From contig NZ_PDJE01000001.1 of the NCBI RefSeq assembly GCF_002563955.1, positions 1,736,001-1,800,000 on the forward strand: 64,000 nucleotides of DNA. The letters run 5' to 3'. Both the position numbers and the translations under genes were made by a program. Shown here one piece after another: positions 1 to 64,000 of the stretch; the stretch's first letter is position 1; each line of letters starts with the position of its first letter. This stretch comes from Paramicrobacterium agarici (lineage in GTDB: Bacteria; Actinomycetota; Actinomycetes; Actinomycetales; Microbacteriaceae). The notes under the pieces were generated by a model. The model was not told the origin of the DNA and ran no database searches. It was given only the letters and a program-made list of their open reading frames with translations.

Positions 1-501
1 GACTATCACGACGGATCGTTGGCGGAGGCCGAAGCCGCTCTCGAGCGAATCACGGGCTTTCTCGAGCGCGCATCGCGGCGCCTCTCGGGGACGCGGTTCT
101 CCGCCGCGGCCGAGGTGACGATTCCGGATGAGTTCGCCGAGGCGATGGACGACGACCTCGGGGTTCCGCAGGCGCTCGCCGTGCTGCACGACACCGTGCG
201 GGCGGGCAACGCCGCGATCGACTCAGACGATCTGCTCGCAGCGGCCTCCGCGCTCGGCGCCGTGACGGCGATGACCGACGTGTTGGGAATCAATCCAGGT
301 GCAGCCCCCTGGAACGGGACAGACGACGTGGCGCATGAGGCGACGCTGGCGCGTCTGATCGATGCACTCGTCGATCAGCGACAGTCCGCTCGCGCGGAAC
401 GAGATTTCGCGAGAGCGGATCGCATCAGGGATCTTCTGACCGCGAGCGGGATCACAATCGAAGACACCCCGACAGGGGCGCATTGGAGTATCGATGGCTA
501 G
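1..501 (+). CDS. cysS: Cysteinyl-tRNA synthetase, C-terminal part (5' end outside window)
   Basis: The window opens inside this gene; 166 residues are visible up to the TAG at 499-501. Class I cysteinyl-tRNA synthetases charge tRNA-Cys in the cytoplasm. What remains is the C-terminal helical DALR-type domain (around [18 protein letters not shown]) and the terminal anticodon-recognition segment ([20 protein letters not shown]), a signature ending of CysS. The catalytic HIGH and KMSKS regions lie upstream of the window. The stop overlaps the rlmB start by 8 bases, so the two genes are probably translationally coupled. The cysS-rlmB order is common in actinobacteria. Confidence 0.93.
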
Positions 502-1483
502 CAAGGGACGACCGGGAGCGAGCAAGGGCAAGAAGGGCCCCACAAAGGGCTCGGGCGGGCTCGGGCGCAAGGCTCTCGAAGGCCGCGGACCGACACCGAA
601 GGCGGAAGATCGCACATACCATCCCGCGGGCAAGCGCAAGGCGGCTCGCGAGCGCTTGGAGAACGCGAGGGGAGGGCGTGCGCCTCAGGGCAGGCAGCAG
701 CGGCCTCAGCCGAAGCGTGCGGCGTCCGACGACGTCGAGACCGTAACGGGGCGCAACTCGGTGCTCGAGGCGCTCCGCACGCGGATTCCCGCGACGACGC
801 TGTACATCGCGACGCGCATCGAGATGGACGACCGGGTCAAGGAGATCCTGTCGATCGCGACGGGGAAGGGAATTCCCGTACTCGAGGTGACGCGACCGGA
901 GCTCGATCGCATGGGTGGCTATGACTCCGTGCACCAGGGCGTCGCGATCACCGTTCCCGCCTACAGCTACGCCCACCCGGGCGAACTCTTCGACCGCGCC
1001 GTGGCCTCGTCATCGCAGCCGCTTCTCGTCGCGCTCGATGGCATCACCGACCCGCGCAATCTCGGTGCGATCATCCGCTCGGCGGCGGCCTTCGGCAGTC
1101 ACGGCGTGATCATTCCACAACGGCGCTCTGCCGGTGTCACGGCTGCGGCATGGAAGACCTCGGCCGGTGCTGCTGCACGGCTTCCCGTCGCGCGCGCGGC
1201 AAATCTCACTCAAGCGCTCAAGGACATGAAGAAGCAGGGCGCGTTCGTCGTCGGGCTCGATGGCGACGGCGATATGAATCTGCACGCGTTCGATCTCGCC
1301 GACCGGCCTCTGGTGGTCGTCGTCGGGAGCGAGGGCAAAGGTTTGTCACGACTCGTCGCCGAGACGTGCGATGCGATTGTCTCGATTCCGATCTCGGCAG
1401 CGACGGAATCGCTCAACGCCGGCATCGCGGCATCCGTGACGCTCTACGAGATCGCGAAACGGCGCGGCGAGGAGACCCGCTAG
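494..1483 (+). CDS. rlmB: 23S rRNA 2'-O-methyltransferase of the RlmB/TrmH (SpoU) family
   Basis: This 329-residue SPOUT-class enzyme probably methylates the ribose of a 23S rRNA guanosine using S-adenosylmethionine. Residues 1-80 are a Lys/Arg/Gly-rich extension likely to bind RNA. A SpoU substrate-binding domain follows (about 84-155, [11 protein letters not shown]). The knotted methyltransferase domain has motif 1 ([13 protein letters not shown], about 185-197), motif 2 ([10 protein letters not shown], about 274-283) and motif 3 ([19 protein letters not shown]). The ATG at 494 overlaps the end of cysS. Its 3' end overlaps the convergent DUF4032 gene by a few bases. The exact rRNA position modified is inferred from the family. 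Confidence 0.93.
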
Positions 1484-2766
1484 ACCCTGTCGCGCCAATC
1501 GCCGTCGTCATCGTCGACGATGTCGATCGCGGAGGTGAGCGCGCCCGTCGGCGGGTTGATCATGGTCGCCTCGTCGCGGCGGTGCCTCAGCACCGTGTTG
1601 ATGTAGGACGTGAGTGCCTCGGCGAGGGGGACGTCTCGCTGCTCGGTCTGCGACAGCATCCATCGGTGCTCGAGAAGCTGGTGGAAGACCTCTGCCGGCT
1701 CAAGTTTTCCGCGCAGCTCACGCGGAATCGCGCGCACCACGGGCTCGAACACCCGAATCAGCCACTCGTGCGCGACGACCTCTTCGTCGTCGTCCTGCTT
1801 GCCGGTCGTTGCCCGATAGGAGTCGAGGTCGTTGAGGAGTCGACGTGCCTGGTTCTCGCCGGTGTCGAGGCCGGTCAGGCGAATGAGGCGGCGCTGATGA
1901 TGTCCCGCATCCACGACCTTCGGCTGAATGCGCACTTGGCTGCCGCTCGCGTCTGTCTTGATGGCGAGTTCTTCGATGTCGAAGCCGAGCGCGTTGAGGC
2001 GTTGCACGCGTTCGTTGATGCGGTACCGCTCGTTCGACGCGAACTGCTCCGTTCCCGTGAGCTCGCGCCAGAGGGAGCGGTATGCATCGACGATGCCGTT
2101 CGAGACGGCGACGGGGTCGAGCTCCTCATCGGTGCGGCCGCCTGCCGAGAGATCCATGAGCTCGCCGGCGATGTTGACGCGCGCGATTTCGAGATCGTTC
2201 TCGCGTTGTCCGTTCGAGAGGCCGCCTTCGTAGAGTTTTCCCGTCTCGGCATCGACGAGGTACGCGGCGAAAGCACCGGCATCGCGGCGGAACAGCGTGT
2301 TCGACAGCGAGACGTCGCCCCAGAAGAAGCCGGCGATGTGCAGGCGAACGAGCAGCACGGCGAGGGCGTCGACGAGACGTGTCGCCGTGTCGGGCCTCAG
2401 CTGCTGGCTGAAAAGCGCCCGGTATGGGAGCGAGAAGCGCAAGTGACGTGTGATGAGCACGGGGAGCAGGTCGTCGCCGTCGGCCGACTGTCGTCCGGTG
2501 ATCACGGCGACGGGATCGACGCACGGGATGTCGAGCCGCTGCAGTGTGCGCAGCATCTCGTATTCGCCCTTCGCCATGTCGAGAGTCGTCTCTTTCACGG
2601 CGATGACGTAGCCCGAGAGGTTGGCAAAGCGCACAAGGTGACGGGAGATCCCCTTGGGAAGCGATGCGATGTTCTCAGATGGCCAGTCCTCGAGGGGGAG
2701 TGCCCAGGGCAGATCGAGAAGGGCGGGGTCGACCGTTGCCGACGTGATATTCAGAGAGGCGCTCAT
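1480..2766 (-). CDS. DUF4032 protein with a kinase-like fold
   Basis: This 428-residue protein matches the actinobacterial DUF4032 family, whose substrate is not established. Kinase-fold landmarks are visible: Lys58 in AVKET, a catalytic-loop-like stretch at 141-157 ([18 protein letters not shown]) with H143, D151 and N156, and D172 in LVDAET at the place of a metal-binding DFG Asp. This resembles the lipopolysaccharide/aminoglycoside-kinase side of the superfamily, so ATP-dependent phosphotransfer is plausible but inferred. The C-terminal half is specific to the family. It is convergent with rlmB, and a strong hairpin separates it from the upstream ABC ATPase gene. Confidence 0.78.
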
Positions 2767-2778
2767 GCGTTAATGTGA

Positions 2779-2818
2779 GTGCCGGTCGGCGGATGCTGGT
2801 GCATCCGCCGACCGGCAC
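2779..2818 (-). terminator. 18-bp hairpin after the ABC ATPase gene
   Basis: Perfect 18-base arms (2779-2796 and 2801-2818) enclose a TGGT loop, 10 bases past the stop of the ABC ATPase gene and upstream of the DUF4032 start. No clear T run follows, so termination efficiency is uncertain. The arms contain the GGATGC/GCATCC core of the window-wide octamer. Confidence 0.65.
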
Positions 2819-2827
2819 ACGAGATCG

Positions 2828-3931
2828 TCAGTCGCTGATGACTGCCTTGTTGCCGAGACGCTCGCCCGACTCCTGGCTGAACACGTGAACGTGGTGAGCG
2901 GTCGGCGCGATGTAGACCTTGTCGCCCGCGTTCGGGTGAATGCGTCCGTCAACGCGCGCGACGATGTCCTGACGCTGACCGTCGACCTCTGCGTGGCCGT
3001 ACAGGTAGCCGTCCGCACCGAGCTCCTCGACGAGGTCGACGTTGATCTCGAGGCCGTCGCCCGGGTTGTTCGACACGACGATGTCCTCGGGGCGAACGCC
3101 GATCGTGACGTCTGCGCTCGTCGCCTCGTTGAGCACCTCGCGCTCGACGGGAACCACGGCGGCACCGAACTGCACGCCGCCATCGACGACGCGGCTCGTG
3201 AGCAGGTTCATCGCGGGTGATCCGATGAAGCCGGCGACGAAGACGTTCGATGGCTTCTCGTAGAGGTCGCGCGGCGTGCCGACCTGCTGCAGCAGACCAT
3301 CCTTCAGCACGGCGATGCGGTCGCCCATGGTGAGTGCCTCGGTCTGGTCGTGCGTGACGTAGACGGTCGTGACGCCGAGGCGGCGCTGAAGCGACGCGAT
3401 CTGGGTGCGCGTCTGAACGCGCAGCTTGGCGTCGAGGTTCGACAGCGGCTCGTCCATGAGGAACACCTGCGGCTGGCGGACGATTGCGCGGCCCATGGCG
3501 ACACGCTGACGCTGACCACCCGAGAGGGCCTTCGGCTTGCGGTTGAGGTAGTCCTCGAGGTCGAGCAGCTTCGCCGCCTCCTGAACGCGCTCGGCGCGCT
3601 CGGCCTTGTTCACGCCGGCGATCTTGAGAGCGAAGCCCATGTTCTCGGCAACGGTCATGTGCGGGTAGAGGGCGTAGTTCTGAAAGACCATCGCGATGTC
3701 GCGATCTTTCGGGGGAATGTCGGTGACGTCACGGTCGCCGATCATGATGCGCCCCTCGTTGACCTCTTCAAGGCCGGCGAGCATGCGCAGCGACGTGGAC
3801 TTACCGCAACCAGACGGTCCGACAAGGACGAGGAACTCCCCATCGGCGATGTCGAGGTCGAGCTGGTCGACTGCGGGGCGGGTACCACCGGGGTAGACAC
3901 GGGTGGCCTTGTCGAAAGTTACCGACGACAT
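2828..3931 (-). CDS. Sugar ABC transporter ATPase, UgpC/MsmX/MsiK type
   Basis: This 367-residue ATPase of the carbohydrate-uptake class 1 family energises sugar permeases at the membrane. It shows Walker A (GPSGCGKST, 38-46), the Q-loop (VFQNYALYP), the ABC signature (LSGGQRQR, 136-143), Walker B (VFLMDEP, 156-162) and a C-terminal TOBE/OB region (IGVRPEDI). The ATG at 3931 is preferred over one six codons upstream because GGAG lies 9 bases before it. No permease or binding-protein genes are adjacent. In Streptomyces the related MsiK is an orphan ATPase shared by several sugar transporters, and the same role is likely here. Confidence 0.92.
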   Translation of the reverse strand: MSSVTFDKATRVYPGGTRPAVDQLDLDIADGEFLVLVGPSGCGKSTSLRMLAGLEEVNEGRIMIGDRDVTDIPPKDRDIAMVFQNYALYPHMTVAENMGFALKIAGVNKAERAERVQEAAKLLDLEDYLNRKPKALSGGQRQRVAMGRAIVRQPQVFLMDEPLSNLDAKLRVQTRTQIASLQRRLGVTTVYVTHDQTEALTMGDRIAVLKDGLLQQVGTPRDLYEKPSNVFVAGFIGSPAMNLLTSRVVDGGVQFGAAVVPVEREVLNEATSADVTIGVRPEDIVVSNNPGDGLEINVDLVEELGADGYLYGHAEVDGQRQDIVARVDGRIHPNAGDKVYIAPTAHHVHVFSQESGERLGNKAVISD

Positions 3932-4192
3932 GTGTTGTTTCTCCTTCACCGGCAGGTACGTGCCGGACGATCCGAGTGACGGAGCAGGGCATTGCAGCCC
4001 CGCAACGCGGCATCGTCACCGCGTTAACACATCAGTATTGCACGAACTGAGATGTGCTCGTGAACGCGAGTCGGCAAACCGGGCGGTTTGGGCTTTTCAC
4101 AGCGCCGAGCACTACCATCGGATGGTATTTGGCGCGGCCACCCGGCAGCAGCATGACCGCGCAGCATCCCGACATTCTTCGAGCGAGGTTCA

Positions 4193-5095
4193 ATGGCCGG
4201 CGACGGTGAGACGAACAAGGCGAGCAAACGGACCCACGTGCGCGAGAAGGCGCGCCAGCTCCGTGAGACGCAGCGCAAGCGCGACTTGCGCAACCGCGTG
4301 CTCCTGCAGGGTGGCATCGGAGTGCTCGTGATCGCCGCCATCGTCGCCGTCGTCATGATCGTCGTCTCGTCGATCAAGCCCGAGACGCCCGGCCCGAAGA
4401 ACATGGCAAGCGACGGAATCGTCATCGGACAAGACCTCGTCGCCCAGACGTCTCCCGCGCTCGCTGCTGGGGCTTCGCCGGTTCCCGCCACGTCAGAGCC
4501 CGGCGTGGCGCACATTCGCGTCTACGTCGATTACCTCTGCCCGTGGTGCGGTCAGTTCGAGCGAACGAACGTCGAGCAGATCGAGGGGTGGCTCAACTCG
4601 GGAGCCGCCGTTCTCGAGGTTCATCCGATCGCCGTGCTGACGAGCAAGTCGCAGGGGACCGAGTACTCGCTGCGTGCGGCGAATGCCGCCGCGTGCGTCG
4701 CGAACAGCTCGCCCGACTCCTTCTTCGCATTCAACCGGGCGCTCTTCGAGAACCAGCCCGAAGAGGGAACATCCGGCCTCACCGACGACCAGCTGGTGAA
4801 ACTCGCCTCGAAGGCGGGAGCGTCATCGATCGCCGATTGCGTCGAGGAGCAGACGTTCGCGTCGTGGGTCCAGGCTGCGACAGAGCGCGCCGTGAGCGGA
4901 CCGCTGCCGGGCACCGAGGTTGAACGTGTCGAGGCGACGCCGACCGTGCTCGTGAACGGACTGCAGTACAAGGGCTCGCTCACAGACGAAGAGGAATTTC
5001 ACGCGTTCGTGATCGCGACGAATAGCGAGACGCTGGCCACCACGACTCCCTCGCCGTCGGTCTCGCCCACGGACGAGCCTGCCGATGAGAAGTGA
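4193..5095 (+). CDS. Membrane-anchored DsbA-family thioredoxin-fold protein
   Basis: The 300-residue protein has a basic cytoplasmic N-terminus (1-35), one membrane segment (about 37-60) and an extracytoplasmic thioredoxin domain. Its CxxC active site is CPWC at 116-119 (YVDYLCPWCGQFE). A cis-proline motif is visible at TPTVLVNG near residue 248. Such proteins oxidise or isomerise disulfides in exported proteins; direction and substrates are unknown. The C-terminus is a Thr/Ser/Pro-rich tail. The gene stands alone between the divergent ABC ATPase and tRNA-Thr, with a modest ribosome-binding site (GCGAGG). Confidence 0.85.
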   Translation: MAGDGETNKASKRTHVREKARQLRETQRKRDLRNRVLLQGGIGVLVIAAIVAVVMIVVSSIKPETPGPKNMASDGIVIGQDLVAQTSPALAAGASPVPATSEPGVAHIRVYVDYLCPWCGQFERTNVEQIEGWLNSGAAVLEVHPIAVLTSKSQGTEYSLRAANAAACVANSSPDSFFAFNRALFENQPEEGTSGLTDDQLVKLASKAGASSIADCVEEQTFASWVQAATERAVSGPLPGTEVERVEATPTVLVNGLQYKGSLTDEEEFHAFVIATNSETLATTTPSPSVSPTDEPADEK

Positions 5096-5138
5096 CGTTC
5101 GCATCCGCATCTGACTGCCCCTATGATGGGTAGGTCCC

Positions 5139-5214
5139 GCCGCCTTAGCTCAGTTGGTAGAGCACTTGACTTGTAATCATGTGGTCGCGAGTTCGATTCT
5201 CGCAGGCGGCTCCA
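5139..5214 (+). tRNA. tRNA-Thr (anticodon TGT)
   Basis: A full cloverleaf is visible. The acceptor arm GCCGCCT pairs with AGGCGGC, the D arm is GCTC/GAGC, the anticodon loop is CTTGTAA (anticodon TGT, Thr), and the T arm is GCGAG-TTCGATT-CTCGC. CCA is encoded at 5212-5214. One T-T mismatch is present in the anticodon stem. Confidence 0.95.
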
Positions 5215-5218
5215 AAAT

Positions 5219-5251
5219 GAGGCCCGGCTTCCCAAGGGAAGATCGGGCCTC
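5219..5251 (+). terminator. Hairpin terminator after tRNA-Thr
   Basis: GAGGCCCG (5219-5226) pairs with CGGGCCTC (5244-5251), and inside it CTTCCC pairs with GGGAAG, giving a long near-continuous hairpin. It starts 4 bases after the encoded CCA of the tRNA. No strong T run follows. Confidence 0.6.
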
Positions 5252-5269
5252 GCTGCGATTCTGCCATGC

Positions 5270-5656
5270 TCAGCTGCCTGGGGGAGCGGGCCACGTGACG
5301 GGCTCTGCGCCCCATTCCGCGAGGGATTCGGGAGCGGGGAAGCCCAGGTCGTAGTACAGCTGGGGAGCGGAGACATCTCCGAAGTCGTCGAGCTTCGCTC
5401 TGATGCCCGTCGGGCTGACTTCGGCGAGGCGCACGCGGATGCTGTGCCCCGAATCGAGGGTCAGCCGGTAGGGCTCGGCGAGGTATCCGATTCCCCGCTC
5501 ATCAAGCGTCTCTTCCGCCGTGAGCCAGTCGACCGGTTCCGTCACGTGCCGCCCCAGCAGATCGATCGCGATGAAGCCATCGCCGTCGGGCAGCATCCAG
5601 CCCACTCGCTCCCCGTCGGGGCGGCGGTGCTCAACCCAGGCGGAACGGTCAGTCAT
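5270..5656 (-). CDS. Conserved hypothetical protein, third gene of the msrB operon
   Basis: I do not recognise this 128-residue soluble protein. It begins [15 protein letters not shown] and has no signal peptide, membrane segment or metal motif. It reads as a compact beta-rich domain (GWMLPDGDGFIAIDLLGR, then a C-terminal LYYDLGFPAPESL motif). The ATG at 5656 is chosen over one ten codons upstream because GGAG lies just before it. It overlaps the nitroreductase stop by 8 bases, so translational coupling with the upstream redox genes is likely. Confidence 0.7.
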   Translation of the reverse strand: MTDRSAWVEHRRPDGERVGWMLPDGDGFIAIDLLGRHVTEPVDWLTAEETLDERGIGYLAEPYRLTLDSGHSIRVRLAEVSPTGIRAKLDDFGDVSAPQLYYDLGFPAPESLAEWGAEPVTWPAPPGS

Positions 5657-6185
5657 CGACAGTCTCCAGAAATCTTGCCGGGTCAAGAGGGGTGGCGGCG
5701 CGCGTGCCGGCCTCGGGCACGCCGCCGACGTAGAGCCACCCGAGAAGGTATTCGTGGTCGCTCAGCGCGTGCATGCGGTGCACGGGCTCAGAACGCACGA
5801 AGCTGCCCGTTCTCCACATCGAGCCCCAGCCCGAGTCGGCGAGCAGAAGATTCAGCATGTGGGCAACACCGGATGCTGTCGCCTCCTGCTCCCATGCGGG
5901 CACTTTCTTGCTCTCTCGCGGGCTCACGACGATCGCGATGAGCAGCGGCGCGCGCAAGGGCTTCGACGACGACTTGTCGTCGCCCGCAGCATCCGCCAAC
6001 GCCCGCCCGAGGCGCTCGCGCGCTCGTCCGCGCAACTCGATCAGCCGCCACGGCTCAAGCCCGCTGTGATCGGCGACGCGACCCGCGGCAGCCACGAGTC
6101 GCAGCAGCTCGTCATGGCTCGGTGCCTCGTCGGTGACCTTCGACGACGAGCGCCTCGCAGCGACTCGGTCGACGAGGTCTGTCAC
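5649..6185 (-). CDS. Nitroreductase family protein (FMN-dependent)
   Basis: The 178-residue protein matches the nitroreductase fold. The N-terminal R-R-S-S-S-K (11-16) resembles the FMN-phosphate-binding arginine motif, and GWGSMWRTG resembles the glycine-rich FMN loop. These enzymes usually form cytoplasmic dimers that reduce nitro compounds, quinones or flavins with NAD(P)H. Physiological substrate is unknown. The start overlaps the msrB stop in an ATGA arrangement and its end overlaps the next gene by 8 bases. This makes a tight three-gene operon of redox or repair character. Confidence 0.84.
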
Positions 6186-6583
6186 GACTCTGGTGTGAAC
6201 GAGAGCGAAATGGAGTTCATGCAGTAGCGATCACCGGTCGGCGTGCCGAAACCGTCGTCGAAGACGTGCCCCAGGTGAGAATCGCACGCGGCACAGCGCA
6301 CCTCGGTGCGAACCATGCCGAGACTGCGGTCCTCGAGGAGCGTGATGGCTTCGGGGCGAACAGACTCGTAGAAACTCGGCCATCCGCACGCGGAGTCGAA
6401 CTTGGTGCCGCTCTTGAAGAGCTCTGCGCCGCAGGCCGCGCAGTTGTACACGCCTGAGCGCGACTCGTCGAGGAGTTCTCCCGTCCACGGGCGCTCGGTT
6501 GCCGCCTCGCGGAGAACCGCGTACTGCTCGGGCGAAAGCTCGGCACGCCACTGCTCGTCTGTCTTGGTCTGCTTCTCGGTCAT
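6182..6583 (-). CDS. msrB: Peptide-methionine (R)-S-oxide reductase MsrB
   Basis: At 133 residues this is a complete MsrB, which reduces methionine-R-sulfoxide in oxidised proteins using thioredoxin. Two zinc CxxC pairs are present (C48/C51 in NCAACG and C97/C100 in RCAACD). The catalytic cysteine is C121 in RYCMNS, and C66 in ACGWPSF is a candidate resolving cysteine. A clear GGAG lies 6 bases before the ATG. It heads an operon with the nitroreductase and an unknown gene, diverging from the DUF3263 gene across a 130-base promoter region. Confidence 0.96.
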
Positions 6584-6713
6584 GCGTGCTCCTGAACGTC
6601 GAAAAATGGATGCTCTTAAACGTTAAGCCGCGCGAGTCCCGGAATGTTCCTGTGTTTCACACCGCGCTCTCACTCATGACCCGGGAAACTAGGATGGCGA
6701 CAGAAGGGGAGAG

Positions 6714-7007
6714 ATGGCGCCAGACGGGCACACTGAGCACGCAGCCAGCAGCGCTGGCGGTGAGTTGAGCGTGCGCGACAAGGCGATTCTCGACTTCGAG
6801 CGCCAATGGTGGAAGCACGCTGGCACCAAAGAGCAGGCCATCAGGCAGCGCTTCGACGTGTCGTCCGCGCGCTATTACCAGCTTCTGGCCGCGCTCATCC
6901 GGCGCCCTGAGGCACTCGTGTACGATCCGATGCTGGTGAAACGTCTGCTTCGGGTGCGTGACCAGCGGTCGGCTGCTCGACGCAGACGAACGTCGTCGGA
7001 CCAGTAG
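6714..7007 (+). CDS. DUF3263 protein
   Basis: This 97-residue protein belongs to the actinobacterial DUF3263 family of unknown function. The segment DKAILDFERQWWKHAGTKEQ is typical, followed by a helix-turn-helix-like stretch (AIRQRFDVSSARYYQLL) that could bind DNA; this is inferred from pattern only. The C-terminus is Arg-rich. The start has a purine-rich GAAGGGGAGAG leader. The LytR_C gene follows 37 bases downstream in the same direction, an order common in this group. Confidence 0.87.
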   Translation: MAPDGHTEHAASSAGGELSVRDKAILDFERQWWKHAGTKEQAIRQRFDVSSARYYQLLAALIRRPEALVYDPMLVKRLLRVRDQRSAARRRRTSSDQ

Positions 7008-7044
7008 CCACGGCCGACTTTCGAACGAAGGAAGACTCCACCGC

Positions 7045-7611
7045 ATGGGCAGTTCGTACCCCAGAGACCGATTCGACGATGTTCCGCGCTCATCGCGAGT
7101 CGGCGCGCACCGCGCACCGGGCAGGCGCGGCTGGCACGGATTTCTCTGGGCAGCTCTCGCGACCATCGTGCTGATCGCACTGGGGATCTTCGGGCTGAGC
7201 CTCGCGACAGACCGGCTCAACCTGGATCAAGTGCTTCCCGGAACGGGAGAGACAAGTTCGGCGCCGCCGACATCGACGCCGACTCCCACACCGACGGCAG
7301 AGCCGACGATCGACCCGGAAGCGCTTATTCAGGTGCTGAATGGCACAACGACCTCTGGACTTGCCGGCGAGGCGAAGACGCGGCTGGGAGAGAGCGGATG
7401 GACGGCGTCGAACATCACCGCAAGCAACGCGAGTGACAATAGTCTCGAAAAGTCCGTCGTCTACTACGACGATGACTCGCTCGAAGCGGCGGCACGAGGC
7501 GTCGCGCAATTACTGGGCGTCGAGGCCGTGGAGTATTCAACGGAGTTCAGCGTGGGAGAGATTCCGCAGATCGTCGTCGTACTCGGCGCCGATTACGCGC
7601 CCGAGGGCTGA
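7045..7611 (+). CDS. LytR_C-domain membrane protein
   Basis: The 188-residue protein has a cytoplasmic basic N-terminus, one membrane segment (about 32-54), a Thr/Pro-rich linker (about 70-92) and an extracellular LytR C-terminal domain (IQVLNGTTTSGLAGEAK onward). This domain often accompanies LytR-CpsA-Psr cell-wall ligases, but no ligase domain is present, so it is a stand-alone accessory. The ATG at 7045 is chosen because GAAGGAAGA precedes it; the longer frame starting at 6958 would overlap the DUF3263 gene. An envelope role is inferred. Confidence 0.85.
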   Translation: MGSSYPRDRFDDVPRSSRVGAHRAPGRRGWHGFLWAALATIVLIALGIFGLSLATDRLNLDQVLPGTGETSSAPPTSTPTPTPTAEPTIDPEALIQVLNGTTTSGLAGEAKTRLGESGWTASNITASNASDNSLEKSVVYYDDDSLEAAARGVAQLLGVEAVEYSTEFSVGEIPQIVVVLGADYAPEG

Positions 7612-7657
7612 GTGCCTGCCGTTATGCCGACGGCGAAACGAATCGCATCGACGTAGC

Positions 7658-9378
<1,721 letters not shown>

Positions 9379-9390
9379 AGTCTGACGCGA

Positions 9391-9432
9391 GAAACACAAT
9401 GGGCGCCCCCGCGGGGGCGCCCATTGTGTTTC
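9391..9432. terminator. Bidirectional terminator between groEL and the WXG100 gene
   Basis: Two perfect 20-base arms (9391-9410 and 9413-9432) flank a GC loop. The outer GAAACA/TGTTTC ends provide a T-rich tail in both directions. The hairpin ends one base before the stop codon of the convergent WXG100 gene, so it serves both. Confidence 0.92.
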
Positions 9433-9723
9433 TCACCGTCCGAACATTCCGGTGTTCTGCAGTTCGACGTCGGCGTACTGCGAGCCCGCCTGTGCGAGCG
9501 CCGTGTTCAGTTCGTTGATGGACTCCTCGACGCGCGCCTGCGTCGTCCGCCAGTCATGGGCTGCCGCGGTGAACGCACTCGCGGCTTGACCTGTCCACTG
9601 GGACTGCAGGTTCTGAATCTGACCCATCAAGGTGTTCACATCCGCTCGTAGCTGCTCCGTAATGCCGCGGATGCTTGCGCTGGCGGCCTGAACGGCCTCG
9701 CTGTCGACCGTGTACTTGCTCAT
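9433..9723 (-). CDS. WXG100 (ESAT-6-like) protein
   Basis: The 96-residue helical protein has the W-x-G turn in the middle (SQWTG, about 42-46) and a C-terminal helix with YADVELQ, resembling the YxxxD/E secretion signal of type VII substrates. Members form helical-hairpin dimers exported by ESX systems. No EccC ATPase or other ESX component is visible nearby, so it is an orphan copy whose exporter must be encoded elsewhere, or it has an intracellular role. Confidence 0.9.
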   Translation of the reverse strand: MSKYTVDSEAVQAASASIRGITEQLRADVNTLMGQIQNLQSQWTGQAASAFTAAAHDWRTTQARVEESINELNTALAQAGSQYADVELQNTGMFGR

Positions 9724-9836
9724 CGTGGCTCCTCTCGTCTGATGTGGTTCGACGGTACAGACGAAGACGGCGGTGCCGAGCGGAGCGCAGCTCGACTGTG
9801 GATGAACGGGCGTGCAGCGTCGCCTGTGGACGACGG

Positions 9837-11531
9837 TCAGCTCTCGGTCGCTGACGGCGATTCGGAGACGGTTGAGGCGAGGGGAAGCCGAATGCGGAAG
9901 GTCGCGCCACCGCCGGGAGTCTCATTGACGTCGACACTGCCGTTGTGCGCGGCAACGATCGACGACACGATCGCGAGGCCGAGTCCGCTTCCGCCCGTCT
10001 CGCGCGTGCGAGACGAGTCGGCGCGCCAGAATCGCTGGAAGATCTTCTCTCGAATCGGTTCGGGCACACCCTCCCCGTGGTCGATCACGGCGACGGTGGC
10101 CATTCCCGTGAGCGGGTTGGCCGAGACGCCCACTTCGATGGGACTTCCATCGGGAGTGAAGCGCATGGCGTTTCCCATGAGATTGGCGATCACCTGACGA
10201 ATCTTGTTCTCTTCACCCATCACAATGGCCGGAACCGTCGGGATCGACGACGTGATGTGCGTGACCGGCTTCGACGCTTCCTGAGAAGGCGCGGTCTCTG
10301 CTCCCTTGCGCGGACGGCGGCCCCTCAGCCGAGCAAACGTCGCTCCAGCGAGGGCGATCGGTCCCGTGTTGCCTCCCGAGCCGTTCGGGCGGGTCACGGC
10401 ACGGGGTTCGGGCTCGGGCGAGGTGGCCGGCTGCTCGGGAGCGAGCGACGCGCTGTCGGGCGGCGTATCGATGACGAACGATACCGGGCGTCCTGGGTAG
10501 GAGGCGCGGGCATCCATGACAGCATCCTTCGCGAGAGGCGTGAGATCGATGCGTGTCAGTTCGCGCGGTCGTGCCTCGTCGAGGCGCGCGAGTTCGAGAA
10601 GGTCCTGCACCATGCCGCTCATGCGCACGGCTTCCTTCTCGATGCGCTCCATCGCCTGCGCGACGTCCTCGGGCTTCTCGAGAGCGCCCATGCGGTACAG
10701 CTCCGCGTATCCGCGGACCGTGACGAGGGGAGTGCGCAGCTCGTGGCTCGCGTCGCCGACGAAGCGACGCATCTGCTCGATGGTCTGTGCCCGGTCTTTG
10801 AACGCGCGGTCGATGCGGTTGAGCATGGTGTTGAGCGAGCGGTTCAACCGGCCGACTTCGGTGTTGGGCGTCATGTGCGTCAGGCGCTGGCTGAAGTCGC
10901 CGCCCGCGATGTGCGCGGCCGTCGTCTCGGCCTCGCGAAGCGGGTGCAGCGTATTCGTCACCAGCACGCGGGTGATGAGTGCGCCCAGCACGATGACGCC
11001 GAGGCCAAGGCCGAAGAAGATCGTGAGGTAGGTGGCGACGACGCTATCTGGGCCGCGCATCGAGCGTGCGATGAAGACAACGCCGTTCGTCCCGCGATCG
11101 TCCATGGCGTCTGAGACGACGGTGACGGCCTGAAACTCCGAGCCGATGACGTTCGTCACGGCGCGCGGGTACGTCGAGATGGCGTTCGCGACGCTGATGG
11201 TTCCCTCTGCCGGACGCGGGAGCAGCCTGCTCTCCCGGTCATCCCAGTTGTGATCGATGAGGGTGCCGTCGGCATCGTAGAGCGCGATGTAGTACTCGTT
11301 CGTCTCTCGCACGTGCCGCGCTCCTTCGTCATCGACGTCGATATAGCGCGAGATGTCGCCCGTGGCGAAGGCGACGAGCTCAGCCTTCGCCTGTTCGATG
11401 AGCGCCTGCTTCAGAATGATGACCGTGCCGGCACCGGTGACGAGCAAGCCGAACGTCAGCACGATCACCGTGACGCCGGTGATCTTGCTGCGCAGCGTGA
11501 TCGAGTTCCACCAGTCGGCTATGGCCTTCAT
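9837..11531 (-). CDS. Two-component sensor histidine kinase with a linker inserted before the ATPase domain
   Basis: The 564-residue membrane sensor has TM1 (about 17-40), an extracellular region (41-165), TM2 (about 168-192), HAMP (about 192-245) and HisKA with phospho-accepting H263 (DASHELRTPL). The HATPase domain has an N box (QVIANLMGNAMRF, about 446-458), G1 (DHGEGVP) and G2 (GGSGLGLA). Unusually, about 75 Pro/Arg/Ser-rich residues (about 357-432) sit between HisKA and the N box. It follows the response regulator by 9 bases, so the two are co-transcribed. The signal sensed is unknown. Confidence 0.93.
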   Translation of the reverse strand: MKAIADWWNSITLRSKITGVTVIVLTFGLLVTGAGTVIILKQALIEQAKAELVAFATGDISRYIDVDDEGARHVRETNEYYIALYDADGTLIDHNWDDRESRLLPRPAEGTISVANAISTYPRAVTNVIGSEFQAVTVVSDAMDDRGTNGVVFIARSMRGPDSVVATYLTIFFGLGLGVIVLGALITRVLVTNTLHPLREAETTAAHIAGGDFSQRLTHMTPNTEVGRLNRSLNTMLNRIDRAFKDRAQTIEQMRRFVGDASHELRTPLVTVRGYAELYRMGALEKPEDVAQAMERIEKEAVRMSGMVQDLLELARLDEARPRELTRIDLTPLAKDAVMDARASYPGRPVSFVIDTPPDSASLAPEQPATSPEPEPRAVTRPNGSGGNTGPIALAGATFARLRGRRPRKGAETAPSQEASKPVTHITSSIPTVPAIVMGEENKIRQVIANLMGNAMRFTPDGSPIEVGVSANPLTGMATVAVIDHGEGVPEPIREKIFQRFWRADSSRTRETGGSGLGLAIVSSIVAAHNGSVDVNETPGGGATFRIRLPLASTVSESPSATES

Positions 11532-11540
11532 ACAACGAGG

Positions 11541-12230
11541 CTATTGCTTGCTGGTCTTCAGCATGTACCCGAATCCGCGCTTGGTCTGAATCAGCGGCTC
11601 GTCAGAGAACTGATCGAGCTTGCGCCGCAAATACGAGATGTAGCTCTCGACGATGCCGGCATCACCGTTGAAGTCGTACTCCCAGACGTGATCGAGGATC
11701 TGCGCCTTGCTGAGCACGCGGTTGGGGTTGAGCATGAGGTACCGCAGAAGCTTGAACTCCGTCGGGCTCAGCTCGACGCTCGTGTCTCCGACGAAGACTT
11801 CATGCGTGTCCTGGTCCATGGTGAGCTCGCCGGCACGGATGATGGCGTCTTCATCTGCCTGCATGGTGCGTCGGAGGATCGCCTTGATGCGCGCGACGAT
11901 CTCGTCGAGGCTGAACGGCTTGGTGACGTAGTCGTCGCCACCGACCGTGAGTCCCGTGATCTTGTCTTCGGTGTCGTCCTTCGCCGTGAGGAAGAGAATG
12001 GGCGCCGTGTACCCCGAGGCGCGAAGTCGCTTGGTGACTCCGAAGCCGTTCATGTCGGGGAGCATGACGTCGAGAATAATCAGGTCCGGCTCTTCTTCAA
12101 GGACGGCAGAGATGGCCTGAGCGCCGTTGCCGACGGCTCTGACAGCGAAGCCGGCGAAGCGCAGGCTCGTCGTCAGCAGGTCGCGGATGTTTGGCTCGTC
12201 ATCGACGATGAGGATTCGTGGTCCTGTCAT
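11541..12230 (-). CDS. OmpR-family response regulator
   Basis: This 229-residue regulator has a receiver domain with acidic D10/D11, the phospho-acceptor D54 (LIILDVMLPD) and the conserved Lys in LTAKDD. A winged-helix DNA-binding domain follows (RYLMLNPNRVLSKAQIL then YLRRKLD). The ATG at 12230 is chosen because it directly starts the receiver (MTGPRILIVDDE) and has a GGGGG leader; the longer upstream frame is spurious. It is first in an operon with the histidine kinase and diverges from the FolP-like gene. Confidence 0.94.
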   Translation of the reverse strand: MTGPRILIVDDEPNIRDLLTTSLRFAGFAVRAVGNGAQAISAVLEEEPDLIILDVMLPDMNGFGVTKRLRASGYTAPILFLTAKDDTEDKITGLTVGGDDYVTKPFSLDEIVARIKAILRRTMQADEDAIIRAGELTMDQDTHEVFVGDTSVELSPTEFKLLRYLMLNPNRVLSKAQILDHVWEYDFNGDAGIVESYISYLRRKLDQFSDEPLIQTKRGFGYMLKTSKQ

Positions 12231-12329
12231 GCCCCCAGTATCTGCAAGATACCTGTGAGCGGCCTGGGTGAATTTGCGGGTTTTTCCGAGGGCGCTTCGC
12301 GTCGGGGCACGATGCGGCACGATGGAGAC

Positions 12330-13253
12330 ATGACCGAGCCTTCCCGTCACGATCTGCCCGAGCTCCCGACGATCGCGGCGGCGGTGCGTCAGATTGGGGC
12401 GCGGCGCTTCGACTTCTCGCGCGAGGTCGCGGTCATGGCAGTCGTCAATCGCACGCCCGACTCGTTTTACGACCGCGGCCGCACGTTTGCCCTCGACAGC
12501 GCGGTGACCGCCTGCCTCGACGCGGCCTCAAGCGGAGCGGACTGGGTCGACATCGGCGGAGCACCGTTCGCCCCTGGTCCCGAGATCCCGGCAGACGAGG
12601 AGTCCGACCGCGTCGTCCCCGTCGTCGAGGCCGTGCGCGCAGCATCCGACATCGTGATCTCCGTCGATACATTCCGCGCAGACGTCGCTCGTCGCAGCAT
12701 CCTGGCCGGTGCCGACATCATCAACGACACGACGGGCCTCGCCGATCCGGAGCTTGCTCGCGTCGTGGCGGACAGCGACGCGAGCATTGTCATCACGCAC
12801 AGCCTCGCGGCTCCGCGCACCCCGCTGGCATCGCCGACGTATCGCGATGTCTCGATAGAGGTCGCTGAGTTTCTCGAACGCCGCGTTGAGCGCGCGCTCG
12901 GCGCAGGCATTCCCGAGGAGCGCATCATCGTCGATCCGGGCCATGACCTCAACAAGAACACGCTGCACAGTCTCGAGCTCACGCGGAGACTCGGCCCGAT
13001 CGTCGACCTCGGCTACCCGACGCTCGTCGCGGTGTCGAACAAGGACTTCATCGGCGAGAGCCTCGACGCCGATCGGGGAGACCGCGTTGAAGGCTCACTC
13101 GTCGCTGCAGCGTTGTGCATTGCTCAGGGGGCGCGGATCGTGCGCATGCACAATGTGCGAGAGTCTGTCGCTGCCGTGCGCATGGCAGAGGCGATTCTCG
13201 GTATGCGGCAGCCCGCGTACCTCCGGCACAACATGGGAGAGCGCAATGACTGA
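12330..13253 (+). CDS. folP: Dihydropteroate synthase-like protein, FolP2 type
   Basis: The 307-residue protein has the pterin-binding TIM-barrel fold. Motifs are NRTPDSFYDRG near residue 32, DIGGAPFAPGP, SVDTFRADVA, DPGHDLNKNT and SNKDFIGE. NRTPDSFYDRG and SNKDFIGE match the mycobacterial FolP2 paralogue rather than FolP1. FolP2 is reported to lack clear dihydropteroate synthase activity, so the reaction here is uncertain. An ATG at 12312 is an alternative start: at 12330 the GGAG lies very close to the start codon. The end overlaps the RibD_C reductase gene by 8 bases, implying coupled translation. Confidence 0.85.
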   Translation: MTEPSRHDLPELPTIAAAVRQIGARRFDFSREVAVMAVVNRTPDSFYDRGRTFALDSAVTACLDAASSGADWVDIGGAPFAPGPEIPADEESDRVVPVVEAVRAASDIVISVDTFRADVARRSILAGADIINDTTGLADPELARVVADSDASIVITHSLAAPRTPLASPTYRDVSIEVAEFLERRVERALGAGIPEERIIVDPGHDLNKNTLHSLELTRRLGPIVDLGYPTLVAVSNKDFIGESLDADRGDRVEGSLVAAALCIAQGARIVRMHNVRESVAAVRMAEAILGMRQPAYLRHNMGERND

Positions 13254-13986
13254 GATCACGCGGGTATGGCCGCTGCCCGCCGAGTCCACGGCGGATACCG
13301 CGAGAATCGCCGACTGGTATGACGTTGCCGATCGCGGCGAGCCGTGGCTGCGCATGAACTTCGTGTCGAGCGCCGACGGGGGAGTGACCGTCAACGGTCT
13401 CTCGGGAGGCCTCGGAACAGACGCCGATCACGTCGTCTTCGATGCTCTGCGCACGCTCGCAGACGTCGTCATCGTCGGAGCCGGAACCGTGCGCGCCGAG
13501 GGCTACGGCGCCATGAGAGTGGATGCTGTCGAGCAGCGAACGGCGCGGGGAATCGCCCCGCAGCCGGTGTTCGCGATCGTGTCGCGCAGCCTGAGCCTCG
13601 ATCCCGGCGACAGGATCTTCCGTGACGCGCCGGTGCGCCCCATCATCGTCACATGCGAAACGGCAGACGCCGAACGGCGCGAGCGTCTCGAGTCGGTCGC
13701 CGACGTGCTGATCTGCGGCGCAGGGCGCGTGGACGGCATCGCCATGCGTCGCGCACTTGCAGAACGCGGTCTCAACCAGATGCATTGCGAGGGCGGTCCG
13801 ACGCTCTTCGGCGCCCTCGTGCGTGACGACGCCGTCGACGAACTGTGTCTCACGGTGAGCCCGACTCTCGTCGGCGGTGCCGCGGGCCGCATCCTCTCCG
13901 GCGACGATCAGACGCTGCGGTCGCTGTCACTTACGCACATCTGTGAAGATGACGGGACCCTTCTGCTGCGGTACGTGAGAGCGTAG
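13246..13986 (+). CDS. RibD C-terminal/DHFR-like pyrimidine reductase family protein
   Basis: This 246-residue NADPH-dependent reductase fold shows WLRMNFVSSADGGVT, VIVGAGTVRAEGYG and CEGGPTLFGAL, typical of the RibD_C family. It closely resembles the pattern of M. tuberculosis Rv2671, a RibD-like protein reported to have dihydrofolate reductase activity. There is no deaminase domain, so it is not a complete RibD. The start overlaps the FolP2-like gene by 8 bases. A folate or pterin reduction step is therefore a reasonable inference, with riboflavin synthesis as the alternative. Confidence 0.86.
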   Translation: MTEITRVWPLPAESTADTARIADWYDVADRGEPWLRMNFVSSADGGVTVNGLSGGLGTDADHVVFDALRTLADVVIVGAGTVRAEGYGAMRVDAVEQRTARGIAPQPVFAIVSRSLSLDPGDRIFRDAPVRPIIVTCETADAERRERLESVADVLICGAGRVDGIAMRRALAERGLNQMHCEGGPTLFGALVRDDAVDELCLTVSPTLVGGAAGRILSGDDQTLRSLSLTHICEDDGTLLLRYVRA

Positions 13987-13987
13987 C

Positions 13988-15628
13988 TCAGGCGGCGATG
14001 CTTGACGCATCGAGGATCGAATAGCTGTAGCCCTGCTCCGAGAGGAACCGCTGCCTGTTCTGCGCGAAGTCCTGGTCGAGCGTGTCGCGGGCGACAAGCG
14101 TGTAGAAGTTCGCCGTGAGCCCCGACGTCTTCGGGCGCAGCAGGCGGCCCAGACGCTGCGCCTCCTCTTGGCGCGAGCCGAACGATCCTGACACCTGAAT
14201 GGCGACCGTCGCCTCGGGCAGGTCGACCGAGAAGTTGGCGACCTTCGAGACCACGAGCACAGGTTCGCTTCCGTCGCGGAAGAGCTGGTACAGCCGCTCG
14301 CGCTCATCGTTGGGAGTCTCTCCCGTCAGCTTGGGAGCGCCGAGAACGTCGGCGAGTTCGTCGAGCTGATCGAGGTACTGCCCGATCACGAGAATCCGTT
14401 CGCCCGCGTGCTTGTCGATCAGCCGCTTCACGGTGCTGATCTTCGCGGGAGTCGTCGCGGCGAGGCGATACCTCTCGTTGTCCGCCGACGCCGCGTATTC
14501 GAGCCGGTCGGCCTTGGGCATGTCGATGCGCACCTCGAAGCATTCCGCTGGGGAGATGTATCCCTGCGACTCGATCTCCTTCCACGGAGCGTCGAACCGC
14601 TTGGGGCCGATCAGGCTGAACACATCGCCGGCTCGCCCGTCCTCACGCACGAGCGTTGCGGTGAGGCCGAGGCGACGCCGTGCCTGCAGATCCGCCGTCA
14701 GCTTGAACACGGGGGCCGGAAGCAAGTGAACCTCGTCGTAGACGACGAGTCCCCAGTCGAGAGCGTCGAGAAGAGAGAGGTGTGCGTACTGTCCCTTCCG
14801 GCGCGACGTGAGAATCTGGTACGTCGCGATGGTGACGGGCTTGACCTCTTTGACCTCGCCCGAGTACTCGCCGATTTCGTCTTCGGTGAGGCTCGTGCGG
14901 CGCAGCAGCTCGTCGCGCCACTGCCGCGCAGAAACGGTGTTCGTCACGAGAATGAGCGTCGTGGTGTTCGCGGTCGCCATGGCGCCAGCGCCCACGAGGG
15001 TCTTCCCGGCGCCGCAGGGCAGAACGACCACGCCGGAGCCGCCATCGAAGAAGTTGTCGATGGCCTTGTGCTGATAGTCGCGCAGCGACCAGCCATCTTC
15101 GCGCAGATCGATGTCGTACGGCGTGCCAGGCGTGTATCCCGCGAGGTCTTCTGCGGGCCAGCCCAGCTTCACGAGCTCTTGCTTGACCTGCCCGCGAGCC
15201 CATGGCTCGATGAGGTAGCTCGTCTCTGACGGCTTTCCGATCAGTAGCGGGCTGATGCGCTTCGAACGCGCCACTTCCGTGAGCACAGCCGGGTCACCGC
15301 TCGACAGCACGAGCTCGCCCTCGTTGTTGCGCTCGATCACGAGCCGTCCGTATCGCGACACGGTATCGGCGATGTCGGTCGAGACGCTCTGCGGAACCGG
15401 GAACTTCGAGTACTCGTTGAGCGTTGCAAGCATCTCGTCTGAGCCATGGCCGGCTGCGCGAGCGTTCCACAGCCCGAGCCGCGTGATGCGATACGTGTGA
15501 ATGTGCTCGGGGGCGCGCTCGAGTTCGGCGAAAACCGCGAGTGCGTGCCGAGCGTCTTCTGCGTCGGGGTGAGCGACTTCGAGAAGCACGGTGCGGTCGC
15601 TTTGAACGATGAGAGGGCCGTCAGACAT
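13988..15628 (-). CDS. XPB/ERCC3-type DEAD/DEAH-box DNA helicase
   Basis: The 546-residue SF2 helicase resembles archaeal and eukaryotic XPB, which opens DNA during repair. After an N-terminal damage-recognition-like domain (1-170) come the SLRDYQ Q-motif, Walker A (LPCGAGKT, about 203-210), a DEVH box (VVYDEVHLLPA, about 290-300), LTATLVREDG and the C-terminal motif VI (AQRLGRLLRP). Mycobacteria encode such an XPB beside an Rv0862c-type partner, the same arrangement as here. Its stop lies one base from the convergent reductase gene. Confidence 0.93.
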   Translation of the reverse strand: MSDGPLIVQSDRTVLLEVAHPDAEDARHALAVFAELERAPEHIHTYRITRLGLWNARAAGHGSDEMLATLNEYSKFPVPQSVSTDIADTVSRYGRLVIERNNEGELVLSSGDPAVLTEVARSKRISPLLIGKPSETSYLIEPWARGQVKQELVKLGWPAEDLAGYTPGTPYDIDLREDGWSLRDYQHKAIDNFFDGGSGVVVLPCGAGKTLVGAGAMATANTTTLILVTNTVSARQWRDELLRRTSLTEDEIGEYSGEVKEVKPVTIATYQILTSRRKGQYAHLSLLDALDWGLVVYDEVHLLPAPVFKLTADLQARRRLGLTATLVREDGRAGDVFSLIGPKRFDAPWKEIESQGYISPAECFEVRIDMPKADRLEYAASADNERYRLAATTPAKISTVKRLIDKHAGERILVIGQYLDQLDELADVLGAPKLTGETPNDERERLYQLFRDGSEPVLVVSKVANFSVDLPEATVAIQVSGSFGSRQEEAQRLGRLLRPKTSGLTANFYTLVARDTLDQDFAQNRQRFLSEQGYSYSILDASSIAA

Positions 15629-15665
15629 AGCGTCTCAGCTTAGCGTCGTCAGCTGAGAACAGGGT

Positions 15666-17516
15666 TCACGAGCCAGCGGGCGACACAGAGCGGATGCTGG
15701 CAAGCGGAAGCGTTCGCTCGACATCTGCCGTGCTGTCGCGCCCCCGCAGCCGGCCCCCCGCGAGCCCCGTCGGCTCGAGCGAAAGTTCGACCGTCTCGCC
15801 TCCGGGCATCGCCACCGCGACGATGACGGTGCTGCGCGACCGGACGGCGAGCTCCAGCTGGCGAATCAGCCAGGCGTCGTCGGGGTGCGCGCTCGTTCCC
15901 TTGACGGAGCCGCGCAGCCTCGAGACAAACCCCGACAAGTCGGGTTCGGAGTCGACGGAGGGCTCCGCGACATGATGGCGTGAGACGCGCACAAGCTCAC
16001 CGTGCTCGTCTTCTGCCGAGACGGGGTACCGTGCGTCCTGCAACGCCCAGAACACGAGATCGCGAGAGAACCGGCTCTCGAGGAGTCCGTGCCCCATCCG
16101 CCGCAGCGACAGCGACGCGAGGTTCTGGTCGACGGTGAGGGTCTCAAGAAGATCGTCATCGCTCGAGCGGATGATTGACGTCGCGCGGCCATCGATGATG
16201 CTCTCGCGCACGCGCAGCAGGCCGTGGTGCGCCGCAACGTCAGAGATCAGGTAGCGCAGGGGCTGAGGGATCCCGGTGAGCGAGAGGTCGGTGAGAAACG
16301 CGACGATGCTCGACTCGTCTTCGCCCGCGCCGAGTGCCCGGTCGATGCTGGCGCGCGTGAAACGGTACGTCGTCGCCTGCGATCGTGACTCGATGTCTGC
16401 CATGACACGCAACCGGGAGTCGCGCGATGGCACGAGCGGTCCAGGCGAGATGACGCTCAGGTCGTCTTGGACATAGACCTGACTGACCTCGTGGGGGAGC
16501 GTCGACCGCAGATGCGTGGCAGCGGCGTCAGGATGCCCCTCAAGCAGTTCCGCTCCGGCGCGTGAGAGAGTGTCGTCGGCGACGATGCCGAGAAGTTCCG
16601 CCTGAGTTACGAGGGCGTCGACGCGATTGCTCACGCGTTCGCCTCCGAGCGGATAACGCCAGCGTGCCTTCTCACGCAGCGTGCTCGCCCAGCGCGCGTC
16701 GCATCGAGCGCTCAGCAGCGGCCGGATCTCGTCAGGAATCGCGGTGCACCAGGCCGAGGCGAGAGCCATCCAGCGGTCAGCTGTCGATAGTTCGAGCCAG
16801 TTCAGTCCGTGCTGCGTTGGAGCCCAGTTGCGGCCGTCCAGCGCGAGAAGCTGTGCTGCCGCCGCCGCACGAAGCACCGCTCCGACGCTCTCGAACTCGA
16901 TGCCCGTCGCCGTCGCAAGTCGTCGCGCGTCTGGCAGTGCGAGCCCTCCGCGGCCCAACTCTCTCGCAGGCGCGCGCAGCAGCTCGGTCACGAACTCGCC
17001 AGCCGCCGTCGTCGTCGTGAATGCGCGCTCGCCGGCAAGGGAGTCGATGCGGTCCGTGTCCGTGACGACGTTGAGCGCCGTGGGCGGATGATCGGCAAGC
17101 GCCGCGGTCGGGGGAAGGCCCTTGCCTCGAAACTCGTCGAGCGCGCTTCCGACCGCGTCAAGCGAATGAACGTGGTCATCCACAACGACGAGGCCAAGCG
17201 CGCCAGCGCGTGCAAGGCCATCAGCGGCCTCTTCCGCCGTCTCCTCGCCCGCACCCAGGGAGGCGACGAAGCTCGTCAGCTCAGCGAGAGTGTGGGGGGA
17301 GCGCAGCTCCGCTGCGGCCGAGAGCGCGAGCAGCATCCGCCTGTCACACGCGCGAAGCGCGCGCTCAACGCTCTGTCGCTCGAGAAGCTTCTCTGCAAGA
17401 TCGAAGAAGTCTGCGATGCGCGGATCGTCAGAGACTCCGCGAGCGTGAAGCAACCGTAAGAGCTCATCGTCGGACAATGAGCGCACGTGCGTTGCGACGA
17501 GCAGGGCATCTGTCAT
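15666..17516 (-). CDS. Helicase-associated domain protein, partner of XPB
   Basis: This 616-residue soluble protein is the actinobacterial family that sits beside XPB (Rv0862c-like, carrying a Helicase_C_3-type helicase-associated region). No Walker motifs are present, so it is not itself a helicase. The C-terminus (about 500-616) is beta-rich and ends with a WYL/PafC-like pattern (VIVAVAMPGGETVELSLEP). The gene is 37 bases upstream of XPB on the same strand and probably co-transcribed. A role in loading or regulating XPB is inferred from position only. Confidence 0.82.
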   Translation of the reverse strand: MTDALLVATHVRSLSDDELLRLLHARGVSDDPRIADFFDLAEKLLERQSVERALRACDRRMLLALSAAAELRSPHTLAELTSFVASLGAGEETAEEAADGLARAGALGLVVVDDHVHSLDAVGSALDEFRGKGLPPTAALADHPPTALNVVTDTDRIDSLAGERAFTTTTAAGEFVTELLRAPARELGRGGLALPDARRLATATGIEFESVGAVLRAAAAAQLLALDGRNWAPTQHGLNWLELSTADRWMALASAWCTAIPDEIRPLLSARCDARWASTLREKARWRYPLGGERVSNRVDALVTQAELLGIVADDTLSRAGAELLEGHPDAAATHLRSTLPHEVSQVYVQDDLSVISPGPLVPSRDSRLRVMADIESRSQATTYRFTRASIDRALGAGEDESSIVAFLTDLSLTGIPQPLRYLISDVAAHHGLLRVRESIIDGRATSIIRSSDDDLLETLTVDQNLASLSLRRMGHGLLESRFSRDLVFWALQDARYPVSAEDEHGELVRVSRHHVAEPSVDSEPDLSGFVSRLRGSVKGTSAHPDDAWLIRQLELAVRSRSTVIVAVAMPGGETVELSLEPTGLAGGRLRGRDSTADVERTLPLASIRSVSPAGS

Positions 17517-17529
17517 GCATGGTTCCCGG

Positions 17530-17799
17530 TCATTGTCTGCGGGCTGCCCGGCTGCGGCCGACCGCTCCGGCGACGAGTAGCGCGATGAGCATGATCATCG
17601 CGAGAGGAAGTCCGATATACGGCGTCATCGCCACGACAGGCCAGAGCCCCGTTCCGAAGTCGGCCTGTTCCATGCCGTTCCAGGTGCCGATCATGATGGC
17701 GAAGAAGCTCGCGACCGAGATGAGCACGACTCCGAGAAGAGCGTAGGCGAGAACGCGCTGAACAACGCTTGTCGACGAATCCGATCCAGATGAAGCCAC
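17530..17799 (-). CDS. Small two-helix membrane protein
   Basis: About 89 residues with two hydrophobic segments (VLAYALLGVVLISVASFFAI and IGLPLAMIMLIALLVAGAVG) separated by a short loop containing GTGLWPVV, ending in a basic tail (GRSRAARRQ). No enzymatic motif is present. I place the start at GTG 17799 (protein starting VASSGSDSS) although the ribosome-binding site GAGG is only 2 bases away; the longer frame reads into the csp promoter and has no other good start. It lies 13 bases upstream of the helicase-associated gene. Confidence 0.62.
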   Translation of the reverse strand: MASSGSDSSTSVVQRVLAYALLGVVLISVASFFAIMIGTWNGMEQADFGTGLWPVVAMTPYIGLPLAMIMLIALLVAGAVGRSRAARRQ

Positions 17800-17847
17800 G
17801 TCCTCAAGGATAGGCCCACGAGCGCGAGCAGCGAATACGATAGAGGG

Positions 17848-17889
17848 GAGCAGGGTTCTCCTGCTCGCCGACGGTGACGTTCCGTCGGC
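17848..17889 (+). promoter_or_regulatory. Two abutting hairpins in the csp 5' leader
   Basis: GAGCAGG/CCTGCTC (17848-17866, 5-base loop) is followed with no gap by GCCGACGG/CCGTCGGC (17867-17889, 7-base loop), ending 45 bases before the csp start. Cold-shock gene leaders are commonly structured and thermoresponsive. That role here is inferred. Confidence 0.5.
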
Positions 17890-17934
17890 GCACACCAGGC
17901 GCGTTGAGCGTCTCTTTTCACAGTGAGGTTTTCC

Positions 17935-18318
17935 ATGCCCACCGGCAAGGTTAAGTTCTACGACGAAGACAAGGGATTCGGCTTCATCACGAGTGAAGAC
18001 GGCGAGCAGGTCTTCGTGCACGCCTCGGCGCTTCCCGCGGGCGTGACGAGCCTGAAGGCGGGAACGCGCCTGGAGTTCGGCGTTGCGCAGGGAAAGCGGG
18101 GCGCGCAGGCATTGTCCGTGCGCCTGCTCGATAAGCCGCACAGCGTGGTTCGCATGAACCGCAAGCCGGCCGACGACATGGTTGTGATCGTCGAAGACCT
18201 GATGAAGATCCTCGACGGCGTCAGCGGAACCCTGCGTAAGGGGCACTACCCTGAGAACGCTCACTCACGAAAGGTCGCGGCGCTCCTTCGCCGCGTTGCG
18301 GACGAACTCGATGCCTGA
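17935..18318 (+). CDS. Cold-shock-domain protein with a C-terminal extension
   Basis: The 127-residue protein begins with a cold-shock domain (1-67) carrying RNP1 (KGFGFIT) and RNP2 (VFVHASAL), which bind single-stranded RNA and DNA. Ordinary Csp proteins are about 67 residues. The extra 60 residues (MVVIVEDLMKILDGVSGTLR, then NAHSRKVAALLRRVADELDA) form a helical module seen in the longer actinobacterial CspB type. GAGG precedes the ATG. The end overlaps the DUF3027 start by 8 bases, linking the two in one operon. Confidence 0.9.
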   Translation: MPTGKVKFYDEDKGFGFITSEDGEQVFVHASALPAGVTSLKAGTRLEFGVAQGKRGAQALSVRLLDKPHSVVRMNRKPADDMVVIVEDLMKILDGVSGTLRKGHYPENAHSRKVAALLRRVADELDA

Positions 18319-19030
18319 TTCCAGCGAAGAGACAACACGCGAGACAGCCGAGCAGGCGCCGCCGATGACGGATGCTGCGACAGCCGCAGCTCCCGAGGCC
18401 GACCCAGTGCTGCTCGACTCCGTCGATCTTGCCCGCGATGCGCTTCTCGATGTGACAAGCGAAAGCACGATCGGCGCCTTCGTCGGACACACCGTCGAAG
18501 ACGCGACGACAGTGTCGCTGCTGTTCGAGAACAAGCTCGACGGGTATCCCGGGTGGCTGTGGACGGTCACCATTGCTCGTGTGGACGCCGAAGCACCCAC
18601 GGTCGTGGAATCAGAGCTCATGCCGGGCGACTCGGCGCTGCTCGCCCCCGACTGGGTGCCGTGGTCCGAGCGTCTCGCCGAGTACCGTGCGCAGCAAGAA
18701 GAGGCAGCGCGAGAGGCCGCCGAGGCAGACGACGACTCTGACGACGATGATGATGATGACGACGTCGATGAGCACGGCTCGCACCTGCACGCGGGCGACC
18801 TCGACGGGGTCGACGTCGATGAGCTCGACGAGTCGAACGCCGAGGCCGATGATGATGAGACAGACGACTCGGACGATGACGACGCCGATCACGAAGACTC
18901 CGACGACGCCTCTGAGGGCTCAGCCGACGATACCGAGGGCGACAACTCCTCGAATCGAGCCGGTCGGCGCGGTTCTCGGCGCGGCGGCGGACGCGGCAGA
19001 CGGCGTTCCCGGGGACGACGCCGCAGCTGA
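18311..19030 (+). CDS. DUF3027 protein with acidic and RG-rich disordered tail
   Basis: This 239-residue protein has an N-terminal DUF3027 region (about 25-125, including VGHTVEDATTVSLLFENKLD and LLAPDWVPWSERL). An extremely Asp/Glu-rich segment (about 135-215) and a short Arg/Gly-rich end (RGSRRGGGRGRRR) follow. The strongly opposite charge blocks suggest a disordered tail able to bind nucleic acid or partners. Function of DUF3027 is unknown. In mycobacteria the family also lies beside serC, as here. Start overlaps the cold-shock gene. Confidence 0.85.
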   Translation: MPDSSEETTRETAEQAPPMTDAATAAAPEADPVLLDSVDLARDALLDVTSESTIGAFVGHTVEDATTVSLLFENKLDGYPGWLWTVTIARVDAEAPTVVESELMPGDSALLAPDWVPWSERLAEYRAQQEEAAREAAEADDDSDDDDDDDDVDEHGSHLHAGDLDGVDVDELDESNAEADDDETDDSDDDDADHEDSDDASEGSADDTEGDNSSNRAGRRGSRRGGGRGRRRSRGRRRS

Positions 19031-19064
19031 AAGCCGGCGTGGCCGTCCCCGAACGGCACTGCGA

Positions 19065-20186
<1,122 letters not shown>

Positions 20187-20291
20187 CTATTTGCACGTCG
20201 ACCGCGGCGCCGTATATTTGACGAATTCAAGATTCAGACGGATTCCCGGTAGGCTTGACGCCATAAGTGAGCACTGCCGGGGGAGGCATTG

Positions 20292-20987
20292 ATGACCGAC
20301 CTTATTGACACGACCGAGATGTATCTGCGCACGGTTCTCGAGCTGGAAGAAGAGGGCATCGTTCCTCTGCGTGCGCGCATCTCGGAGCGGCTCGGGCACT
20401 CGGGACCGACCGTGTCCCAGACTGTCGGGCGCATGGAGCGCGATGGACTCATCGTCGTGTCAGATGATCGCCACCTCGAGTTGACTGAAGATGGTCGTCG
20501 CAAGGCCGTTCATGTCATGAGGAAGCACCGGCTCGCCGAGCGGCTGCTGAACGACGTGATCGGTCTCGAGTGGGAGTACGTTCACGAAGAGGCGTGTCGC
20601 TGGGAACACGTGATGAGCGAGCAGGTTGAGCGCAAGCTCCTCGACATGCTGAATCACCCCACAGAATCCCCGTACGGCACGCCGATTCCCGGACTCGACG
20701 AGTTTGGGGAGAGTCCCGGTTCTGCGTTTTCCCAGGGCGTCGTCAACCTTGTCGCTCTCGTTCGTGATGCTGCTGGCCCCCGGCGGGCCAGCGTACGGCG
20801 CCTCGCTGAGCCCGCCCAGTTCGAGCCAGAGCTTCTCGCTCAGCTGAAGCAGGCGGGAGTTGTTCCCGGAAACGACGGAGAGTTCTCGCAGAACGACTCG
20901 TACATTGCTGTCACGATCGACGGCTTCGATGAGGGAATCGAGCTGCCCGAAGAGGTTGCGGCACACATCTACGTCACCGCGCCATAG
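20292..20987 (+). CDS. ideR: Iron-dependent repressor IdeR/DtxR
   Basis: The 231-residue regulator represses iron-uptake genes when bound to Fe(II). The N-terminal winged helix has ISERLGHSGPTVSQTVGRME. Metal ligands fall at the canonical DtxR positions: M10, H79, E83, H98, C102, E105 and H106. A C-terminal SH3-like domain (about 150-231) is present, so it is a full IdeR rather than a short MntR type. The ATG at 20292 is preferred to the adjacent TTG because GGAGG lies 5 bases upstream. I found no obvious iron box in the window. Confidence 0.95.
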   Translation: MTDLIDTTEMYLRTVLELEEEGIVPLRARISERLGHSGPTVSQTVGRMERDGLIVVSDDRHLELTEDGRRKAVHVMRKHRLAERLLNDVIGLEWEYVHEEACRWEHVMSEQVERKLLDMLNHPTESPYGTPIPGLDEFGESPGSAFSQGVVNLVALVRDAAGPRRASVRRLAEPAQFEPELLAQLKQAGVVPGNDGEFSQNDSYIAVTIDGFDEGIELPEEVAAHIYVTAP

Positions 20988-21036
20988 CCGCACAAAAGGG
21001 CAGTGGGAACTGTCTGGCGCAAAACGTTGCGAAAAC

Positions 21037-21196
21037 GTGACAAAACGATGCTGATGCCGTAGCCTCGGGTGGGTCCTGGGGTGGTAAGCCCTGGGAACGC
21101 CGTCGGGCGCCCTGCGTGAACTCGTCCCTGACGGCGAAACCCGAGACGACACCGCGTGGACGAGTCAGCTGTGCTGAAAGGGCGCCGGAGGAACCA
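21037..21196 (+). promoter_or_regulatory. Promoter and structured leader of the NlpC/P60 gene (candidate riboswitch)
   Basis: GTGACA (21037-21042), 17 bases, TAGCCT (21060-21065) forms a promoter, leaving a leader of about 125 bases. CGCCGTC (21098-21104) can pair with GACGGCG (21130-21136), ACTCGTCC (21120-21127) with GGACGAGT (21158-21165), and TCAGC/GCTGA makes a hairpin (21165-21177). GGGCGCC beside the ribosome-binding site (21180-21186) matches the self-complementary GGGCGCCC at 21105-21112. Actinobacterial hydrolase genes of this kind are often under c-di-AMP (ydaO) riboswitches; TGGGGTGG and GAAACCCGA only loosely match that consensus. Confidence 0.45.
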
Positions 21197-22087
21197 GTGG
21201 CCCTATCCACCCCCACCGAACCCGAATCGACATCGTCCGCATCTGACGCACCGCTCACCCGACGGCAGCGTCGCGCCGCAGAGGCGAAGGCATCGACGGA
21301 GCTCGCGCATGTGCGCAGCACTCCACGGCTGGCGACAACGCGTGCCGCGCGCAGCGCCTCGACGCGGCCTGCTACGCGAACGGCGCCGGCCTCGGCGGAA
21401 CGCATGGAGCGGACATCGCGATGGAAGCGCTGGCGTTCGACTCTCGTCATGATGATCGTCGTTCCGGGGCTGTGCGCGGCATTTGCGCTCCCCGGATCGT
21501 TCGCGGCGCCGAGCCAGGCTGCCGCCCTCTATGCCGAAACCGATCGAACCGCCGGTGCCCAAGAGCTGAGCGTCAGTACGGAGGCGAGTATCGCGACGGT
21601 TGCGCGTGACACTTACTCGGCGACGACGCAGGGCGAGCTCGATGCGGCAGCGGCCGAGAAGGCGGCGGCCGAGGCGGCGAAGCGCGCGCGTGCAGCGGCC
21701 GAGAACTCCACGCCGTCGGGCACCGCTGCACCTGCCGCCCCGCCGACCACCCCGTACAGCCTGTCCGCCGTATTCAACACGGCCAAGCAGTACATCGGCA
21801 CTCCCTACGTATATGGGGGCGCGACGCCCGCTGGCTTCGATTGCTCCGGCTTTATCATGTACGTCTTCGGCCAGTACGGAATCTCCCTTCCGCACGGCGT
21901 CTCCGGTCAGGCGGCTGCCGGAACCCGCATCCCGACATCGCAGGCGCAGCCGGGTGACCTCGTCATCATGAACGGACACGACGGCTTCTATGCGGGCAAC
22001 GGCATGATCCTCGACGCTCCGAAGCCCGGCGGGCATGTCAGCATTCGCCCGATCTGGACGAGCAACTACTACATCGTGCGCATCTGA
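21197..22087 (+). CDS. NlpC/P60 peptidoglycan hydrolase
   Basis: The 296-residue exported endopeptidase has a long Arg-rich cytoplasmic N-terminus (1-80), one hydrophobic export/anchor segment (about 81-104), an Ala/Lys/Glu-rich coiled linker (about 145-172) and the NlpC/P60 domain (186-296). Catalytic C216 is in GFDCSGFIMYVF and the His is H261 in NGHDGFYAGNG. These enzymes cleave peptide stems of peptidoglycan during growth and separation. The GTG at 21197 is chosen because GGAGG lies 5 bases upstream; an upstream ATG at 21116 would sit inside the structured leader. Confidence 0.92.
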   Translation: MALSTPTEPESTSSASDAPLTRRQRRAAEAKASTELAHVRSTPRLATTRAARSASTRPATRTAPASAERMERTSRWKRWRSTLVMMIVVPGLCAAFALPGSFAAPSQAAALYAETDRTAGAQELSVSTEASIATVARDTYSATTQGELDAAAAEKAAAEAAKRARAAAENSTPSGTAAPAAPPTTPYSLSAVFNTAKQYIGTPYVYGGATPAGFDCSGFIMYVFGQYGISLPHGVSGQAAAGTRIPTSQAQPGDLVIMNGHDGFYAGNGMILDAPKPGGHVSIRPIWTSNYYIVRI

Positions 22088-22127
22088 GCATCGTGACGAC
22101 CGGGTGAATTCTCGGTTGCAGCAACAG

Positions 22128-22163
22128 CGAACGGCGCGCCCGGTTACCCGGGCGTGTCGTTCG
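22128..22163 (+). terminator. Hairpin after the NlpC/P60 gene
   Basis: CGAACGGCGCGCCCGG pairs with CCGGGCGTGTCGTTCG (two G-U pairs), about 40 bases past the stop codon. It is followed by GTGGGTTAATCT with only a weak T stretch. Confidence 0.6.
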
Positions 22164-22335
22164 TGGGTTAATCTAAAGCTCAGACAACCCGCTGGAGGTG
22201 AGCGAGGCGATGAGCGGATTAGCCGGTGTCCATCCCATGGACATACGAGACTTCTCTGCTCGCCGCCATGTCGGAGAGATAGGCCGTCGATCGGCTGGAG
22301 GAAGGCACTGCCCACAGGGCGGTGCCTTTTGCGTT
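22164..22335 (+). ncRNA. Candidate small RNA or attenuator ending in an intrinsic terminator
   Basis: The 325-base gap between the NlpC and HNH genes holds structure but no convincing gene. A possible -10 TAATCT lies at 22169-22174, though I find no matching -35. A perfect 7-bp hairpin (TGTCCAT-CCC-ATGGACA) is at 22227-22243 and GCCG/CGGC near 22283. A strong intrinsic terminator follows at 22302-22328 (AAGGCACTGCCC/GGGCGGTGCCTT) with TTTTGCGTTT after it. It could be an independent sRNA or a leader attenuating the HNH gene 78 bases downstream. A 77-codon frame through the region would read across the terminator and into the HNH gene. Confidence 0.45.
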
Positions 22336-22412
22336 TCCGACCCCGTCTCCCCGCGGGATGCCGATGTGTCGAATTACCGGGAAGCCGTCACGGCCATTCG
22401 AGAGGAAGCGCT

Positions 22413-22916
22413 ATGCGCACGTTGGTATTGAACGCAGGTTTCGAGCCGCTCGCGGTCGTCTCGTTCCGCAGGGCCCTTGCCCTGGTGATCTGCGGAAAGG
22501 CAGCCGTCGTCGAGATCGTCGAGGACGATCCGGTATGGGGAGTATCCGTGCGCTATGACAGACCGAGCGTCATCGTGCTGACGCGGTACGTGAAGGTACC
22601 GTACTCGCGACGCATCCCCGTGACGCGGCGCGGCGTGCTCAAGCGCGATCTGCACCGATGCGCCTACTGCGGAGCGCACGCGACGACGATCGATCATGTC
22701 GTTCCGCGGTCTCGAGGGGGAGAAGACAGCTGGCAGAACCTCGTGGCCTGCTGCCTCGCCTGCAACAGTACGAAGGGAAATCGGACGCCTGCGGAGATCG
22801 GCTGGCAGCTGCGCATCACTCCACGCATGCCGTACGGACCCGGGTGGGCCGTTCGCGGAGCCGAGGGAGTCGTGCCGCAGTGGGAGCAGTACCTCGCTCC
22901 CGCCGTCGCGGCGTGA
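22413..22916 (+). CDS. HNH endonuclease domain protein
   Basis: This 167-residue protein has an N-terminal beta-rich domain (MRTLVLNAGFEPLAVVSFRRA) and a C-terminal HNH nuclease. Zinc CxxC pairs are C83/C86 (CAYCG) and C114/C117 (CLAC). The metal site spans TIDHVVPRSRGG with H95, N109 and the final N118. The pattern is the widespread, usually single-copy actinobacterial HNH family, whose role (DNA repair or nicking) is not settled. GAGAGGAAG precedes the ATG. Confidence 0.9.
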   Translation: MRTLVLNAGFEPLAVVSFRRALALVICGKAAVVEIVEDDPVWGVSVRYDRPSVIVLTRYVKVPYSRRIPVTRRGVLKRDLHRCAYCGAHATTIDHVVPRSRGGEDSWQNLVACCLACNSTKGNRTPAEIGWQLRITPRMPYGPGWAVRGAEGVVPQWEQYLAPAVAA

Positions 22917-22947
22917 GACGCAGAACACGTTAGACTGTCGAAGGTTT

Positions 22948-23019
22948 GCCTCTGTAGCTCAATGGAAGAGCAGTTGCGTCCTAAGCAAACGGTTGGGGGT
23001 TCGAGTCCCTCCAGGGGCA
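22948..23019 (+). tRNA. tRNA-Arg (anticodon CCT)
   Basis: Acceptor arm GCCTCTG/CAGGGGC (with one T-G pair), D arm GCTC/GAGC, anticodon loop GTCCTAA (anticodon CCT, reading AGG) and T loop TTCGAGT are visible. The last pair of the anticodon stem is mismatched. CCG rather than CCA follows, so the 3' CCA must be added or completed enzymatically. Confidence 0.9.
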
Positions 23020-23133
23020 CCGTTGAACAATGATGACACGTGATCACTGGCGACATCGCGACGTGCACCCACAGATTCCTCAGGCGTCTCGGCATAGGAT
23101 CGAAGCTGATTGAGAACCTGCGAGGAGTGCCCC

Positions 23134-23793
23134 ATGAGACTGCTGCTGATTCGTCACGGACAAACCCCGTCGAACGTAGCAGGACGCCTCGACACCGCGG
23201 TTCCCGGTCCCGGCCTGACCGAACTCGGCCTTGCTCAGGCCGCCGCAATTCCGCGAGCACTCGAACACGAATCTATCGGGACGATCTTCGCATCGACGCA
23301 GCTGCGCGCCCAGCTCACCGCGACCCCGCTGGCCGAGAGCCTCGACCGCGCGCTCACGGTGCGCGACGGCATCCGGGAAATCGACGCGGGTGAACTCGAA
23401 ATGCGCAACGACTGGGATGCTGTTATGGAGTACCACCGCGCCTCGTTCGCGTGGGTCGACGGTCAACTCGATGAACGTGTTCCCGGCGGCGAGAATGGGC
23501 ACGACGTGTTCGGGCGCTTCGACGCTGTCGTCGACGAGGCGGCAGCGCTCGGAGACGAGACCGTGGCAATTGTCGCGCATGGTCAGGTGCTGCGCGTCTG
23601 GGCCGCAGCGCGAACACGCGCCACGCAGAACTTCGCCGCAGAGAACCCGCTGCACAATACGGGCATGATCGTCGTCGACGGTACTCCGGGGGACTGGTCA
23701 CTTGTCGAGTGGCGCGGCGAGCCGCTCGGCGGCGAGAACCTTGATGTCGGCATCAGCGGCGGTCCGGGCGGCACCGCGGAGCCCGTGCGCTGA
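23134..23793 (+). CDS. Histidine phosphatase family protein
   Basis: The 219-residue enzyme has the phosphoglycerate-mutase/phosphatase fold. The catalytic RHG motif is at 7-9 (LLLIRHGQTPSN), the acidic DGIREIDAGELE segment is present, and the second catalytic His is in VAIVAHGQVL. Substrate is unknown. The ATG at 23134 follows GAGGAG and directly begins the RHG strand, so the longer frame is rejected. It converges with the Gfo/Idh gene. Confidence 0.9.
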   Translation: MRLLLIRHGQTPSNVAGRLDTAVPGPGLTELGLAQAAAIPRALEHESIGTIFASTQLRAQLTATPLAESLDRALTVRDGIREIDAGELEMRNDWDAVMEYHRASFAWVDGQLDERVPGGENGHDVFGRFDAVVDEAAALGDETVAIVAHGQVLRVWAAARTRATQNFAAENPLHNTGMIVVDGTPGDWSLVEWRGEPLGGENLDVGISGGPGGTAEPVR

Positions 23794-23807
23794 CCGCGCA
23801 GCTCGAA

Positions 23808-24797
23808 TCAGGCGCGCGTGGGCTGACGCAGCGGAAGGCCTGCCGCACGGTACGCATCGTCAATGAGCGACATCGTCGCGACAGCATCCTGGGCATCTGA
23901 CACGACGGGCGTGCCCGACCTCACAGCGTCGACGAAAGCGCGCAGCTGAAAGGCATAGGTGCTCTCGTTCGTCACGGACGCGACGCGCGTGCCCTCGGTC
24001 GTCGTGATCGTGAACTCGTTCCCCTCGTGAGGCAGGAACGGATGCGACGACACCAGCGTGCCGCGCTCGCCCGTGATCGTCGCGGACATGCTGGGCTCGC
24101 GTGTCATCGAGCAGGATGCCGTTCCTGTGGCGCCGTCCGGAAATTCGAGCGAGATGAGCATTGATCCGTCGACGTCTGGCGTGAACTCCGTCGCGGTGGC
24201 CGAGACCACGCGAGGCTCACCCGTGCCGAGCGCGCGCAGCAGGCGCAGCGGGTAGCAGCCGACGTCCATGAGCGAGCCGCCGGCGAGCTCACGGCTCCAG
24301 CGGACGTTGTCGGACTGGTCGACGATCGAGAACGAGAAGTCCGCGTCGATCGATCGGATGCCGCCGAGCTCGCCCGAGCTGATGACGTCGGTCATGAAGG
24401 ACGTGACCGGATGGTAGAGGTTGTGGAACGCCTCCATCACGACGAGCCCGGAATCTGCGGCAACAGCGGCAACGCGGCGCGCCTCGTCGGCATTGGCAGC
24501 GAACGGCTTCTCGCACAGCACGTGCTTTCGCGCAGCGATCGACGCGAGTGTCCACCGGCCGTGAAGCCCGTTGGGAGCAGGAACGTAGACGGCGTCGATG
24601 TCGTCGTCGGAGAGGAGCTCATCGTACGAGCCGAACGCCCGCGGAATCGCGTGTTCGGCGGCGTAGCTGCGCGCACGGTCGATGTCTCTCGCTGCCACGG
24701 CGACGACCTCTGTGTCTGCGTTGTCGCGGGCAGGCTCGATGAGCGCGCGGGGCGCGATGTCTGCAGCGCCGAGCACGCCGATGCGAAGACGGGTCAT
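23808..24797 (-). CDS. Gfo/Idh/MocA family NAD(P)-dependent oxidoreductase
   Basis: The 329-residue dehydrogenase has an N-terminal Rossmann nucleotide-binding start (LRIGVLGAADIAPR), the family motif CEKPFA around K97 and a C-terminal beta-sheet substrate domain (GGSLMDVGCYPLRLL). Members oxidise or reduce sugars, inositols or trans-dihydrodiols; substrate cannot be assigned from context. The ATG at 24797 starts the Rossmann strand; 30 upstream codons in the open frame are rejected. Confidence 0.88.
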   Translation of the reverse strand: MTRLRIGVLGAADIAPRALIEPARDNADTEVVAVAARDIDRARSYAAEHAIPRAFGSYDELLSDDDIDAVYVPAPNGLHGRWTLASIAARKHVLCEKPFAANADEARRVAAVAADSGLVVMEAFHNLYHPVTSFMTDVISSGELGGIRSIDADFSFSIVDQSDNVRWSRELAGGSLMDVGCYPLRLLRALGTGEPRVVSATATEFTPDVDGSMLISLEFPDGATGTASCSMTREPSMSATITGERGTLVSSHPFLPHEGNEFTITTTEGTRVASVTNESTYAFQLRAFVDAVRSGTPVVSDAQDAVATMSLIDDAYRAAGLPLRQPTRA

Positions 24798-24967
24798 AGT
24801 GCTCAGTCTGGCAGAACGGACACGGCTGTGACGCGTACGGGGGGCACGCTGGAGCGTCCGTGACGGCATCCCGGCGCCACGATGCACAAAACTGTGCGAA
24901 ACTCGCCGACATTACCGGTTTTTCATGCTCTGGCGCTTAGTGTGGCGGTGTGTGGAGGCGTGACAGA

Positions 24968-27900
24968 ATGAGCGAGAGAGCAATGTCTGACGACAACTCG
25001 TCACTTGAGCTTGCTCCCAACCTGACGCAACCACAGCAGATTTCCATGGGGGATCCCACAGTCGAAATGGGCAACGTGGCAGACGACGAGTGGCAGCGTT
25101 GGCGTGACGATCTCGCCGAGACCGGCGGAGTGTCGCCGCTGCTGCACTTCGACGACGAGCGCGAGTACCGCATCGAGCTGAGCGCGGCCCACCCGGGAAG
25201 CCTTCCGCAGTTCATCACCGGAAACTCCACGCTCCTGTCGAACCTCATTCGTGACGACGTCGCCCTGCGCTCCGCGCGGTCTGCGGCCGACCTCATCACG
25301 ACGAAGGGCATCGAGCTGCGCACCGTGCGCGGGCTCGAAGCGGTGCACCTCGCCGTGGGGCTCGCTCACTGGCGGCATGGCGGAAAGAACTTCTGCGCTC
25401 CCGTGCTGCTTCGCCCGCTCGCGATTCGCCGGTACGGCAACGACTTCGAGCTCAAGCTCACGGGCTCCATCACGCTGAACCCCGAGCTCGCTCGCGCGCT
25501 CGAGGAGCAATTCGACATTCACCTCGACGCTCGAGCGTTCGAGGCGCTCGCCATGTCTGAGGGAGTCTTCAAGCCGCAGCCGGTCATTGACAGCCTGCGG
25601 GGCCTCACGGGCCATCTCGACTGGTTCAACGTTCAGCCCCGCCTCATCGTGTCGTCGTTCTGCGCCGTCGGTGCCGCCATGCGCCAGGATGCTGCTGAGC
25701 TCGACCATCCGGTGCTCGACGCTCTCGCTGGCAACGCGAGCGCGCGCCGGCTCATCGAATCGGGAACGAAACTCGTCGACGCAACGGGATCCGACGAACG
25801 CAGCCCCTCGACAGACACTCTCCTGCTTGACGCTGACGCCGAGCAGGAGAACGTGATCGCGCAGATCACCGAGGGGCAATCGGTCGTCGTCTCGACGCTG
25901 CCCGGAACAGGCGGTACGCAGACCATCGTCAATGCGCTCGGCGCGCTGGTCTCAGAACACAAGCGCGTACTCGTCGTGAGCCCGCGAAAGTCGACACTCG
26001 ACGGCATCCGGCACCGCCTCAACGGTGTTGGGCTGCAGGGCCTGGCCGCTCACCCGCGCACACTGCGCCGAGACATCGTGCAGGCGATCTCGCGCAACGA
26101 GAAGTCGACGAGTCCCAAAGTCGCCGACATCGACGACGCTCTCGTGCGTCTGCGCAAGGTGCTGCTCGACTATCGCGCGGGGCTCGCGCGCAAAGACCCC
26201 GCTCTCGGGGTCACGATCTCAGACATGCTGAGTGCGCTGACGGCCCTGTCGAACCGTGCGACTCCGCCCTCGACGACCGCTCGACTCGGCTACGCGTCGC
26301 TGGCGCAGCTCGCCACGGGACGCGATGAGGTCGCCGAATCACTCGCGCACGCGGCGACGCTCGGGGAGTTTCAATACGGGCCGGACGACTCGCCGTGGTA
26401 CGGAGCGAACTTCTCGACGACACCGGAGGCCAAGCAGGCTCACGAACTCGCGAAGCGCATCAACAACGTCGACCTTCCGCGTCTGCTCGAGCGCGCGTAC
26501 GAACTCGTCGGGCAGACCCGCATGCGGCCGTTCGAGAGCATCGACGAGCTCGGCGTCTACCTTCGGCTCATGCTCGATATTCGCGAGACGCTCGACAAAT
26601 TTCAGCCGGCCGTTTTCGATCGCTCGCTCACGGAGCTGATCGCGGCGACGGGGAGCCGCCGCGAGTCCGGGAGCATGTCGGCAGGCAACCGGCGTCGGCT
26701 GAAGAAGCTTGCGCGCGAGTACGTTCGCCCGGGCGTGCACATCGCCGACATGAACGCCTCCCTGCGTCGCATTCAGCAGCAGCGCATTCTGCTTCAGCGG
26801 TACGTCGATTCGGGACTGGCTCCAGAGGTGCCGCTCGGCATTGCCGATGTTCATGTCGCGCACCAGAAAGTCGTCAACGATCTCGCTGAGCTCGACATGC
26901 CGCTCGGACGCACCGATCACAACAGCCGCCTGGCCGCGCTGCCGATCCGGTCGCTTGTTCGCGTCATGTCGGGGCTCGCGGCAGAGTCGACGGTGATGGA
27001 GAACCTGCAGGAGCGCACGACCCTGATCACGCAGCTGCGTGAGCTCGGACTGACCCCGCTGTTGACCGATCTGTCGAACAGGCACGTTCCCGCCGACCGC
27101 GTCGCAGACGAGCTCGAGCTCGCGTGGTGGCAATCGGCGCTCGAGCACATGCTCGCCACAGACAAATCGCTGCTCGGGGCGAACACGAAGGTCGTCGACC
27201 GGCTCGAGTCGGACTTCCGGCTCGTCGACGAGGCGCACGCATCCGCGTCGGGGCAGCTTCTCGCCGGCATGCTCGCAGAGACGTGGCGCATCGGCCTCGT
27301 GGACTGGCCGGAAGAGGCGCGGGATCTCCGCTCCCTTCTCAAGTCGGTTCCGCGAGCGACCCCGGCGGAGCTCGAGGGAGTCGCGCCGCACTTGTCGCGT
27401 GCGCTGTCGCCCGTGTGGCTCACATCGCCGTACGAGGTGTGGCAGATTCCCGACAGCATCCGATTCGACGCCGTCTTTCTCGTGGATGCCGGTGCGTCGA
27501 CGATCGCCGAGAATGTTGGTGCGATCAGACGCGCCAAACAGGTCGTCGCGTTCGGCGACACGGTGACGCAGAGCCCGACTCCGTTCCACACGGCAGTGGC
27601 GGATGCCGCTTCTGACGCGGCGCTTGCCGAAGACGTCGAATCACGCCACGCTGACTCAGCCATGGCCCGGCTTTCAGACCTGCTGCCGGGGCTGACGCTG
27701 ACGCGCAGCTATCGGGCCGGGGGAGAGGACCTCGCAGAGCTGGTCAACCAGCGCTTCTACGGCGGTGAGATCGACTCGCTTCCCTGGGCAGGCTCGTTCC
27801 TGGGGCACGGCAGCCTCACGCTCGATTACGTGTCGAACGGTCACGGCATGCCCGACCCCGACACGGGAACCGTCGAATCCGTCGATCCCGAGGTCGTGCG

Positions 27901-28732
27901 CGTGGTCAATCTCGTGCTCGAGCATGCGACGAATCGCCCGCGCGAGTCGCTCATGGTCATCACGGCAAGTCAGCGGCATGCGACGCGCGTGCAGCAGTCC
28001 GTGCTCGCGGCTTTCGCGCGGCGTGCCGATCTGGCGGACTTCATCTTGCGCGAGCGCGCCGAGCCATTCACCGTGCTCACACTCGAACAGTCGGTGGCCG
28101 AGAGCCGTGATCGGGTGATTTTCTCGCTGGGTTACGGCGTGACCCCGCACGGTCGCGTGCTGTCGACGTTCGGCACGCTCGGGGAGCCCGGAGGGGACAG
28201 GCTGCTCGCTGTCGGCATGACCCGCGCACGCCGCTCCATGGTGATCGTGACGTGCATTCGCCCCGAAGACATCGATCCCGAGCGCATGCAGCACGGCATC
28301 GCCGCGCTCGCTCAGCTTCTGCGAGAACCGCCGCGCTGGTCTCCGCGTCCACCCGTCGTCGAAGGTGCCGAGCCGATGATGCTCGATCTCGCGGAACGCC
28401 TCTACCGCAACGGGCTCTCCGTCGAGATCGGCTATCGCGGAAAGCTCGCCCTCGTGGCCAGCTACCGTGACCGCGCGATCATCGTCGAGTCAGACGTCGA
28501 GGTGGCGTCAGAGTCGCTTCGCGAATCGCTACGTCTTCGGCCCGAGGTGCTCAGGCGGCTGGGCTGGCATTATCTGCGGGTGCACGGTTTCGATCTCTTC
28601 AGCGATCCCGTCGCGGTAGCGAGCAAGGTCATGTCGATCGTCGGCGCTCCCGAGACGCAGCCCGCGCAGCCGGGCAATGATCGTGCCGCTCAGCTTCTCG
28701 ACACGGCACCGCAGCCCACGTTCGACGCGTGA
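24968..28732 (+). CDS. Giant SF1 helicase-like protein with degraded Walker motifs and a C-terminal nuclease-like domain
   Basis: This 1254-residue protein is built like DUF4011/SF1 (DNA2-NAM7-type) helicases. It has an N-terminal domain (about 40-260), a Q-motif-like DADAEQENVIAQI (288-300), the P-loop position (PGTGGTQT, 312-319), a Walker B position (FLVDAGAST, about 839-847) and motif VI (VGMTRARRSM). A C-terminal segment (about 1140-1230) resembles the REase/Vsr-like module (RRLGWHYLRVHGFDLFSDP). The P-loop lysine and the Walker B acidic pair are both missing, so ATP hydrolysis is doubtful. GGAGG lies 9 bases before the ATG. Confidence 0.82.
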   Translation: MSERAMSDDNSSLELAPNLTQPQQISMGDPTVEMGNVADDEWQRWRDDLAETGGVSPLLHFDDEREYRIELSAAHPGSLPQFITGNSTLLSNLIRDDVALRSARSAADLITTKGIELRTVRGLEAVHLAVGLAHWRHGGKNFCAPVLLRPLAIRRYGNDFELKLTGSITLNPELARALEEQFDIHLDARAFEALAMSEGVFKPQPVIDSLRGLTGHLDWFNVQPRLIVSSFCAVGAAMRQDAAELDHPVLDALAGNASARRLIESGTKLVDATGSDERSPSTDTLLLDADAEQENVIAQITEGQSVVVSTLPGTGGTQTIVNALGALVSEHKRVLVVSPRKSTLDGIRHRLNGVGLQGLAAHPRTLRRDIVQAISRNEKSTSPKVADIDDALVRLRKVLLDYRAGLARKDPALGVTISDMLSALTALSNRATPPSTTARLGYASLAQLATGRDEVAESLAHAATLGEFQYGPDDSPWYGANFSTTPEAKQAHELAKRINNVDLPRLLERAYELVGQTRMRPFESIDELGVYLRLMLDIRETLDKFQPAVFDRSLTELIAATGSRRESGSMSAGNRRRLKKLAREYVRPGVHIADMNASLRRIQQQRILLQRYVDSGLAPEVPLGIADVHVAHQKVVNDLAELDMPLGRTDHNSRLAALPIRSLVRVMSGLAAESTVMENLQERTTLITQLRELGLTPLLTDLSNRHVPADRVADELELAWWQSALEHMLATDKSLLGANTKVVDRLESDFRLVDEAHASASGQLLAGMLAETWRIGLVDWPEEARDLRSLLKSVPRATPAELEGVAPHLSRALSPVWLTSPYEVWQIPDSIRFDAVFLVDAGASTIAENVGAIRRAKQVVAFGDTVTQSPTPFHTAVADAASDAALAEDVESRHADSAMARLSDLLPGLTLTRSYRAGGEDLAELVNQRFYGGEIDSLPWAGSFLGHGSLTLDYVSNGHGMPDPDTGTVESVDPEVVRVVNLVLEHATNRPRESLMVITASQRHATRVQQSVLAAFARRADLADFILRERAEPFTVLTLEQSVAESRDRVIFSLGYGVTPHGRVLSTFGTLGEPGGDRLLAVGMTRARRSMVIVTCIRPEDIDPERMQHGIAALAQLLREPPRWSPRPPVVEGAEPMMLDLAERLYRNGLSVEIGYRGKLALVASYRDRAIIVESDVEVASESLRESLRLRPEVLRRLGWHYLRVHGFDLFSDPVAVASKVMSIVGAPETQPAQPGNDRAAQLLDTAPQPTFDA

Positions 28733-28734
28733 AC

Positions 28735-28941
28735 ATGAATGAGCGTCCCGAACCGGCGCCGCGCCGCATCGTCCGGTCGCGCGGAGGCAGACGGGCGACG
28801 CTTCCGGCAGCGCCCGGCACCGATCCCGAGCCGGAACGAGGGCGTCCTCGTCCGCAGAGCGACTCCGATGAGGCCTGGGGCGACGACCCCTCGGGAAACG
28901 ACCGCCGACTGCGCGCGGATAAACCGCCGCACTGGGGTTAA
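28735..28941 (+). CDS. Small basic/acidic hypothetical protein
   Basis: About 68 residues, rich in Arg, Pro, Asp and Glu, with no hydrophobic core; it looks disordered. It starts immediately after the helicase-like stop and ends RLRADKPPHWG. No ribosome-binding site of its own is obvious, consistent with translational coupling to the upstream gene (a GTG at 28729 is also possible). Function is unknown. Confidence 0.6.
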   Translation: MNERPEPAPRRIVRSRGGRRATLPAAPGTDPEPERGRPRPQSDSDEAWGDDPSGNDRRLRADKPPHWG

Positions 28942-28990
28942 GGTGGCGCGCCGCAGCCCTCTGCGGGGAACCGCGGCACGCCTGTCTGTG

Positions 28991-29416
28991 TCAGACGTGC
29001 TTGCCCGTGCCGGAGTCCTTCGTCGTGTCCTGCTGCAGCAGGTCGCGAATCTCGGTGAGAACGTCGAGCTCGGTGACGGGACCCTCCTCATCGACGACAC
29101 CGGCGTTCCGTCGCTCCTCTGCACGCGTGCGGAGCGTGTTGACGGGCAGAACAAAGACGAAGTAGACGACAGCGGCCACGATGAGGAAGCTGATGATCGC
29201 ACCGATCACGGCGCCGAACTTGAATTGTGCGCCCGCGACCTCGAGAACCAGCGCGTTGTTCAGGCTCTCGGCCTTGAACAGCAGTCCGACGAGCGGGTTG
29301 ATCAGGTTGTCGACGAGCGATGTGACGACAGCGGTGAACGCGGCTCCGACGACAACGGCGACGGCAAGGTCCATGACGTTGCCGCGCATGATGAATTCTT
29401 TGAACCCCTTGAGCAC
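28991..29416 (-). CDS. mscL: Large-conductance mechanosensitive channel MscL
   Basis: The 141-residue membrane channel releases solutes on osmotic downshock. N-terminal helix MLKGFKEFIMRGNVMDLAVA and TM1 (about 15-45, AVVVGAAFTAVVTSL) are canonical; TM2 is about 68-92 (GAVIGAIISFLIVAAVVYFV). The cytoplasmic helix (LTEIRDLLQQ) is present. Translation starts at GTG 29416 with a GAGGGGG leader. It is last in the cyclo-ligase/fmdB/mscL operon. Confidence 0.96.
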   Translation of the reverse strand: MLKGFKEFIMRGNVMDLAVAVVVGAAFTAVVTSLVDNLINPLVGLLFKAESLNNALVLEVAGAQFKFGAVIGAIISFLIVAAVVYFVFVLPVNTLRTRAEERRNAGVVDEEGPVTELDVLTEIRDLLQQDTTKDSGTGKHV

Positions 29417-29428
29417 GTATCCCCCTCG

Positions 29429-29668
29429 TTATGAGCCGGAGGAGCTTCCCCCGGAATCCGATGCTGTGGTTGAGGATACCGGCTTCGACGCCGATCGCGA
29501 GTCATTTCGGTAGAAGCCTGTGCCGTTGAACGTGACCCCGAGGTTTCCGAACACCTTGCGCAGTTGCCCGCCGCATGAGGGGCATTCCGTCAGTGACGCG
29601 TCGGAGAACTGCTGGTGAATATCGAAGGCGTTATCGCACGCCGTGCAACGGTAGGAATAGGTGGGCAT
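29429..29668 (-). CDS. FmdB-family zinc ribbon protein
   Basis: This 79-residue protein begins MPTYSYRCTACDNAF and carries two CxxC pairs (C8/C11 and C29/C32), the FmdB-type zinc ribbon. The tail is Ser-rich and disordered. The family was named from a putative regulator of formamidase; molecular function is unknown. It lies 6 bases after the folate cyclo-ligase gene and 12 before mscL, a common actinobacterial order. Confidence 0.9.
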   Translation of the reverse strand: MPTYSYRCTACDNAFDIHQQFSDASLTECPSCGGQLRKVFGNLGVTFNGTGFYRNDSRSASKPVSSTTASDSGGSSSGS

Positions 29669-29674
29669 GGTCTT

Positions 29675-30271
29675 TCACTCGAATGAGAAATCCAGAATGC
29701 GGCCCGGAGTCACGACGCCGTCGACCGGCTGGTCGTGAGCCTCCTTCGGTACTTCCGGGAGCACCTCGTTGTCGAAGACGACTGCGTACACGGGAGGACG
29801 TTTCTCCATGGAACCCAGCGTCTTGTCGAAATAGCCGCGGCCCCATCCTAGCCGGGTTCCCTGAGTGTCGACGGCGCACGCGGGCACGATGATGAGATCG
29901 ACATCGTTGATGGCGATCGGGCCCAGCAGCTCGCCGACGGCCTCGGGCATGCCCCACAGCCCTGTCTTCTCGACTCCCTGCTCACCGACGGTCCAATCGA
30001 GAAGGCCGTCTTCCCTGCTGATCGGAAAGAGAACCCGGATGCCGCTTGCCAGCGCCCAGTTGATGAAAGGCCGAGTGTTCGGCTCTGCCGTCGACGAGAG
30101 GTAACACGACACGGATCGGGCATCGAGTGCGGTCACGAGCGACTGCAGATTCTGCAGAAAGCCCTGCGTCGCCTGCTCCACTTCCGTCGATGTGAGGTTG
30201 TGGCGGCGTTCGCGAAGCTCGGCGCGCAGGGCGCGCTTCTCGTGATCTGAGGGGCTGGGCATGGGCCCCAT
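29675..30271 (-). CDS. 5-formyltetrahydrofolate cyclo-ligase
   Basis: The 198-residue enzyme converts 5-formyl-THF to 5,10-methenyl-THF with ATP, salvaging a dead-end folate. It shows the N-terminal KRALRAELRERR helix and the hallmark GTRLGWGRGYFDKTL motif near residues 134-148. An ATG at 30262, three codons in, is an alternative start. It heads the operon with fmdB and mscL and diverges from galU. Confidence 0.93.
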   Translation of the reverse strand: MGPMPSPSDHEKRALRAELRERRHNLTSTEVEQATQGFLQNLQSLVTALDARSVSCYLSSTAEPNTRPFINWALASGIRVLFPISREDGLLDWTVGEQGVEKTGLWGMPEAVGELLGPIAINDVDLIIVPACAVDTQGTRLGWGRGYFDKTLGSMEKRPPVYAVVFDNEVLPEVPKEAHDQPVDGVVTPGRILDFSFE

Positions 30272-30341
30272 TGTAGGTCGGGCGGCATCGATGCTTGTGT
30301 CATGAGGCGCGAGAGAGCGTCTGGCCGGTTACGCTTGGGGT

Positions 30342-31235
30342 ATGACAGCGAGAGTTCGTAAAGCCGTTATTCCCGCCGCAGGCTTGGGCACCCGTTTCCT
30401 GCCGGCGACGAAGGCTCTTCCGAAAGAGATGCTTCCCGTGGTGGATAAGCCGGCGATCCAGTACGTCGTTGAGGAGTCGGTCAGCGCGGATCTGACGGAT
30501 GTGCTGATGATCATCGGCCGGAACAAGAACGCGATCAGCAATCATTTCGACCGGGTGACGGAGCTTGAGCTGAATCTGCAGAAGAAGGGCGACACCCAGA
30601 AGCTCGAACGGGTCGTGAAGTCGCAGGAGCTCGCCGACATCTACTACCTGCGCCAGGGCGACCCGAAGGGGCTCGGCCACGCTGTCGCGAAGGCTCGCGC
30701 GCACGTCAACGATGAGCCGTTCGCCGTGCTGCTCGGAGACGACCTGATCGATGCGCGCGACCCGCTGCTGTCGACGATGATCGCGGAGCAGGAGAAGCGT
30801 GACGCGACGATCATCGCGCTCATGGAGGTCGACCCCGATCAGATTCATCTGTACGGTGCGGCGCAGGTCGAGCAGACCGATACCGAAGATGTCGTGAAGG
30901 TGACCGGGCTGGTCGAGAAGCCGGCGAAGGAAGATGCGCCGTCGAATCTCGCGATCATCGGCCGCTACGTGCTCAAGCCCGAAGTTTTCGACATCCTCGA
31001 GCGCACGGAGCCGGGTAAGGGCGGCGAGATTCAGCTCACGGACGCGCTGCAGGAACTTGCTGCCGATGACGAGCTCGCGGGCGGGGTCTACGGTGTCGTC
31101 TTCCGCGGACGTCGCTACGACACCGGAGACCGACTCGACTACATCAAGGCGATCGTGCAGCTCGCCCTGGACCGTGACGACCTCGGACCAGCCCTGGGGC
31201 CATGGCTCAAAGACTTCACCGGCTCTATCGACTGA
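30342..31235 (+). CDS. galU: UTP-glucose-1-phosphate uridylyltransferase
   Basis: The 297-residue nucleotidyltransferase makes UDP-glucose. The N-terminal signature AAGLGTRFLPATKALPKEML (12-31), the metal-binding LLGDD and the EKPAKEDAPSN loop identify GalU. Length fits the family. The product feeds GalE and envelope glycosyltransferases, both encoded later in the window. A GNAT gene follows after 41 bases. Confidence 0.95.
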   Translation: MTARVRKAVIPAAGLGTRFLPATKALPKEMLPVVDKPAIQYVVEESVSADLTDVLMIIGRNKNAISNHFDRVTELELNLQKKGDTQKLERVVKSQELADIYYLRQGDPKGLGHAVAKARAHVNDEPFAVLLGDDLIDARDPLLSTMIAEQEKRDATIIALMEVDPDQIHLYGAAQVEQTDTEDVVKVTGLVEKPAKEDAPSNLAIIGRYVLKPEVFDILERTEPGKGGEIQLTDALQELAADDELAGGVYGVVFRGRRYDTGDRLDYIKAIVQLALDRDDLGPALGPWLKDFTGSID

Positions 31236-31276
31236 CGCCAACGCTCATCCTCGAACGCCGGCAGGAGGACTGACCG

Positions 31277-31939
31277 ATGGTTGCTCCGCTGCCGACGCTT
31301 GAGCACGGGCGAATCGGCCTTCGCCCCATCAAGGTGCGGGACTCGAAGGTGCTCGAGCGTGAGCTTCTCGGAAATCGGACATGGCTGCGAGCCTGGGAGG
31401 CGACGAACCCGTATGGGGCCGGAAGCTTCGACGTTCGCGGCAGCATCCGCTCGCTCTTGGCACAGTCGCGGCAGGGAACCGGCCTTCCGTTCGTGCTCGA
31501 GTACGACGGCGAGTTCGCCGGTCAGCTCAACGTCTCGGGAATCACGTACGGTTCGGTCTCGTCTGCGACGCTCGGCTACTGGGTCTCTGAGCGGTTCGCG
31601 GGGCGCGATGTGACCCCGACGGGCGTCGCTCTCGTGACGGACTACTGTTTTGAGCGGCTCGGTCTGCACCGAATGGAGATCTGCATTCGCCCGTCGAACG
31701 CGCCGAGCCTGCGCGTCGTCGAGAAGCTCGGCTTTCGCTACGAAGGAATGCGCCGTCGGTACATTCACATCAACGGAGAGTGGGCCGACCACTTCTGCTT
31801 TGCTCTCGTGCGCGAAGAGCTCAACGAGTCGCTCCTCACGCGATGGCTCGGCAGGCGTGTGCCGCCAGATGCCTGTGTGATCCCCGAGGCGGACCGGCTG
31901 GCAGCGTCAGCGCCGCTTCGCATCTATCCGACTCGGTGA
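31277..31939 (+). CDS. GNAT acetyltransferase, RimJ/RimL-like
   Basis: The 220-residue protein has the RimJ/RimL-type N-acetyltransferase fold. It contains LGYWVSERFAGRDVTPTGVA, a variant of the acetyl-CoA pyrophosphate loop, and LHRMEICIRPSNAPSLRVVEKLGF, the standard C-terminal strand and helix. Such enzymes acetylate protein N-termini or small molecules; target unknown. It lies just downstream of galU, possibly co-transcribed, and GGAGG precedes the ATG. Confidence 0.9.
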   Translation: MVAPLPTLEHGRIGLRPIKVRDSKVLERELLGNRTWLRAWEATNPYGAGSFDVRGSIRSLLAQSRQGTGLPFVLEYDGEFAGQLNVSGITYGSVSSATLGYWVSERFAGRDVTPTGVALVTDYCFERLGLHRMEICIRPSNAPSLRVVEKLGFRYEGMRRRYIHINGEWADHFCFALVREELNESLLTRWLGRRVPPDACVIPEADRLAASAPLRIYPTR

Positions 31940-32004
31940 GGATGCTGGTAGGACACACCGAACGAATGACGGCTGTGTGCCGGTGTGACACGTAGCCTTG
32001 TGCC

Positions 32005-33027
32005 ATGGCTGGCGGCGGATTTCTCAGCGGGGGCATCGTCTTCGCAATCGCAGCCGTGCTCTGGCTCGTCTACCTGATTCCCACATGGGTGCGCCGGCAC
32101 GAGTACATGACGGCCGAGCGCAACTCCGTCCGGCTGCAGCAGACCCTGCGCATTCTCGCCGAGACGTCGGAGCTTCCCGACGAAGTGCGTGTCGAGGCCA
32201 CGGCGCGCGAGGTCGCAGAACAGCAGAAGCGACTCAAGCGCATTGAGGCGGAGCGCGAGGCTGCGCGCAAAGCTGAGAGTCGCGCTGCCGTCGAGGCGGC
32301 GCGTGCAGAATCGCATGCTGCCGCGATGCGCGCGAAGGCCGATGCCCGGGCAGCGGCCGCACGAGCACGCTCGCAGGCCGCAGAGGCAAAAGAGCGTGCC
32401 GCAGCTGAACACGCTCGTGCTCGAGCGAAGACCAGGCTCATGCGCTCGCGTCGACGCGCGCGTCTTGCCACAACCGTCTTCATGGTCGCGAGCGCCGTCA
32501 CGGCGGTCGCGACAGGTGTACCGGCCATGTCGACCGGGGCATGGATGCTGCCGGGCATCGCCGCGGGAAGCGTCGTCGTATCGATCGCGCTGCTGTCGCG
32601 TATGGCGACGATCGGCGCGCGAGTGATGCCAGCCGCGGCCGTGCCGCGCATGACGAACGTCGCCGAGCGTGAGATCTTCGATGCCGATCTGACGGACGAG
32701 CAGGAGGCCGTCGAGCGCACCTGGACGCCCACGTCACTGCCCAAGCCCCTGCACTTGTCGCAGGGTTCTGTTGCCGCGGCGACGCTCGCGGCAGAGGCGT
32801 CGCGCAAGCGTCTCCGTGAGGCGGCGCTCGCCGAGGCAATGGCGCAGAAGGCCGCAGAGGCGCAGCCGCAGGCGCTCTCGATCGAGCAACGGCGCGCCGC
32901 GAAAGACGAGCAGCGTGCCGCGCGGGAGCAACCGGCGCAGGCATCGCCCTATGCATCGATGGGCGTGGTCGATGAGGGCGAGATTCGAGCAGCCGATCTG
33001 CTGCGTCGGCGTATGGCCGCCGGATAG
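32005..33027 (+). CDS. Membrane protein with long Ala/Glu/Arg coiled coil
   Basis: The 340-residue protein starts with one membrane helix (about 7-28, GGIVFAIAAVLWLVYLIPTWV), followed by a charged alanine-rich coiled coil (about 60-150). Two further membrane segments lie at about 153-172 and 178-198, and the C-terminal region is disordered and Ala/Arg-rich. I recognise no catalytic motif. The pattern is typical of a conserved Microbacteriaceae protein of unknown function; a scaffold or envelope role is only a guess. Confidence 0.8.
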   Translation: MAGGGFLSGGIVFAIAAVLWLVYLIPTWVRRHEYMTAERNSVRLQQTLRILAETSELPDEVRVEATAREVAEQQKRLKRIEAEREAARKAESRAAVEAARAESHAAAMRAKADARAAAARARSQAAEAKERAAAEHARARAKTRLMRSRRRARLATTVFMVASAVTAVATGVPAMSTGAWMLPGIAAGSVVVSIALLSRMATIGARVMPAAAVPRMTNVAEREIFDADLTDEQEAVERTWTPTSLPKPLHLSQGSVAAATLAAEASRKRLREAALAEAMAQKAAEAQPQALSIEQRRAAKDEQRAAREQPAQASPYASMGVVDEGEIRAADLLRRRMAAG

Positions 33028-33087
33028 CCTGCTCACTCCTCGTGTCCGGAGAACGTGTCAGGACGTGATAATCTCGTATGCGTCTAC

Positions 33088-33160
33088 GGGCCTATGGCGC
33101 AGTTGGTAGCGCGTCTCGTTCGCAATGAGAAGGTCGGGGGTTCGAATCCCCCTAGGTCCA
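33088..33160 (+). tRNA. tRNA-Ala (anticodon CGC)
   Basis: GGGCCTA pairs with TAGGTCC, including the G3-T70 wobble that is the alanine identity element. D arm GCGC/GCGC, anticodon loop TTCGCAA (anticodon CGC) and T loop TTCGAAT are clear. CCG rather than CCA follows the discriminator A. Confidence 0.95.
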
Positions 33161-33192
33161 CCGTTTAAATGTCGCTGACCAGGCGTTGTGTA

Positions 33193-34749
33193 TCACGCGA
33201 CGTCGACGCGAACCTCATGCCAGCCTTCGGCGCCATCGGGAACGACCGGGACATCGTCTCCGCTTTGAACTGTGCCTTCGGCGTCGGTGGCACGAGCTTC
33301 GATGGTGTGCGCTCCTGGGGGAGCATCCCACTCATAGACCCACTGCACCCACGTGTCCGCTGAGATCGGCTCAGCGAGCCGACCCGGCATCCATTCGCCT
33401 CCATCGACGCGAACCTCCACCGCGCGAATTCCCGTGTGCTGCGCCCACGCGATGCCGGCAACGGCAATCGTGCCGACGTCGAGCGTCTTGCGTCCGGTCG
33501 GTACATCGATGCGCGAGCTGACCTTGACCGGACCCTTCTCAGCCCAGCCTCTGTTGGTCCAGTACGCGCTGGAACGCGCGAACGTTGTGACCTCGAGCTC
33601 GACGACCCACTTCGTTGCCGAAACATAGCCGTACAGGCCGGGCACGACCATGCGGACGGGTGAACCATGCTGGGGTGGAAGCGGTACGCCGTTCATGCCG
33701 ACGGCAAGCAGGCAATCGCGATCCTCTTGCTCGAGAACCTTGAGCGGTGTGCCAGCCGTGAAGCCGTCGATGCTCCGCGACAGCACCATATCGGCGCCCG
33801 CGCGCGGCTGCGCCCGTCTGAGGAGCTCTCGAATCGGATAACCGAGCCATGTCGCGTTGCCCGTCAGGTCTCCGCCGACCTCGTTCGAGACGCACATGAG
33901 CGTGATATTCCGTTCTGTGAGCGGCAGTTCGAGCAACTCGCTGAAGGTGAGCGTCAGCGGGTTGTCGACCATTCCCGTGACGCGCAGGCTCCAGTCGTCA
34001 GGCGCGATGGACGGAATCTGAAGTGCGGTGTCGATGCGATAGAAATAGCGATTCGGGGTGATCAGCGGTGTGATGCCCGTGACGTCGAGAGCGGCGCCTT
34101 CGGGAATCGGGGGAGCAGGGGCCGCGGGACGCGGCAGCTTGATCGCCTTTCGAGCGGCATCGACCGCGAGGGATCCGGCATTGATGGCCCGGGACCCCGC
34201 GCCGATGACGGCGGCGCCCACGGCCGTGCTCGCGAGCACGACGAAGAAGCTGCGCCGCGACGCGACACCGGGCTGTCTCTGCCCGGTGCTGGATGGACGA
34301 GCGTCTGCCTGCCAGTGCGTGAGCAGTCTGCCGATTCGCAATAGCGTAAACACCGCTCCGAGCGTCCCGACGACGGCAGGGATCGCCCACCAGGGATCGG
34401 ATTGCTCGCGCGTGGTCGCCGCAACGGTGGCGACGGCGCCGAGCACGCCGAAGATCACGACGCCCCACGGAGTACTGCGCACCTGGAGGATCCCTGCCGC
34501 CACCGCGGCCGCCACGAGAACGGCGGCGAGGAGCGTGAGAAGGAAGATCTTGTCGTTCGTGCCGAAGACGGCGATCGAGACGTCCTTTGCCCATGCGGGT
34601 GCGACATCGATGACGACAGAGCCGATTGCGATGATGGGACTGCTGGCGGGAGCGATGACGAGCGCAAGAGCTTCGGCAATGGCCGTCCCCACCGCCGCAC
34701 TCACGATCCCCGAGAGTGCGGCCCACGTCAGAAGTGGTCTCGGCTTCAT
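33193..34749 (-). CDS. Membrane molybdopterin-dependent oxidoreductase, sulfite-oxidase fold
   Basis: The 518-residue protein has about four N-terminal membrane helices (about 8-30, 38-50, 68-90, 95-140). A further hydrophobic helix follows a twin-arginine-like SRRSFFVVLAS (164-174), then an external sulfite-oxidase domain with the molybdenum-ligand cysteine C286 (LMCVSNEVGG) and HGSPVRMVVPGLYGY. The C-terminus is the Ig-like dimerisation domain (VRVDGGEWMP). Electron acceptor and substrate are unknown. The Tat-like motif inside a polytopic protein implies mixed Sec/Tat insertion. Confidence 0.9.
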   Translation of the reverse strand: MKPRPLLTWAALSGIVSAAVGTAIAEALALVIAPASSPIIAIGSVVIDVAPAWAKDVSIAVFGTNDKIFLLTLLAAVLVAAAVAAGILQVRSTPWGVVIFGVLGAVATVAATTREQSDPWWAIPAVVGTLGAVFTLLRIGRLLTHWQADARPSSTGQRQPGVASRRSFFVVLASTAVGAAVIGAGSRAINAGSLAVDAARKAIKLPRPAAPAPPIPEGAALDVTGITPLITPNRYFYRIDTALQIPSIAPDDWSLRVTGMVDNPLTLTFSELLELPLTERNITLMCVSNEVGGDLTGNATWLGYPIRELLRRAQPRAGADMVLSRSIDGFTAGTPLKVLEQEDRDCLLAVGMNGVPLPPQHGSPVRMVVPGLYGYVSATKWVVELEVTTFARSSAYWTNRGWAEKGPVKVSSRIDVPTGRKTLDVGTIAVAGIAWAQHTGIRAVEVRVDGGEWMPGRLAEPISADTWVQWVYEWDAPPGAHTIEARATDAEGTVQSGDDVPVVPDGAEGWHEVRVDVA

Positions 34750-34833
34750 GGAGTCACCTTAGGCCGCATTCTCGTGAGTTCTCCGATTATCCGATGTCTG
34801 GACGCACCCCACGTGCGCGCGTCACGCTGCTGT

Positions 34834-34859
34834 CGGATGCTGTGCCCTGACAGCATCCG
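34834..34859. repeat. Inverted pair of the window-wide octamer
   Basis: CGGATGCTGT (34834-34843) and ACAGCATCCG (34850-34859) form a perfect 10-bp hairpin with a 6-base loop, 20 bases before the mug start in a divergent intergenic region. It contains two head-to-head copies of GGATGCTG. Confidence 0.85.
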
Positions 34860-34879
34860 CGTGGCGCGAGAATGGGGCC

Positions 34880-35446
34880 ATGCCGTTTACTCGTGAGCAG
34901 CTCGAGTCCTTTCGCAATGCGCCCGTTCCCGATCTGGTTGATGATGGCGTTCTCCTGCTCTTCGTCGGGATCAACCCGGGACTCTGGACGGCGGCGACGA
35001 GCACGCCGTTTGCGCATCCGGGAAACAGATTCTTTCCCGCGCTCCGTGAAGCGGGCATCTTCGATGCGGGAACCACGTTCTCAGACGGTCTTTCGGACTC
35101 AGAACGCCGCCGGTTCACGAACGCAGGACTTGGCGTGACAAATCTCGTGAATCGCGCCACGGTGCGTGCAGACGAGCTCTCCCTGCAGGAGCTGCGCGAT
35201 GGGGCAGAGGCCCTTGAGCAGCGCGTTGCGCGACTCCAACCGCGCGTCGTCGCCATGGTCGGGCTTACAGCGTACCGGCAGGGGTTCAGGAGGCCGAAGG
35301 CGCGAGCGGGGCGTCAGGAGCAACGGCTCGCCGGCGCAGAACTCTGGGCGGTTCCCAACCCGAGCGGATTGAATGCTCACGAGACCATCGAAAGTCTCGC
35401 GCGCGCATACGCTGCGCCCGCGCGATCAGCGGGTGTCATCAGCTAG
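34880..35446 (+). CDS. mug: G:T/U mismatch-specific DNA glycosylase
   Basis: The 188-residue base-excision enzyme removes uracil or thymine opposite G. It has the MUG/TDG motif FVGINPGLWT (catalytic-site N32) and the DNA-intercalating NPSGLNAH motif near residues 161-168. The short N-terminal extension and length fit bacterial Mug. It diverges from the molybdopterin oxidoreductase gene; no operon partner is evident. Confidence 0.93.
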   Translation: MPFTREQLESFRNAPVPDLVDDGVLLLFVGINPGLWTAATSTPFAHPGNRFFPALREAGIFDAGTTFSDGLSDSERRRFTNAGLGVTNLVNRATVRADELSLQELRDGAEALEQRVARLQPRVVAMVGLTAYRQGFRRPKARAGRQEQRLAGAELWAVPNPSGLNAHETIESLARAYAAPARSAGVIS

Positions 35447-35525
35447 GAATGCCGTGCGAGGGCGCCCTTGATGTCTCGCAAAAAAAGTGGCGCAGTCGGG
35501 AATGATTCGAGAGCCCCAGCGTTAC

Positions 35526-35546
35526 ATTGAGTCGAAGGCACTCAAG
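35526..35546 (+). promoter_or_regulatory. HAIR-type operator (HspR site) upstream of the Clp unfoldase gene
   Basis: ATTGAGT (35526-35532), 7 bases, ACTCAAG (35540-35546) matches the HspR-associated inverted repeat CTTGAGT-N7-ACTCAAG at 13 of 14 positions. It lies 22-42 bases before the TTG start. HspR represses heat-shock genes such as dnaK and clpB in actinobacteria, so heat induction is expected. Confidence 0.88.
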
Positions 35547-35567
35547 TTTACTGTGGAGGTCAACACC

Positions 35568-38090
<2,523 letters not shown>

Positions 38091-38102
38091 TCACGCAACA
38101 CA

Positions 38103-38135
38103 CACGGCGGCTCCCGCATTGCGGGAGCCGCCGTG
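38103..38135. terminator. Bidirectional terminator between clp and the MFS gene
   Basis: CACGGCGGCTCCCGC and GCGGGAGCCGCCGTG form a perfect 15-bp stem with an ATT loop, lying between two convergent genes. There is no T run, so termination may be Rho-assisted. Confidence 0.8.
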
Positions 38136-38151
38136 CTCGCGTTCACTCCGG

Positions 38152-39543
38152 TCAGGTCTTGGAGGACCCGGAATCGATGATGGGAATCTCCGTCGTCGGA
38201 ATCTCGGTTCCCCTGATGGACGCCCCTGCCGTCTCCGGAACGAACTTGAGGGCGATGAGTCCGACGGCGCACGCAGCCATCATGTAGAAGGCGGGAACAA
38301 GCAGGTTGCCCGTCGAATCGATGAGGGCTTCGTTGACGGCCGGAGCCGTGCCTCCGAAGAGCGCTGTCGCGACGTTGTACGTGATCGCGAACCCTGCGTA
38401 TCGCACCTGAGTGGGGAACATCGCCGGGAACGTTGCTGAAATGGTTGAGAGCTGAATCACGTACAGCACGCCAAGGACCGCGAATCCGACGAGCGCGCCC
38501 GCGAAGCCCGTGCCCATGAGCATGTACATGGGCACCGCCGCGACGATGAGTCCGATCAGCGAGACCGCCCACATCGGTCGTCGCCCGACTCTGTCAGAGA
38601 TCTTGCCCGAGAACGGAATGATGGCCATCATGCACAGCTCGCCGATGATGATCAGCAGCAGCGAGCCATCCTTGCTCATGTCGATCTGAGTTTCCAGATA
38701 CGTGGGCATGTACGTAAGCAGCGTGTAATTCGCGACGTTCAGGGCGATCACGAGTCCCGCCATGCTCAGCAGAGGACGCCAGTAGTGGAGCACGAGGTCC
38801 TTCAGATCTCCGGTCGCCGACTGCTCGATCTGAGCGGTGTCCTCCATCTCGCGGAAAACGGGAGTGTCTTCCATCTTGCTGCGCAGATAGACGCCGATGA
38901 GGCCCATGGGTGCAGCGATGAGGAACGGAATCCGCCAACCCCACTCCATCATGGCGTCCTCGCCGATGATGAGGCTCAGAATCAGCACGAAGGCGGTCCC
39001 GAGCACGTAGCCGAAGAGAGTGCCGAATTCGAGGAAGCTTCCGAAGAAGCCGCGCTTCTTGTCGGGCGAGTACTCCGCCATGAACGTGGCAGCTCCTCCG
39101 TACTCGCCGCCCGTTGAAAAGCCCTGGACCATACGCAGGAAGATCAGCAGCCCTGGGGCCCACATGCCGATCGCGTCGACGTTCGGCAGGAGTCCGATCA
39201 GCGTGGTCGATCCCGCCATCATGACGATCGTCAGTGCAAGAATGGCCTTGCGCCCCAGCCGGTCTCCGAGCGGCCCCCAGATCAAGCCGCCCAGAGGGCG
39301 CACGAGGAAGGAGATTGCGAATGTCGCCAGCGCCCAGACGGTTCCGCCTGGGAAAAAGTTTGCCGTGATGTACGTAACGGCAACGGCGTAGACCCCGTAG
39401 TCGTACCACTCCGTCGCATTTCCGATCGCTGATGCTCCGATCGCACGCCTGATGGTCTTGCGCCCTTCGGGCGAGTCGGCGCTGGGAGCGCGGTACTCGG
39501 CCTCAGGCTCGGTCGGCTCCCCGGTATTCGGTGGCGTCGCCAT
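38152..39543 (-). CDS. MFS transporter, metabolite:H+ symporter (MHS/ProP) family
   Basis: This 463-residue protein has twelve predicted membrane helices. The MHS signature near the N-terminus (ASAIGNATEWYDYGVYA) and the loop 2-3 motif GPLGDRLGRK identify proton-coupled uptake of organic acids or osmolytes (ProP, KgtP, ShiA relatives); substrate cannot be specified. The C-terminus is a cytoplasmic Ser/Thr-rich tail. The ATG at 39543 follows GGGGGAAG; 41 upstream codons are rejected. Confidence 0.9.
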   Translation of the reverse strand: MATPPNTGEPTEPEAEYRAPSADSPEGRKTIRRAIGASAIGNATEWYDYGVYAVAVTYITANFFPGGTVWALATFAISFLVRPLGGLIWGPLGDRLGRKAILALTIVMMAGSTTLIGLLPNVDAIGMWAPGLLIFLRMVQGFSTGGEYGGAATFMAEYSPDKKRGFFGSFLEFGTLFGYVLGTAFVLILSLIIGEDAMMEWGWRIPFLIAAPMGLIGVYLRSKMEDTPVFREMEDTAQIEQSATGDLKDLVLHYWRPLLSMAGLVIALNVANYTLLTYMPTYLETQIDMSKDGSLLLIIIGELCMMAIIPFSGKISDRVGRRPMWAVSLIGLIVAAVPMYMLMGTGFAGALVGFAVLGVLYVIQLSTISATFPAMFPTQVRYAGFAITYNVATALFGGTAPAVNEALIDSTGNLLVPAFYMMAACAVGLIALKFVPETAGASIRGTEIPTTEIPIIDSGSSKT

Positions 39544-39694
39544 GCTTCCCCCTCTGCAATTCGCGTGAACGTGCCAGGTGGCAGTGGGCCTATCTTGCCG
39601 CGCTTGAGGGCATTTGTCACCCATTTGCGACGAGAAATCACCGTGGTTCGCCACGCATGCGCACACGCCTCGTCACTCAGATAGGATGGAGCGC

Positions 39695-39853
39695 ATGGGC
39701 TTCATCATCTCGTTCCTGCTCTTTGTCGTCGGGCTCTTCCTCTTCGGTGTTGCCTTTAACGCCGCCGCGTTCCAAGCTGTCATCTTCTTCGCCGGGATCA
39801 TCCTGGTATGCCTCTCGTTCGGCATCCCTGCTCACATCCTGTCGAAGCGATAA
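39695..39853 (+). CDS. 52-residue two-helix membrane protein
   Basis: The protein MGFIISFLLFVVGLFLFGVA... contains two hydrophobic helices (about 2-24 and 27-47) and a short basic end (HILSKR). GGATGGAG precedes the ATG. Nothing identifies its function; size and layout resemble small stress or envelope membrane peptides. Confidence 0.6.
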   Translation: MGFIISFLLFVVGLFLFGVAFNAAAFQAVIFFAGIILVCLSFGIPAHILSKR

Positions 39854-39876
39854 CGAGTTCATCGACTGGCGTCGGT

Positions 39877-40008
39877 TCAACTCTGTGAACGGTCTGCGCC
39901 GCATCGCCAGCAGGTCGGTGAGTCATCTTCGATGAACGCGCCGCACTCCGCGCAGACGTGGCTTAGCCAGCATGCTGGGTCTCCACCCGAATCCACATCG
40001 TCACCCAT
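39877..40008 (-). CDS. Tiny zinc-ribbon protein (43 residues)
   Basis: Reading the minus strand from ATG 40008 gives 43 residues, MGDDVDSGGDPACWLSHV followed by CAECG and, twelve residues on, CWRCG before SQS and TGA. The two CxxC knuckles 13 residues apart make a minimal zinc ribbon. The Cys spacing and the codon-like composition argue for a real gene. The start (ATG, or GTG one codon earlier) lacks a strong ribosome-binding site. It converges with the preceding 52-residue gene and lies downstream of the intergenic tail of neither operon. Confidence 0.6.
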   Translation of the reverse strand: MGDDVDSGGDPACWLSHVCAECGAFIEDDSPTCWRCGADRSQS

Positions 40009-40065
40009 CACTTAATCGTGCGACGATGTTCGACGCCGGTCAAGACATCGAGCATCCCTGCCGTG

Positions 40066-41220
40066 TCACGCTCCCGAGACCGGACCGAGAAGTCCGTTGG
40101 CCGCCGCTTTGTGCGCAGCATCCGAATCGGATGGATGGAAGGCTCCTGCGAGCACGTCCCGATAGAGCCGCCCGAGCTCGCTCTTCGAGAAGTAGCTGCT
40201 CCCGCCCGCGACAGCTATGGCCTGGTCGACGACTGAGCGGGCTGTTTCGGTTGCTCGCACCTTGACCGCCGAGAGCTTGGGAAACCAGAGGCTTGCATGA
40301 TCGACGCCATCGGCGATGTCCTGAGCGGCGCGTTCGATCTGAGCAGGGATCGCGTCGAGAGCCATCCACGCGTCTGCGATGCGCCAGCGAATGACCGCGT
40401 CGTCGGAGTACGCCGCGCCGTTGTTCTGCTTCGACGTGCGCTTCTTCGCGGTCTCGATGGCCAACTCGAGTGCGCGCTCTGCAAGGCCGGTGTACACGCT
40501 CGCGACGAGCAGCTGAAAGTTCGAGGAGATTGCGAAGATGAATGGATCCGGGTTCGGCCCCGGCTCCAGCCGACGCACAATCCTGTCAGGCGAGGCATGC
40601 GCACCCTCGAGGATCGTCGTGCGGCTCTGCGTCGCGCGCATGCCAACGGTGTCCCAATCATCCTTGATTGTGAATCCGCCATCGGCGCGGCGCACGAATC
40701 CGTACGCGATCTTCGGTGCATCGTCGGACGTCGAATCGAGTCCCATGGTTCCGAGGACGGTCCAGGCGGGGGAGAGCGACGTGAAGATCTTCGTGCCGTA
40801 GAAGGAATAGCCTCCCTCGCCATCAGGCCGCGCCTCAGAATTGGAGCCGACGAGAACGAGATCGTTGCCTGCCTCGCTGATTCCGAATGCGTAGACCTCG
40901 CCACGTGAAGCGCCTTCGAGCACAAAGTCCAGAGAGGAGTCGCCGCGTCGTCGGAGCTGCTGGGCCACTCCCGTCCAGATCAGATGCATATTGACGGCGA
41001 GGGCAGTCGCCGGCGCGGCTGTCGCGAGCCTTCGCTGCAATCGGGAAACCTCGACAAGCGACAGCCCCGATCCTCCGAGTTCTGTCGGGACGAAGGCTTT
41101 CAGATACCCGGCCTCCACGAGATCTTCGAGATCGTCGTGGAAGAACCCGTTGCTGCGATCGAGCTCCGCGGCTCGGGAACGAATGCGCTCGAGCAGAGCG
41201 TCGGGCAGCAAATCAGTCAT
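40066..41220 (-). CDS. Acyl-CoA dehydrogenase family flavoprotein
   Basis: This 384-residue protein has the three-domain acyl-CoA dehydrogenase layout: N-terminal helices (LVEAGYLKAFVPTELGGSG), a middle beta domain (YAFGISEAGND, GTKIFTSLSPAW, WDTVGMRATQSR) and a C-terminal helical bundle (VAGGSSYFSKSELGRLYRD). The usual catalytic Glu of straight-chain dehydrogenases is not evident. The DszC/HpaB-like end (SGSSYF-type motif) suggests it may be a flavin-dependent monooxygenase or desulfurisation relative. The adjacent divergent FMN reductase gene fits a two-component monooxygenase, an inference. Confidence 0.82.
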   Translation of the reverse strand: MTDLLPDALLERIRSRAAELDRSNGFFHDDLEDLVEAGYLKAFVPTELGGSGLSLVEVSRLQRRLATAAPATALAVNMHLIWTGVAQQLRRRGDSSLDFVLEGASRGEVYAFGISEAGNDLVLVGSNSEARPDGEGGYSFYGTKIFTSLSPAWTVLGTMGLDSTSDDAPKIAYGFVRRADGGFTIKDDWDTVGMRATQSRTTILEGAHASPDRIVRRLEPGPNPDPFIFAISSNFQLLVASVYTGLAERALELAIETAKKRTSKQNNGAAYSDDAVIRWRIADAWMALDAIPAQIERAAQDIADGVDHASLWFPKLSAVKVRATETARSVVDQAIAVAGGSSYFSKSELGRLYRDVLAGAFHPSDSDAAHKAAANGLLGPVSGA

Positions 41221-41450
41221 TGTCGTCTCCTCGATCCTCGACGCTGCCGAGTGGCGTCGTCGTCACCTCCATGCTCGCACTCCGGCGGTGTCCGAGGGGG
41301 CTATTCGCGGACAGCATCCGACATAAATGATGAATGCTCAGCTTTCCCCCATTATTGGGGTGAGAAATCTCTCACGCTCGGCCACACAATGGAGGAGAGC
41401 TGGCCCCTAACCAGTTGAACCCGAAAATTCCTCCTCAGAAGAGTGAGCCA

Positions 41451-42053
41451 ATGACGATCAAAAACCCCCGATCGAGCGAGCGTCCCCAACGTTTCATGCT
41501 CGTTCTCGGCAGCGCCCGCCAGGGGCGCATCGCCCTCCCGATCACCCTCTGGGTGCATGACCTCCTGTCGGACTACTCCGGTGTGTCGGTCGACCTCGTC
41601 GATCTCATGGAACAAGACCTCCCGTTCATGAGCGAACCCGATCTCAGCGAGAACCGTGCCTATATCAACGCACACTCACGAGCCTGGAGCGAGCGAGTTT
41701 CCGCGGCGGACTCGGTCATCTTCGTCGCTCCCGCGTACGGCGATGGCCTCTCGCCCGTCGTGCGCAACGCCATCGACTACCTGGGCCGAGAGTGGAAAGA
41801 GAAGCCCGTTGGCCTCGTCACGTATGGGCGAGACGCGAAACGACTCTCGAGGCGTCTCGGTCGCTCGCTTCAGGAGCGCGGCATGAGCGTTGTTCGGCCC
41901 CTCGTTGCGCTCGCTCACGCGCGAGCGCACGTTCACGGTGTCGACTTCGACAATGATCCGCAGAGCAGCAGGGCGTGCGAACGCATGATCGATGAGTTGC
42001 GCGTACTGTCGGGGCGTTCGGATCGCCAGATGCTCGCCGAGGACGTCGCCTGA
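41451..42053 (+). CDS. NADPH-dependent FMN reductase family protein
   Basis: The 200-residue flavodoxin-fold protein has the FMN phosphate loop LGSARQGRIALPI and the second loop VAPAYGDGLSPVVRNAIDYL, typical of NAD(P)H:FMN reductases. It could supply reduced flavin to the divergent acyl-CoA-dehydrogenase-like protein. The ATG at 41451 is preferred to a TTG at 41415. A GAAGAG leader precedes it. Confidence 0.84.
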   Translation: MTIKNPRSSERPQRFMLVLGSARQGRIALPITLWVHDLLSDYSGVSVDLVDLMEQDLPFMSEPDLSENRAYINAHSRAWSERVSAADSVIFVAPAYGDGLSPVVRNAIDYLGREWKEKPVGLVTYGRDAKRLSRRLGRSLQERGMSVVRPLVALAHARAHVHGVDFDNDPQSSRACERMIDELRVLSGRSDRQMLAEDVA

Positions 42054-42060
42054 GAGCGCG

Positions 42061-43263
42061 TCAGAGTGTCTGCACCGGCTCGGTGTCGGGGATGGGCGAT
42101 GCGTCTCTTCCGCGAAGGTCGGGCAGAGCGGGGCGGAGTGCAAGCGGCACGAGGAATCCGATGAACGCGAAGACGGCGGCCGTCCAGAGCGCTCCGACGG
42201 CGCCGTTCTGATCGATCAGGAATCCGGCAATCGCCGAACCGATCGCCGAGCCGATCAGCTGGCCCGTGCCGATCCAGCCGTACGCTTCCGCTGTATCGCT
42301 GAACTTGACGCTCGACGACACGATGGCGAAGATCACGGCGAGAGCCGGAGCGATGCCCACTCCGGCGATGAGGAGCGTTCCGGCGAGCCACCACACGCCA
42401 AGCGCTGCGGTGGCTGCGGCCATTCCGAAGCTCACGATGAGCATTCTCCGCGCGAGGGACCACGGCGTGATCCCCGCGTGTCCAAGTGATAAGCCGCCGA
42501 CGAGACTCCCGACAGAGAAGATCGCCAGGACCAGCCCCGCTTCGACTCCCTCGTCTCCGAACGTCGCCACGACTCCCGCCTCGACGGCTGCGCACGCGCC
42601 TACGAGCAGAAAGCCCGTCATGGTGGCGATGAGCACCGTCGGCTTCTTCAGAACGCTCCCGAAGGATCTCCGGCTGGGCGGAATGCGCACCTGCCCCACT
42701 TCCGGTGAGGCGATGAACCATGTGCCTCCGATGACCATGAGGGATGCTGCGAGGGCGATAGCCCACACGGGGCCCACTTGCGTCGCAACCACCGTCGTGA
42801 CGACGGGGCCGAGTACCCAGATGATCTCCTGGGCGGAGGCATCGAGCGAGAACAACGGCGTCAGCTGCGTCGAGTTCACGATCTTTGGATAGATCGTGCG
42901 CACGGCCGGCTGGATCGGCGGCGTGCTCAGGCCTGTGAGGAGTCCGAGGCTGATGTACGCCCAGAGCGGCATCGGCACGAGCGCGATCGTGAGCACGGAG
43001 AGCGTGCATATCGCGAGTGTCAGAACGAGCACGCGCCGCATGCCCCAGCGCCCCATCCAGCGGCTCGTCAGTGGGCCGGCGACGGCCTGCCCGATGCTGG
43101 TGGCGGCGAGCACCAGCCCCGCGTCGGCGTACTGCCCAGTCTTGTGCTCGATGAAGATCAGGAATCCGAGCGACAGCATCCCTCCAGGGAATCGCGCAAC
43201 CAGCTGCGCGCTGATAAGCCGCCCCACTCCGGGGTGGCGCAGCAGGCTCCAGTAGCTCGTCAC
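42061..43263 (-). CDS. MFS transporter, drug-efflux-like
   Basis: The 400-residue protein has about 12 membrane helices. The N-terminal half contains LTSRWMGRWGMRRVLVLTLA, a variant of the MFS loop 2-3 motif. The order of glycine/proline-rich helices (LLTGLSTPPIQPAVRTIYP) matches uncharacterised actinobacterial exporters. Substrate is unknown. Its stop is 8 bases from the end of the convergent FMN reductase gene. Confidence 0.85.
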   Translation of the reverse strand: MTSYWSLLRHPGVGRLISAQLVARFPGGMLSLGFLIFIEHKTGQYADAGLVLAATSIGQAVAGPLTSRWMGRWGMRRVLVLTLAICTLSVLTIALVPMPLWAYISLGLLTGLSTPPIQPAVRTIYPKIVNSTQLTPLFSLDASAQEIIWVLGPVVTTVVATQVGPVWAIALAASLMVIGGTWFIASPEVGQVRIPPSRRSFGSVLKKPTVLIATMTGFLLVGACAAVEAGVVATFGDEGVEAGLVLAIFSVGSLVGGLSLGHAGITPWSLARRMLIVSFGMAAATAALGVWWLAGTLLIAGVGIAPALAVIFAIVSSSVKFSDTAEAYGWIGTGQLIGSAIGSAIAGFLIDQNGAVGALWTAAVFAFIGFLVPLALRPALPDLRGRDASPIPDTEPVQTL

Positions 43264-43338
43264 GATTCACCAGTGTAAGTGCATCTCGACACGCCGACAC
43301 GCCCAAAGAATGTCGGTGGCTGCCCCTAATTTTGGAGC

Positions 43339-43532
43339 TGTGGATGAAGAGCGGATTCACAGCGACGAAAGGGCAGGTATTCGCCCATTTAAGTGTTGTA
43401 TTCGGTGAGGGAGCGGCAGTGGAGAAACGGTGGATAACTCACCGAAATCGGTGGAAAGTGCGGTGGAAAACTACATCCCTGTAACTACTATCCCTAGGGG
43501 TTCCACTCAAAACGAAGAACTATATGTAGTAT
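43339..43532 (+). promoter_or_regulatory. nrdHIEF upstream region: NrdR-like box and DnaA-box-like sites
   Basis: The 331-base gap before nrdH contains no gene. ACTATATGTAGT (43519-43530) resembles one NrdR repressor box. TGTGGATGA (43339-43347) and GGTGGATAA (43429-43437) each differ from the DnaA box TGTGGATAA at one position. CGGTGGA(A/T)A recurs at 43428, 43449 and 43461. A second convincing NrdR box is not visible. Confidence 0.5.
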
Positions 43533-43595
43533 TGAAAGCCCGGCGGGGGAATGCCGGGAAAACAAGAGATTTCAGGTTGGGAAGGGTCTTCAATT

Positions 43596-43829
43596 ATGGC
43601 AATCGCGGTTTACACAAAGCCTTCATGTGTTCAGTGCACGGCGACCTACCGAGCGCTCGACAGCAAAGGCATCGAGTACGAGGTTCACGATCTTTCCGAA
43701 GACGAGTCGGCGCTCGAGCAGGTCAAGGCTCTCGGCTACCTGCAGGCCCCCGTCGTCATTGCCGATGACGAGCACTGGTCCGGGTTTCGTCCCGACAAGA
43801 TCAACGAGCTCGCCGAACGTCTCGGCTAA
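43596..43829 (+). CDS. nrdH: Glutaredoxin-like protein NrdH
   Basis: The 77-residue redoxin reduces class Ib ribonucleotide reductase. The active site is C11-V-Q-C14 (KPSCVQCTATYRAL), typical of NrdH, and the C-terminal WSGFRPDKINEL segment is conserved. The ATG at 43596 is chosen by homology; the upstream open frame has no good start. It is first of the nrdHIEF operon. Confidence 0.96.
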   Translation: MAIAVYTKPSCVQCTATYRALDSKGIEYEVHDLSEDESALEQVKALGYLQAPVVIADDEHWSGFRPDKINELAERLG

Positions 43830-43907
43830 CAGCCTCGACGGTGCCCTGCATCGCGTGGCGGCACCACGCAGCCGCCACGCCCACACTGCCATGGGAGGTG
43901 ACGCACA

Positions 43908-44309
43908 ATGACTCGGCTCGTCTATTTCTCGAGTGTCTCGGGAAATACGCACCGTTTCGTCGAGAAGCTGGGGAAGCCGGCTGAGCGCATACCCCTGTAC
44001 GCGAAGGAAGCCGGGTTGAAAGCCGACGAGCCATTTGTGCTTGTCACCCCGACGTATGGCGGCGGCAATGGGCAAGGCGCTGTACCCAAGCAGGTGATCC
44101 GGTTCCTCAACGACGAGGAGAACCGAGGCCTGCTGAGGGGCGTCATCGCCGCGGGAAACACCAATTTCGGTGACGCGTACTGCCTCGCGGGCGACATCAT
44201 CTCGGCTAAATGCAAAGTGCCGACGCTTTATCGATTCGAACTCTTCGGAACACCGGACGACGTGAGCGTCGTCCATGATGGATTGGACCAATTTTGGAAA
44301 GCACACTGA
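43908..44309 (+). CDS. nrdI: NrdI flavodoxin-like protein
   Basis: The 133-residue FMN protein supplies the oxidant for assembling the manganese cofactor of NrdF. FMN loops are visible in [14 protein letters not shown] and [22 protein letters not shown] precedes the ATG. Its end overlaps the upstream open portion of the nrdE frame, so translation is probably coupled. Confidence 0.95.
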
Positions 44310-44335
44310 CCGACGCGGTCGCGACGGAGAGCGGC

Positions 44336-46435
44336 ATGGACTACCACTCGCTCAACGCCATGCTCAATCTGTATGGAGCGAATGGCGAGATTCAGTTCGA
44401 CAAGGACAGGGAAGCGGCTCGCGAGTTCTTCCTGCAGCACGTCAATCAGAACACCGTCTTCTTTCACTCGCTCAAGGAGCGCCTTGACTACCTCGTCGAG
44501 AAGGAGTATTACGAGAAGGACGTTCTTGACCAGTACTCCTTTGAGTTCATCCAGAAGCTCAATGACCTGGCCTATTCGAAGAAGTTCCGTTTCCAGACCT
44601 TCCTCGGCGCTTTCAAGTACTACACGTCGTACACTCTGAAGACGTTCGATGGCAAACGCTACCTCGAGCGGTTCGAGGACCGCGTCGTCATGACGGCTCT
44701 CGGCCTCGCGCAGGGCGACGAGAAGCTGGCGATCGACCTGGTCGAAGAGATCATCTCCGGGCGCTTCCAGCCGGCGACTCCGACGTTCCTCAACACGGGC
44801 AAGGCCCAGCGCGGCGAACTCGTCTCGTGCTTCCTGCTGCGCATCGAAGACAACATGGAGTCGATCTCACGCGGGATCAACTCGTCGCTTCAGCTCTCGA
44901 AGCGAGGTGGAGGAGTTGCGCTGCTGCTGTCGAACATCCGTGAGTCGGGCGCCCCAATCAAGCAGATCGAGAACCAGTCCTCTGGCATCATTCCGGTCAT
45001 GAAGCTGCTCGAAGACTCCTTCAGCTACGCGAACCAGCTCGGAGCGCGTCAGGGAGCCGGTGCCGTCTACCTCAACGCGCACCACCCCGACATTCTGCGC
45101 TTCCTCGACACCAAGCGAGAGAACGCTGACGAGAAGATTCGCATCAAGACGCTCTCTCTCGGAGTTGTGGTTCCCGACATCACGTTCGAACTCGCCAAGA
45201 AGGGCGAGGACATGTACCTGTTCTCGCCATACGATGTCGAGCGTGTCTACGGAGTTCCCTTCGGCGACATCTCGGTGAGTGAGAAGTACCAGGAGATGGT
45301 CGACGACCCGCGCATCAAGAAGTCGAAGATCAATGCGCGCGAGTTCTTCCAGACGCTCGCGGAGATTCAGTTCGAATCGGGCTACCCCTACATCGTGTTC
45401 GAGGACACGGTCAACCGTGCGAACCCGATCAAGGGTCGCATCAACATGTCGAACCTGTGCTCGGAGATCCTGCAGGTCAACACGCCGACGACATACAACA
45501 CCGACCTGTCGTACGACCAGATCGGCAAGGACATTTCGTGCAACCTCGGGTCGCAGAACATCGCTCTCACGATGGACTCGCCCGACTTCGGCAAGAGCAT
45601 CGAGACGGCGATCCGCGGCCTCACGTCGGTGTCCGACCAGAGCCACATCAGCTCAGTTCGCTCTATCGAGGACGGCAATGACCGCTCGCACGCCATCGGC
45701 CTCGGCCAGATGAACCTGCACGGTTACCTCGCCCGTGAGCACGTGCACTACGGCAGCGAAGAAGGCATCGACTTCACGAACATCTACTTCTACACGGTGC
45801 TGTTCCATGCGCTGCGCGCCTCCAACGCGATCGCGAAGGAGCGCGGCGAAACCTTTGATGGGTTTGCCGACTCGAAGTACGCCTCGGGTGAGTTCTTCGA
45901 CAAGTACACGGATCAGGTGTGGGAGCCGCAGACAGAGCGCGTGCGCGAGCTGTTCGCCGATGTTCACATTCCCACCCAGGAGGACTGGGCGGCGCTCAAG
46001 GCCGACGTGCAGGAGCACGGCATCTACAACCAGAACCTTCAGGCTGTGCCCCCGACGGGATCGATCTCGTACATCAACAACTCCACGTCGTCGATTCACC
46101 CGATCGCGTCGAAGATCGAGATTCGCAAGGAAGGCAAGATCGGCCGCGTGTACTACCCGGCGCCGTTCATGACGAACGACAACCTGGAGTACTACACCGA
46201 CGCGTACGAGATCGGCTACGAGAAGATCATCGACACGTACGCTGCGGCAACTCAGCACGTCGATCAGGGTCTGTCGCTGACGCTGTTCTTCAAGGACACC
46301 GCTACGACTCGAGACATCAACCGTGCGCAGATCTACGCATGGCGCAAGGGCATCAAGACGATCTACTACATTCGTCTCCGTCAGCTGGCCCTCGAGGGCA
46401 CTGACGTGTCCGAGTGCGTCTCCTGCATGTTGTGA
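44336..46435 (+). CDS. nrdE: Class Ib ribonucleotide reductase, large subunit
   Basis: The 699-residue catalytic subunit reduces ribonucleoside diphosphates. Redox C165 (GELVSCFLL), the active-site NLCSE motif (N373, C375, E377) and the C-terminal electron-relay pair CVSCML (C694, C697) are all present. There is no ATP-cone before DYHSLNAML, as expected for NrdE. I chose ATG 44336 (GGAG 6 bases upstream); a TTG at 44294 overlapping nrdI is an alternative adding 14 residues. Confidence 0.96.
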
Positions 46436-46463
46436 CTAGATCGTTATCTGTGAAAGGTAGTAA

Positions 46464-47450
<987 letters not shown>

Positions 47451-47461
47451 ATCGCACGAAT

Positions 47462-47507
47462 GAACGGGGTGGATGCTGTTGCACACGCGACAGCATCCAC
47501 CCCGTTC
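47462..47507 (+). terminator. nrdF terminator containing an inverted octamer pair
   Basis: Perfect 18-base arms (GAACGGGGTGGATGCTGT and its complement) enclose a 10-base loop, starting 12 bases past the nrdF stop. Each arm contains one copy of the window-wide GGATGCTG octamer. Confidence 0.88.
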
Positions 47508-47538
47508 TCGTGTCGGGGAACGTGGCAGACTGAACGAG

Positions 47539-48309
47539 ATGACAAAGCCGTACTACCGCGACCTCGGCGGATTGACCTTTGAATCGACGATCCACGCCCA
47601 GGGGGCCTGGAACGAACACGAGCAGCACATGGCTCCAGCATCGGGGCTGCTGACGCACGTGATCGATGGGGAATTCGCGAAGCCGGGGCTGCGCATCTCC
47701 CGGCTGAGCTTCGAGATCTACGGGATCATTCACGCAGGACAGTTCAGCGTGCGCACTCAGGTGCTGCGCCCCGGCCGCACGATCGAGCTCGTGCAGGCCG
47801 ACATGATCTGCGGTGATCGAGTCGCGATCTCGGCCCGCGCCTGGCTGCTCGCGACCTCAGACACTGCCGATATCTCGGCGATTGAGGATGCTCCCATGCA
47901 GCCGCTCGCCGCCGCGGCCGAGTGGAACGGTATGTCGCCGTGGCCCGGAGGCTATATTGAGTCGCTGGAATTCAGAACCCTCGGCGAGCCTCGTCCCGGC
48001 GCCAGGCAGACGTGGCTGCGGTCGCAGCATCCGCTTGTCGACATCGGTGATGTGTCGCCGCTCGCGCACCTCGTGAGACTTGCCGACACGGCAAATGGCC
48101 TCTCCGGTCGTGAGCATCCCGACCGGTTGCTGTACCCCAACGTCGATCTGCAGATTCACGTGCACCGCCTGCCGCAGGGCGAGTGGCTCGGCATCGACGG
48201 TGTTCAGCAGTACGGACCCGATGGCGTCGGGCTGACCTCAAGCATCCTGAACGATGAGCTCGGTCCGTTTGCACGCACAGAGCAGATTCTCACGTTGCGG
48301 CGGCGCTGA
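47539..48309 (+). CDS. Thioesterase-like (double hotdog) protein
   Basis: The 256-residue protein resembles acyl-CoA thioesterase II/TesB-like actinobacterial proteins of the thioesterase superfamily, with two hotdog halves (about 15-120, 130-256). The segments TFESTIHAQGAWNEHEQHMAP and LYPNVDLQIHVHRLPQGEW are typical. Substrate is unknown. The ATG at 47539 begins the conserved region; the open frame upstream enters the nrdF terminator. The sulfurtransferase gene follows after 29 bases. Confidence 0.82.
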   Translation: MTKPYYRDLGGLTFESTIHAQGAWNEHEQHMAPASGLLTHVIDGEFAKPGLRISRLSFEIYGIIHAGQFSVRTQVLRPGRTIELVQADMICGDRVAISARAWLLATSDTADISAIEDAPMQPLAAAAEWNGMSPWPGGYIESLEFRTLGEPRPGARQTWLRSQHPLVDIGDVSPLAHLVRLADTANGLSGREHPDRLLYPNVDLQIHVHRLPQGEWLGIDGVQQYGPDGVGLTSSILNDELGPFARTEQILTLRRR

Positions 48310-48338
48310 CCGCCTGGCGATCGAGACAGAGGAGGAAC

Positions 48339-49172
48339 ATGACATCGGCCCTTGTGACGCCCCGGCAGCTTCGAGGGATGCTGGAGGGCTCGTCGACTGT
48401 GCGGCTTCTCGACGTGCGCTGGAGGCTCGACAGCCCGCATGGCAGGGCGGAGTATGAGCGCGAGCATCTTCCCGGCGCCGTCTACGTGGACCTCGACACC
48501 GATCTCGCTGCTCTGGGGAAACCGGCGACCGAGGGGCGCCACCCGCTTCCGGACATCGCTGCGCTGCAGGAGACCGCACGAAGGCTGGGAATCTGCTACG
48601 GCGATACGGTGATCGCGTACGACGCGTGGAACAACATGGGCGCGGCACGCGCGTGGTGGCTGCTCGGCTGGGCAGGAATCCGCGACGTGCGCGTCGTGAA
48701 CGGCGGCATCGCCGCGTGGCAGGCTGCGGGTCTGCCGGTCGAGAGTGGAGACGTGGTGCCCGCGCGCGGCGACGTTGACCTGATGCCCGGGAGTCGGCCG
48801 ACGCTCACGATGGATGAGGCGGCTGCGCTCGCCGACGACGGAGTGCTCACCGACTCGCGTGCCGAGGAGCGCTTCCGCGGGGAAACGGAGCCGTTGGACC
48901 CTCGCGCCGGACACATTCCCGGGGCAGCCAATGTTCCTGCGGCGTCGTACCTGCGCGACGGCATCTTCGCAGACGCAGATGAGCTGGCGCACGTGTTTCG
49001 CGAGATCGGAGTCGAACCGGGAGTCGAGGTCGGCACCTATTGTGGCTCAGGAGTTACGGCGGCCCATACCGCTCTCGCGCTGCACGAGATCGGAGTGACA
49101 GCCTCCCTCTTTCCCGGATCGTGGAGCCAATGGTCGAACCACAGTGATCGCCCTGTCGCGACGGGACGGTGA
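48339..49172 (+). CDS. Rhodanese-type sulfurtransferase
   Basis: The 277-residue protein has two rhodanese domains: an inactive N-terminal one (1-130) and a catalytic one with C235 in TYCGSGVTA. A CGSGVT loop is characteristic of 3-mercaptopyruvate sulfurtransferases; thiosulfate activity cannot be excluded. It transfers sulfane sulfur to thiol acceptors. GGAGG lies 5 bases before the ATG. Confidence 0.92.
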   Translation: MTSALVTPRQLRGMLEGSSTVRLLDVRWRLDSPHGRAEYEREHLPGAVYVDLDTDLAALGKPATEGRHPLPDIAALQETARRLGICYGDTVIAYDAWNNMGAARAWWLLGWAGIRDVRVVNGGIAAWQAAGLPVESGDVVPARGDVDLMPGSRPTLTMDEAAALADDGVLTDSRAEERFRGETEPLDPRAGHIPGAANVPAASYLRDGIFADADELAHVFREIGVEPGVEVGTYCGSGVTAAHTALALHEIGVTASLFPGSWSQWSNHSDRPVATGR

Positions 49173-49189
49173 ACGAGGGTGCCGAAACG

Positions 49190-49882
49190 CTACTGCTCTG
49201 AGGGCTGCGGCCGCAGAAAGTAGGCGCCGAGTGAGCCGGCGAGAGTGGCGAACACCACGACGGAGTACACGGCGAGAACGATCTGCAGAAACTGCGAGAG
49301 CGCGCTCGTGCTGTCGATGCCGCCGCCCGTAATCGTTGCCAGTGCGGCCTCGTGCAGTGCCTGCCCATACGTCTCGTATGAGCCGGTGAGGTACAGCAGC
49401 TGACTCGACACCAGCACGACGACGGCGGTGACCGCGCCGAGCCAGGCAATGCGTCCCGTGAGCAGTCGTCCTGCCGAACGCGTTCCGCGGATACCGGCCG
49501 AGATGACGCTGCCGAAGCGCGCGAATCGCGTCAGCCGCACGAGGCGAAACGCCTGCAGCGCCCGAAAGAACCGCAGGAACGGTACGAGGAGGAAGATGAT
49601 CTGCCACCAGTTTCGCTTCCAGAAGGCCTTCTGAAATCGAGCGATGTACGCGCGCAGAAGGAATTCGGCGACGAAGATTGCCCAGAAGCCCCAGCTGAGG
49701 ACCGTCAGCACCGTGATGAGAACGGGGTTCTCGGCGAGAAGCTGACCGAGCACGATGAAGACGAAGATGACCCCGAGGATTCCCATGGGACGGTCGAGGT
49801 GCCGCGCGAGCGCTTCGGCATCGCTGATGCGCTCTGCCTCGCGGGCCGCGGCGGTATCCCGTGTCTCTCCGCTCGTCATCAT
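49190..49882 (-). CDS. Voltage-gated-channel-like membrane protein with atypical pore loop
   Basis: About 230 residues. Helices S1-S3 (about 33-50, 55-78, 90-103) precede an Arg-rich S4-like segment (RFFRALQAFRLVRLTRFARF, 104-123), then two pore helices (about 147-165 and 197-219). At the filter position it reads ATITGGGID (182-190) where potassium channels have TVGYGD or TVGFGD. The fold is that of an ion channel of the Ion_trans family, but potassium selectivity is not supported. Start at ATG 49882 (or 49879) follows GAGGAAGG; the longer upstream frame is rejected. Confidence 0.82.
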   Translation of the reverse strand: MMTSGETRDTAAAREAERISDAEALARHLDRPMGILGVIFVFIVLGQLLAENPVLITVLTVLSWGFWAIFVAEFLLRAYIARFQKAFWKRNWWQIIFLLVPFLRFFRALQAFRLVRLTRFARFGSVISAGIRGTRSAGRLLTGRIAWLGAVTAVVVLVSSQLLYLTGSYETYGQALHEAALATITGGGIDSTSALSQFLQIVLAVYSVVVFATLAGSLGAYFLRPQPSEQ

Positions 49883-49947
49883 CGCCTTCCTCTTCGCCGC
49901 ACACAGCTGCGCCGATTGGTTCGACGCTACCAACTCGCGGCGCGGGA

Positions 49948-53784
<3,837 letters not shown>

Positions 53785-53879
53785 AGCCCTCCATCTTACC
53801 GGCGGATGGCTGTGCACGGCCGTCGTCGCTATGCTCGTTGCGGGGCGAAGCGCTCCACCGCGACTTTCAAGGAGGACAC

Positions 53880-54842
53880 ATGGCCTGGCTGGTCACCGGA
53901 GGCGCCGGGTACATCGGCGCGCACGTCGTTCGGGCGTTCCGCGCCGAGGGCATCGACGTGGTCGTGCTCGACAATCTCTCCAGCGGCCATGCTGACTTCG
54001 TTCCCGACTCGGTGCCGTTCGTGCGCGGCTCAATCCTCGACAGAGAGATGCTCGAGCGAACGCTCCGCGAGCACAACGTCACGGGTGTTGTTCACGTCGC
54101 CGGGTTCAAGTACGCCGGCGTTTCTGTTCAGAAGCCGCTGCACACGTACGAGCAGAACGTCACGGGCACCGCCATCCTTCTCGAGGCGATGCAGAGCACG
54201 GGAGTCGACAAGATCGTGTTCTCCTCGAGCGCCGCCGTCTACGGCACGCCTGACGTGGATCTCGTTACCGAGGACACTCCGAAAGCTCCCGAGTCGCCCT
54301 ACGGCGAGTCCAAGCTCATTGGCGAATGGATGCTGCGGGACCAGGAAATCGCGATGGGGCTCGCCCACACGTCGCTGCGTTACTTCAATGTCGTCGGCTC
54401 GGGCTACTCCGACGTGTACGACACGAGCCCGCACAACCTGTTTCCCCTCGTCTTCGACGCGCTGCTCGGGGGCCAGACGCCGCGCATCAACGGCGATGAC
54501 TACCCGACCCCGGACGGAACCTGCGTGCGCGACTACATTCACGTCGCCGATCTCGCCGCCTCGCATGTTTCGGCGGCGAAGAGTCTGGATGCTGGTCAGG
54601 TGCTTGAGCCTGTCTACAACCTGGGGTCAGGCGACGGCGTCTCTGTCGGGCAGATCATGGCGACCGTCGCCGAGGTGACCGGAATCGACTTCACGCCGGA
54701 GATCGCGCCTCGCCGCGCCGGCGACCCCGCGCGAATCGTGTCGACGGGGGAGAGCGCGGCCCGTGATCTCGACTGGGTGATGCGCCACAGCCTCGCCGAC
54801 ATGGTCTCGAGCGCGTGGAGCGCACGTCGCTCAGCACAATGA
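53880..54842 (+). CDS. galE: UDP-glucose 4-epimerase
   Basis: The 320-residue short-chain dehydrogenase-fold enzyme interconverts UDP-glucose and UDP-galactose. It shows the NAD-binding GGAGYIG (7-13) and the catalytic SSS (116-118) plus Y141-x3-K145 (SPYGESK). GGAGG lies 5 bases before the ATG. With galU and manB in this window it links to envelope sugar supply. Confidence 0.94.
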   Translation: MAWLVTGGAGYIGAHVVRAFRAEGIDVVVLDNLSSGHADFVPDSVPFVRGSILDREMLERTLREHNVTGVVHVAGFKYAGVSVQKPLHTYEQNVTGTAILLEAMQSTGVDKIVFSSSAAVYGTPDVDLVTEDTPKAPESPYGESKLIGEWMLRDQEIAMGLAHTSLRYFNVVGSGYSDVYDTSPHNLFPLVFDALLGGQTPRINGDDYPTPDGTCVRDYIHVADLAASHVSAAKSLDAGQVLEPVYNLGSGDGVSVGQIMATVAEVTGIDFTPEIAPRRAGDPARIVSTGESAARDLDWVMRHSLADMVSSAWSARRSAQ

Positions 54843-54863
54843 GATAACTCTCGGTGAGTCGTG

Positions 54864-54881
54864 AACCCTCGATCGAGGGTT
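54864..54881 (+). terminator. Short palindrome after galE
   Basis: AACCCTC-GATC-GAGGGTT forms a 7-bp stem with a 4-base loop about 20 bases past the galE stop, followed by GAGGGTTTACG. A weak terminator or a protein-binding palindrome are both possible. Confidence 0.4.
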
Positions 54882-54901
54882 GAGGGTTTACGATCTACGA
54901 C

Positions 54902-54930
54902 TTGACCGAAACGAATTACAGGGGTGTAAT
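54902..54930 (+). promoter_or_regulatory. whiB promoter with an overlapping inverted repeat
   Basis: TTGACC (54902-54907), 17 bases, TGTAAT (54925-54930) is a good sigma-70-type promoter about 55 bases before the whiB start. A perfect inverted repeat ATTACA-GGGG-TGTAAT (54915-54930) covers the -10 element and the spacer, suggesting a repressor site. Confidence 0.6.
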
Positions 54931-54983
54931 TTATTGAACGCGTCAACCGGCGTGTTGCGGGTAACACAAGGTGGGGAGACGAT

Positions 54984-55304
54984 ATGGCACTGCCAGAATA
55001 TCGTTCCGGAGTTCCCGATGACTGGTTCGTCGACCCGGTTCAGTTGGGGGTCCCTGGAGTTCGGCGGGATGTCGATGATGACAATCCGCTGGCGTGGCAG
55101 GCAGATGCGCTGTGTGCTCAGACCGATCCCGAGGCGTTCTTTCCCGAGAAGGGCGGCTCGACGCGTGATGCCAAGCGCATCTGCGACAGTTGTGAAGTTC
55201 GGTCCGAGTGCCTGGAGTATGCGCTCATGAATGACGAGCGATTCGGCATTTGGGGCGGCTTGTCTGAACGTGAACGCCGGAGGCTCAAGAAGCGGGCGAG
55301 CTGA
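54984..55304 (+). CDS. whiB: WhiB-family iron-sulfur regulator (WhiB2/WhmD-like)
   Basis: The 106-residue regulator binds a 4Fe-4S cluster through C44, C67, C70 and C76 and has the G-I-W-G-G turn (88-92) followed by a basic helix (SERERRRLKKR). EAFFPEKGGSTRDAKRIC matches the WhiB2/WhmD branch, which controls septation in actinobacteria. In mycobacteria whiB2 lies in the same block with the metallopeptidase, DUF3499 and manB genes. The promoter carries an inverted repeat that may give autoregulation. Confidence 0.93.
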   Translation: MALPEYRSGVPDDWFVDPVQLGVPGVRRDVDDDNPLAWQADALCAQTDPEAFFPEKGGSTRDAKRICDSCEVRSECLEYALMNDERFGIWGGLSERERRRLKKRAS

Positions 55305-55326
55305 CTGGTCACGGCAGCAGGACGCG

Positions 55327-55360
55327 GGACGCCGACGAGGCAAAGGCCTCGTCGGCGTCC
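55327..55360 (+). terminator. whiB intrinsic terminator
   Basis: GGACGCCGACGAGGC (55327-55341) pairs perfectly with GCCTCGTCGGCGTCC (55346-55360) across an AAAG loop, followed by GCGTTTTCG. Confidence 0.88.
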
Positions 55361-55423
55361 GCGTTTTCGACTGGGCGTGCCGCAACGCGTGTCTCGGGCA
55401 AAGCCGACATAAGCTGAGCCCAT

Positions 55424-58402
55424 ATGGAAACACGAGTCACCGCACTCGTCGTCGCCCACCGCGACGTCGAGCACCTGCGCCGCACGCTCGACGCGCTCGA
55501 CAGTCAGACCCGTCGTGCCGATGCGGTGGTCGCCATCGCGTTCGACGCGTCTGACGAGGTACGGCGGCTACTTGAGGAGCGACCGATCGATCGTCTTCTC
55601 ACATCGAAGGAGCAGCTGACCTTCGGTCGCGCGCTCGCCGAGGGAGAACGCACGCTTGAGGATCCCCGGGGAGACGATGACTTCCTGTGGCTGCTCGCAC
55701 AAGACAACGCTCCACTCCCGCACGCGCTCGAACAGCTGCTCGCGCGCTTCGAGACAGCGCCCTCGGCAGCGGTTGCCGGGCCGAAGCTCGTGGATTGGAA
55801 TGACGCCTCCCGGCTCAGGGGCATCGGTGAAACGATGACGACCCGCGGCAAGACCGTGACCTACGTCGACGATCAGCTCGACCAAGGGCAATACGACACC
55901 ATGAGCGATGTGCTCGCTGTCGCGTCTCCCGGCATGCTCGTGCGGCACACCGTGTGGCGCGAGGTCGACGGCTTCGACCCGGCACTCGGTCCGATTGACG
56001 ATGGTCTCGATTTCTGCGTCCGCGCTCGGCTCACGGGGCGACGCGTCGTTCTGGCGCCTCGAGCCGTCGTCGCGGTCTCGGGAGATGGCATCGCCGGTGC
56101 GCCACGCTCTCGCCGATGGAGCGTCAAACAGAGGCGCGCTCGCCTCTCCCGTACGGCAGAACTTCATCGGCGGCTCGTCTACGCCCCTCGCGTCTCGCTG
56201 TTCTGGCATTGGGTTCTTCTCATCCCTCTTGCCGTTGCGCGCTCGATCGCGCTGCTCATCCGCAAGCAGCCGGAACTCATCGCAGCGGAATTTCGAGCGG
56301 CGGCGTGGGTAGTGTTCGGCGGCACCCACGTGGCGGCGGCCCGCAAACGACTCGCCGCAGCTAAAACGGTCGGCTGGTCGACACTCAACGATCTCAAGAT
56401 GTCAAGCCGCGAAGTCGCCCGCCGCAAGCGCCTGGAACGTGAAGACGGCGTGCCTCTCGGGGCCGTCGAGCGGAGTGACCTGCGCTTCTTCACGGGCGGT
56501 GGCGGATGGATCGTGCTCGCGTCACTCGTCACGGGAGCGATCTTGTTCATTCGCTTCGTTCCCGCGACGACGCTTGCCGGAGGGGCGCTCCTTCCGCTCA
56601 GCGGCGACGTCTGGAGCCTCTGGCAGAACGTCGGCTACGGCTGGCGCAGCGTCGGCGACGGCTTTGTCGGAGCGGCAGATCCATTCGCTGTCGTTCTGGC
56701 TCTTCTGGGCACCCTCACGTTCTGGCAGCCGTCGTATTCGCTCGTCCTGCTCTGGATTCTCGCGCTTCCTCTTGCAACGCTCACGGGCTGGTTCGCCATG
56801 ACGCGGCTCACGGAGCGCAGCGGCTACCGCAACCTGGGCGCCATCGCCTGGACGCTCGCGCCGACCTTCCTGATCGCCCTGGCCGAGGGACGTCCGGCCG
56901 CCGTCATCGCGCACATTCTGCTGCCTGTGCTCTTCTCGGCGGGAGTCGTCGCCGCGCGCTCGTGGGGCGCTGCCGCTGCAGCATCCCTTCTGCTCGCTCT
57001 TGTCTCGGCGTGCGCGCCGTCGCTGATTCCCGCTCTGCTTGTGCTGTGGCTCGTTGTCGTCGTTCTTGCGCGTGCCCGTTTCGGGCGCGTACTCTTCGTT
57101 CCAGTCCCGCTCATCGCCCTCTTCGGGCCTCTCGTGTGGCAGCAAGGGGTTGAATCCGGGCGGTGGATCGCGCTCCTTGCCGATCCGGGCAAGCCGATCA
57201 TCTCACCAGACGTGTCTGTCGTCGACCTGCTTCTCGGCATTCCGCAGACAGGTCTCGCCGGGTGGCGGGATGCCGCAGCAGAACTGGGCGTGAATGCGAT
57301 GGCCGTAAGCATCGCCGTTCCCGTGCTCGTGGGAATCGTCGCTCTGGTCGGGCTGAGCGGCCTGTTCCTGCCCGGTGCACTGCGGGGCCTCGCCCTCTGG
57401 TGCATCGCGGCGCTCGGTTTCGTCACGGCCGTCGTGGCCTCACACGTCGCCGTGACGTTCGTCGGCGCGCAGACCACGAGCATCTGGCCTGGGCCGGCAC
57501 TGAGCCTGTTGTGGCTCGGCATGACGGGAGCTGCGGTTTCTGCATGCGACAGTCTGCGTGTTCACGGTCGGCTTCCGGCGATCGTCGCGGGAGTGGCCGT
57601 CGCAACGGTTGCCGTACCCGCGCTCATCATGGTTCCGCTGGGAGACGGCTCCGTGTCGTCGAGCGATGGACGCACCCTGCCCGCCTATGTCACAGCGGCT
57701 GCCGACGACGATCCGGGACTCGGCACCCTTCGCATCACTCCCGAATCAGACGGGGCGATCGTCGCGACGGTGATTCGGGGCGAGGGCGAGTTTCTCGACA
57801 GGCAATCGACACTCGTGAACACAGGCTCGCTCGCCGCTGACGCGAACGGCGACCTGGCCGTGCTCACGGGCAACATCGTCTCGGTGAGCGGACATGCATT
57901 CACACCCGATCTGCAGAAGCAGGGGATCGAATTCGTGCTGCTCGCACCGGCGCCCGACGCGACGAGCGAGGAACAGCTCGCCGTCGCGTCGCGTGCAGAA
58001 ACTGCTCTTGACGCGAACGCCGAGCTGGAGAACGTTGGCGTGACAGACGTCGGAACCCTTTGGCGCACGACGGAGGAGGTTGACGGACGCGAGCCAGGTG
58101 CTGTGCGCTCAGTCGGAACGGCTCTCTCGCTTGCCGCACTCATCGCCGTGACGCTTATCGCGCTGCTCATTGCGATTCCGACGAGCAGCTCGAGAGAGGC
58201 GGCCCGTATGAGCCCGCGCACGGTCGGCCGACGGGACCCGAACGAGGGAATGGTCGTGCGCGAGGTACCGGATGATCAGGCGCTGCTCGCCGATCCGGAT
58301 GCCGAAGCAGAACCGGAGTGGGCGGACGTCGTGTCGCTGCCCGGTGCCGCGCCAGCGCCCGAAGGCGCCACATCAGAGAAGGAGAGCGACGATCATGCGT
58401 AA
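55424..58402 (+). CDS. Large family-2 glycosyltransferase with multi-pass membrane domain
   Basis: The 992-residue protein has an N-terminal GT-A glycosyltransferase domain (about 1-230, starting VTALVVAHRDVEHLRRTLDA, with LWLLAQDNAP and GPIDDGLDFCVRAR). A polytopic membrane region (about 245-745, roughly a dozen helices) and an extracellular part (about 745-900) follow, then a last helix (about 900-925) and a cytoplasmic tail. This layout suits an envelope polymer glycosyltransferase using sugar nucleotides or lipid-linked sugars. Donor and product are unknown. It overlaps the DUF5719 gene by 8 bases. Confidence 0.85.
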   Translation: METRVTALVVAHRDVEHLRRTLDALDSQTRRADAVVAIAFDASDEVRRLLEERPIDRLLTSKEQLTFGRALAEGERTLEDPRGDDDFLWLLAQDNAPLPHALEQLLARFETAPSAAVAGPKLVDWNDASRLRGIGETMTTRGKTVTYVDDQLDQGQYDTMSDVLAVASPGMLVRHTVWREVDGFDPALGPIDDGLDFCVRARLTGRRVVLAPRAVVAVSGDGIAGAPRSRRWSVKQRRARLSRTAELHRRLVYAPRVSLFWHWVLLIPLAVARSIALLIRKQPELIAAEFRAAAWVVFGGTHVAAARKRLAAAKTVGWSTLNDLKMSSREVARRKRLEREDGVPLGAVERSDLRFFTGGGGWIVLASLVTGAILFIRFVPATTLAGGALLPLSGDVWSLWQNVGYGWRSVGDGFVGAADPFAVVLALLGTLTFWQPSYSLVLLWILALPLATLTGWFAMTRLTERSGYRNLGAIAWTLAPTFLIALAEGRPAAVIAHILLPVLFSAGVVAARSWGAAAAASLLLALVSACAPSLIPALLVLWLVVVVLARARFGRVLFVPVPLIALFGPLVWQQGVESGRWIALLADPGKPIISPDVSVVDLLLGIPQTGLAGWRDAAAELGVNAMAVSIAVPVLVGIVALVGLSGLFLPGALRGLALWCIAALGFVTAVVASHVAVTFVGAQTTSIWPGPALSLLWLGMTGAAVSACDSLRVHGRLPAIVAGVAVATVAVPALIMVPLGDGSVSSSDGRTLPAYVTAAADDDPGLGTLRITPESDGAIVATVIRGEGEFLDRQSTLVNTGSLAADANGDLAVLTGNIVSVSGHAFTPDLQKQGIEFVLLAPAPDATSEEQLAVASRAETALDANAELENVGVTDVGTLWRTTEEVDGREPGAVRSVGTALSLAALIAVTLIALLIAIPTSSSREAARMSPRTVGRRDPNEGMVVREVPDDQALLADPDAEAEPEWADVVSLPGAAPAPEGATSEKESDDHA

Positions 58403-59777
58403 GCACCTGCGATTCAGCATGCGCATGGGCGCGGGAGCGGTGACGGTGCTCGCACTCGCTGTCATTGCCGCGGCCGCGCTGATCGTCGACGTTCCGACGT
58501 ACCGGGCCGACGCGACTCCAGTCACGGTGACGCCCGAAGCCGCTGATCAGGTGCGCGTGTGCCCGGGGAGCCTGCTCGAGGTCGGACAGGAGGCGAGCGC
58601 GGCGACCGCACTCACGCGCTTGGGCGATCCGTCGCGCGCGGCCTCGGCATCGGGAGACACCGGCATCGACGCGTCCACGATCGCCGCGCCCGGCGTCAGT
58701 GGTGACGCTCCAGGACCTGCGACTCTCACGCTCCCGGCATCCGGCGACGCGGGAACCATGGGGGCAAGCCAGTCGCAGTCTGTCGGCACAGAGACGATCG
58801 CGGGCTTCGCCGCGGCCGAGTGCCAGGAGACACGCTCCGACATGTGGTTCGTCGCCGGGTCGACCGATGTCGGGCGCACGAGCCTCGTCATGCTCAACAA
58901 CCCCACGGGAGTCGACGCGATGGTCGATATCGCGGTCGTCGGAGAGAACGGGGCGATCGACAGCCCCAACGGAATCGGCATTCTCGTCGAAGCAGGCTCG
59001 CAAAAAGTTGTTCCTCTGGCCGGGATTGCGCCGAACACCGTGACTCCCGTCGTGCACGTGACGAGCACGGGAACCGATATTCAGGCGTGGGTTCAGCATT
59101 CGTCGATCCGCGGTCTCATTCCCGCTGGTGTCGAGATGGCCGGGCACGGAACCGACCCGTCCGAGTCGACGACGATTCCCGGCGTGCAAATCTACGCGGA
59201 ACAGCCGACGATCGATACGCAGGAGTACGACGATCGGCGGCCGTCGCTTCGCATCTATGCGCCGAGTGGAGCTCCCGCGCATGTCTCGGCTACGGTGACT
59301 GACGAAGCGGGCGCCGAAGTCTCGACGTTCGCTGTCGATGTCGCCGCGGACACCGTGGGAGAGTATCCGCTCACCGACCTCAAGCCGGGGCGCTACAGCA
59401 TCCAGATCGACGCCACAGAACCCGTCGTCGCAGGCGCGCGCACAAGCGTCGCCGACGACAAGAGCGGTGATTTCGCCTGGTTCGCATCGGCTCCGCCACT
59501 CGAATCGCCATTTGTCGTCGACGCCGCACCTGGTCCAGGACGGAGCCTCGTTCTGCACAACGCAAGCGCGACCGAGACCACCGCAGACATCGGGTCAGAG
59601 TCCGTGACGATCGCGGCCGGGGCCACCTACACGCACGCGCTGGACGGGCCGGTCGTCGTGACGCCGGAGTCGCCGCTCTCGGCGGCCGTGACCTACGCAG
59701 GCGGAGACTCCGTGTCGTCGTTCACGATCACCGCGCCGAAGCCGGCATCGGAACCCGTCGACGTCTATGTGCGATGA
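58395..59777 (+). CDS. DUF5719 exported protein
   Basis: The 460-residue protein has one N-terminal membrane helix (about 14-33, GAVTVLALAVIAAAALIVDV) and a large extracellular, beta-rich region of repeated adhesin-like motifs (WFVAGSTDVGRTSLVMLNNP; later FAWFASAPP). It matches the actinobacterial DUF5719 family, typically encoded right after a giant GT2, as here. Coupled translation suggests it works with the glycosyltransferase. Molecular role is unknown. Confidence 0.85.
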   Translation: MRKHLRFSMRMGAGAVTVLALAVIAAAALIVDVPTYRADATPVTVTPEAADQVRVCPGSLLEVGQEASAATALTRLGDPSRAASASGDTGIDASTIAAPGVSGDAPGPATLTLPASGDAGTMGASQSQSVGTETIAGFAAAECQETRSDMWFVAGSTDVGRTSLVMLNNPTGVDAMVDIAVVGENGAIDSPNGIGILVEAGSQKVVPLAGIAPNTVTPVVHVTSTGTDIQAWVQHSSIRGLIPAGVEMAGHGTDPSESTTIPGVQIYAEQPTIDTQEYDDRRPSLRIYAPSGAPAHVSATVTDEAGAEVSTFAVDVAADTVGEYPLTDLKPGRYSIQIDATEPVVAGARTSVADDKSGDFAWFASAPPLESPFVVDAAPGPGRSLVLHNASATETTADIGSESVTIAAGATYTHALDGPVVVTPESPLSAAVTYAGGDSVSSFTITAPKPASEPVDVYVR

Positions 59778-59779
59778 CC

Positions 59780-60232
59780 TCAGTGAAAGCTGTGCCCGCC
59801 GAGATCGAGATCCCAGGGGTCGAGCCCGAGGTATTCGGCAGCCGCTTGAAACGTGCAGCTCTCGGCCGCCATGCGCCGGTGAAGATCGTCGTTGAGATGC
59901 AGCCGCGTCAGACGCTGAACCGGAACGCGATACAGCACGATGCTCCGTCGAGAGCGGTCGATGCTCCAACGGTCGATGCCGTCGCCGTGCTGCTCAGACG
60001 CGGGCATGCTCGCCACCATGAACGTCACATCGCCGAGCTCCTCGGGGTACGCGCCGCGCAGATAATCGGCGGCCGCGGCGACACTCACGGCGAACAGATC
60101 CGTGCGTGCGGCGAGCGGCCGAAGCGGAGGGCGCAGAACCGAGCTGCGCCCCGAACGACCGTGCCTGTCGTGGCGGTGTGCGGGGCGAGGAAACATCTCG
60201 CGTTTTCCGCGTCCGGAGATGCGTCTGGGCAT
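59780..60232 (-). CDS. Metallopeptidase-family protein with altered zinc motif
   Basis: The 150-residue protein aligns with the small actinobacterial zincin-like family (DUF1025, M. tuberculosis Rv3259-like): RSIVLYRVPVQRL corresponds to the conserved strand and DDLHRRMAAESCTFQAAAEYLG to the active-site helix. In relatives the His is followed by Glu (HE); here it is HR, with the next Glu five residues further on. Catalysis is therefore doubtful. It is antisense between the DUF5719 and DUF3499 genes, within the conserved whiB-manB block. Confidence 0.75.
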   Translation of the reverse strand: MPRRISGRGKREMFPRPAHRHDRHGRSGRSSVLRPPLRPLAARTDLFAVSVAAAADYLRGAYPEELGDVTFMVASMPASEQHGDGIDRWSIDRSRRSIVLYRVPVQRLTRLHLNDDLHRRMAAESCTFQAAAEYLGLDPWDLDLGGHSFH

Positions 60233-60299
60233 GTTCCCATCGTATGTGAGGAGCGCCCCGCTCTGGGGTGAGGAGCGGTGGTGAAGTCACCGTAAACTG

Positions 60300-60515
60300 A
60301 TGCTGATGGATGAGAGAATCTGTTCACGAGTCGGATGCAGCCGCGAGGCCGTCTCGACGCTCACATACGACTACGCGGACCAGATGGCCGTGCTCGGCCC
60401 ACTCGGTCTGTCACGGGAGCCGCACAGCTACGATCTGTGTGCGCTGCACGCGGAGCGGCTCTCCACTCCGCAAGGGTGGCAGATCATCAAACATGCGAGT
60501 CAGACGGAGGCATAG
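60300..60515 (+). CDS. DUF3499 protein
   Basis: The 71-residue protein has three conserved cysteines (CSRVGC and DLCALHAERL), typical of the actinobacterial DUF3499 family (Rv3258c-like), function unknown but possibly metal-binding. An ATG at 60306 is an equally possible start. Its TAG overlaps the manB GTG (TAGTG), so the pair is translationally coupled. Confidence 0.88.
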   Translation: MLMDERICSRVGCSREAVSTLTYDYADQMAVLGPLGLSREPHSYDLCALHAERLSTPQGWQIIKHASQTEA

Positions 60516-61951
60516 TGGGCGCGAAGCAGGTTCGGTCGGCGGCTGAGAGGCTGACGGCCGCCGTCAAGACGTACGACGTGCGCGGGCTCGTCGACGTCGA
60601 TCTGACCGACGAGATCATCGAGGCCGTCGGTGCCGCGTTCGTGGATGAAATCGACGCGGAAGGCACCGAGGTCGTCGTCGGACACGACATGCGGGACTCC
60701 TCGCCGCGCTTCGCCGCCGCGTTCAGTGCGGGCGTGCGCGCACGCGGCGGCAATGTCGTCGCGATCGGGCTCTGCTCCACAGACGAGAGCTATTTCGCGT
60801 CGGGGTCGATGGATGCCGCGGCGGCAATGTTCACGGCCAGCCACAACCCCTCGGTGTACAACGGCATCAAGCTGTCGCGTCCGGGCGCGCAGTCCCTGTC
60901 GATGGACACGGGCCTCGGAGCAATCAGGGACCGCGCTATCCGCTATCTCGAATCCGGGATCCCCACGGTGGACGCACCGGGCACCGAACGCTCCGCTGAC
61001 GTGCTCTCTGACTATGCGCGAGCCCTGCGTGCCGTCGTTCCCCTCGAGCAGATCCGACCGCTGCGCATCGTCGTCGATGCCGGCAACGGAATGGGCGGTA
61101 TGACGGTCCCCGCAGTCCTGGGCGAAGCAGCGGGTCTCGCGGCGCTTCCCGTGGAGATCATTCCCCTCTACTTCGAACTCGACGGCACGTTCCCGAACCA
61201 CGAGGCGAACCCGCTCGACCCGGCGAACCTCACAGACCTCACTCGCGCCGTCATGGAGCACGGTGCCGACGCCGGTCTCGCCTTCGACGGCGACGCCGAT
61301 CGCTGCTTCGTCGTTGACGAGAACGGCGACGCCGTGAGCCCCTCTGCGGTCACGGCGATCGTCGCCGTGCGCGAGATCGCCCGTGAGCGCGAGAGCGATC
61401 CGGCCGCGAGGCCGCTCGTGCTGCACAACCTGATCACGTCGCGCTTCGTTCCCGAGATCATCGAAAGCCGCGGTGCCGAGCCCGTGCGCACGCGAGTCGG
61501 TCACTCGCTCATCAAGGCGCAGATGCGCGATACCGGAGCAATCTTCGGTGGCGAGCACTCTGCGCACTACTACTTCCGCGATTTCTGGGGAGCCGACAAC
61601 GGCATGCTCGCCGCGATGCACGTGCTCGCCGAGCTTGGGTCGCAGCCCTTGCCGCTGTCAGAATTCTCCGCCGAGTTCAGCCCCTACCGGCAGTCGGGCG
61701 AGATCAATTCGACGGTCGACGACGTCCCGCTGGCGTATGCGCGCATCGTCGAGGCGTTCCAGGGGCGGGCGCAGTTTGACGAGATGGACGGCCTCACAGC
61801 AACGGGAATCACGCCGGAGGGCGAGCCGTTCTGGTGGTTCAATGTTCGCCCGTCGAACACCGAGCCGCTACTGCGCTTGAACGTCGAGGGCGAGGATGCT
61901 GCGACGATGGAGGCTGTGCGCGACGAGGTGCTGTCGCTCATTCGCGCCTGA
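60515..61951 (+). CDS. manB: Phosphomannomutase/phosphoglucomutase
   Basis: The 478-residue alpha-D-phosphohexomutase interconverts mannose-6- and mannose-1-phosphate. The phosphoserine S109 lies in FTASHNP, the Mg loop DGDADR is at 258-263, the substrate loop GGEHSAHYYF and the phosphate loop RPSNTEPLLR follow. GTG start is supported by GGAGG 4 bases upstream. Product feeds GDP-mannose and envelope glycans. Confidence 0.94.
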   Translation: MGAKQVRSAAERLTAAVKTYDVRGLVDVDLTDEIIEAVGAAFVDEIDAEGTEVVVGHDMRDSSPRFAAAFSAGVRARGGNVVAIGLCSTDESYFASGSMDAAAAMFTASHNPSVYNGIKLSRPGAQSLSMDTGLGAIRDRAIRYLESGIPTVDAPGTERSADVLSDYARALRAVVPLEQIRPLRIVVDAGNGMGGMTVPAVLGEAAGLAALPVEIIPLYFELDGTFPNHEANPLDPANLTDLTRAVMEHGADAGLAFDGDADRCFVVDENGDAVSPSAVTAIVAVREIARERESDPAARPLVLHNLITSRFVPEIIESRGAEPVRTRVGHSLIKAQMRDTGAIFGGEHSAHYYFRDFWGADNGMLAAMHVLAELGSQPLPLSEFSAEFSPYRQSGEINSTVDDVPLAYARIVEAFQGRAQFDEMDGLTATGITPEGEPFWWFNVRPSNTEPLLRLNVEGEDAATMEAVRDEVLSLIRA

Positions 61952-61972
61952 GCCGCGTGGAACAATGGTCGT

Positions 61973-63445
61973 ATGACCAGTTCTGCGCCCTTCGACTACC
62001 AGATCGCCGACCTCTCTCTCGCTGAAGCGGGGCGCCACCAGCTTCGCCTTGCCGAGAACGAGATGCCCGGCCTGATGGCCCTGCGCGACGAATACGGTGC
62101 GTCGCAGCCGCTCGCCGGCGCGCGCATTGCCGGTTCTCTGCACATGACGGTGCAGACGGCCGTGCTCATCGAGACCCTCGTGGCGCTCGGCGCCCAGGTG
62201 CGCTGGGCGAGCTGCAACATCTATTCGACGCAGAACGAGGCGGCTGCGGCCGTTGTCGTTGGACCCGAGGGAACGATCGATGCGCCCGCGGGTGTTCCCG
62301 TGTTCGCGTGGAAGGGCGAGACCCTCGCCGAGTATTGGGCGTGCACCGATCGCATCTTCGATTGGAGCAGCGAATCAGAAGCCGCGGGGGAGAGCTGGAT
62401 CGGCCCGAACCTGATTCTCGACGATGGCGGCGACGCCACGCTGCTCGTGCACAAGGGCCGAGAGTTCGAGGCTGCTGGGGACGTTCCCGAGGCGACGGAT
62501 GCTGACAGTGAAGAGTTCAGCGTTGTTCTCGACGTGCTGCGTCGCTCCCTTGCAGCATCCCCTGACCGCTGGACCCGCATCGCCGGCGAGCTCGAGGGCG
62601 TCACCGAAGAGACGACAACGGGCGTGCATCGCCTGTACGAACTCGCGCGTTCGGGTGAGCTGCTCTTTCCGGCGATCAACGTCAACGACTCGGTGACGAA
62701 ATCCAAGTTCGACAACCGCTACGGCATTCGCCATTCGCTTCCCGACGGGCTCAACCGGGCAACCGACGTTCTCATCGGAGGCAAGGTCGCCTTCGTCGTC
62801 GGCTATGGCGACGTGGGAAAGGGTGCGGCCGAGGCGCTGCGGGGTCAGGGCGCTCGCGTGATCGTGTCAGAGGTGGACCCCATCTGCGCCTTGCAGGCGG
62901 CGATGGACGGTTTTCAGGTCGCGACGCTCGAGTCCGTCGCCGACCAGGTCGACATCGTCATCACGTGCACGGGAAACCGCGCTGTCGTTCGTCCCGAGCA
63001 CATGCTCGCCATGAAGCACCTGGCGATCGTTGCGAACGTGGGGCACTTCGATAATGAGATCGACATGGCGGGCCTCGCCGCGATCGATGGCGTTGTGAAG
63101 CTCGAGATCAAACCACAGGTTCACGAATGGCGCCTGCCGACGGGTCGCTCGATCCTGGTGCTCAGCGAGGGACGTCTCATGAACCTCGGCAACGCGACGG
63201 GGCACCCGTCGTTCGTGATGAGCAATTCCTTTGCCAACCAAGTGCTCGCGCAGATCGAGCTGCACGAGCGTGGCGATCGGTATTCGACGGACGTTCACGT
63301 TCTTCCGAAGCGCCTCGACGAGAAGGTGGCACGGCTGCACCTCGACGCGCTCGGTGTTGAGCTCACCTCGCTGTCGCCGGAGCAAGCGGCGTACATCGGC
63401 GTTCCTGTCGAGGGGCCGTACAAGCTCGAGCACTACCGGTATTGA
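61973..63445 (+). CDS. ahcY: Adenosylhomocysteinase
   Basis: The 490-residue NAD-dependent enzyme hydrolyses S-adenosylhomocysteine to homocysteine and adenosine, restoring methylation capacity. It has the Rossmann motif [10 protein letters not shown] (about 275-284), the substrate segment [18 protein letters not shown] and the C-terminal YKLEHYRY that reaches the neighbouring subunit. It is complete and 21 bases downstream of manB, probably co-transcribed. The RDD gene converges on it. Confidence 0.95.
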
Positions 63446-63461
63446 GCGATCGCGCCCGAGA

Positions 63462-64000
63462 TCACCGCGCAGGAGACGGATGCTGCGGGACGCGCGCCGG
63501 AAACGAATGCGGATTGTCGTGCAACAGCGGCTGCAGGCGCTGCAGCCGCTCGCGCTCGAGCATGAGAGCGCGGTAGCTGCGCTCGCGACGCAGAGCGGCG
63601 ACGGCGTAGAGGAACGACAGCGGATCGGTCTGGGGCAGCGGAGCGACGTGCGCTGACGCCTCGTTCGCGAGATCGTGTGCCAGCCGCGCGCGAGAGTGCG
63701 GGGTCATGCGTGCGGCCTGGGAGAGAAACTGCGCGATGCGCCGTGCGAGCCGGTCGGGAAGACGTGCGACATCGGCGACCTGGGCCCACGCGGTCAGGTG
63801 CTGCGGAACGGGGTACACGGCCGGGCTGATGCGCGGGACGCGCTCGTGCTGTGAGTAGGTTCCTGCGAGCATGTCGCCGATGCGCTTGGAGCGGGCGCCG
63901 AGAAGTCCGACGAGGGCCGCGCCGCCTCCGAGCGTCATATAGATCTCGAAGAAGCCGACGAGGGCGCGGATGAAGGCGTGCCTGAAGCCGATTGCGCCGC
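63462..64000 (-). CDS. RDD-family membrane protein, C-terminal part (5' end outside window)
   Basis: The window cuts the gene; the visible 179 codons begin inside the frame with AIGFRHAFIRALVGFFEI and include the third RDD helix and the conserved GGGAALVGLLGARSKRIGDMLAGTY. The long C-terminal part (AWAQVADVARLPDRLARRIAQF) is cytoplasmic. RDD proteins are small multipass membrane proteins of uncertain transport role. It is convergent with ahcY, with 16 bases between stops. Confidence 0.85.
   Translation of the reverse strand, partial: GAIGFRHAFIRALVGFFEIYMTLGGGAALVGLLGARSKRIGDMLAGTYSQHERVPRISPAVYPVPQHLTAWAQVADVARLPDRLARRIAQFLSQAARMTPHSRARLAHDLANEASAHVAPLPQTDPLSFLYAVAALRRERSYRALMLERERLQRLQPLLHDNPHSFPARVPQHPSPAR

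Follow-up and report, generated by a model that had tools for sequence, protein, structure and literature searches.

Distribution of GGATGCTG in the window

The window, i.e. the whole stretch of 64,000 nt analysed here, harbours the genes groEL (7756-9378), nrdE (44336-46435) and nrdF (46470-47450), together with 44 exact copies of the octamer GGATGCTG, 21 on the plus and 23 on the minus strand. In 100 dinucleotide shuffles of the window the word occurred 2.8 times on average and 8 times at most, which bears out the over-representation (at least 39 copies) claimed in a preliminary description of this DNA. Under an order-2 model no other 8-mer of the window is as over-represented as GGATGCTG (44 versus 3.1). 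The first copy (1654) precedes the range given in the preliminary description. The copies are located as follows.

1654-1661, minus, exact GGATGCTG
2791-2798, plus, exact GGATGCTG
4162-4169, minus, exact GGATGCTG
5437-5444, plus, exact GGATGCTG
5591-5598, minus, exact GGATGCTG
5871-5878, plus, exact GGATGCTG
5987-5994, minus, exact GGATGCTG
10520-10527, minus, exact GGATGCTG
12640-12647, minus, exact GGATGCTG
12695-12702, minus, exact GGATGCTG
13521-13528, plus, exact GGATGCTG
15692-15699, plus, exact GGATGCTG
17331-17338, minus, exact GGATGCTG
18370-18377, plus, exact GGATGCTG
23415-23422, plus, exact GGATGCTG
23882-23889, minus, exact GGATGCTG
25687-25694, plus, exact GGATGCTG
27454-27461, minus, exact GGATGCTG
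31441-31448, minus, exact GGATGCTG
31940-31947, plus, exact GGATGCTG
32543-32550, plus, exact GGATGCTG
34835-34842, plus, exact GGATGCTG
34851-34858, minus, exact GGATGCTG
36650-36657, plus, exact GGATGCTG
36953-36960, plus, exact GGATGCTG
40116-40123, minus, exact GGATGCTG
41312-41319, minus, exact GGATGCTG
42742-42749, plus, exact GGATGCTG
43174-43181, minus, exact GGATGCTG
47471-47478, plus, exact GGATGCTG
47491-47498, minus, exact GGATGCTG
48025-48032, minus, exact GGATGCTG
48376-48383, plus, exact GGATGCTG
51051-51058, minus, exact GGATGCTG
52011-52018, minus, exact GGATGCTG
53428-53435, minus, exact GGATGCTG
54328-54335, plus, exact GGATGCTG
54587-54594, plus, exact GGATGCTG
56979-56986, minus, exact GGATGCTG
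59396-59403, minus, exact GGATGCTG
61894-61901, plus, exact GGATGCTG
62497-62504, plus, exact GGATGCTG
62553-62560, minus, exact GGATGCTG
63478-63485, plus, exact GGATGCTG

The excess was confirmed to be real and genome-wide. GGATGCTG is the top over-represented 8-mer of a 464-kb genome sample under an order-3 model (400 versus 31.4), and the complete 3.23-Mb genome contains 2,789 copies (1,416 forward, 1,373 reverse), 28 times the 99 copies of the reversed word used as a control and far from a count near expectation. The gaps between copies are Poisson-like (CV 1.06), no regular spacing was found when it was looked for, and the word is much denser in high-GC genes.

Each of the eight bases of the word counts, and clear tolerance is seen only at position 7 (Y): among its 24 single-base neighbours GGATGCCG alone is prominent (138 versus 63.5), and the flanks show preferences only at -1 (C) and +8 (Y). 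This sharp definition bears on the suggestion of a methylation or restriction motif whose high copy number the host maintains. The type IIS enzymes FokI and SfaNI recognise GGATG and GCATC, both of which are contained in the word; restriction sites, however, are usually avoided in genomes rather than enriched, and the need for all eight bases also argues against this explanation, which seems very improbable. The variant GGATGCCG, hereafter the C form as opposed to the T form GGATGCTG, occurs in the window at the following positions.

1428-1435, minus, second dialect GGATGCCG
22356-22363, plus, second dialect GGATGCCG
23367-23374, minus, second dialect GGATGCCG
24114-24121, plus, second dialect GGATGCCG
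24356-24363, plus, second dialect GGATGCCG
24864-24871, minus, second dialect GGATGCCG
26002-26009, minus, second dialect GGATGCCG
27484-27491, plus, second dialect GGATGCCG
27601-27608, plus, second dialect GGATGCCG
30037-30044, plus, second dialect GGATGCCG
33385-33392, minus, second dialect GGATGCCG
36557-36564, plus, second dialect GGATGCCG
39820-39827, minus, second dialect GGATGCCG
50637-50644, plus, second dialect GGATGCCG
50902-50909, plus, second dialect GGATGCCG
52062-52069, plus, second dialect GGATGCCG
57268-57275, plus, second dialect GGATGCCG
58297-58304, plus, second dialect GGATGCCG
58735-58742, minus, second dialect GGATGCCG
60811-60818, plus, second dialect GGATGCCG

Coding context and strand balance

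As had been described, groEL, nrdE and nrdF are devoid of GGATGCTG; neither do they contain GGATGCCG. The in-frame GAT GCT (Asp-Ala) placement noticed earlier is indeed the commonest register (G-GAT-GCT-G, 153 of the 356 coding copies in the genome sample and 16 of the 44 copies in the window), yet all six coding registers are enriched in the sample. The predominance of this register is what would be expected if codon-pair or dinucleotide bias created the excess, the very explanation that the preliminary description had set against its own claim. However, 60 synonymous-codon shuffles of the sample left only 43.6 (sd 5.1) of the 356 coding copies, the other registers are enriched as well, and intergenic DNA of the sample holds 42 copies versus 2.16 expected, a 19-fold excess. 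Moreover, in the G-GAT-GCT-G register itself GGATGCTG prevails over GGATGCCG by 153 to 40, while codon use predicts 8.8 to 21.9. Asp-Ala codon bias is therefore ruled out as the cause, with next to no probability left to it, and the genome-wide excess beyond codon use is of the kind expected for a DNA uptake sequence.

Copies are evenly distributed between the replication strands of the genome sample (leading 183, lagging 192; p 0.68), the strands being assigned from the sign of the GC skew, itself weak, in 19 of the 21 sampled pieces. Equal strands without replication polarity are likewise a property of uptake sequences. A Chi-like recombination signal, stopping a nuclease of the RecBCD or AdnAB type, had been offered as an alternative, and the length, abundance and G-rich composition of the word do resemble those of Chi sites; Chi-type signals are over-represented in genomes, that of E. 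coli being an octamer too. Nevertheless, Chi is active in one orientation and biased to the leading strand, whereas GGATGCTG is non-polar both in the sample and in the genome totals. The alternative is weakened by this absence of polarity, the polarity expected of Chi is rejected, and a recombination signal of this type appears highly unlikely.

Inverted pairs and hairpins

The intergenic head-to-head pairs and the truncated pair of the preliminary description were all recovered, along with a pair in coding DNA.

2779-2818, intergenic hairpin formed by the full motif (2791-2798) and a truncated partner, GGATGC; folding energy of 2776-2822, -43.1 kcal/mol (z -8.9)
34835-34858, head-to-head pair GGATGCTG...CAGCATCC between genes; folding energy of 34825-34868, -25.9 kcal/mol (z -3.9)
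47471-47498, intergenic head-to-head pair in a terminator-like hairpin 20 bp past the nrdF stop; folding energy of 47462-47512, -44.0 kcal/mol (z -11.4)
62497-62560, convergent pair within coding DNA, with 56 bp from start to start

For each of the three hairpins, none of 200 shuffles folded as well. In the window's genome (G000), all 11 pairs with starts less than 28 bp apart are convergent (8 lie in DNA called as coding), and 10 of the 13 convergent pairs closer than 60 bp lie inside coding regions as called. Close convergent pairs exceed chance also in G003 (4), G066 (5) and Microbacterium (5); none was seen in the sampled DNA of G002, G001, G028, G012 and Cryobacterium, for each of which the chance expectation is below one.

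Dialects and conservation among relatives

The signal extends across the family, and GGATGCTG is one of its dialects. In a scan of named genomes, from which records close to the window may have been omitted, Labedella came nearest (74% on the helicase), and the placement in the Microbacteriaceae is deduced from such matches. The one-letter variant GGATGCCG, used by many relatives, is the commonest dialect of the family, while GGATGCTG dominates in the species of the window; such dialects among related species are characteristic of DNA uptake sequences. Densities range from 49 to 1,313 per Mb across the Microbacteriaceae. Within the window's genus the share of the T form in T plus C varies from 17% to 72% and the total density stays steady, the whole-genome T/C counts being 2789/1105 in G000, 3355/1502 in G003, 1835/1862 in G002, 1680/2153 in G004 and 575/2906 in G001. 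Frigoribacterium (GGAGGCGC) and Herbiconiux (GGATGCGC) may possess further dialects. No comparable excess was found in other families of the order, the highest ratio to the control among the matches listed being that of G107 (311 C sites versus 67).

The sites are conserved in place: 24 of 38 T sites of the window are identical in G003 (19% for random 8-mers), and at 10 of 37 the T form is exchanged for the C form in G004 (null 1.4%). Exact conservation of T is not above chance in G001 (4 of 28) and not clear in G002 (10 of 37, p 0.09).

Mobile DNA and atypical genes

Word density is low in codon-atypical and low-GC genes. Two mobile elements carry 9 and 5 copies versus 42.2 and 14.5 expected from genome density, although not below the composition expectation (5.4 and 2.0, respectively); hence the scarcity in mobile DNA typical of an uptake sequence is seen on the former measure and not on the latter. 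In the mobile element of G000 the T form is low (1 versus 10.4) and the C form is not (4 versus 4.1). Four loci of Microbacterium hold 1,338 copies per Mb, compared with 201 per Mb in partial sequences of seven phages of this genus, with the exception of phage Efeko (8 copies in 9 kb).

Competence genes and the pilus locus

The search for competence genes revealed ComEA, ComEC and Tad/Flp genes in the window's genome, so the host does encode uptake machinery, though its core tadA is split. ComEC and ComEA are near-universal (57 of 59 and 113 of 119 genomes searched, respectively) and therefore do not explain the distribution of the signal. In the 44 family genomes searched, a density of at least 600 per Mb was reached in 14 of the 29 with core Tad/Flp tadA and in 0 of the 15 without. 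For TadE, a density of 450 per Mb separates 25 of 47 genomes with the gene from 2 of 25 without. The cut-offs were picked after the data were seen, and phylogeny was taken into account only in a single test restricted to one genome for each genus. G046, which lies outside the core tadA search, looks like an exception: both G046 (747 per Mb) and G006 (573) carry the signal with no good TadE match. Conversely, many genomes, including those of other families of the order, have a Tad locus without the signal.

Three genomes, that of the window among them, have a core tadA split near codons 146-166, and because of this split the window's strain may currently not be transformable. A second tad cluster is located at about C1:451-459 kb of its genome.

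PilC-type T2SSF (E below about 1e-25) is present in G001 and many relatives, and the association of T2SSF with the signal is weak (24 of 56 versus 3 of 16; Fisher p 0.14, rank test p 0.04). In the signal-bearing G000, G002, G003 and G004 the best T2SSF matches (9.6e-23 to 5e-17) are not of the PilC type; a classical type IV pilus as a requirement was therefore rejected, and the Tad/Flp pilus is proposed instead. The TadE, TadE2 and TadG-like minor pilins are receptor candidates only. In a Hi-C study (PMC10257627), Microbacterium in sludge is reported to have been transformed by an added synthetic plasmid, and DNA uptake therefore occurs in the family; the account of plasmid uptake given there mentions no needed tag.

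Interpretation

The lack of polarity, the existence of dialects, the conservation of sites, the low density in the two mobile elements, the close convergent pairs and the link to a pilus locus together support the earlier proposal that the word behaves like a DNA uptake sequence. GGATGCYG is best read, with a probability of roughly 0.7, as a DNA uptake sequence of the Microbacteriaceae, read by a Flp/Tad competence pilus. Such a pilus, of the kind found in Micrococcus luteus, a member of the same order, would act during natural transformation, and a putative receptor on it (a minor pilin or another surface protein) would prefer DNA carrying GGATGCCG or GGATGCTG. Kin DNA thus taken up would recombine into the chromosome, word-bearing alleles would be copied more often than word-less ones, and copies would accumulate by molecular drive at any tolerant position on either strand, within and between genes. 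The exchange of C and T at the seventh base in the genus may stem from a change in receptor preference.

The strongest competitor is a site bound by a chromosome protein (nucleoid organiser, repair or segregation factor), or a HIP1-like signal of unknown use, spread by selection for chromosome function. It would fit the Poisson-like spread over genic and intergenic DNA, and would also yield conserved sites and scarcity in recent arrivals. However, the cyanobacterial HIP1 repeat is palindromic and GGATGCTG is not, no polarity is seen in the sample, the dialect changes within a genus at steady total density, and the wide range of densities in one family is tied, albeit imperfectly, to the pilus locus. 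This alternative is consequently considered unlikely, though less so than the others.

The uptake-sequence reading may be carried further, with a confidence somewhat better than even, to the view that self-specific DNA uptake arose independently a third time, and for the first time in Gram-positives; GGATGCYG tags would be read by a Flp/Tad competence pilus across much of the family, a C/T dialect shift would be in progress in one genus, and mobile elements would respond by disrupting the pilus motor gene tadA through insertion. If true, this would be the first self-DNA tag known in a Gram-positive group; with its different machinery it would show that self-specific uptake evolves repeatedly, ascribe a sequence-reading role to Flp/Tad pili and provide a genus in which the dialect is currently changing. 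Among the matches listed in a literature search covering open-licence papers, with preprints outside its scope, there was no report of an actinobacterial uptake sequence. The GGATGCCG string in one uptake paper is an accident of a primer.

Comparison with known uptake systems

The USS of the Pasteurellaceae has a T-rich extended flank, which is without counterpart in GGATGCTG, and differs from it in sequence, phylum and machinery. The likeness lies in a non-palindromic core (9 bases in H. influenzae, with about 1,300 copies), in paired copies, which act there as terminators (PMC5217627), and in the existence of two dialects (PMC12616744).

In Micrococcus luteus transformation depends on a Flp/Tad pilus, and the ComEA, ComEC and Tad/Flp genes are of the same kinds as those found here, although the term "uptake sequence" is absent from the main text of that report (PMC4322843).

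The DUS of the Neisseriaceae is unrelated in sequence (GCCGTCTGAA-type, PMC6370729) and belongs to another phylum; the Microbacteriaceae have one membrane, a Tad/Flp pilus is proposed for them, and in the window's genome most convergent pairs closer than 60 bp are coding as called. In other respects the resemblance is close: the DUS occurs in 2,245 to 5,918 copies per genome, both genic and intergenic, its inverted pairs are able to form terminator-like stem-loops, and eight dialects are distributed among relatives, with two dialects found in one genome (PMC3630211).

Abundance and definition of the octamer

The octamer GGATGCTG (T form) occurs 44 times in the window, where 100 dinucleotide-preserving shuffles average 2.8 copies and never exceed 8, and is its top-ranked 8-mer, which confirms the excess noticed by eye in the preliminary description. 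The excess extends to the whole P. agarici genome (G000, one contig of 3,233,920 bp; window at 1736001-1800000), where 1,416 forward and 1,373 reverse copies lie far above the reversed word used as control (46 and 53 on the two strands). In a 464-kb sample of this genome (the window plus 20 spaced pieces of 20 kb) GGATGCTG is again the top 8-mer, found 400 times where an order-3 model predicts 31.4; its 862 copies per Mb equal the density of G000 as a whole.

Among the 24 single-base neighbours of GGATGCTG, only GGATGCCG (C form; both forms, GGATGCYG) stands clearly above expectation in coding DNA (138 copies against 63.5 or 63.3 in two tests), the next-best ratios being those of GGATGCTT (19 against 10.9) and GAATGCTG (19 against 12.0). 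The flanks are nearly free, with C at position -1 in 54% of copies (null 38%) and a pyrimidine at +8 in 78% (null 62%). Spacing is near random (CV 1.06). Eleven pairs have starts separated by less than 28 bp; every one is convergent, with 3 in intergenic DNA and 8 inside called coding regions. The three hairpins named previously are present in the window and fold well. The two strands of the sample carry 203 and 197 copies; with leading and lagging strands assigned roughly from the sign of a weak GC skew (19 of 21 pieces), the counts are 183 and 192 (p = 0.68), i.e. without replication polarity.

Codon use as a possible cause

The preliminary description had allowed that Asp-Ala codon-pair bias, with no intergenic enrichment, might account for the excess. 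The 453 genes called in the sample (89% coding; simple codon-usage caller, starts approximate) contain 356 copies of GGATGCTG against 43.6 (sd 5.1) in 60 within-gene synonymous-codon shuffles, the observed/shuffled ratio is raised in every one of the six strand/phase registers (2.9 to 93), and the 51 kb of intergenic DNA holds 42 copies where 2.16 are expected. Codon bias is thereby ruled out as the cause. When the word lies in frame as Asp-Ala, the T form is seen 153 times where 8.8 copies are expected, and the C form 40 times where 21.9 are; the motif thus prevails over codon preference. Reversed words remain at expectation in the same test (16 against 13.9 and 12 against 14.1).

Copies per kb range from 0.21 in the lowest-GC eighth of the sample genes to 1.86 in the highest; the most codon-atypical eighth has 0.42, compared with 0.87-1.09 in the six middle typicality bins, and the most codon-biased eighth 0.54. 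Counted per eighth of the genes, the rise with gene GC is steep: 9 copies at the low end and 81 at the high end, against 2.4 to 6.3 in codon shuffles.

Dialects in Microbacteriaceae

A survey of 119 genomes, G000 included, revealed that the excess is family-wide in the C form, which many genera of Microbacteriaceae have in strong excess (G066, 3,828; G063, 3,399; G060, 3,363; G028, 3,277; G032, 3,214; controls 142 to 273), other genera being near background (e.g. G054, 84; control 118). At least 450 T plus C copies per Mb (genome sizes rounded) are found in 27 of the 72 family genomes. T-form densities of at least 460 per Mb are confined to the window's genus, where four of five species have them; elsewhere, including the congener G001, the T form amounts to at most about 170 per Mb. 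Within the genus the T plus C sum is steady, at 1,024 to 1,313 per Mb.

T and C counts in the window's genus (G001-G004, congeners)
G000: T 2789, C 1105
G003: T 3355, C 1502
G002: T 1835, C 1862
G004: T 1680, C 2153
G001: T 575, C 2906

In fetched samples GGATGCCG ranks first among the 8-mers of G001, G066 and G012 and within the top four in G028 and G009; nothing comparable turns up in those of G054 and G017. A class-wide sample of 148 genomes contains five members of the family, of which four have high counts of GGATGCYG; outside the family the count is at most 3.9 times the control, as read from the table by eye. G107, of another family, is somewhat higher in the 119-genome survey (C 311 against 67, T 156 against 35).

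GGATGCYG and control counts, family members of the class-wide sample
G000: 3,894; control 175
G220: 5,157; control 311
G231: 4,357; control 549
G208: 1,770; control 363
G252: only 608; control 298

Named genera were compared through 80 loci around an HrpA-like helicase, each of at most 24 kb. Microbacterium has 1,338 GGATGCCG per Mb (four loci; 128 against 21.9 expected); the figures for Marisediminicola (one locus), Cryobacterium and Salinibacterium are 967, 805 and 673. Curtobacterium, Frigoribacterium, Labedella, Leucobacter and Actinomadura show 1.3 to 2.6 times the order-3 expectation, and the first four, which the codon-shuffle test covered, 1.0 to 1.3 times the codon-shuffle one. By codon shuffles, Cryobacterium prefers ACGGATGC (72 against 5.2) and CGGATGCC (106 against 17.5), Herbiconiux additionally has GGATGCGC (39 against 12.6), and Frigoribacterium has GGAGGCGC (loci L114, L122, L151, L171 and L173; 101 coding copies against 23.6, plus 21 intergenic). 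The words of Herbiconiux and Frigoribacterium may be further dialects, a lead only, given the likeness of GGAGGCGC to a ribosome-binding site and the mutual orthology of the loci. In Curtobacterium GGAGGCGC is common in intergenic DNA alone (20 in 22 kb), its coding count being 29 against 38.5.

Alignment of the window with the corresponding region in each of the four congeners showed that sites are kept and the two forms exchanged. In G003 24 of 38 T sites are identical (random 8-mers 19%; p = 4e-9) and 27 of 38 carry either form. At the window's T sites G004 has T in 13 and C in 10 of 37, G002 T in 10 and C in 6 of 37, and G001 T in 4 and C in 4 of 28 (either form, p = 0.06). T-to-C swaps exceed the null for comparable words in G004 (27% against 1.4%), G002 (16% against 1.7%), G001 (14% against 0.9%) and G003 (8% against 1.5%). 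An unrooted tree from 40,946 shared alignment columns pairs G002 and G004, both of balanced dialect.

Parts of seven Microbacterium phages contain 201 GGATGCCG per Mb (36 against 17.6 expected), as opposed to the 1,338 per Mb of the four chromosome loci. Phage Efeko (L180, first 9 kb), with 8 copies against 1.2 expected, is an exception to the other six. As to the window itself, positions 24968-28732 encode a 1254-aa protein with matches to ProA and Hhe (anti-phage) and a weak nuclease end of MTES_1575 type; none of these matches reaches the curated cut-offs.

Uptake machinery and the Tad locus

The competence genes for which a search had been proposed are present in G000: ComEA (SLBB and helix-hairpin-helix domains) adjoins ComEC, and tad/flp genes occur at two places. 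One cluster lies at about C1:451-459 kb (L090 3183-10637, G000:C1:448001-468000); its TadE scores much higher than the core TadE of the congeners. The separate core Tad locus comprises tadA, tadB, tadC, flp, tadE, a second TadE-like and a TadG-like gene and, judged by eye, adjoins prfB, ftsE, ftsX and smpB in G000, G001, G002 and G003; gene order is similar in G066, and TadA, TadE and the TadG-like protein have Pfam support in G003. G001 also harbours, by eye, a classical type IV pilus operon (L091, G001:C1:470001-490000; PilB, PilT, PilC, pilins, PilM/N/O-like), and the other four species of the genus gave no T2SSF match at PilC strength. Flp/Tad pili, ComEA and ComEC serve transformation of Micrococcus luteus, according to PMC4322843, and a sludge Microbacterium was reportedly transformed by added plasmid (PMC10257627).

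Word density goes with the Tad locus, under cut-offs chosen after the data were seen. At least 450 copies per Mb are found in 25 of 47 family genomes with TadE (E <1e-7) and in 2 of 25 without (Fisher 1.2e-4; one genome per genus, Mann-Whitney 3e-4), and at least 600 per Mb in 14 of 29 with core tadA (E <1e-95, read off search results) and 0 of 15 without (Fisher 0.0013; 44 of the 72 family genomes). G046, outside these 44, looks like an exception (747 per Mb, weak TadE and T2SSF matches). The locus is insufficient for the word, since other families of the order have a Tad locus without it.

In G000 about 12 kb separate the two pieces of the core tadA (residues 3-156 and 152-410), one of which is adjoined by a tyrosine integrase gene.

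L181 (G000:C1:2592001-2612000) 12401-16753; G000:C1:2605184-2617241: element of roughly 12 kb splitting core tadA; tyrosine integrase

The pieces are 41 kb apart in G002 (3-166 and 146-410; one adjoined by a serine recombinase gene) and 57 kb in G040 (5-155 and 153-406), all three genes being split at about the same codons; G012 and G028 gave partial tadA matches only. Mobile elements are known to insert into competence genes. The presence of two recombinase types at about the same tadA codons suggests that the core Tad locus matters to DNA uptake. The inserted DNA holds 9 T or C copies in G002 (42.2 by genome density, P = 7e-10) and 5 in G000 (14.5, P = 0.004), in neither case below the expectation from its own composition (5.4 and 2.0); in G000 its C form is at genome density. 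With its core tadA split, the window's strain may therefore be non-competent at present, and its copies may be a record of past transformation.

Comparison with known uptake sequences

Of the interpretations offered, the DNA uptake sequence proposed in the preliminary description, with a putative uptake preference and receptor, is the best supported by the sequence comparisons: codon bias is excluded, polarity is absent, dialects exist and sites are kept. Among the literature matches listed there is no case of an actinobacterial uptake sequence, and a 2025 paper (PMC12616744) states that use of such motifs is known from just two families, Neisseriaceae and Pasteurellaceae. For Neisseriaceae, PMC3630211 describes dialects, copy numbers and paired copies like those found here.
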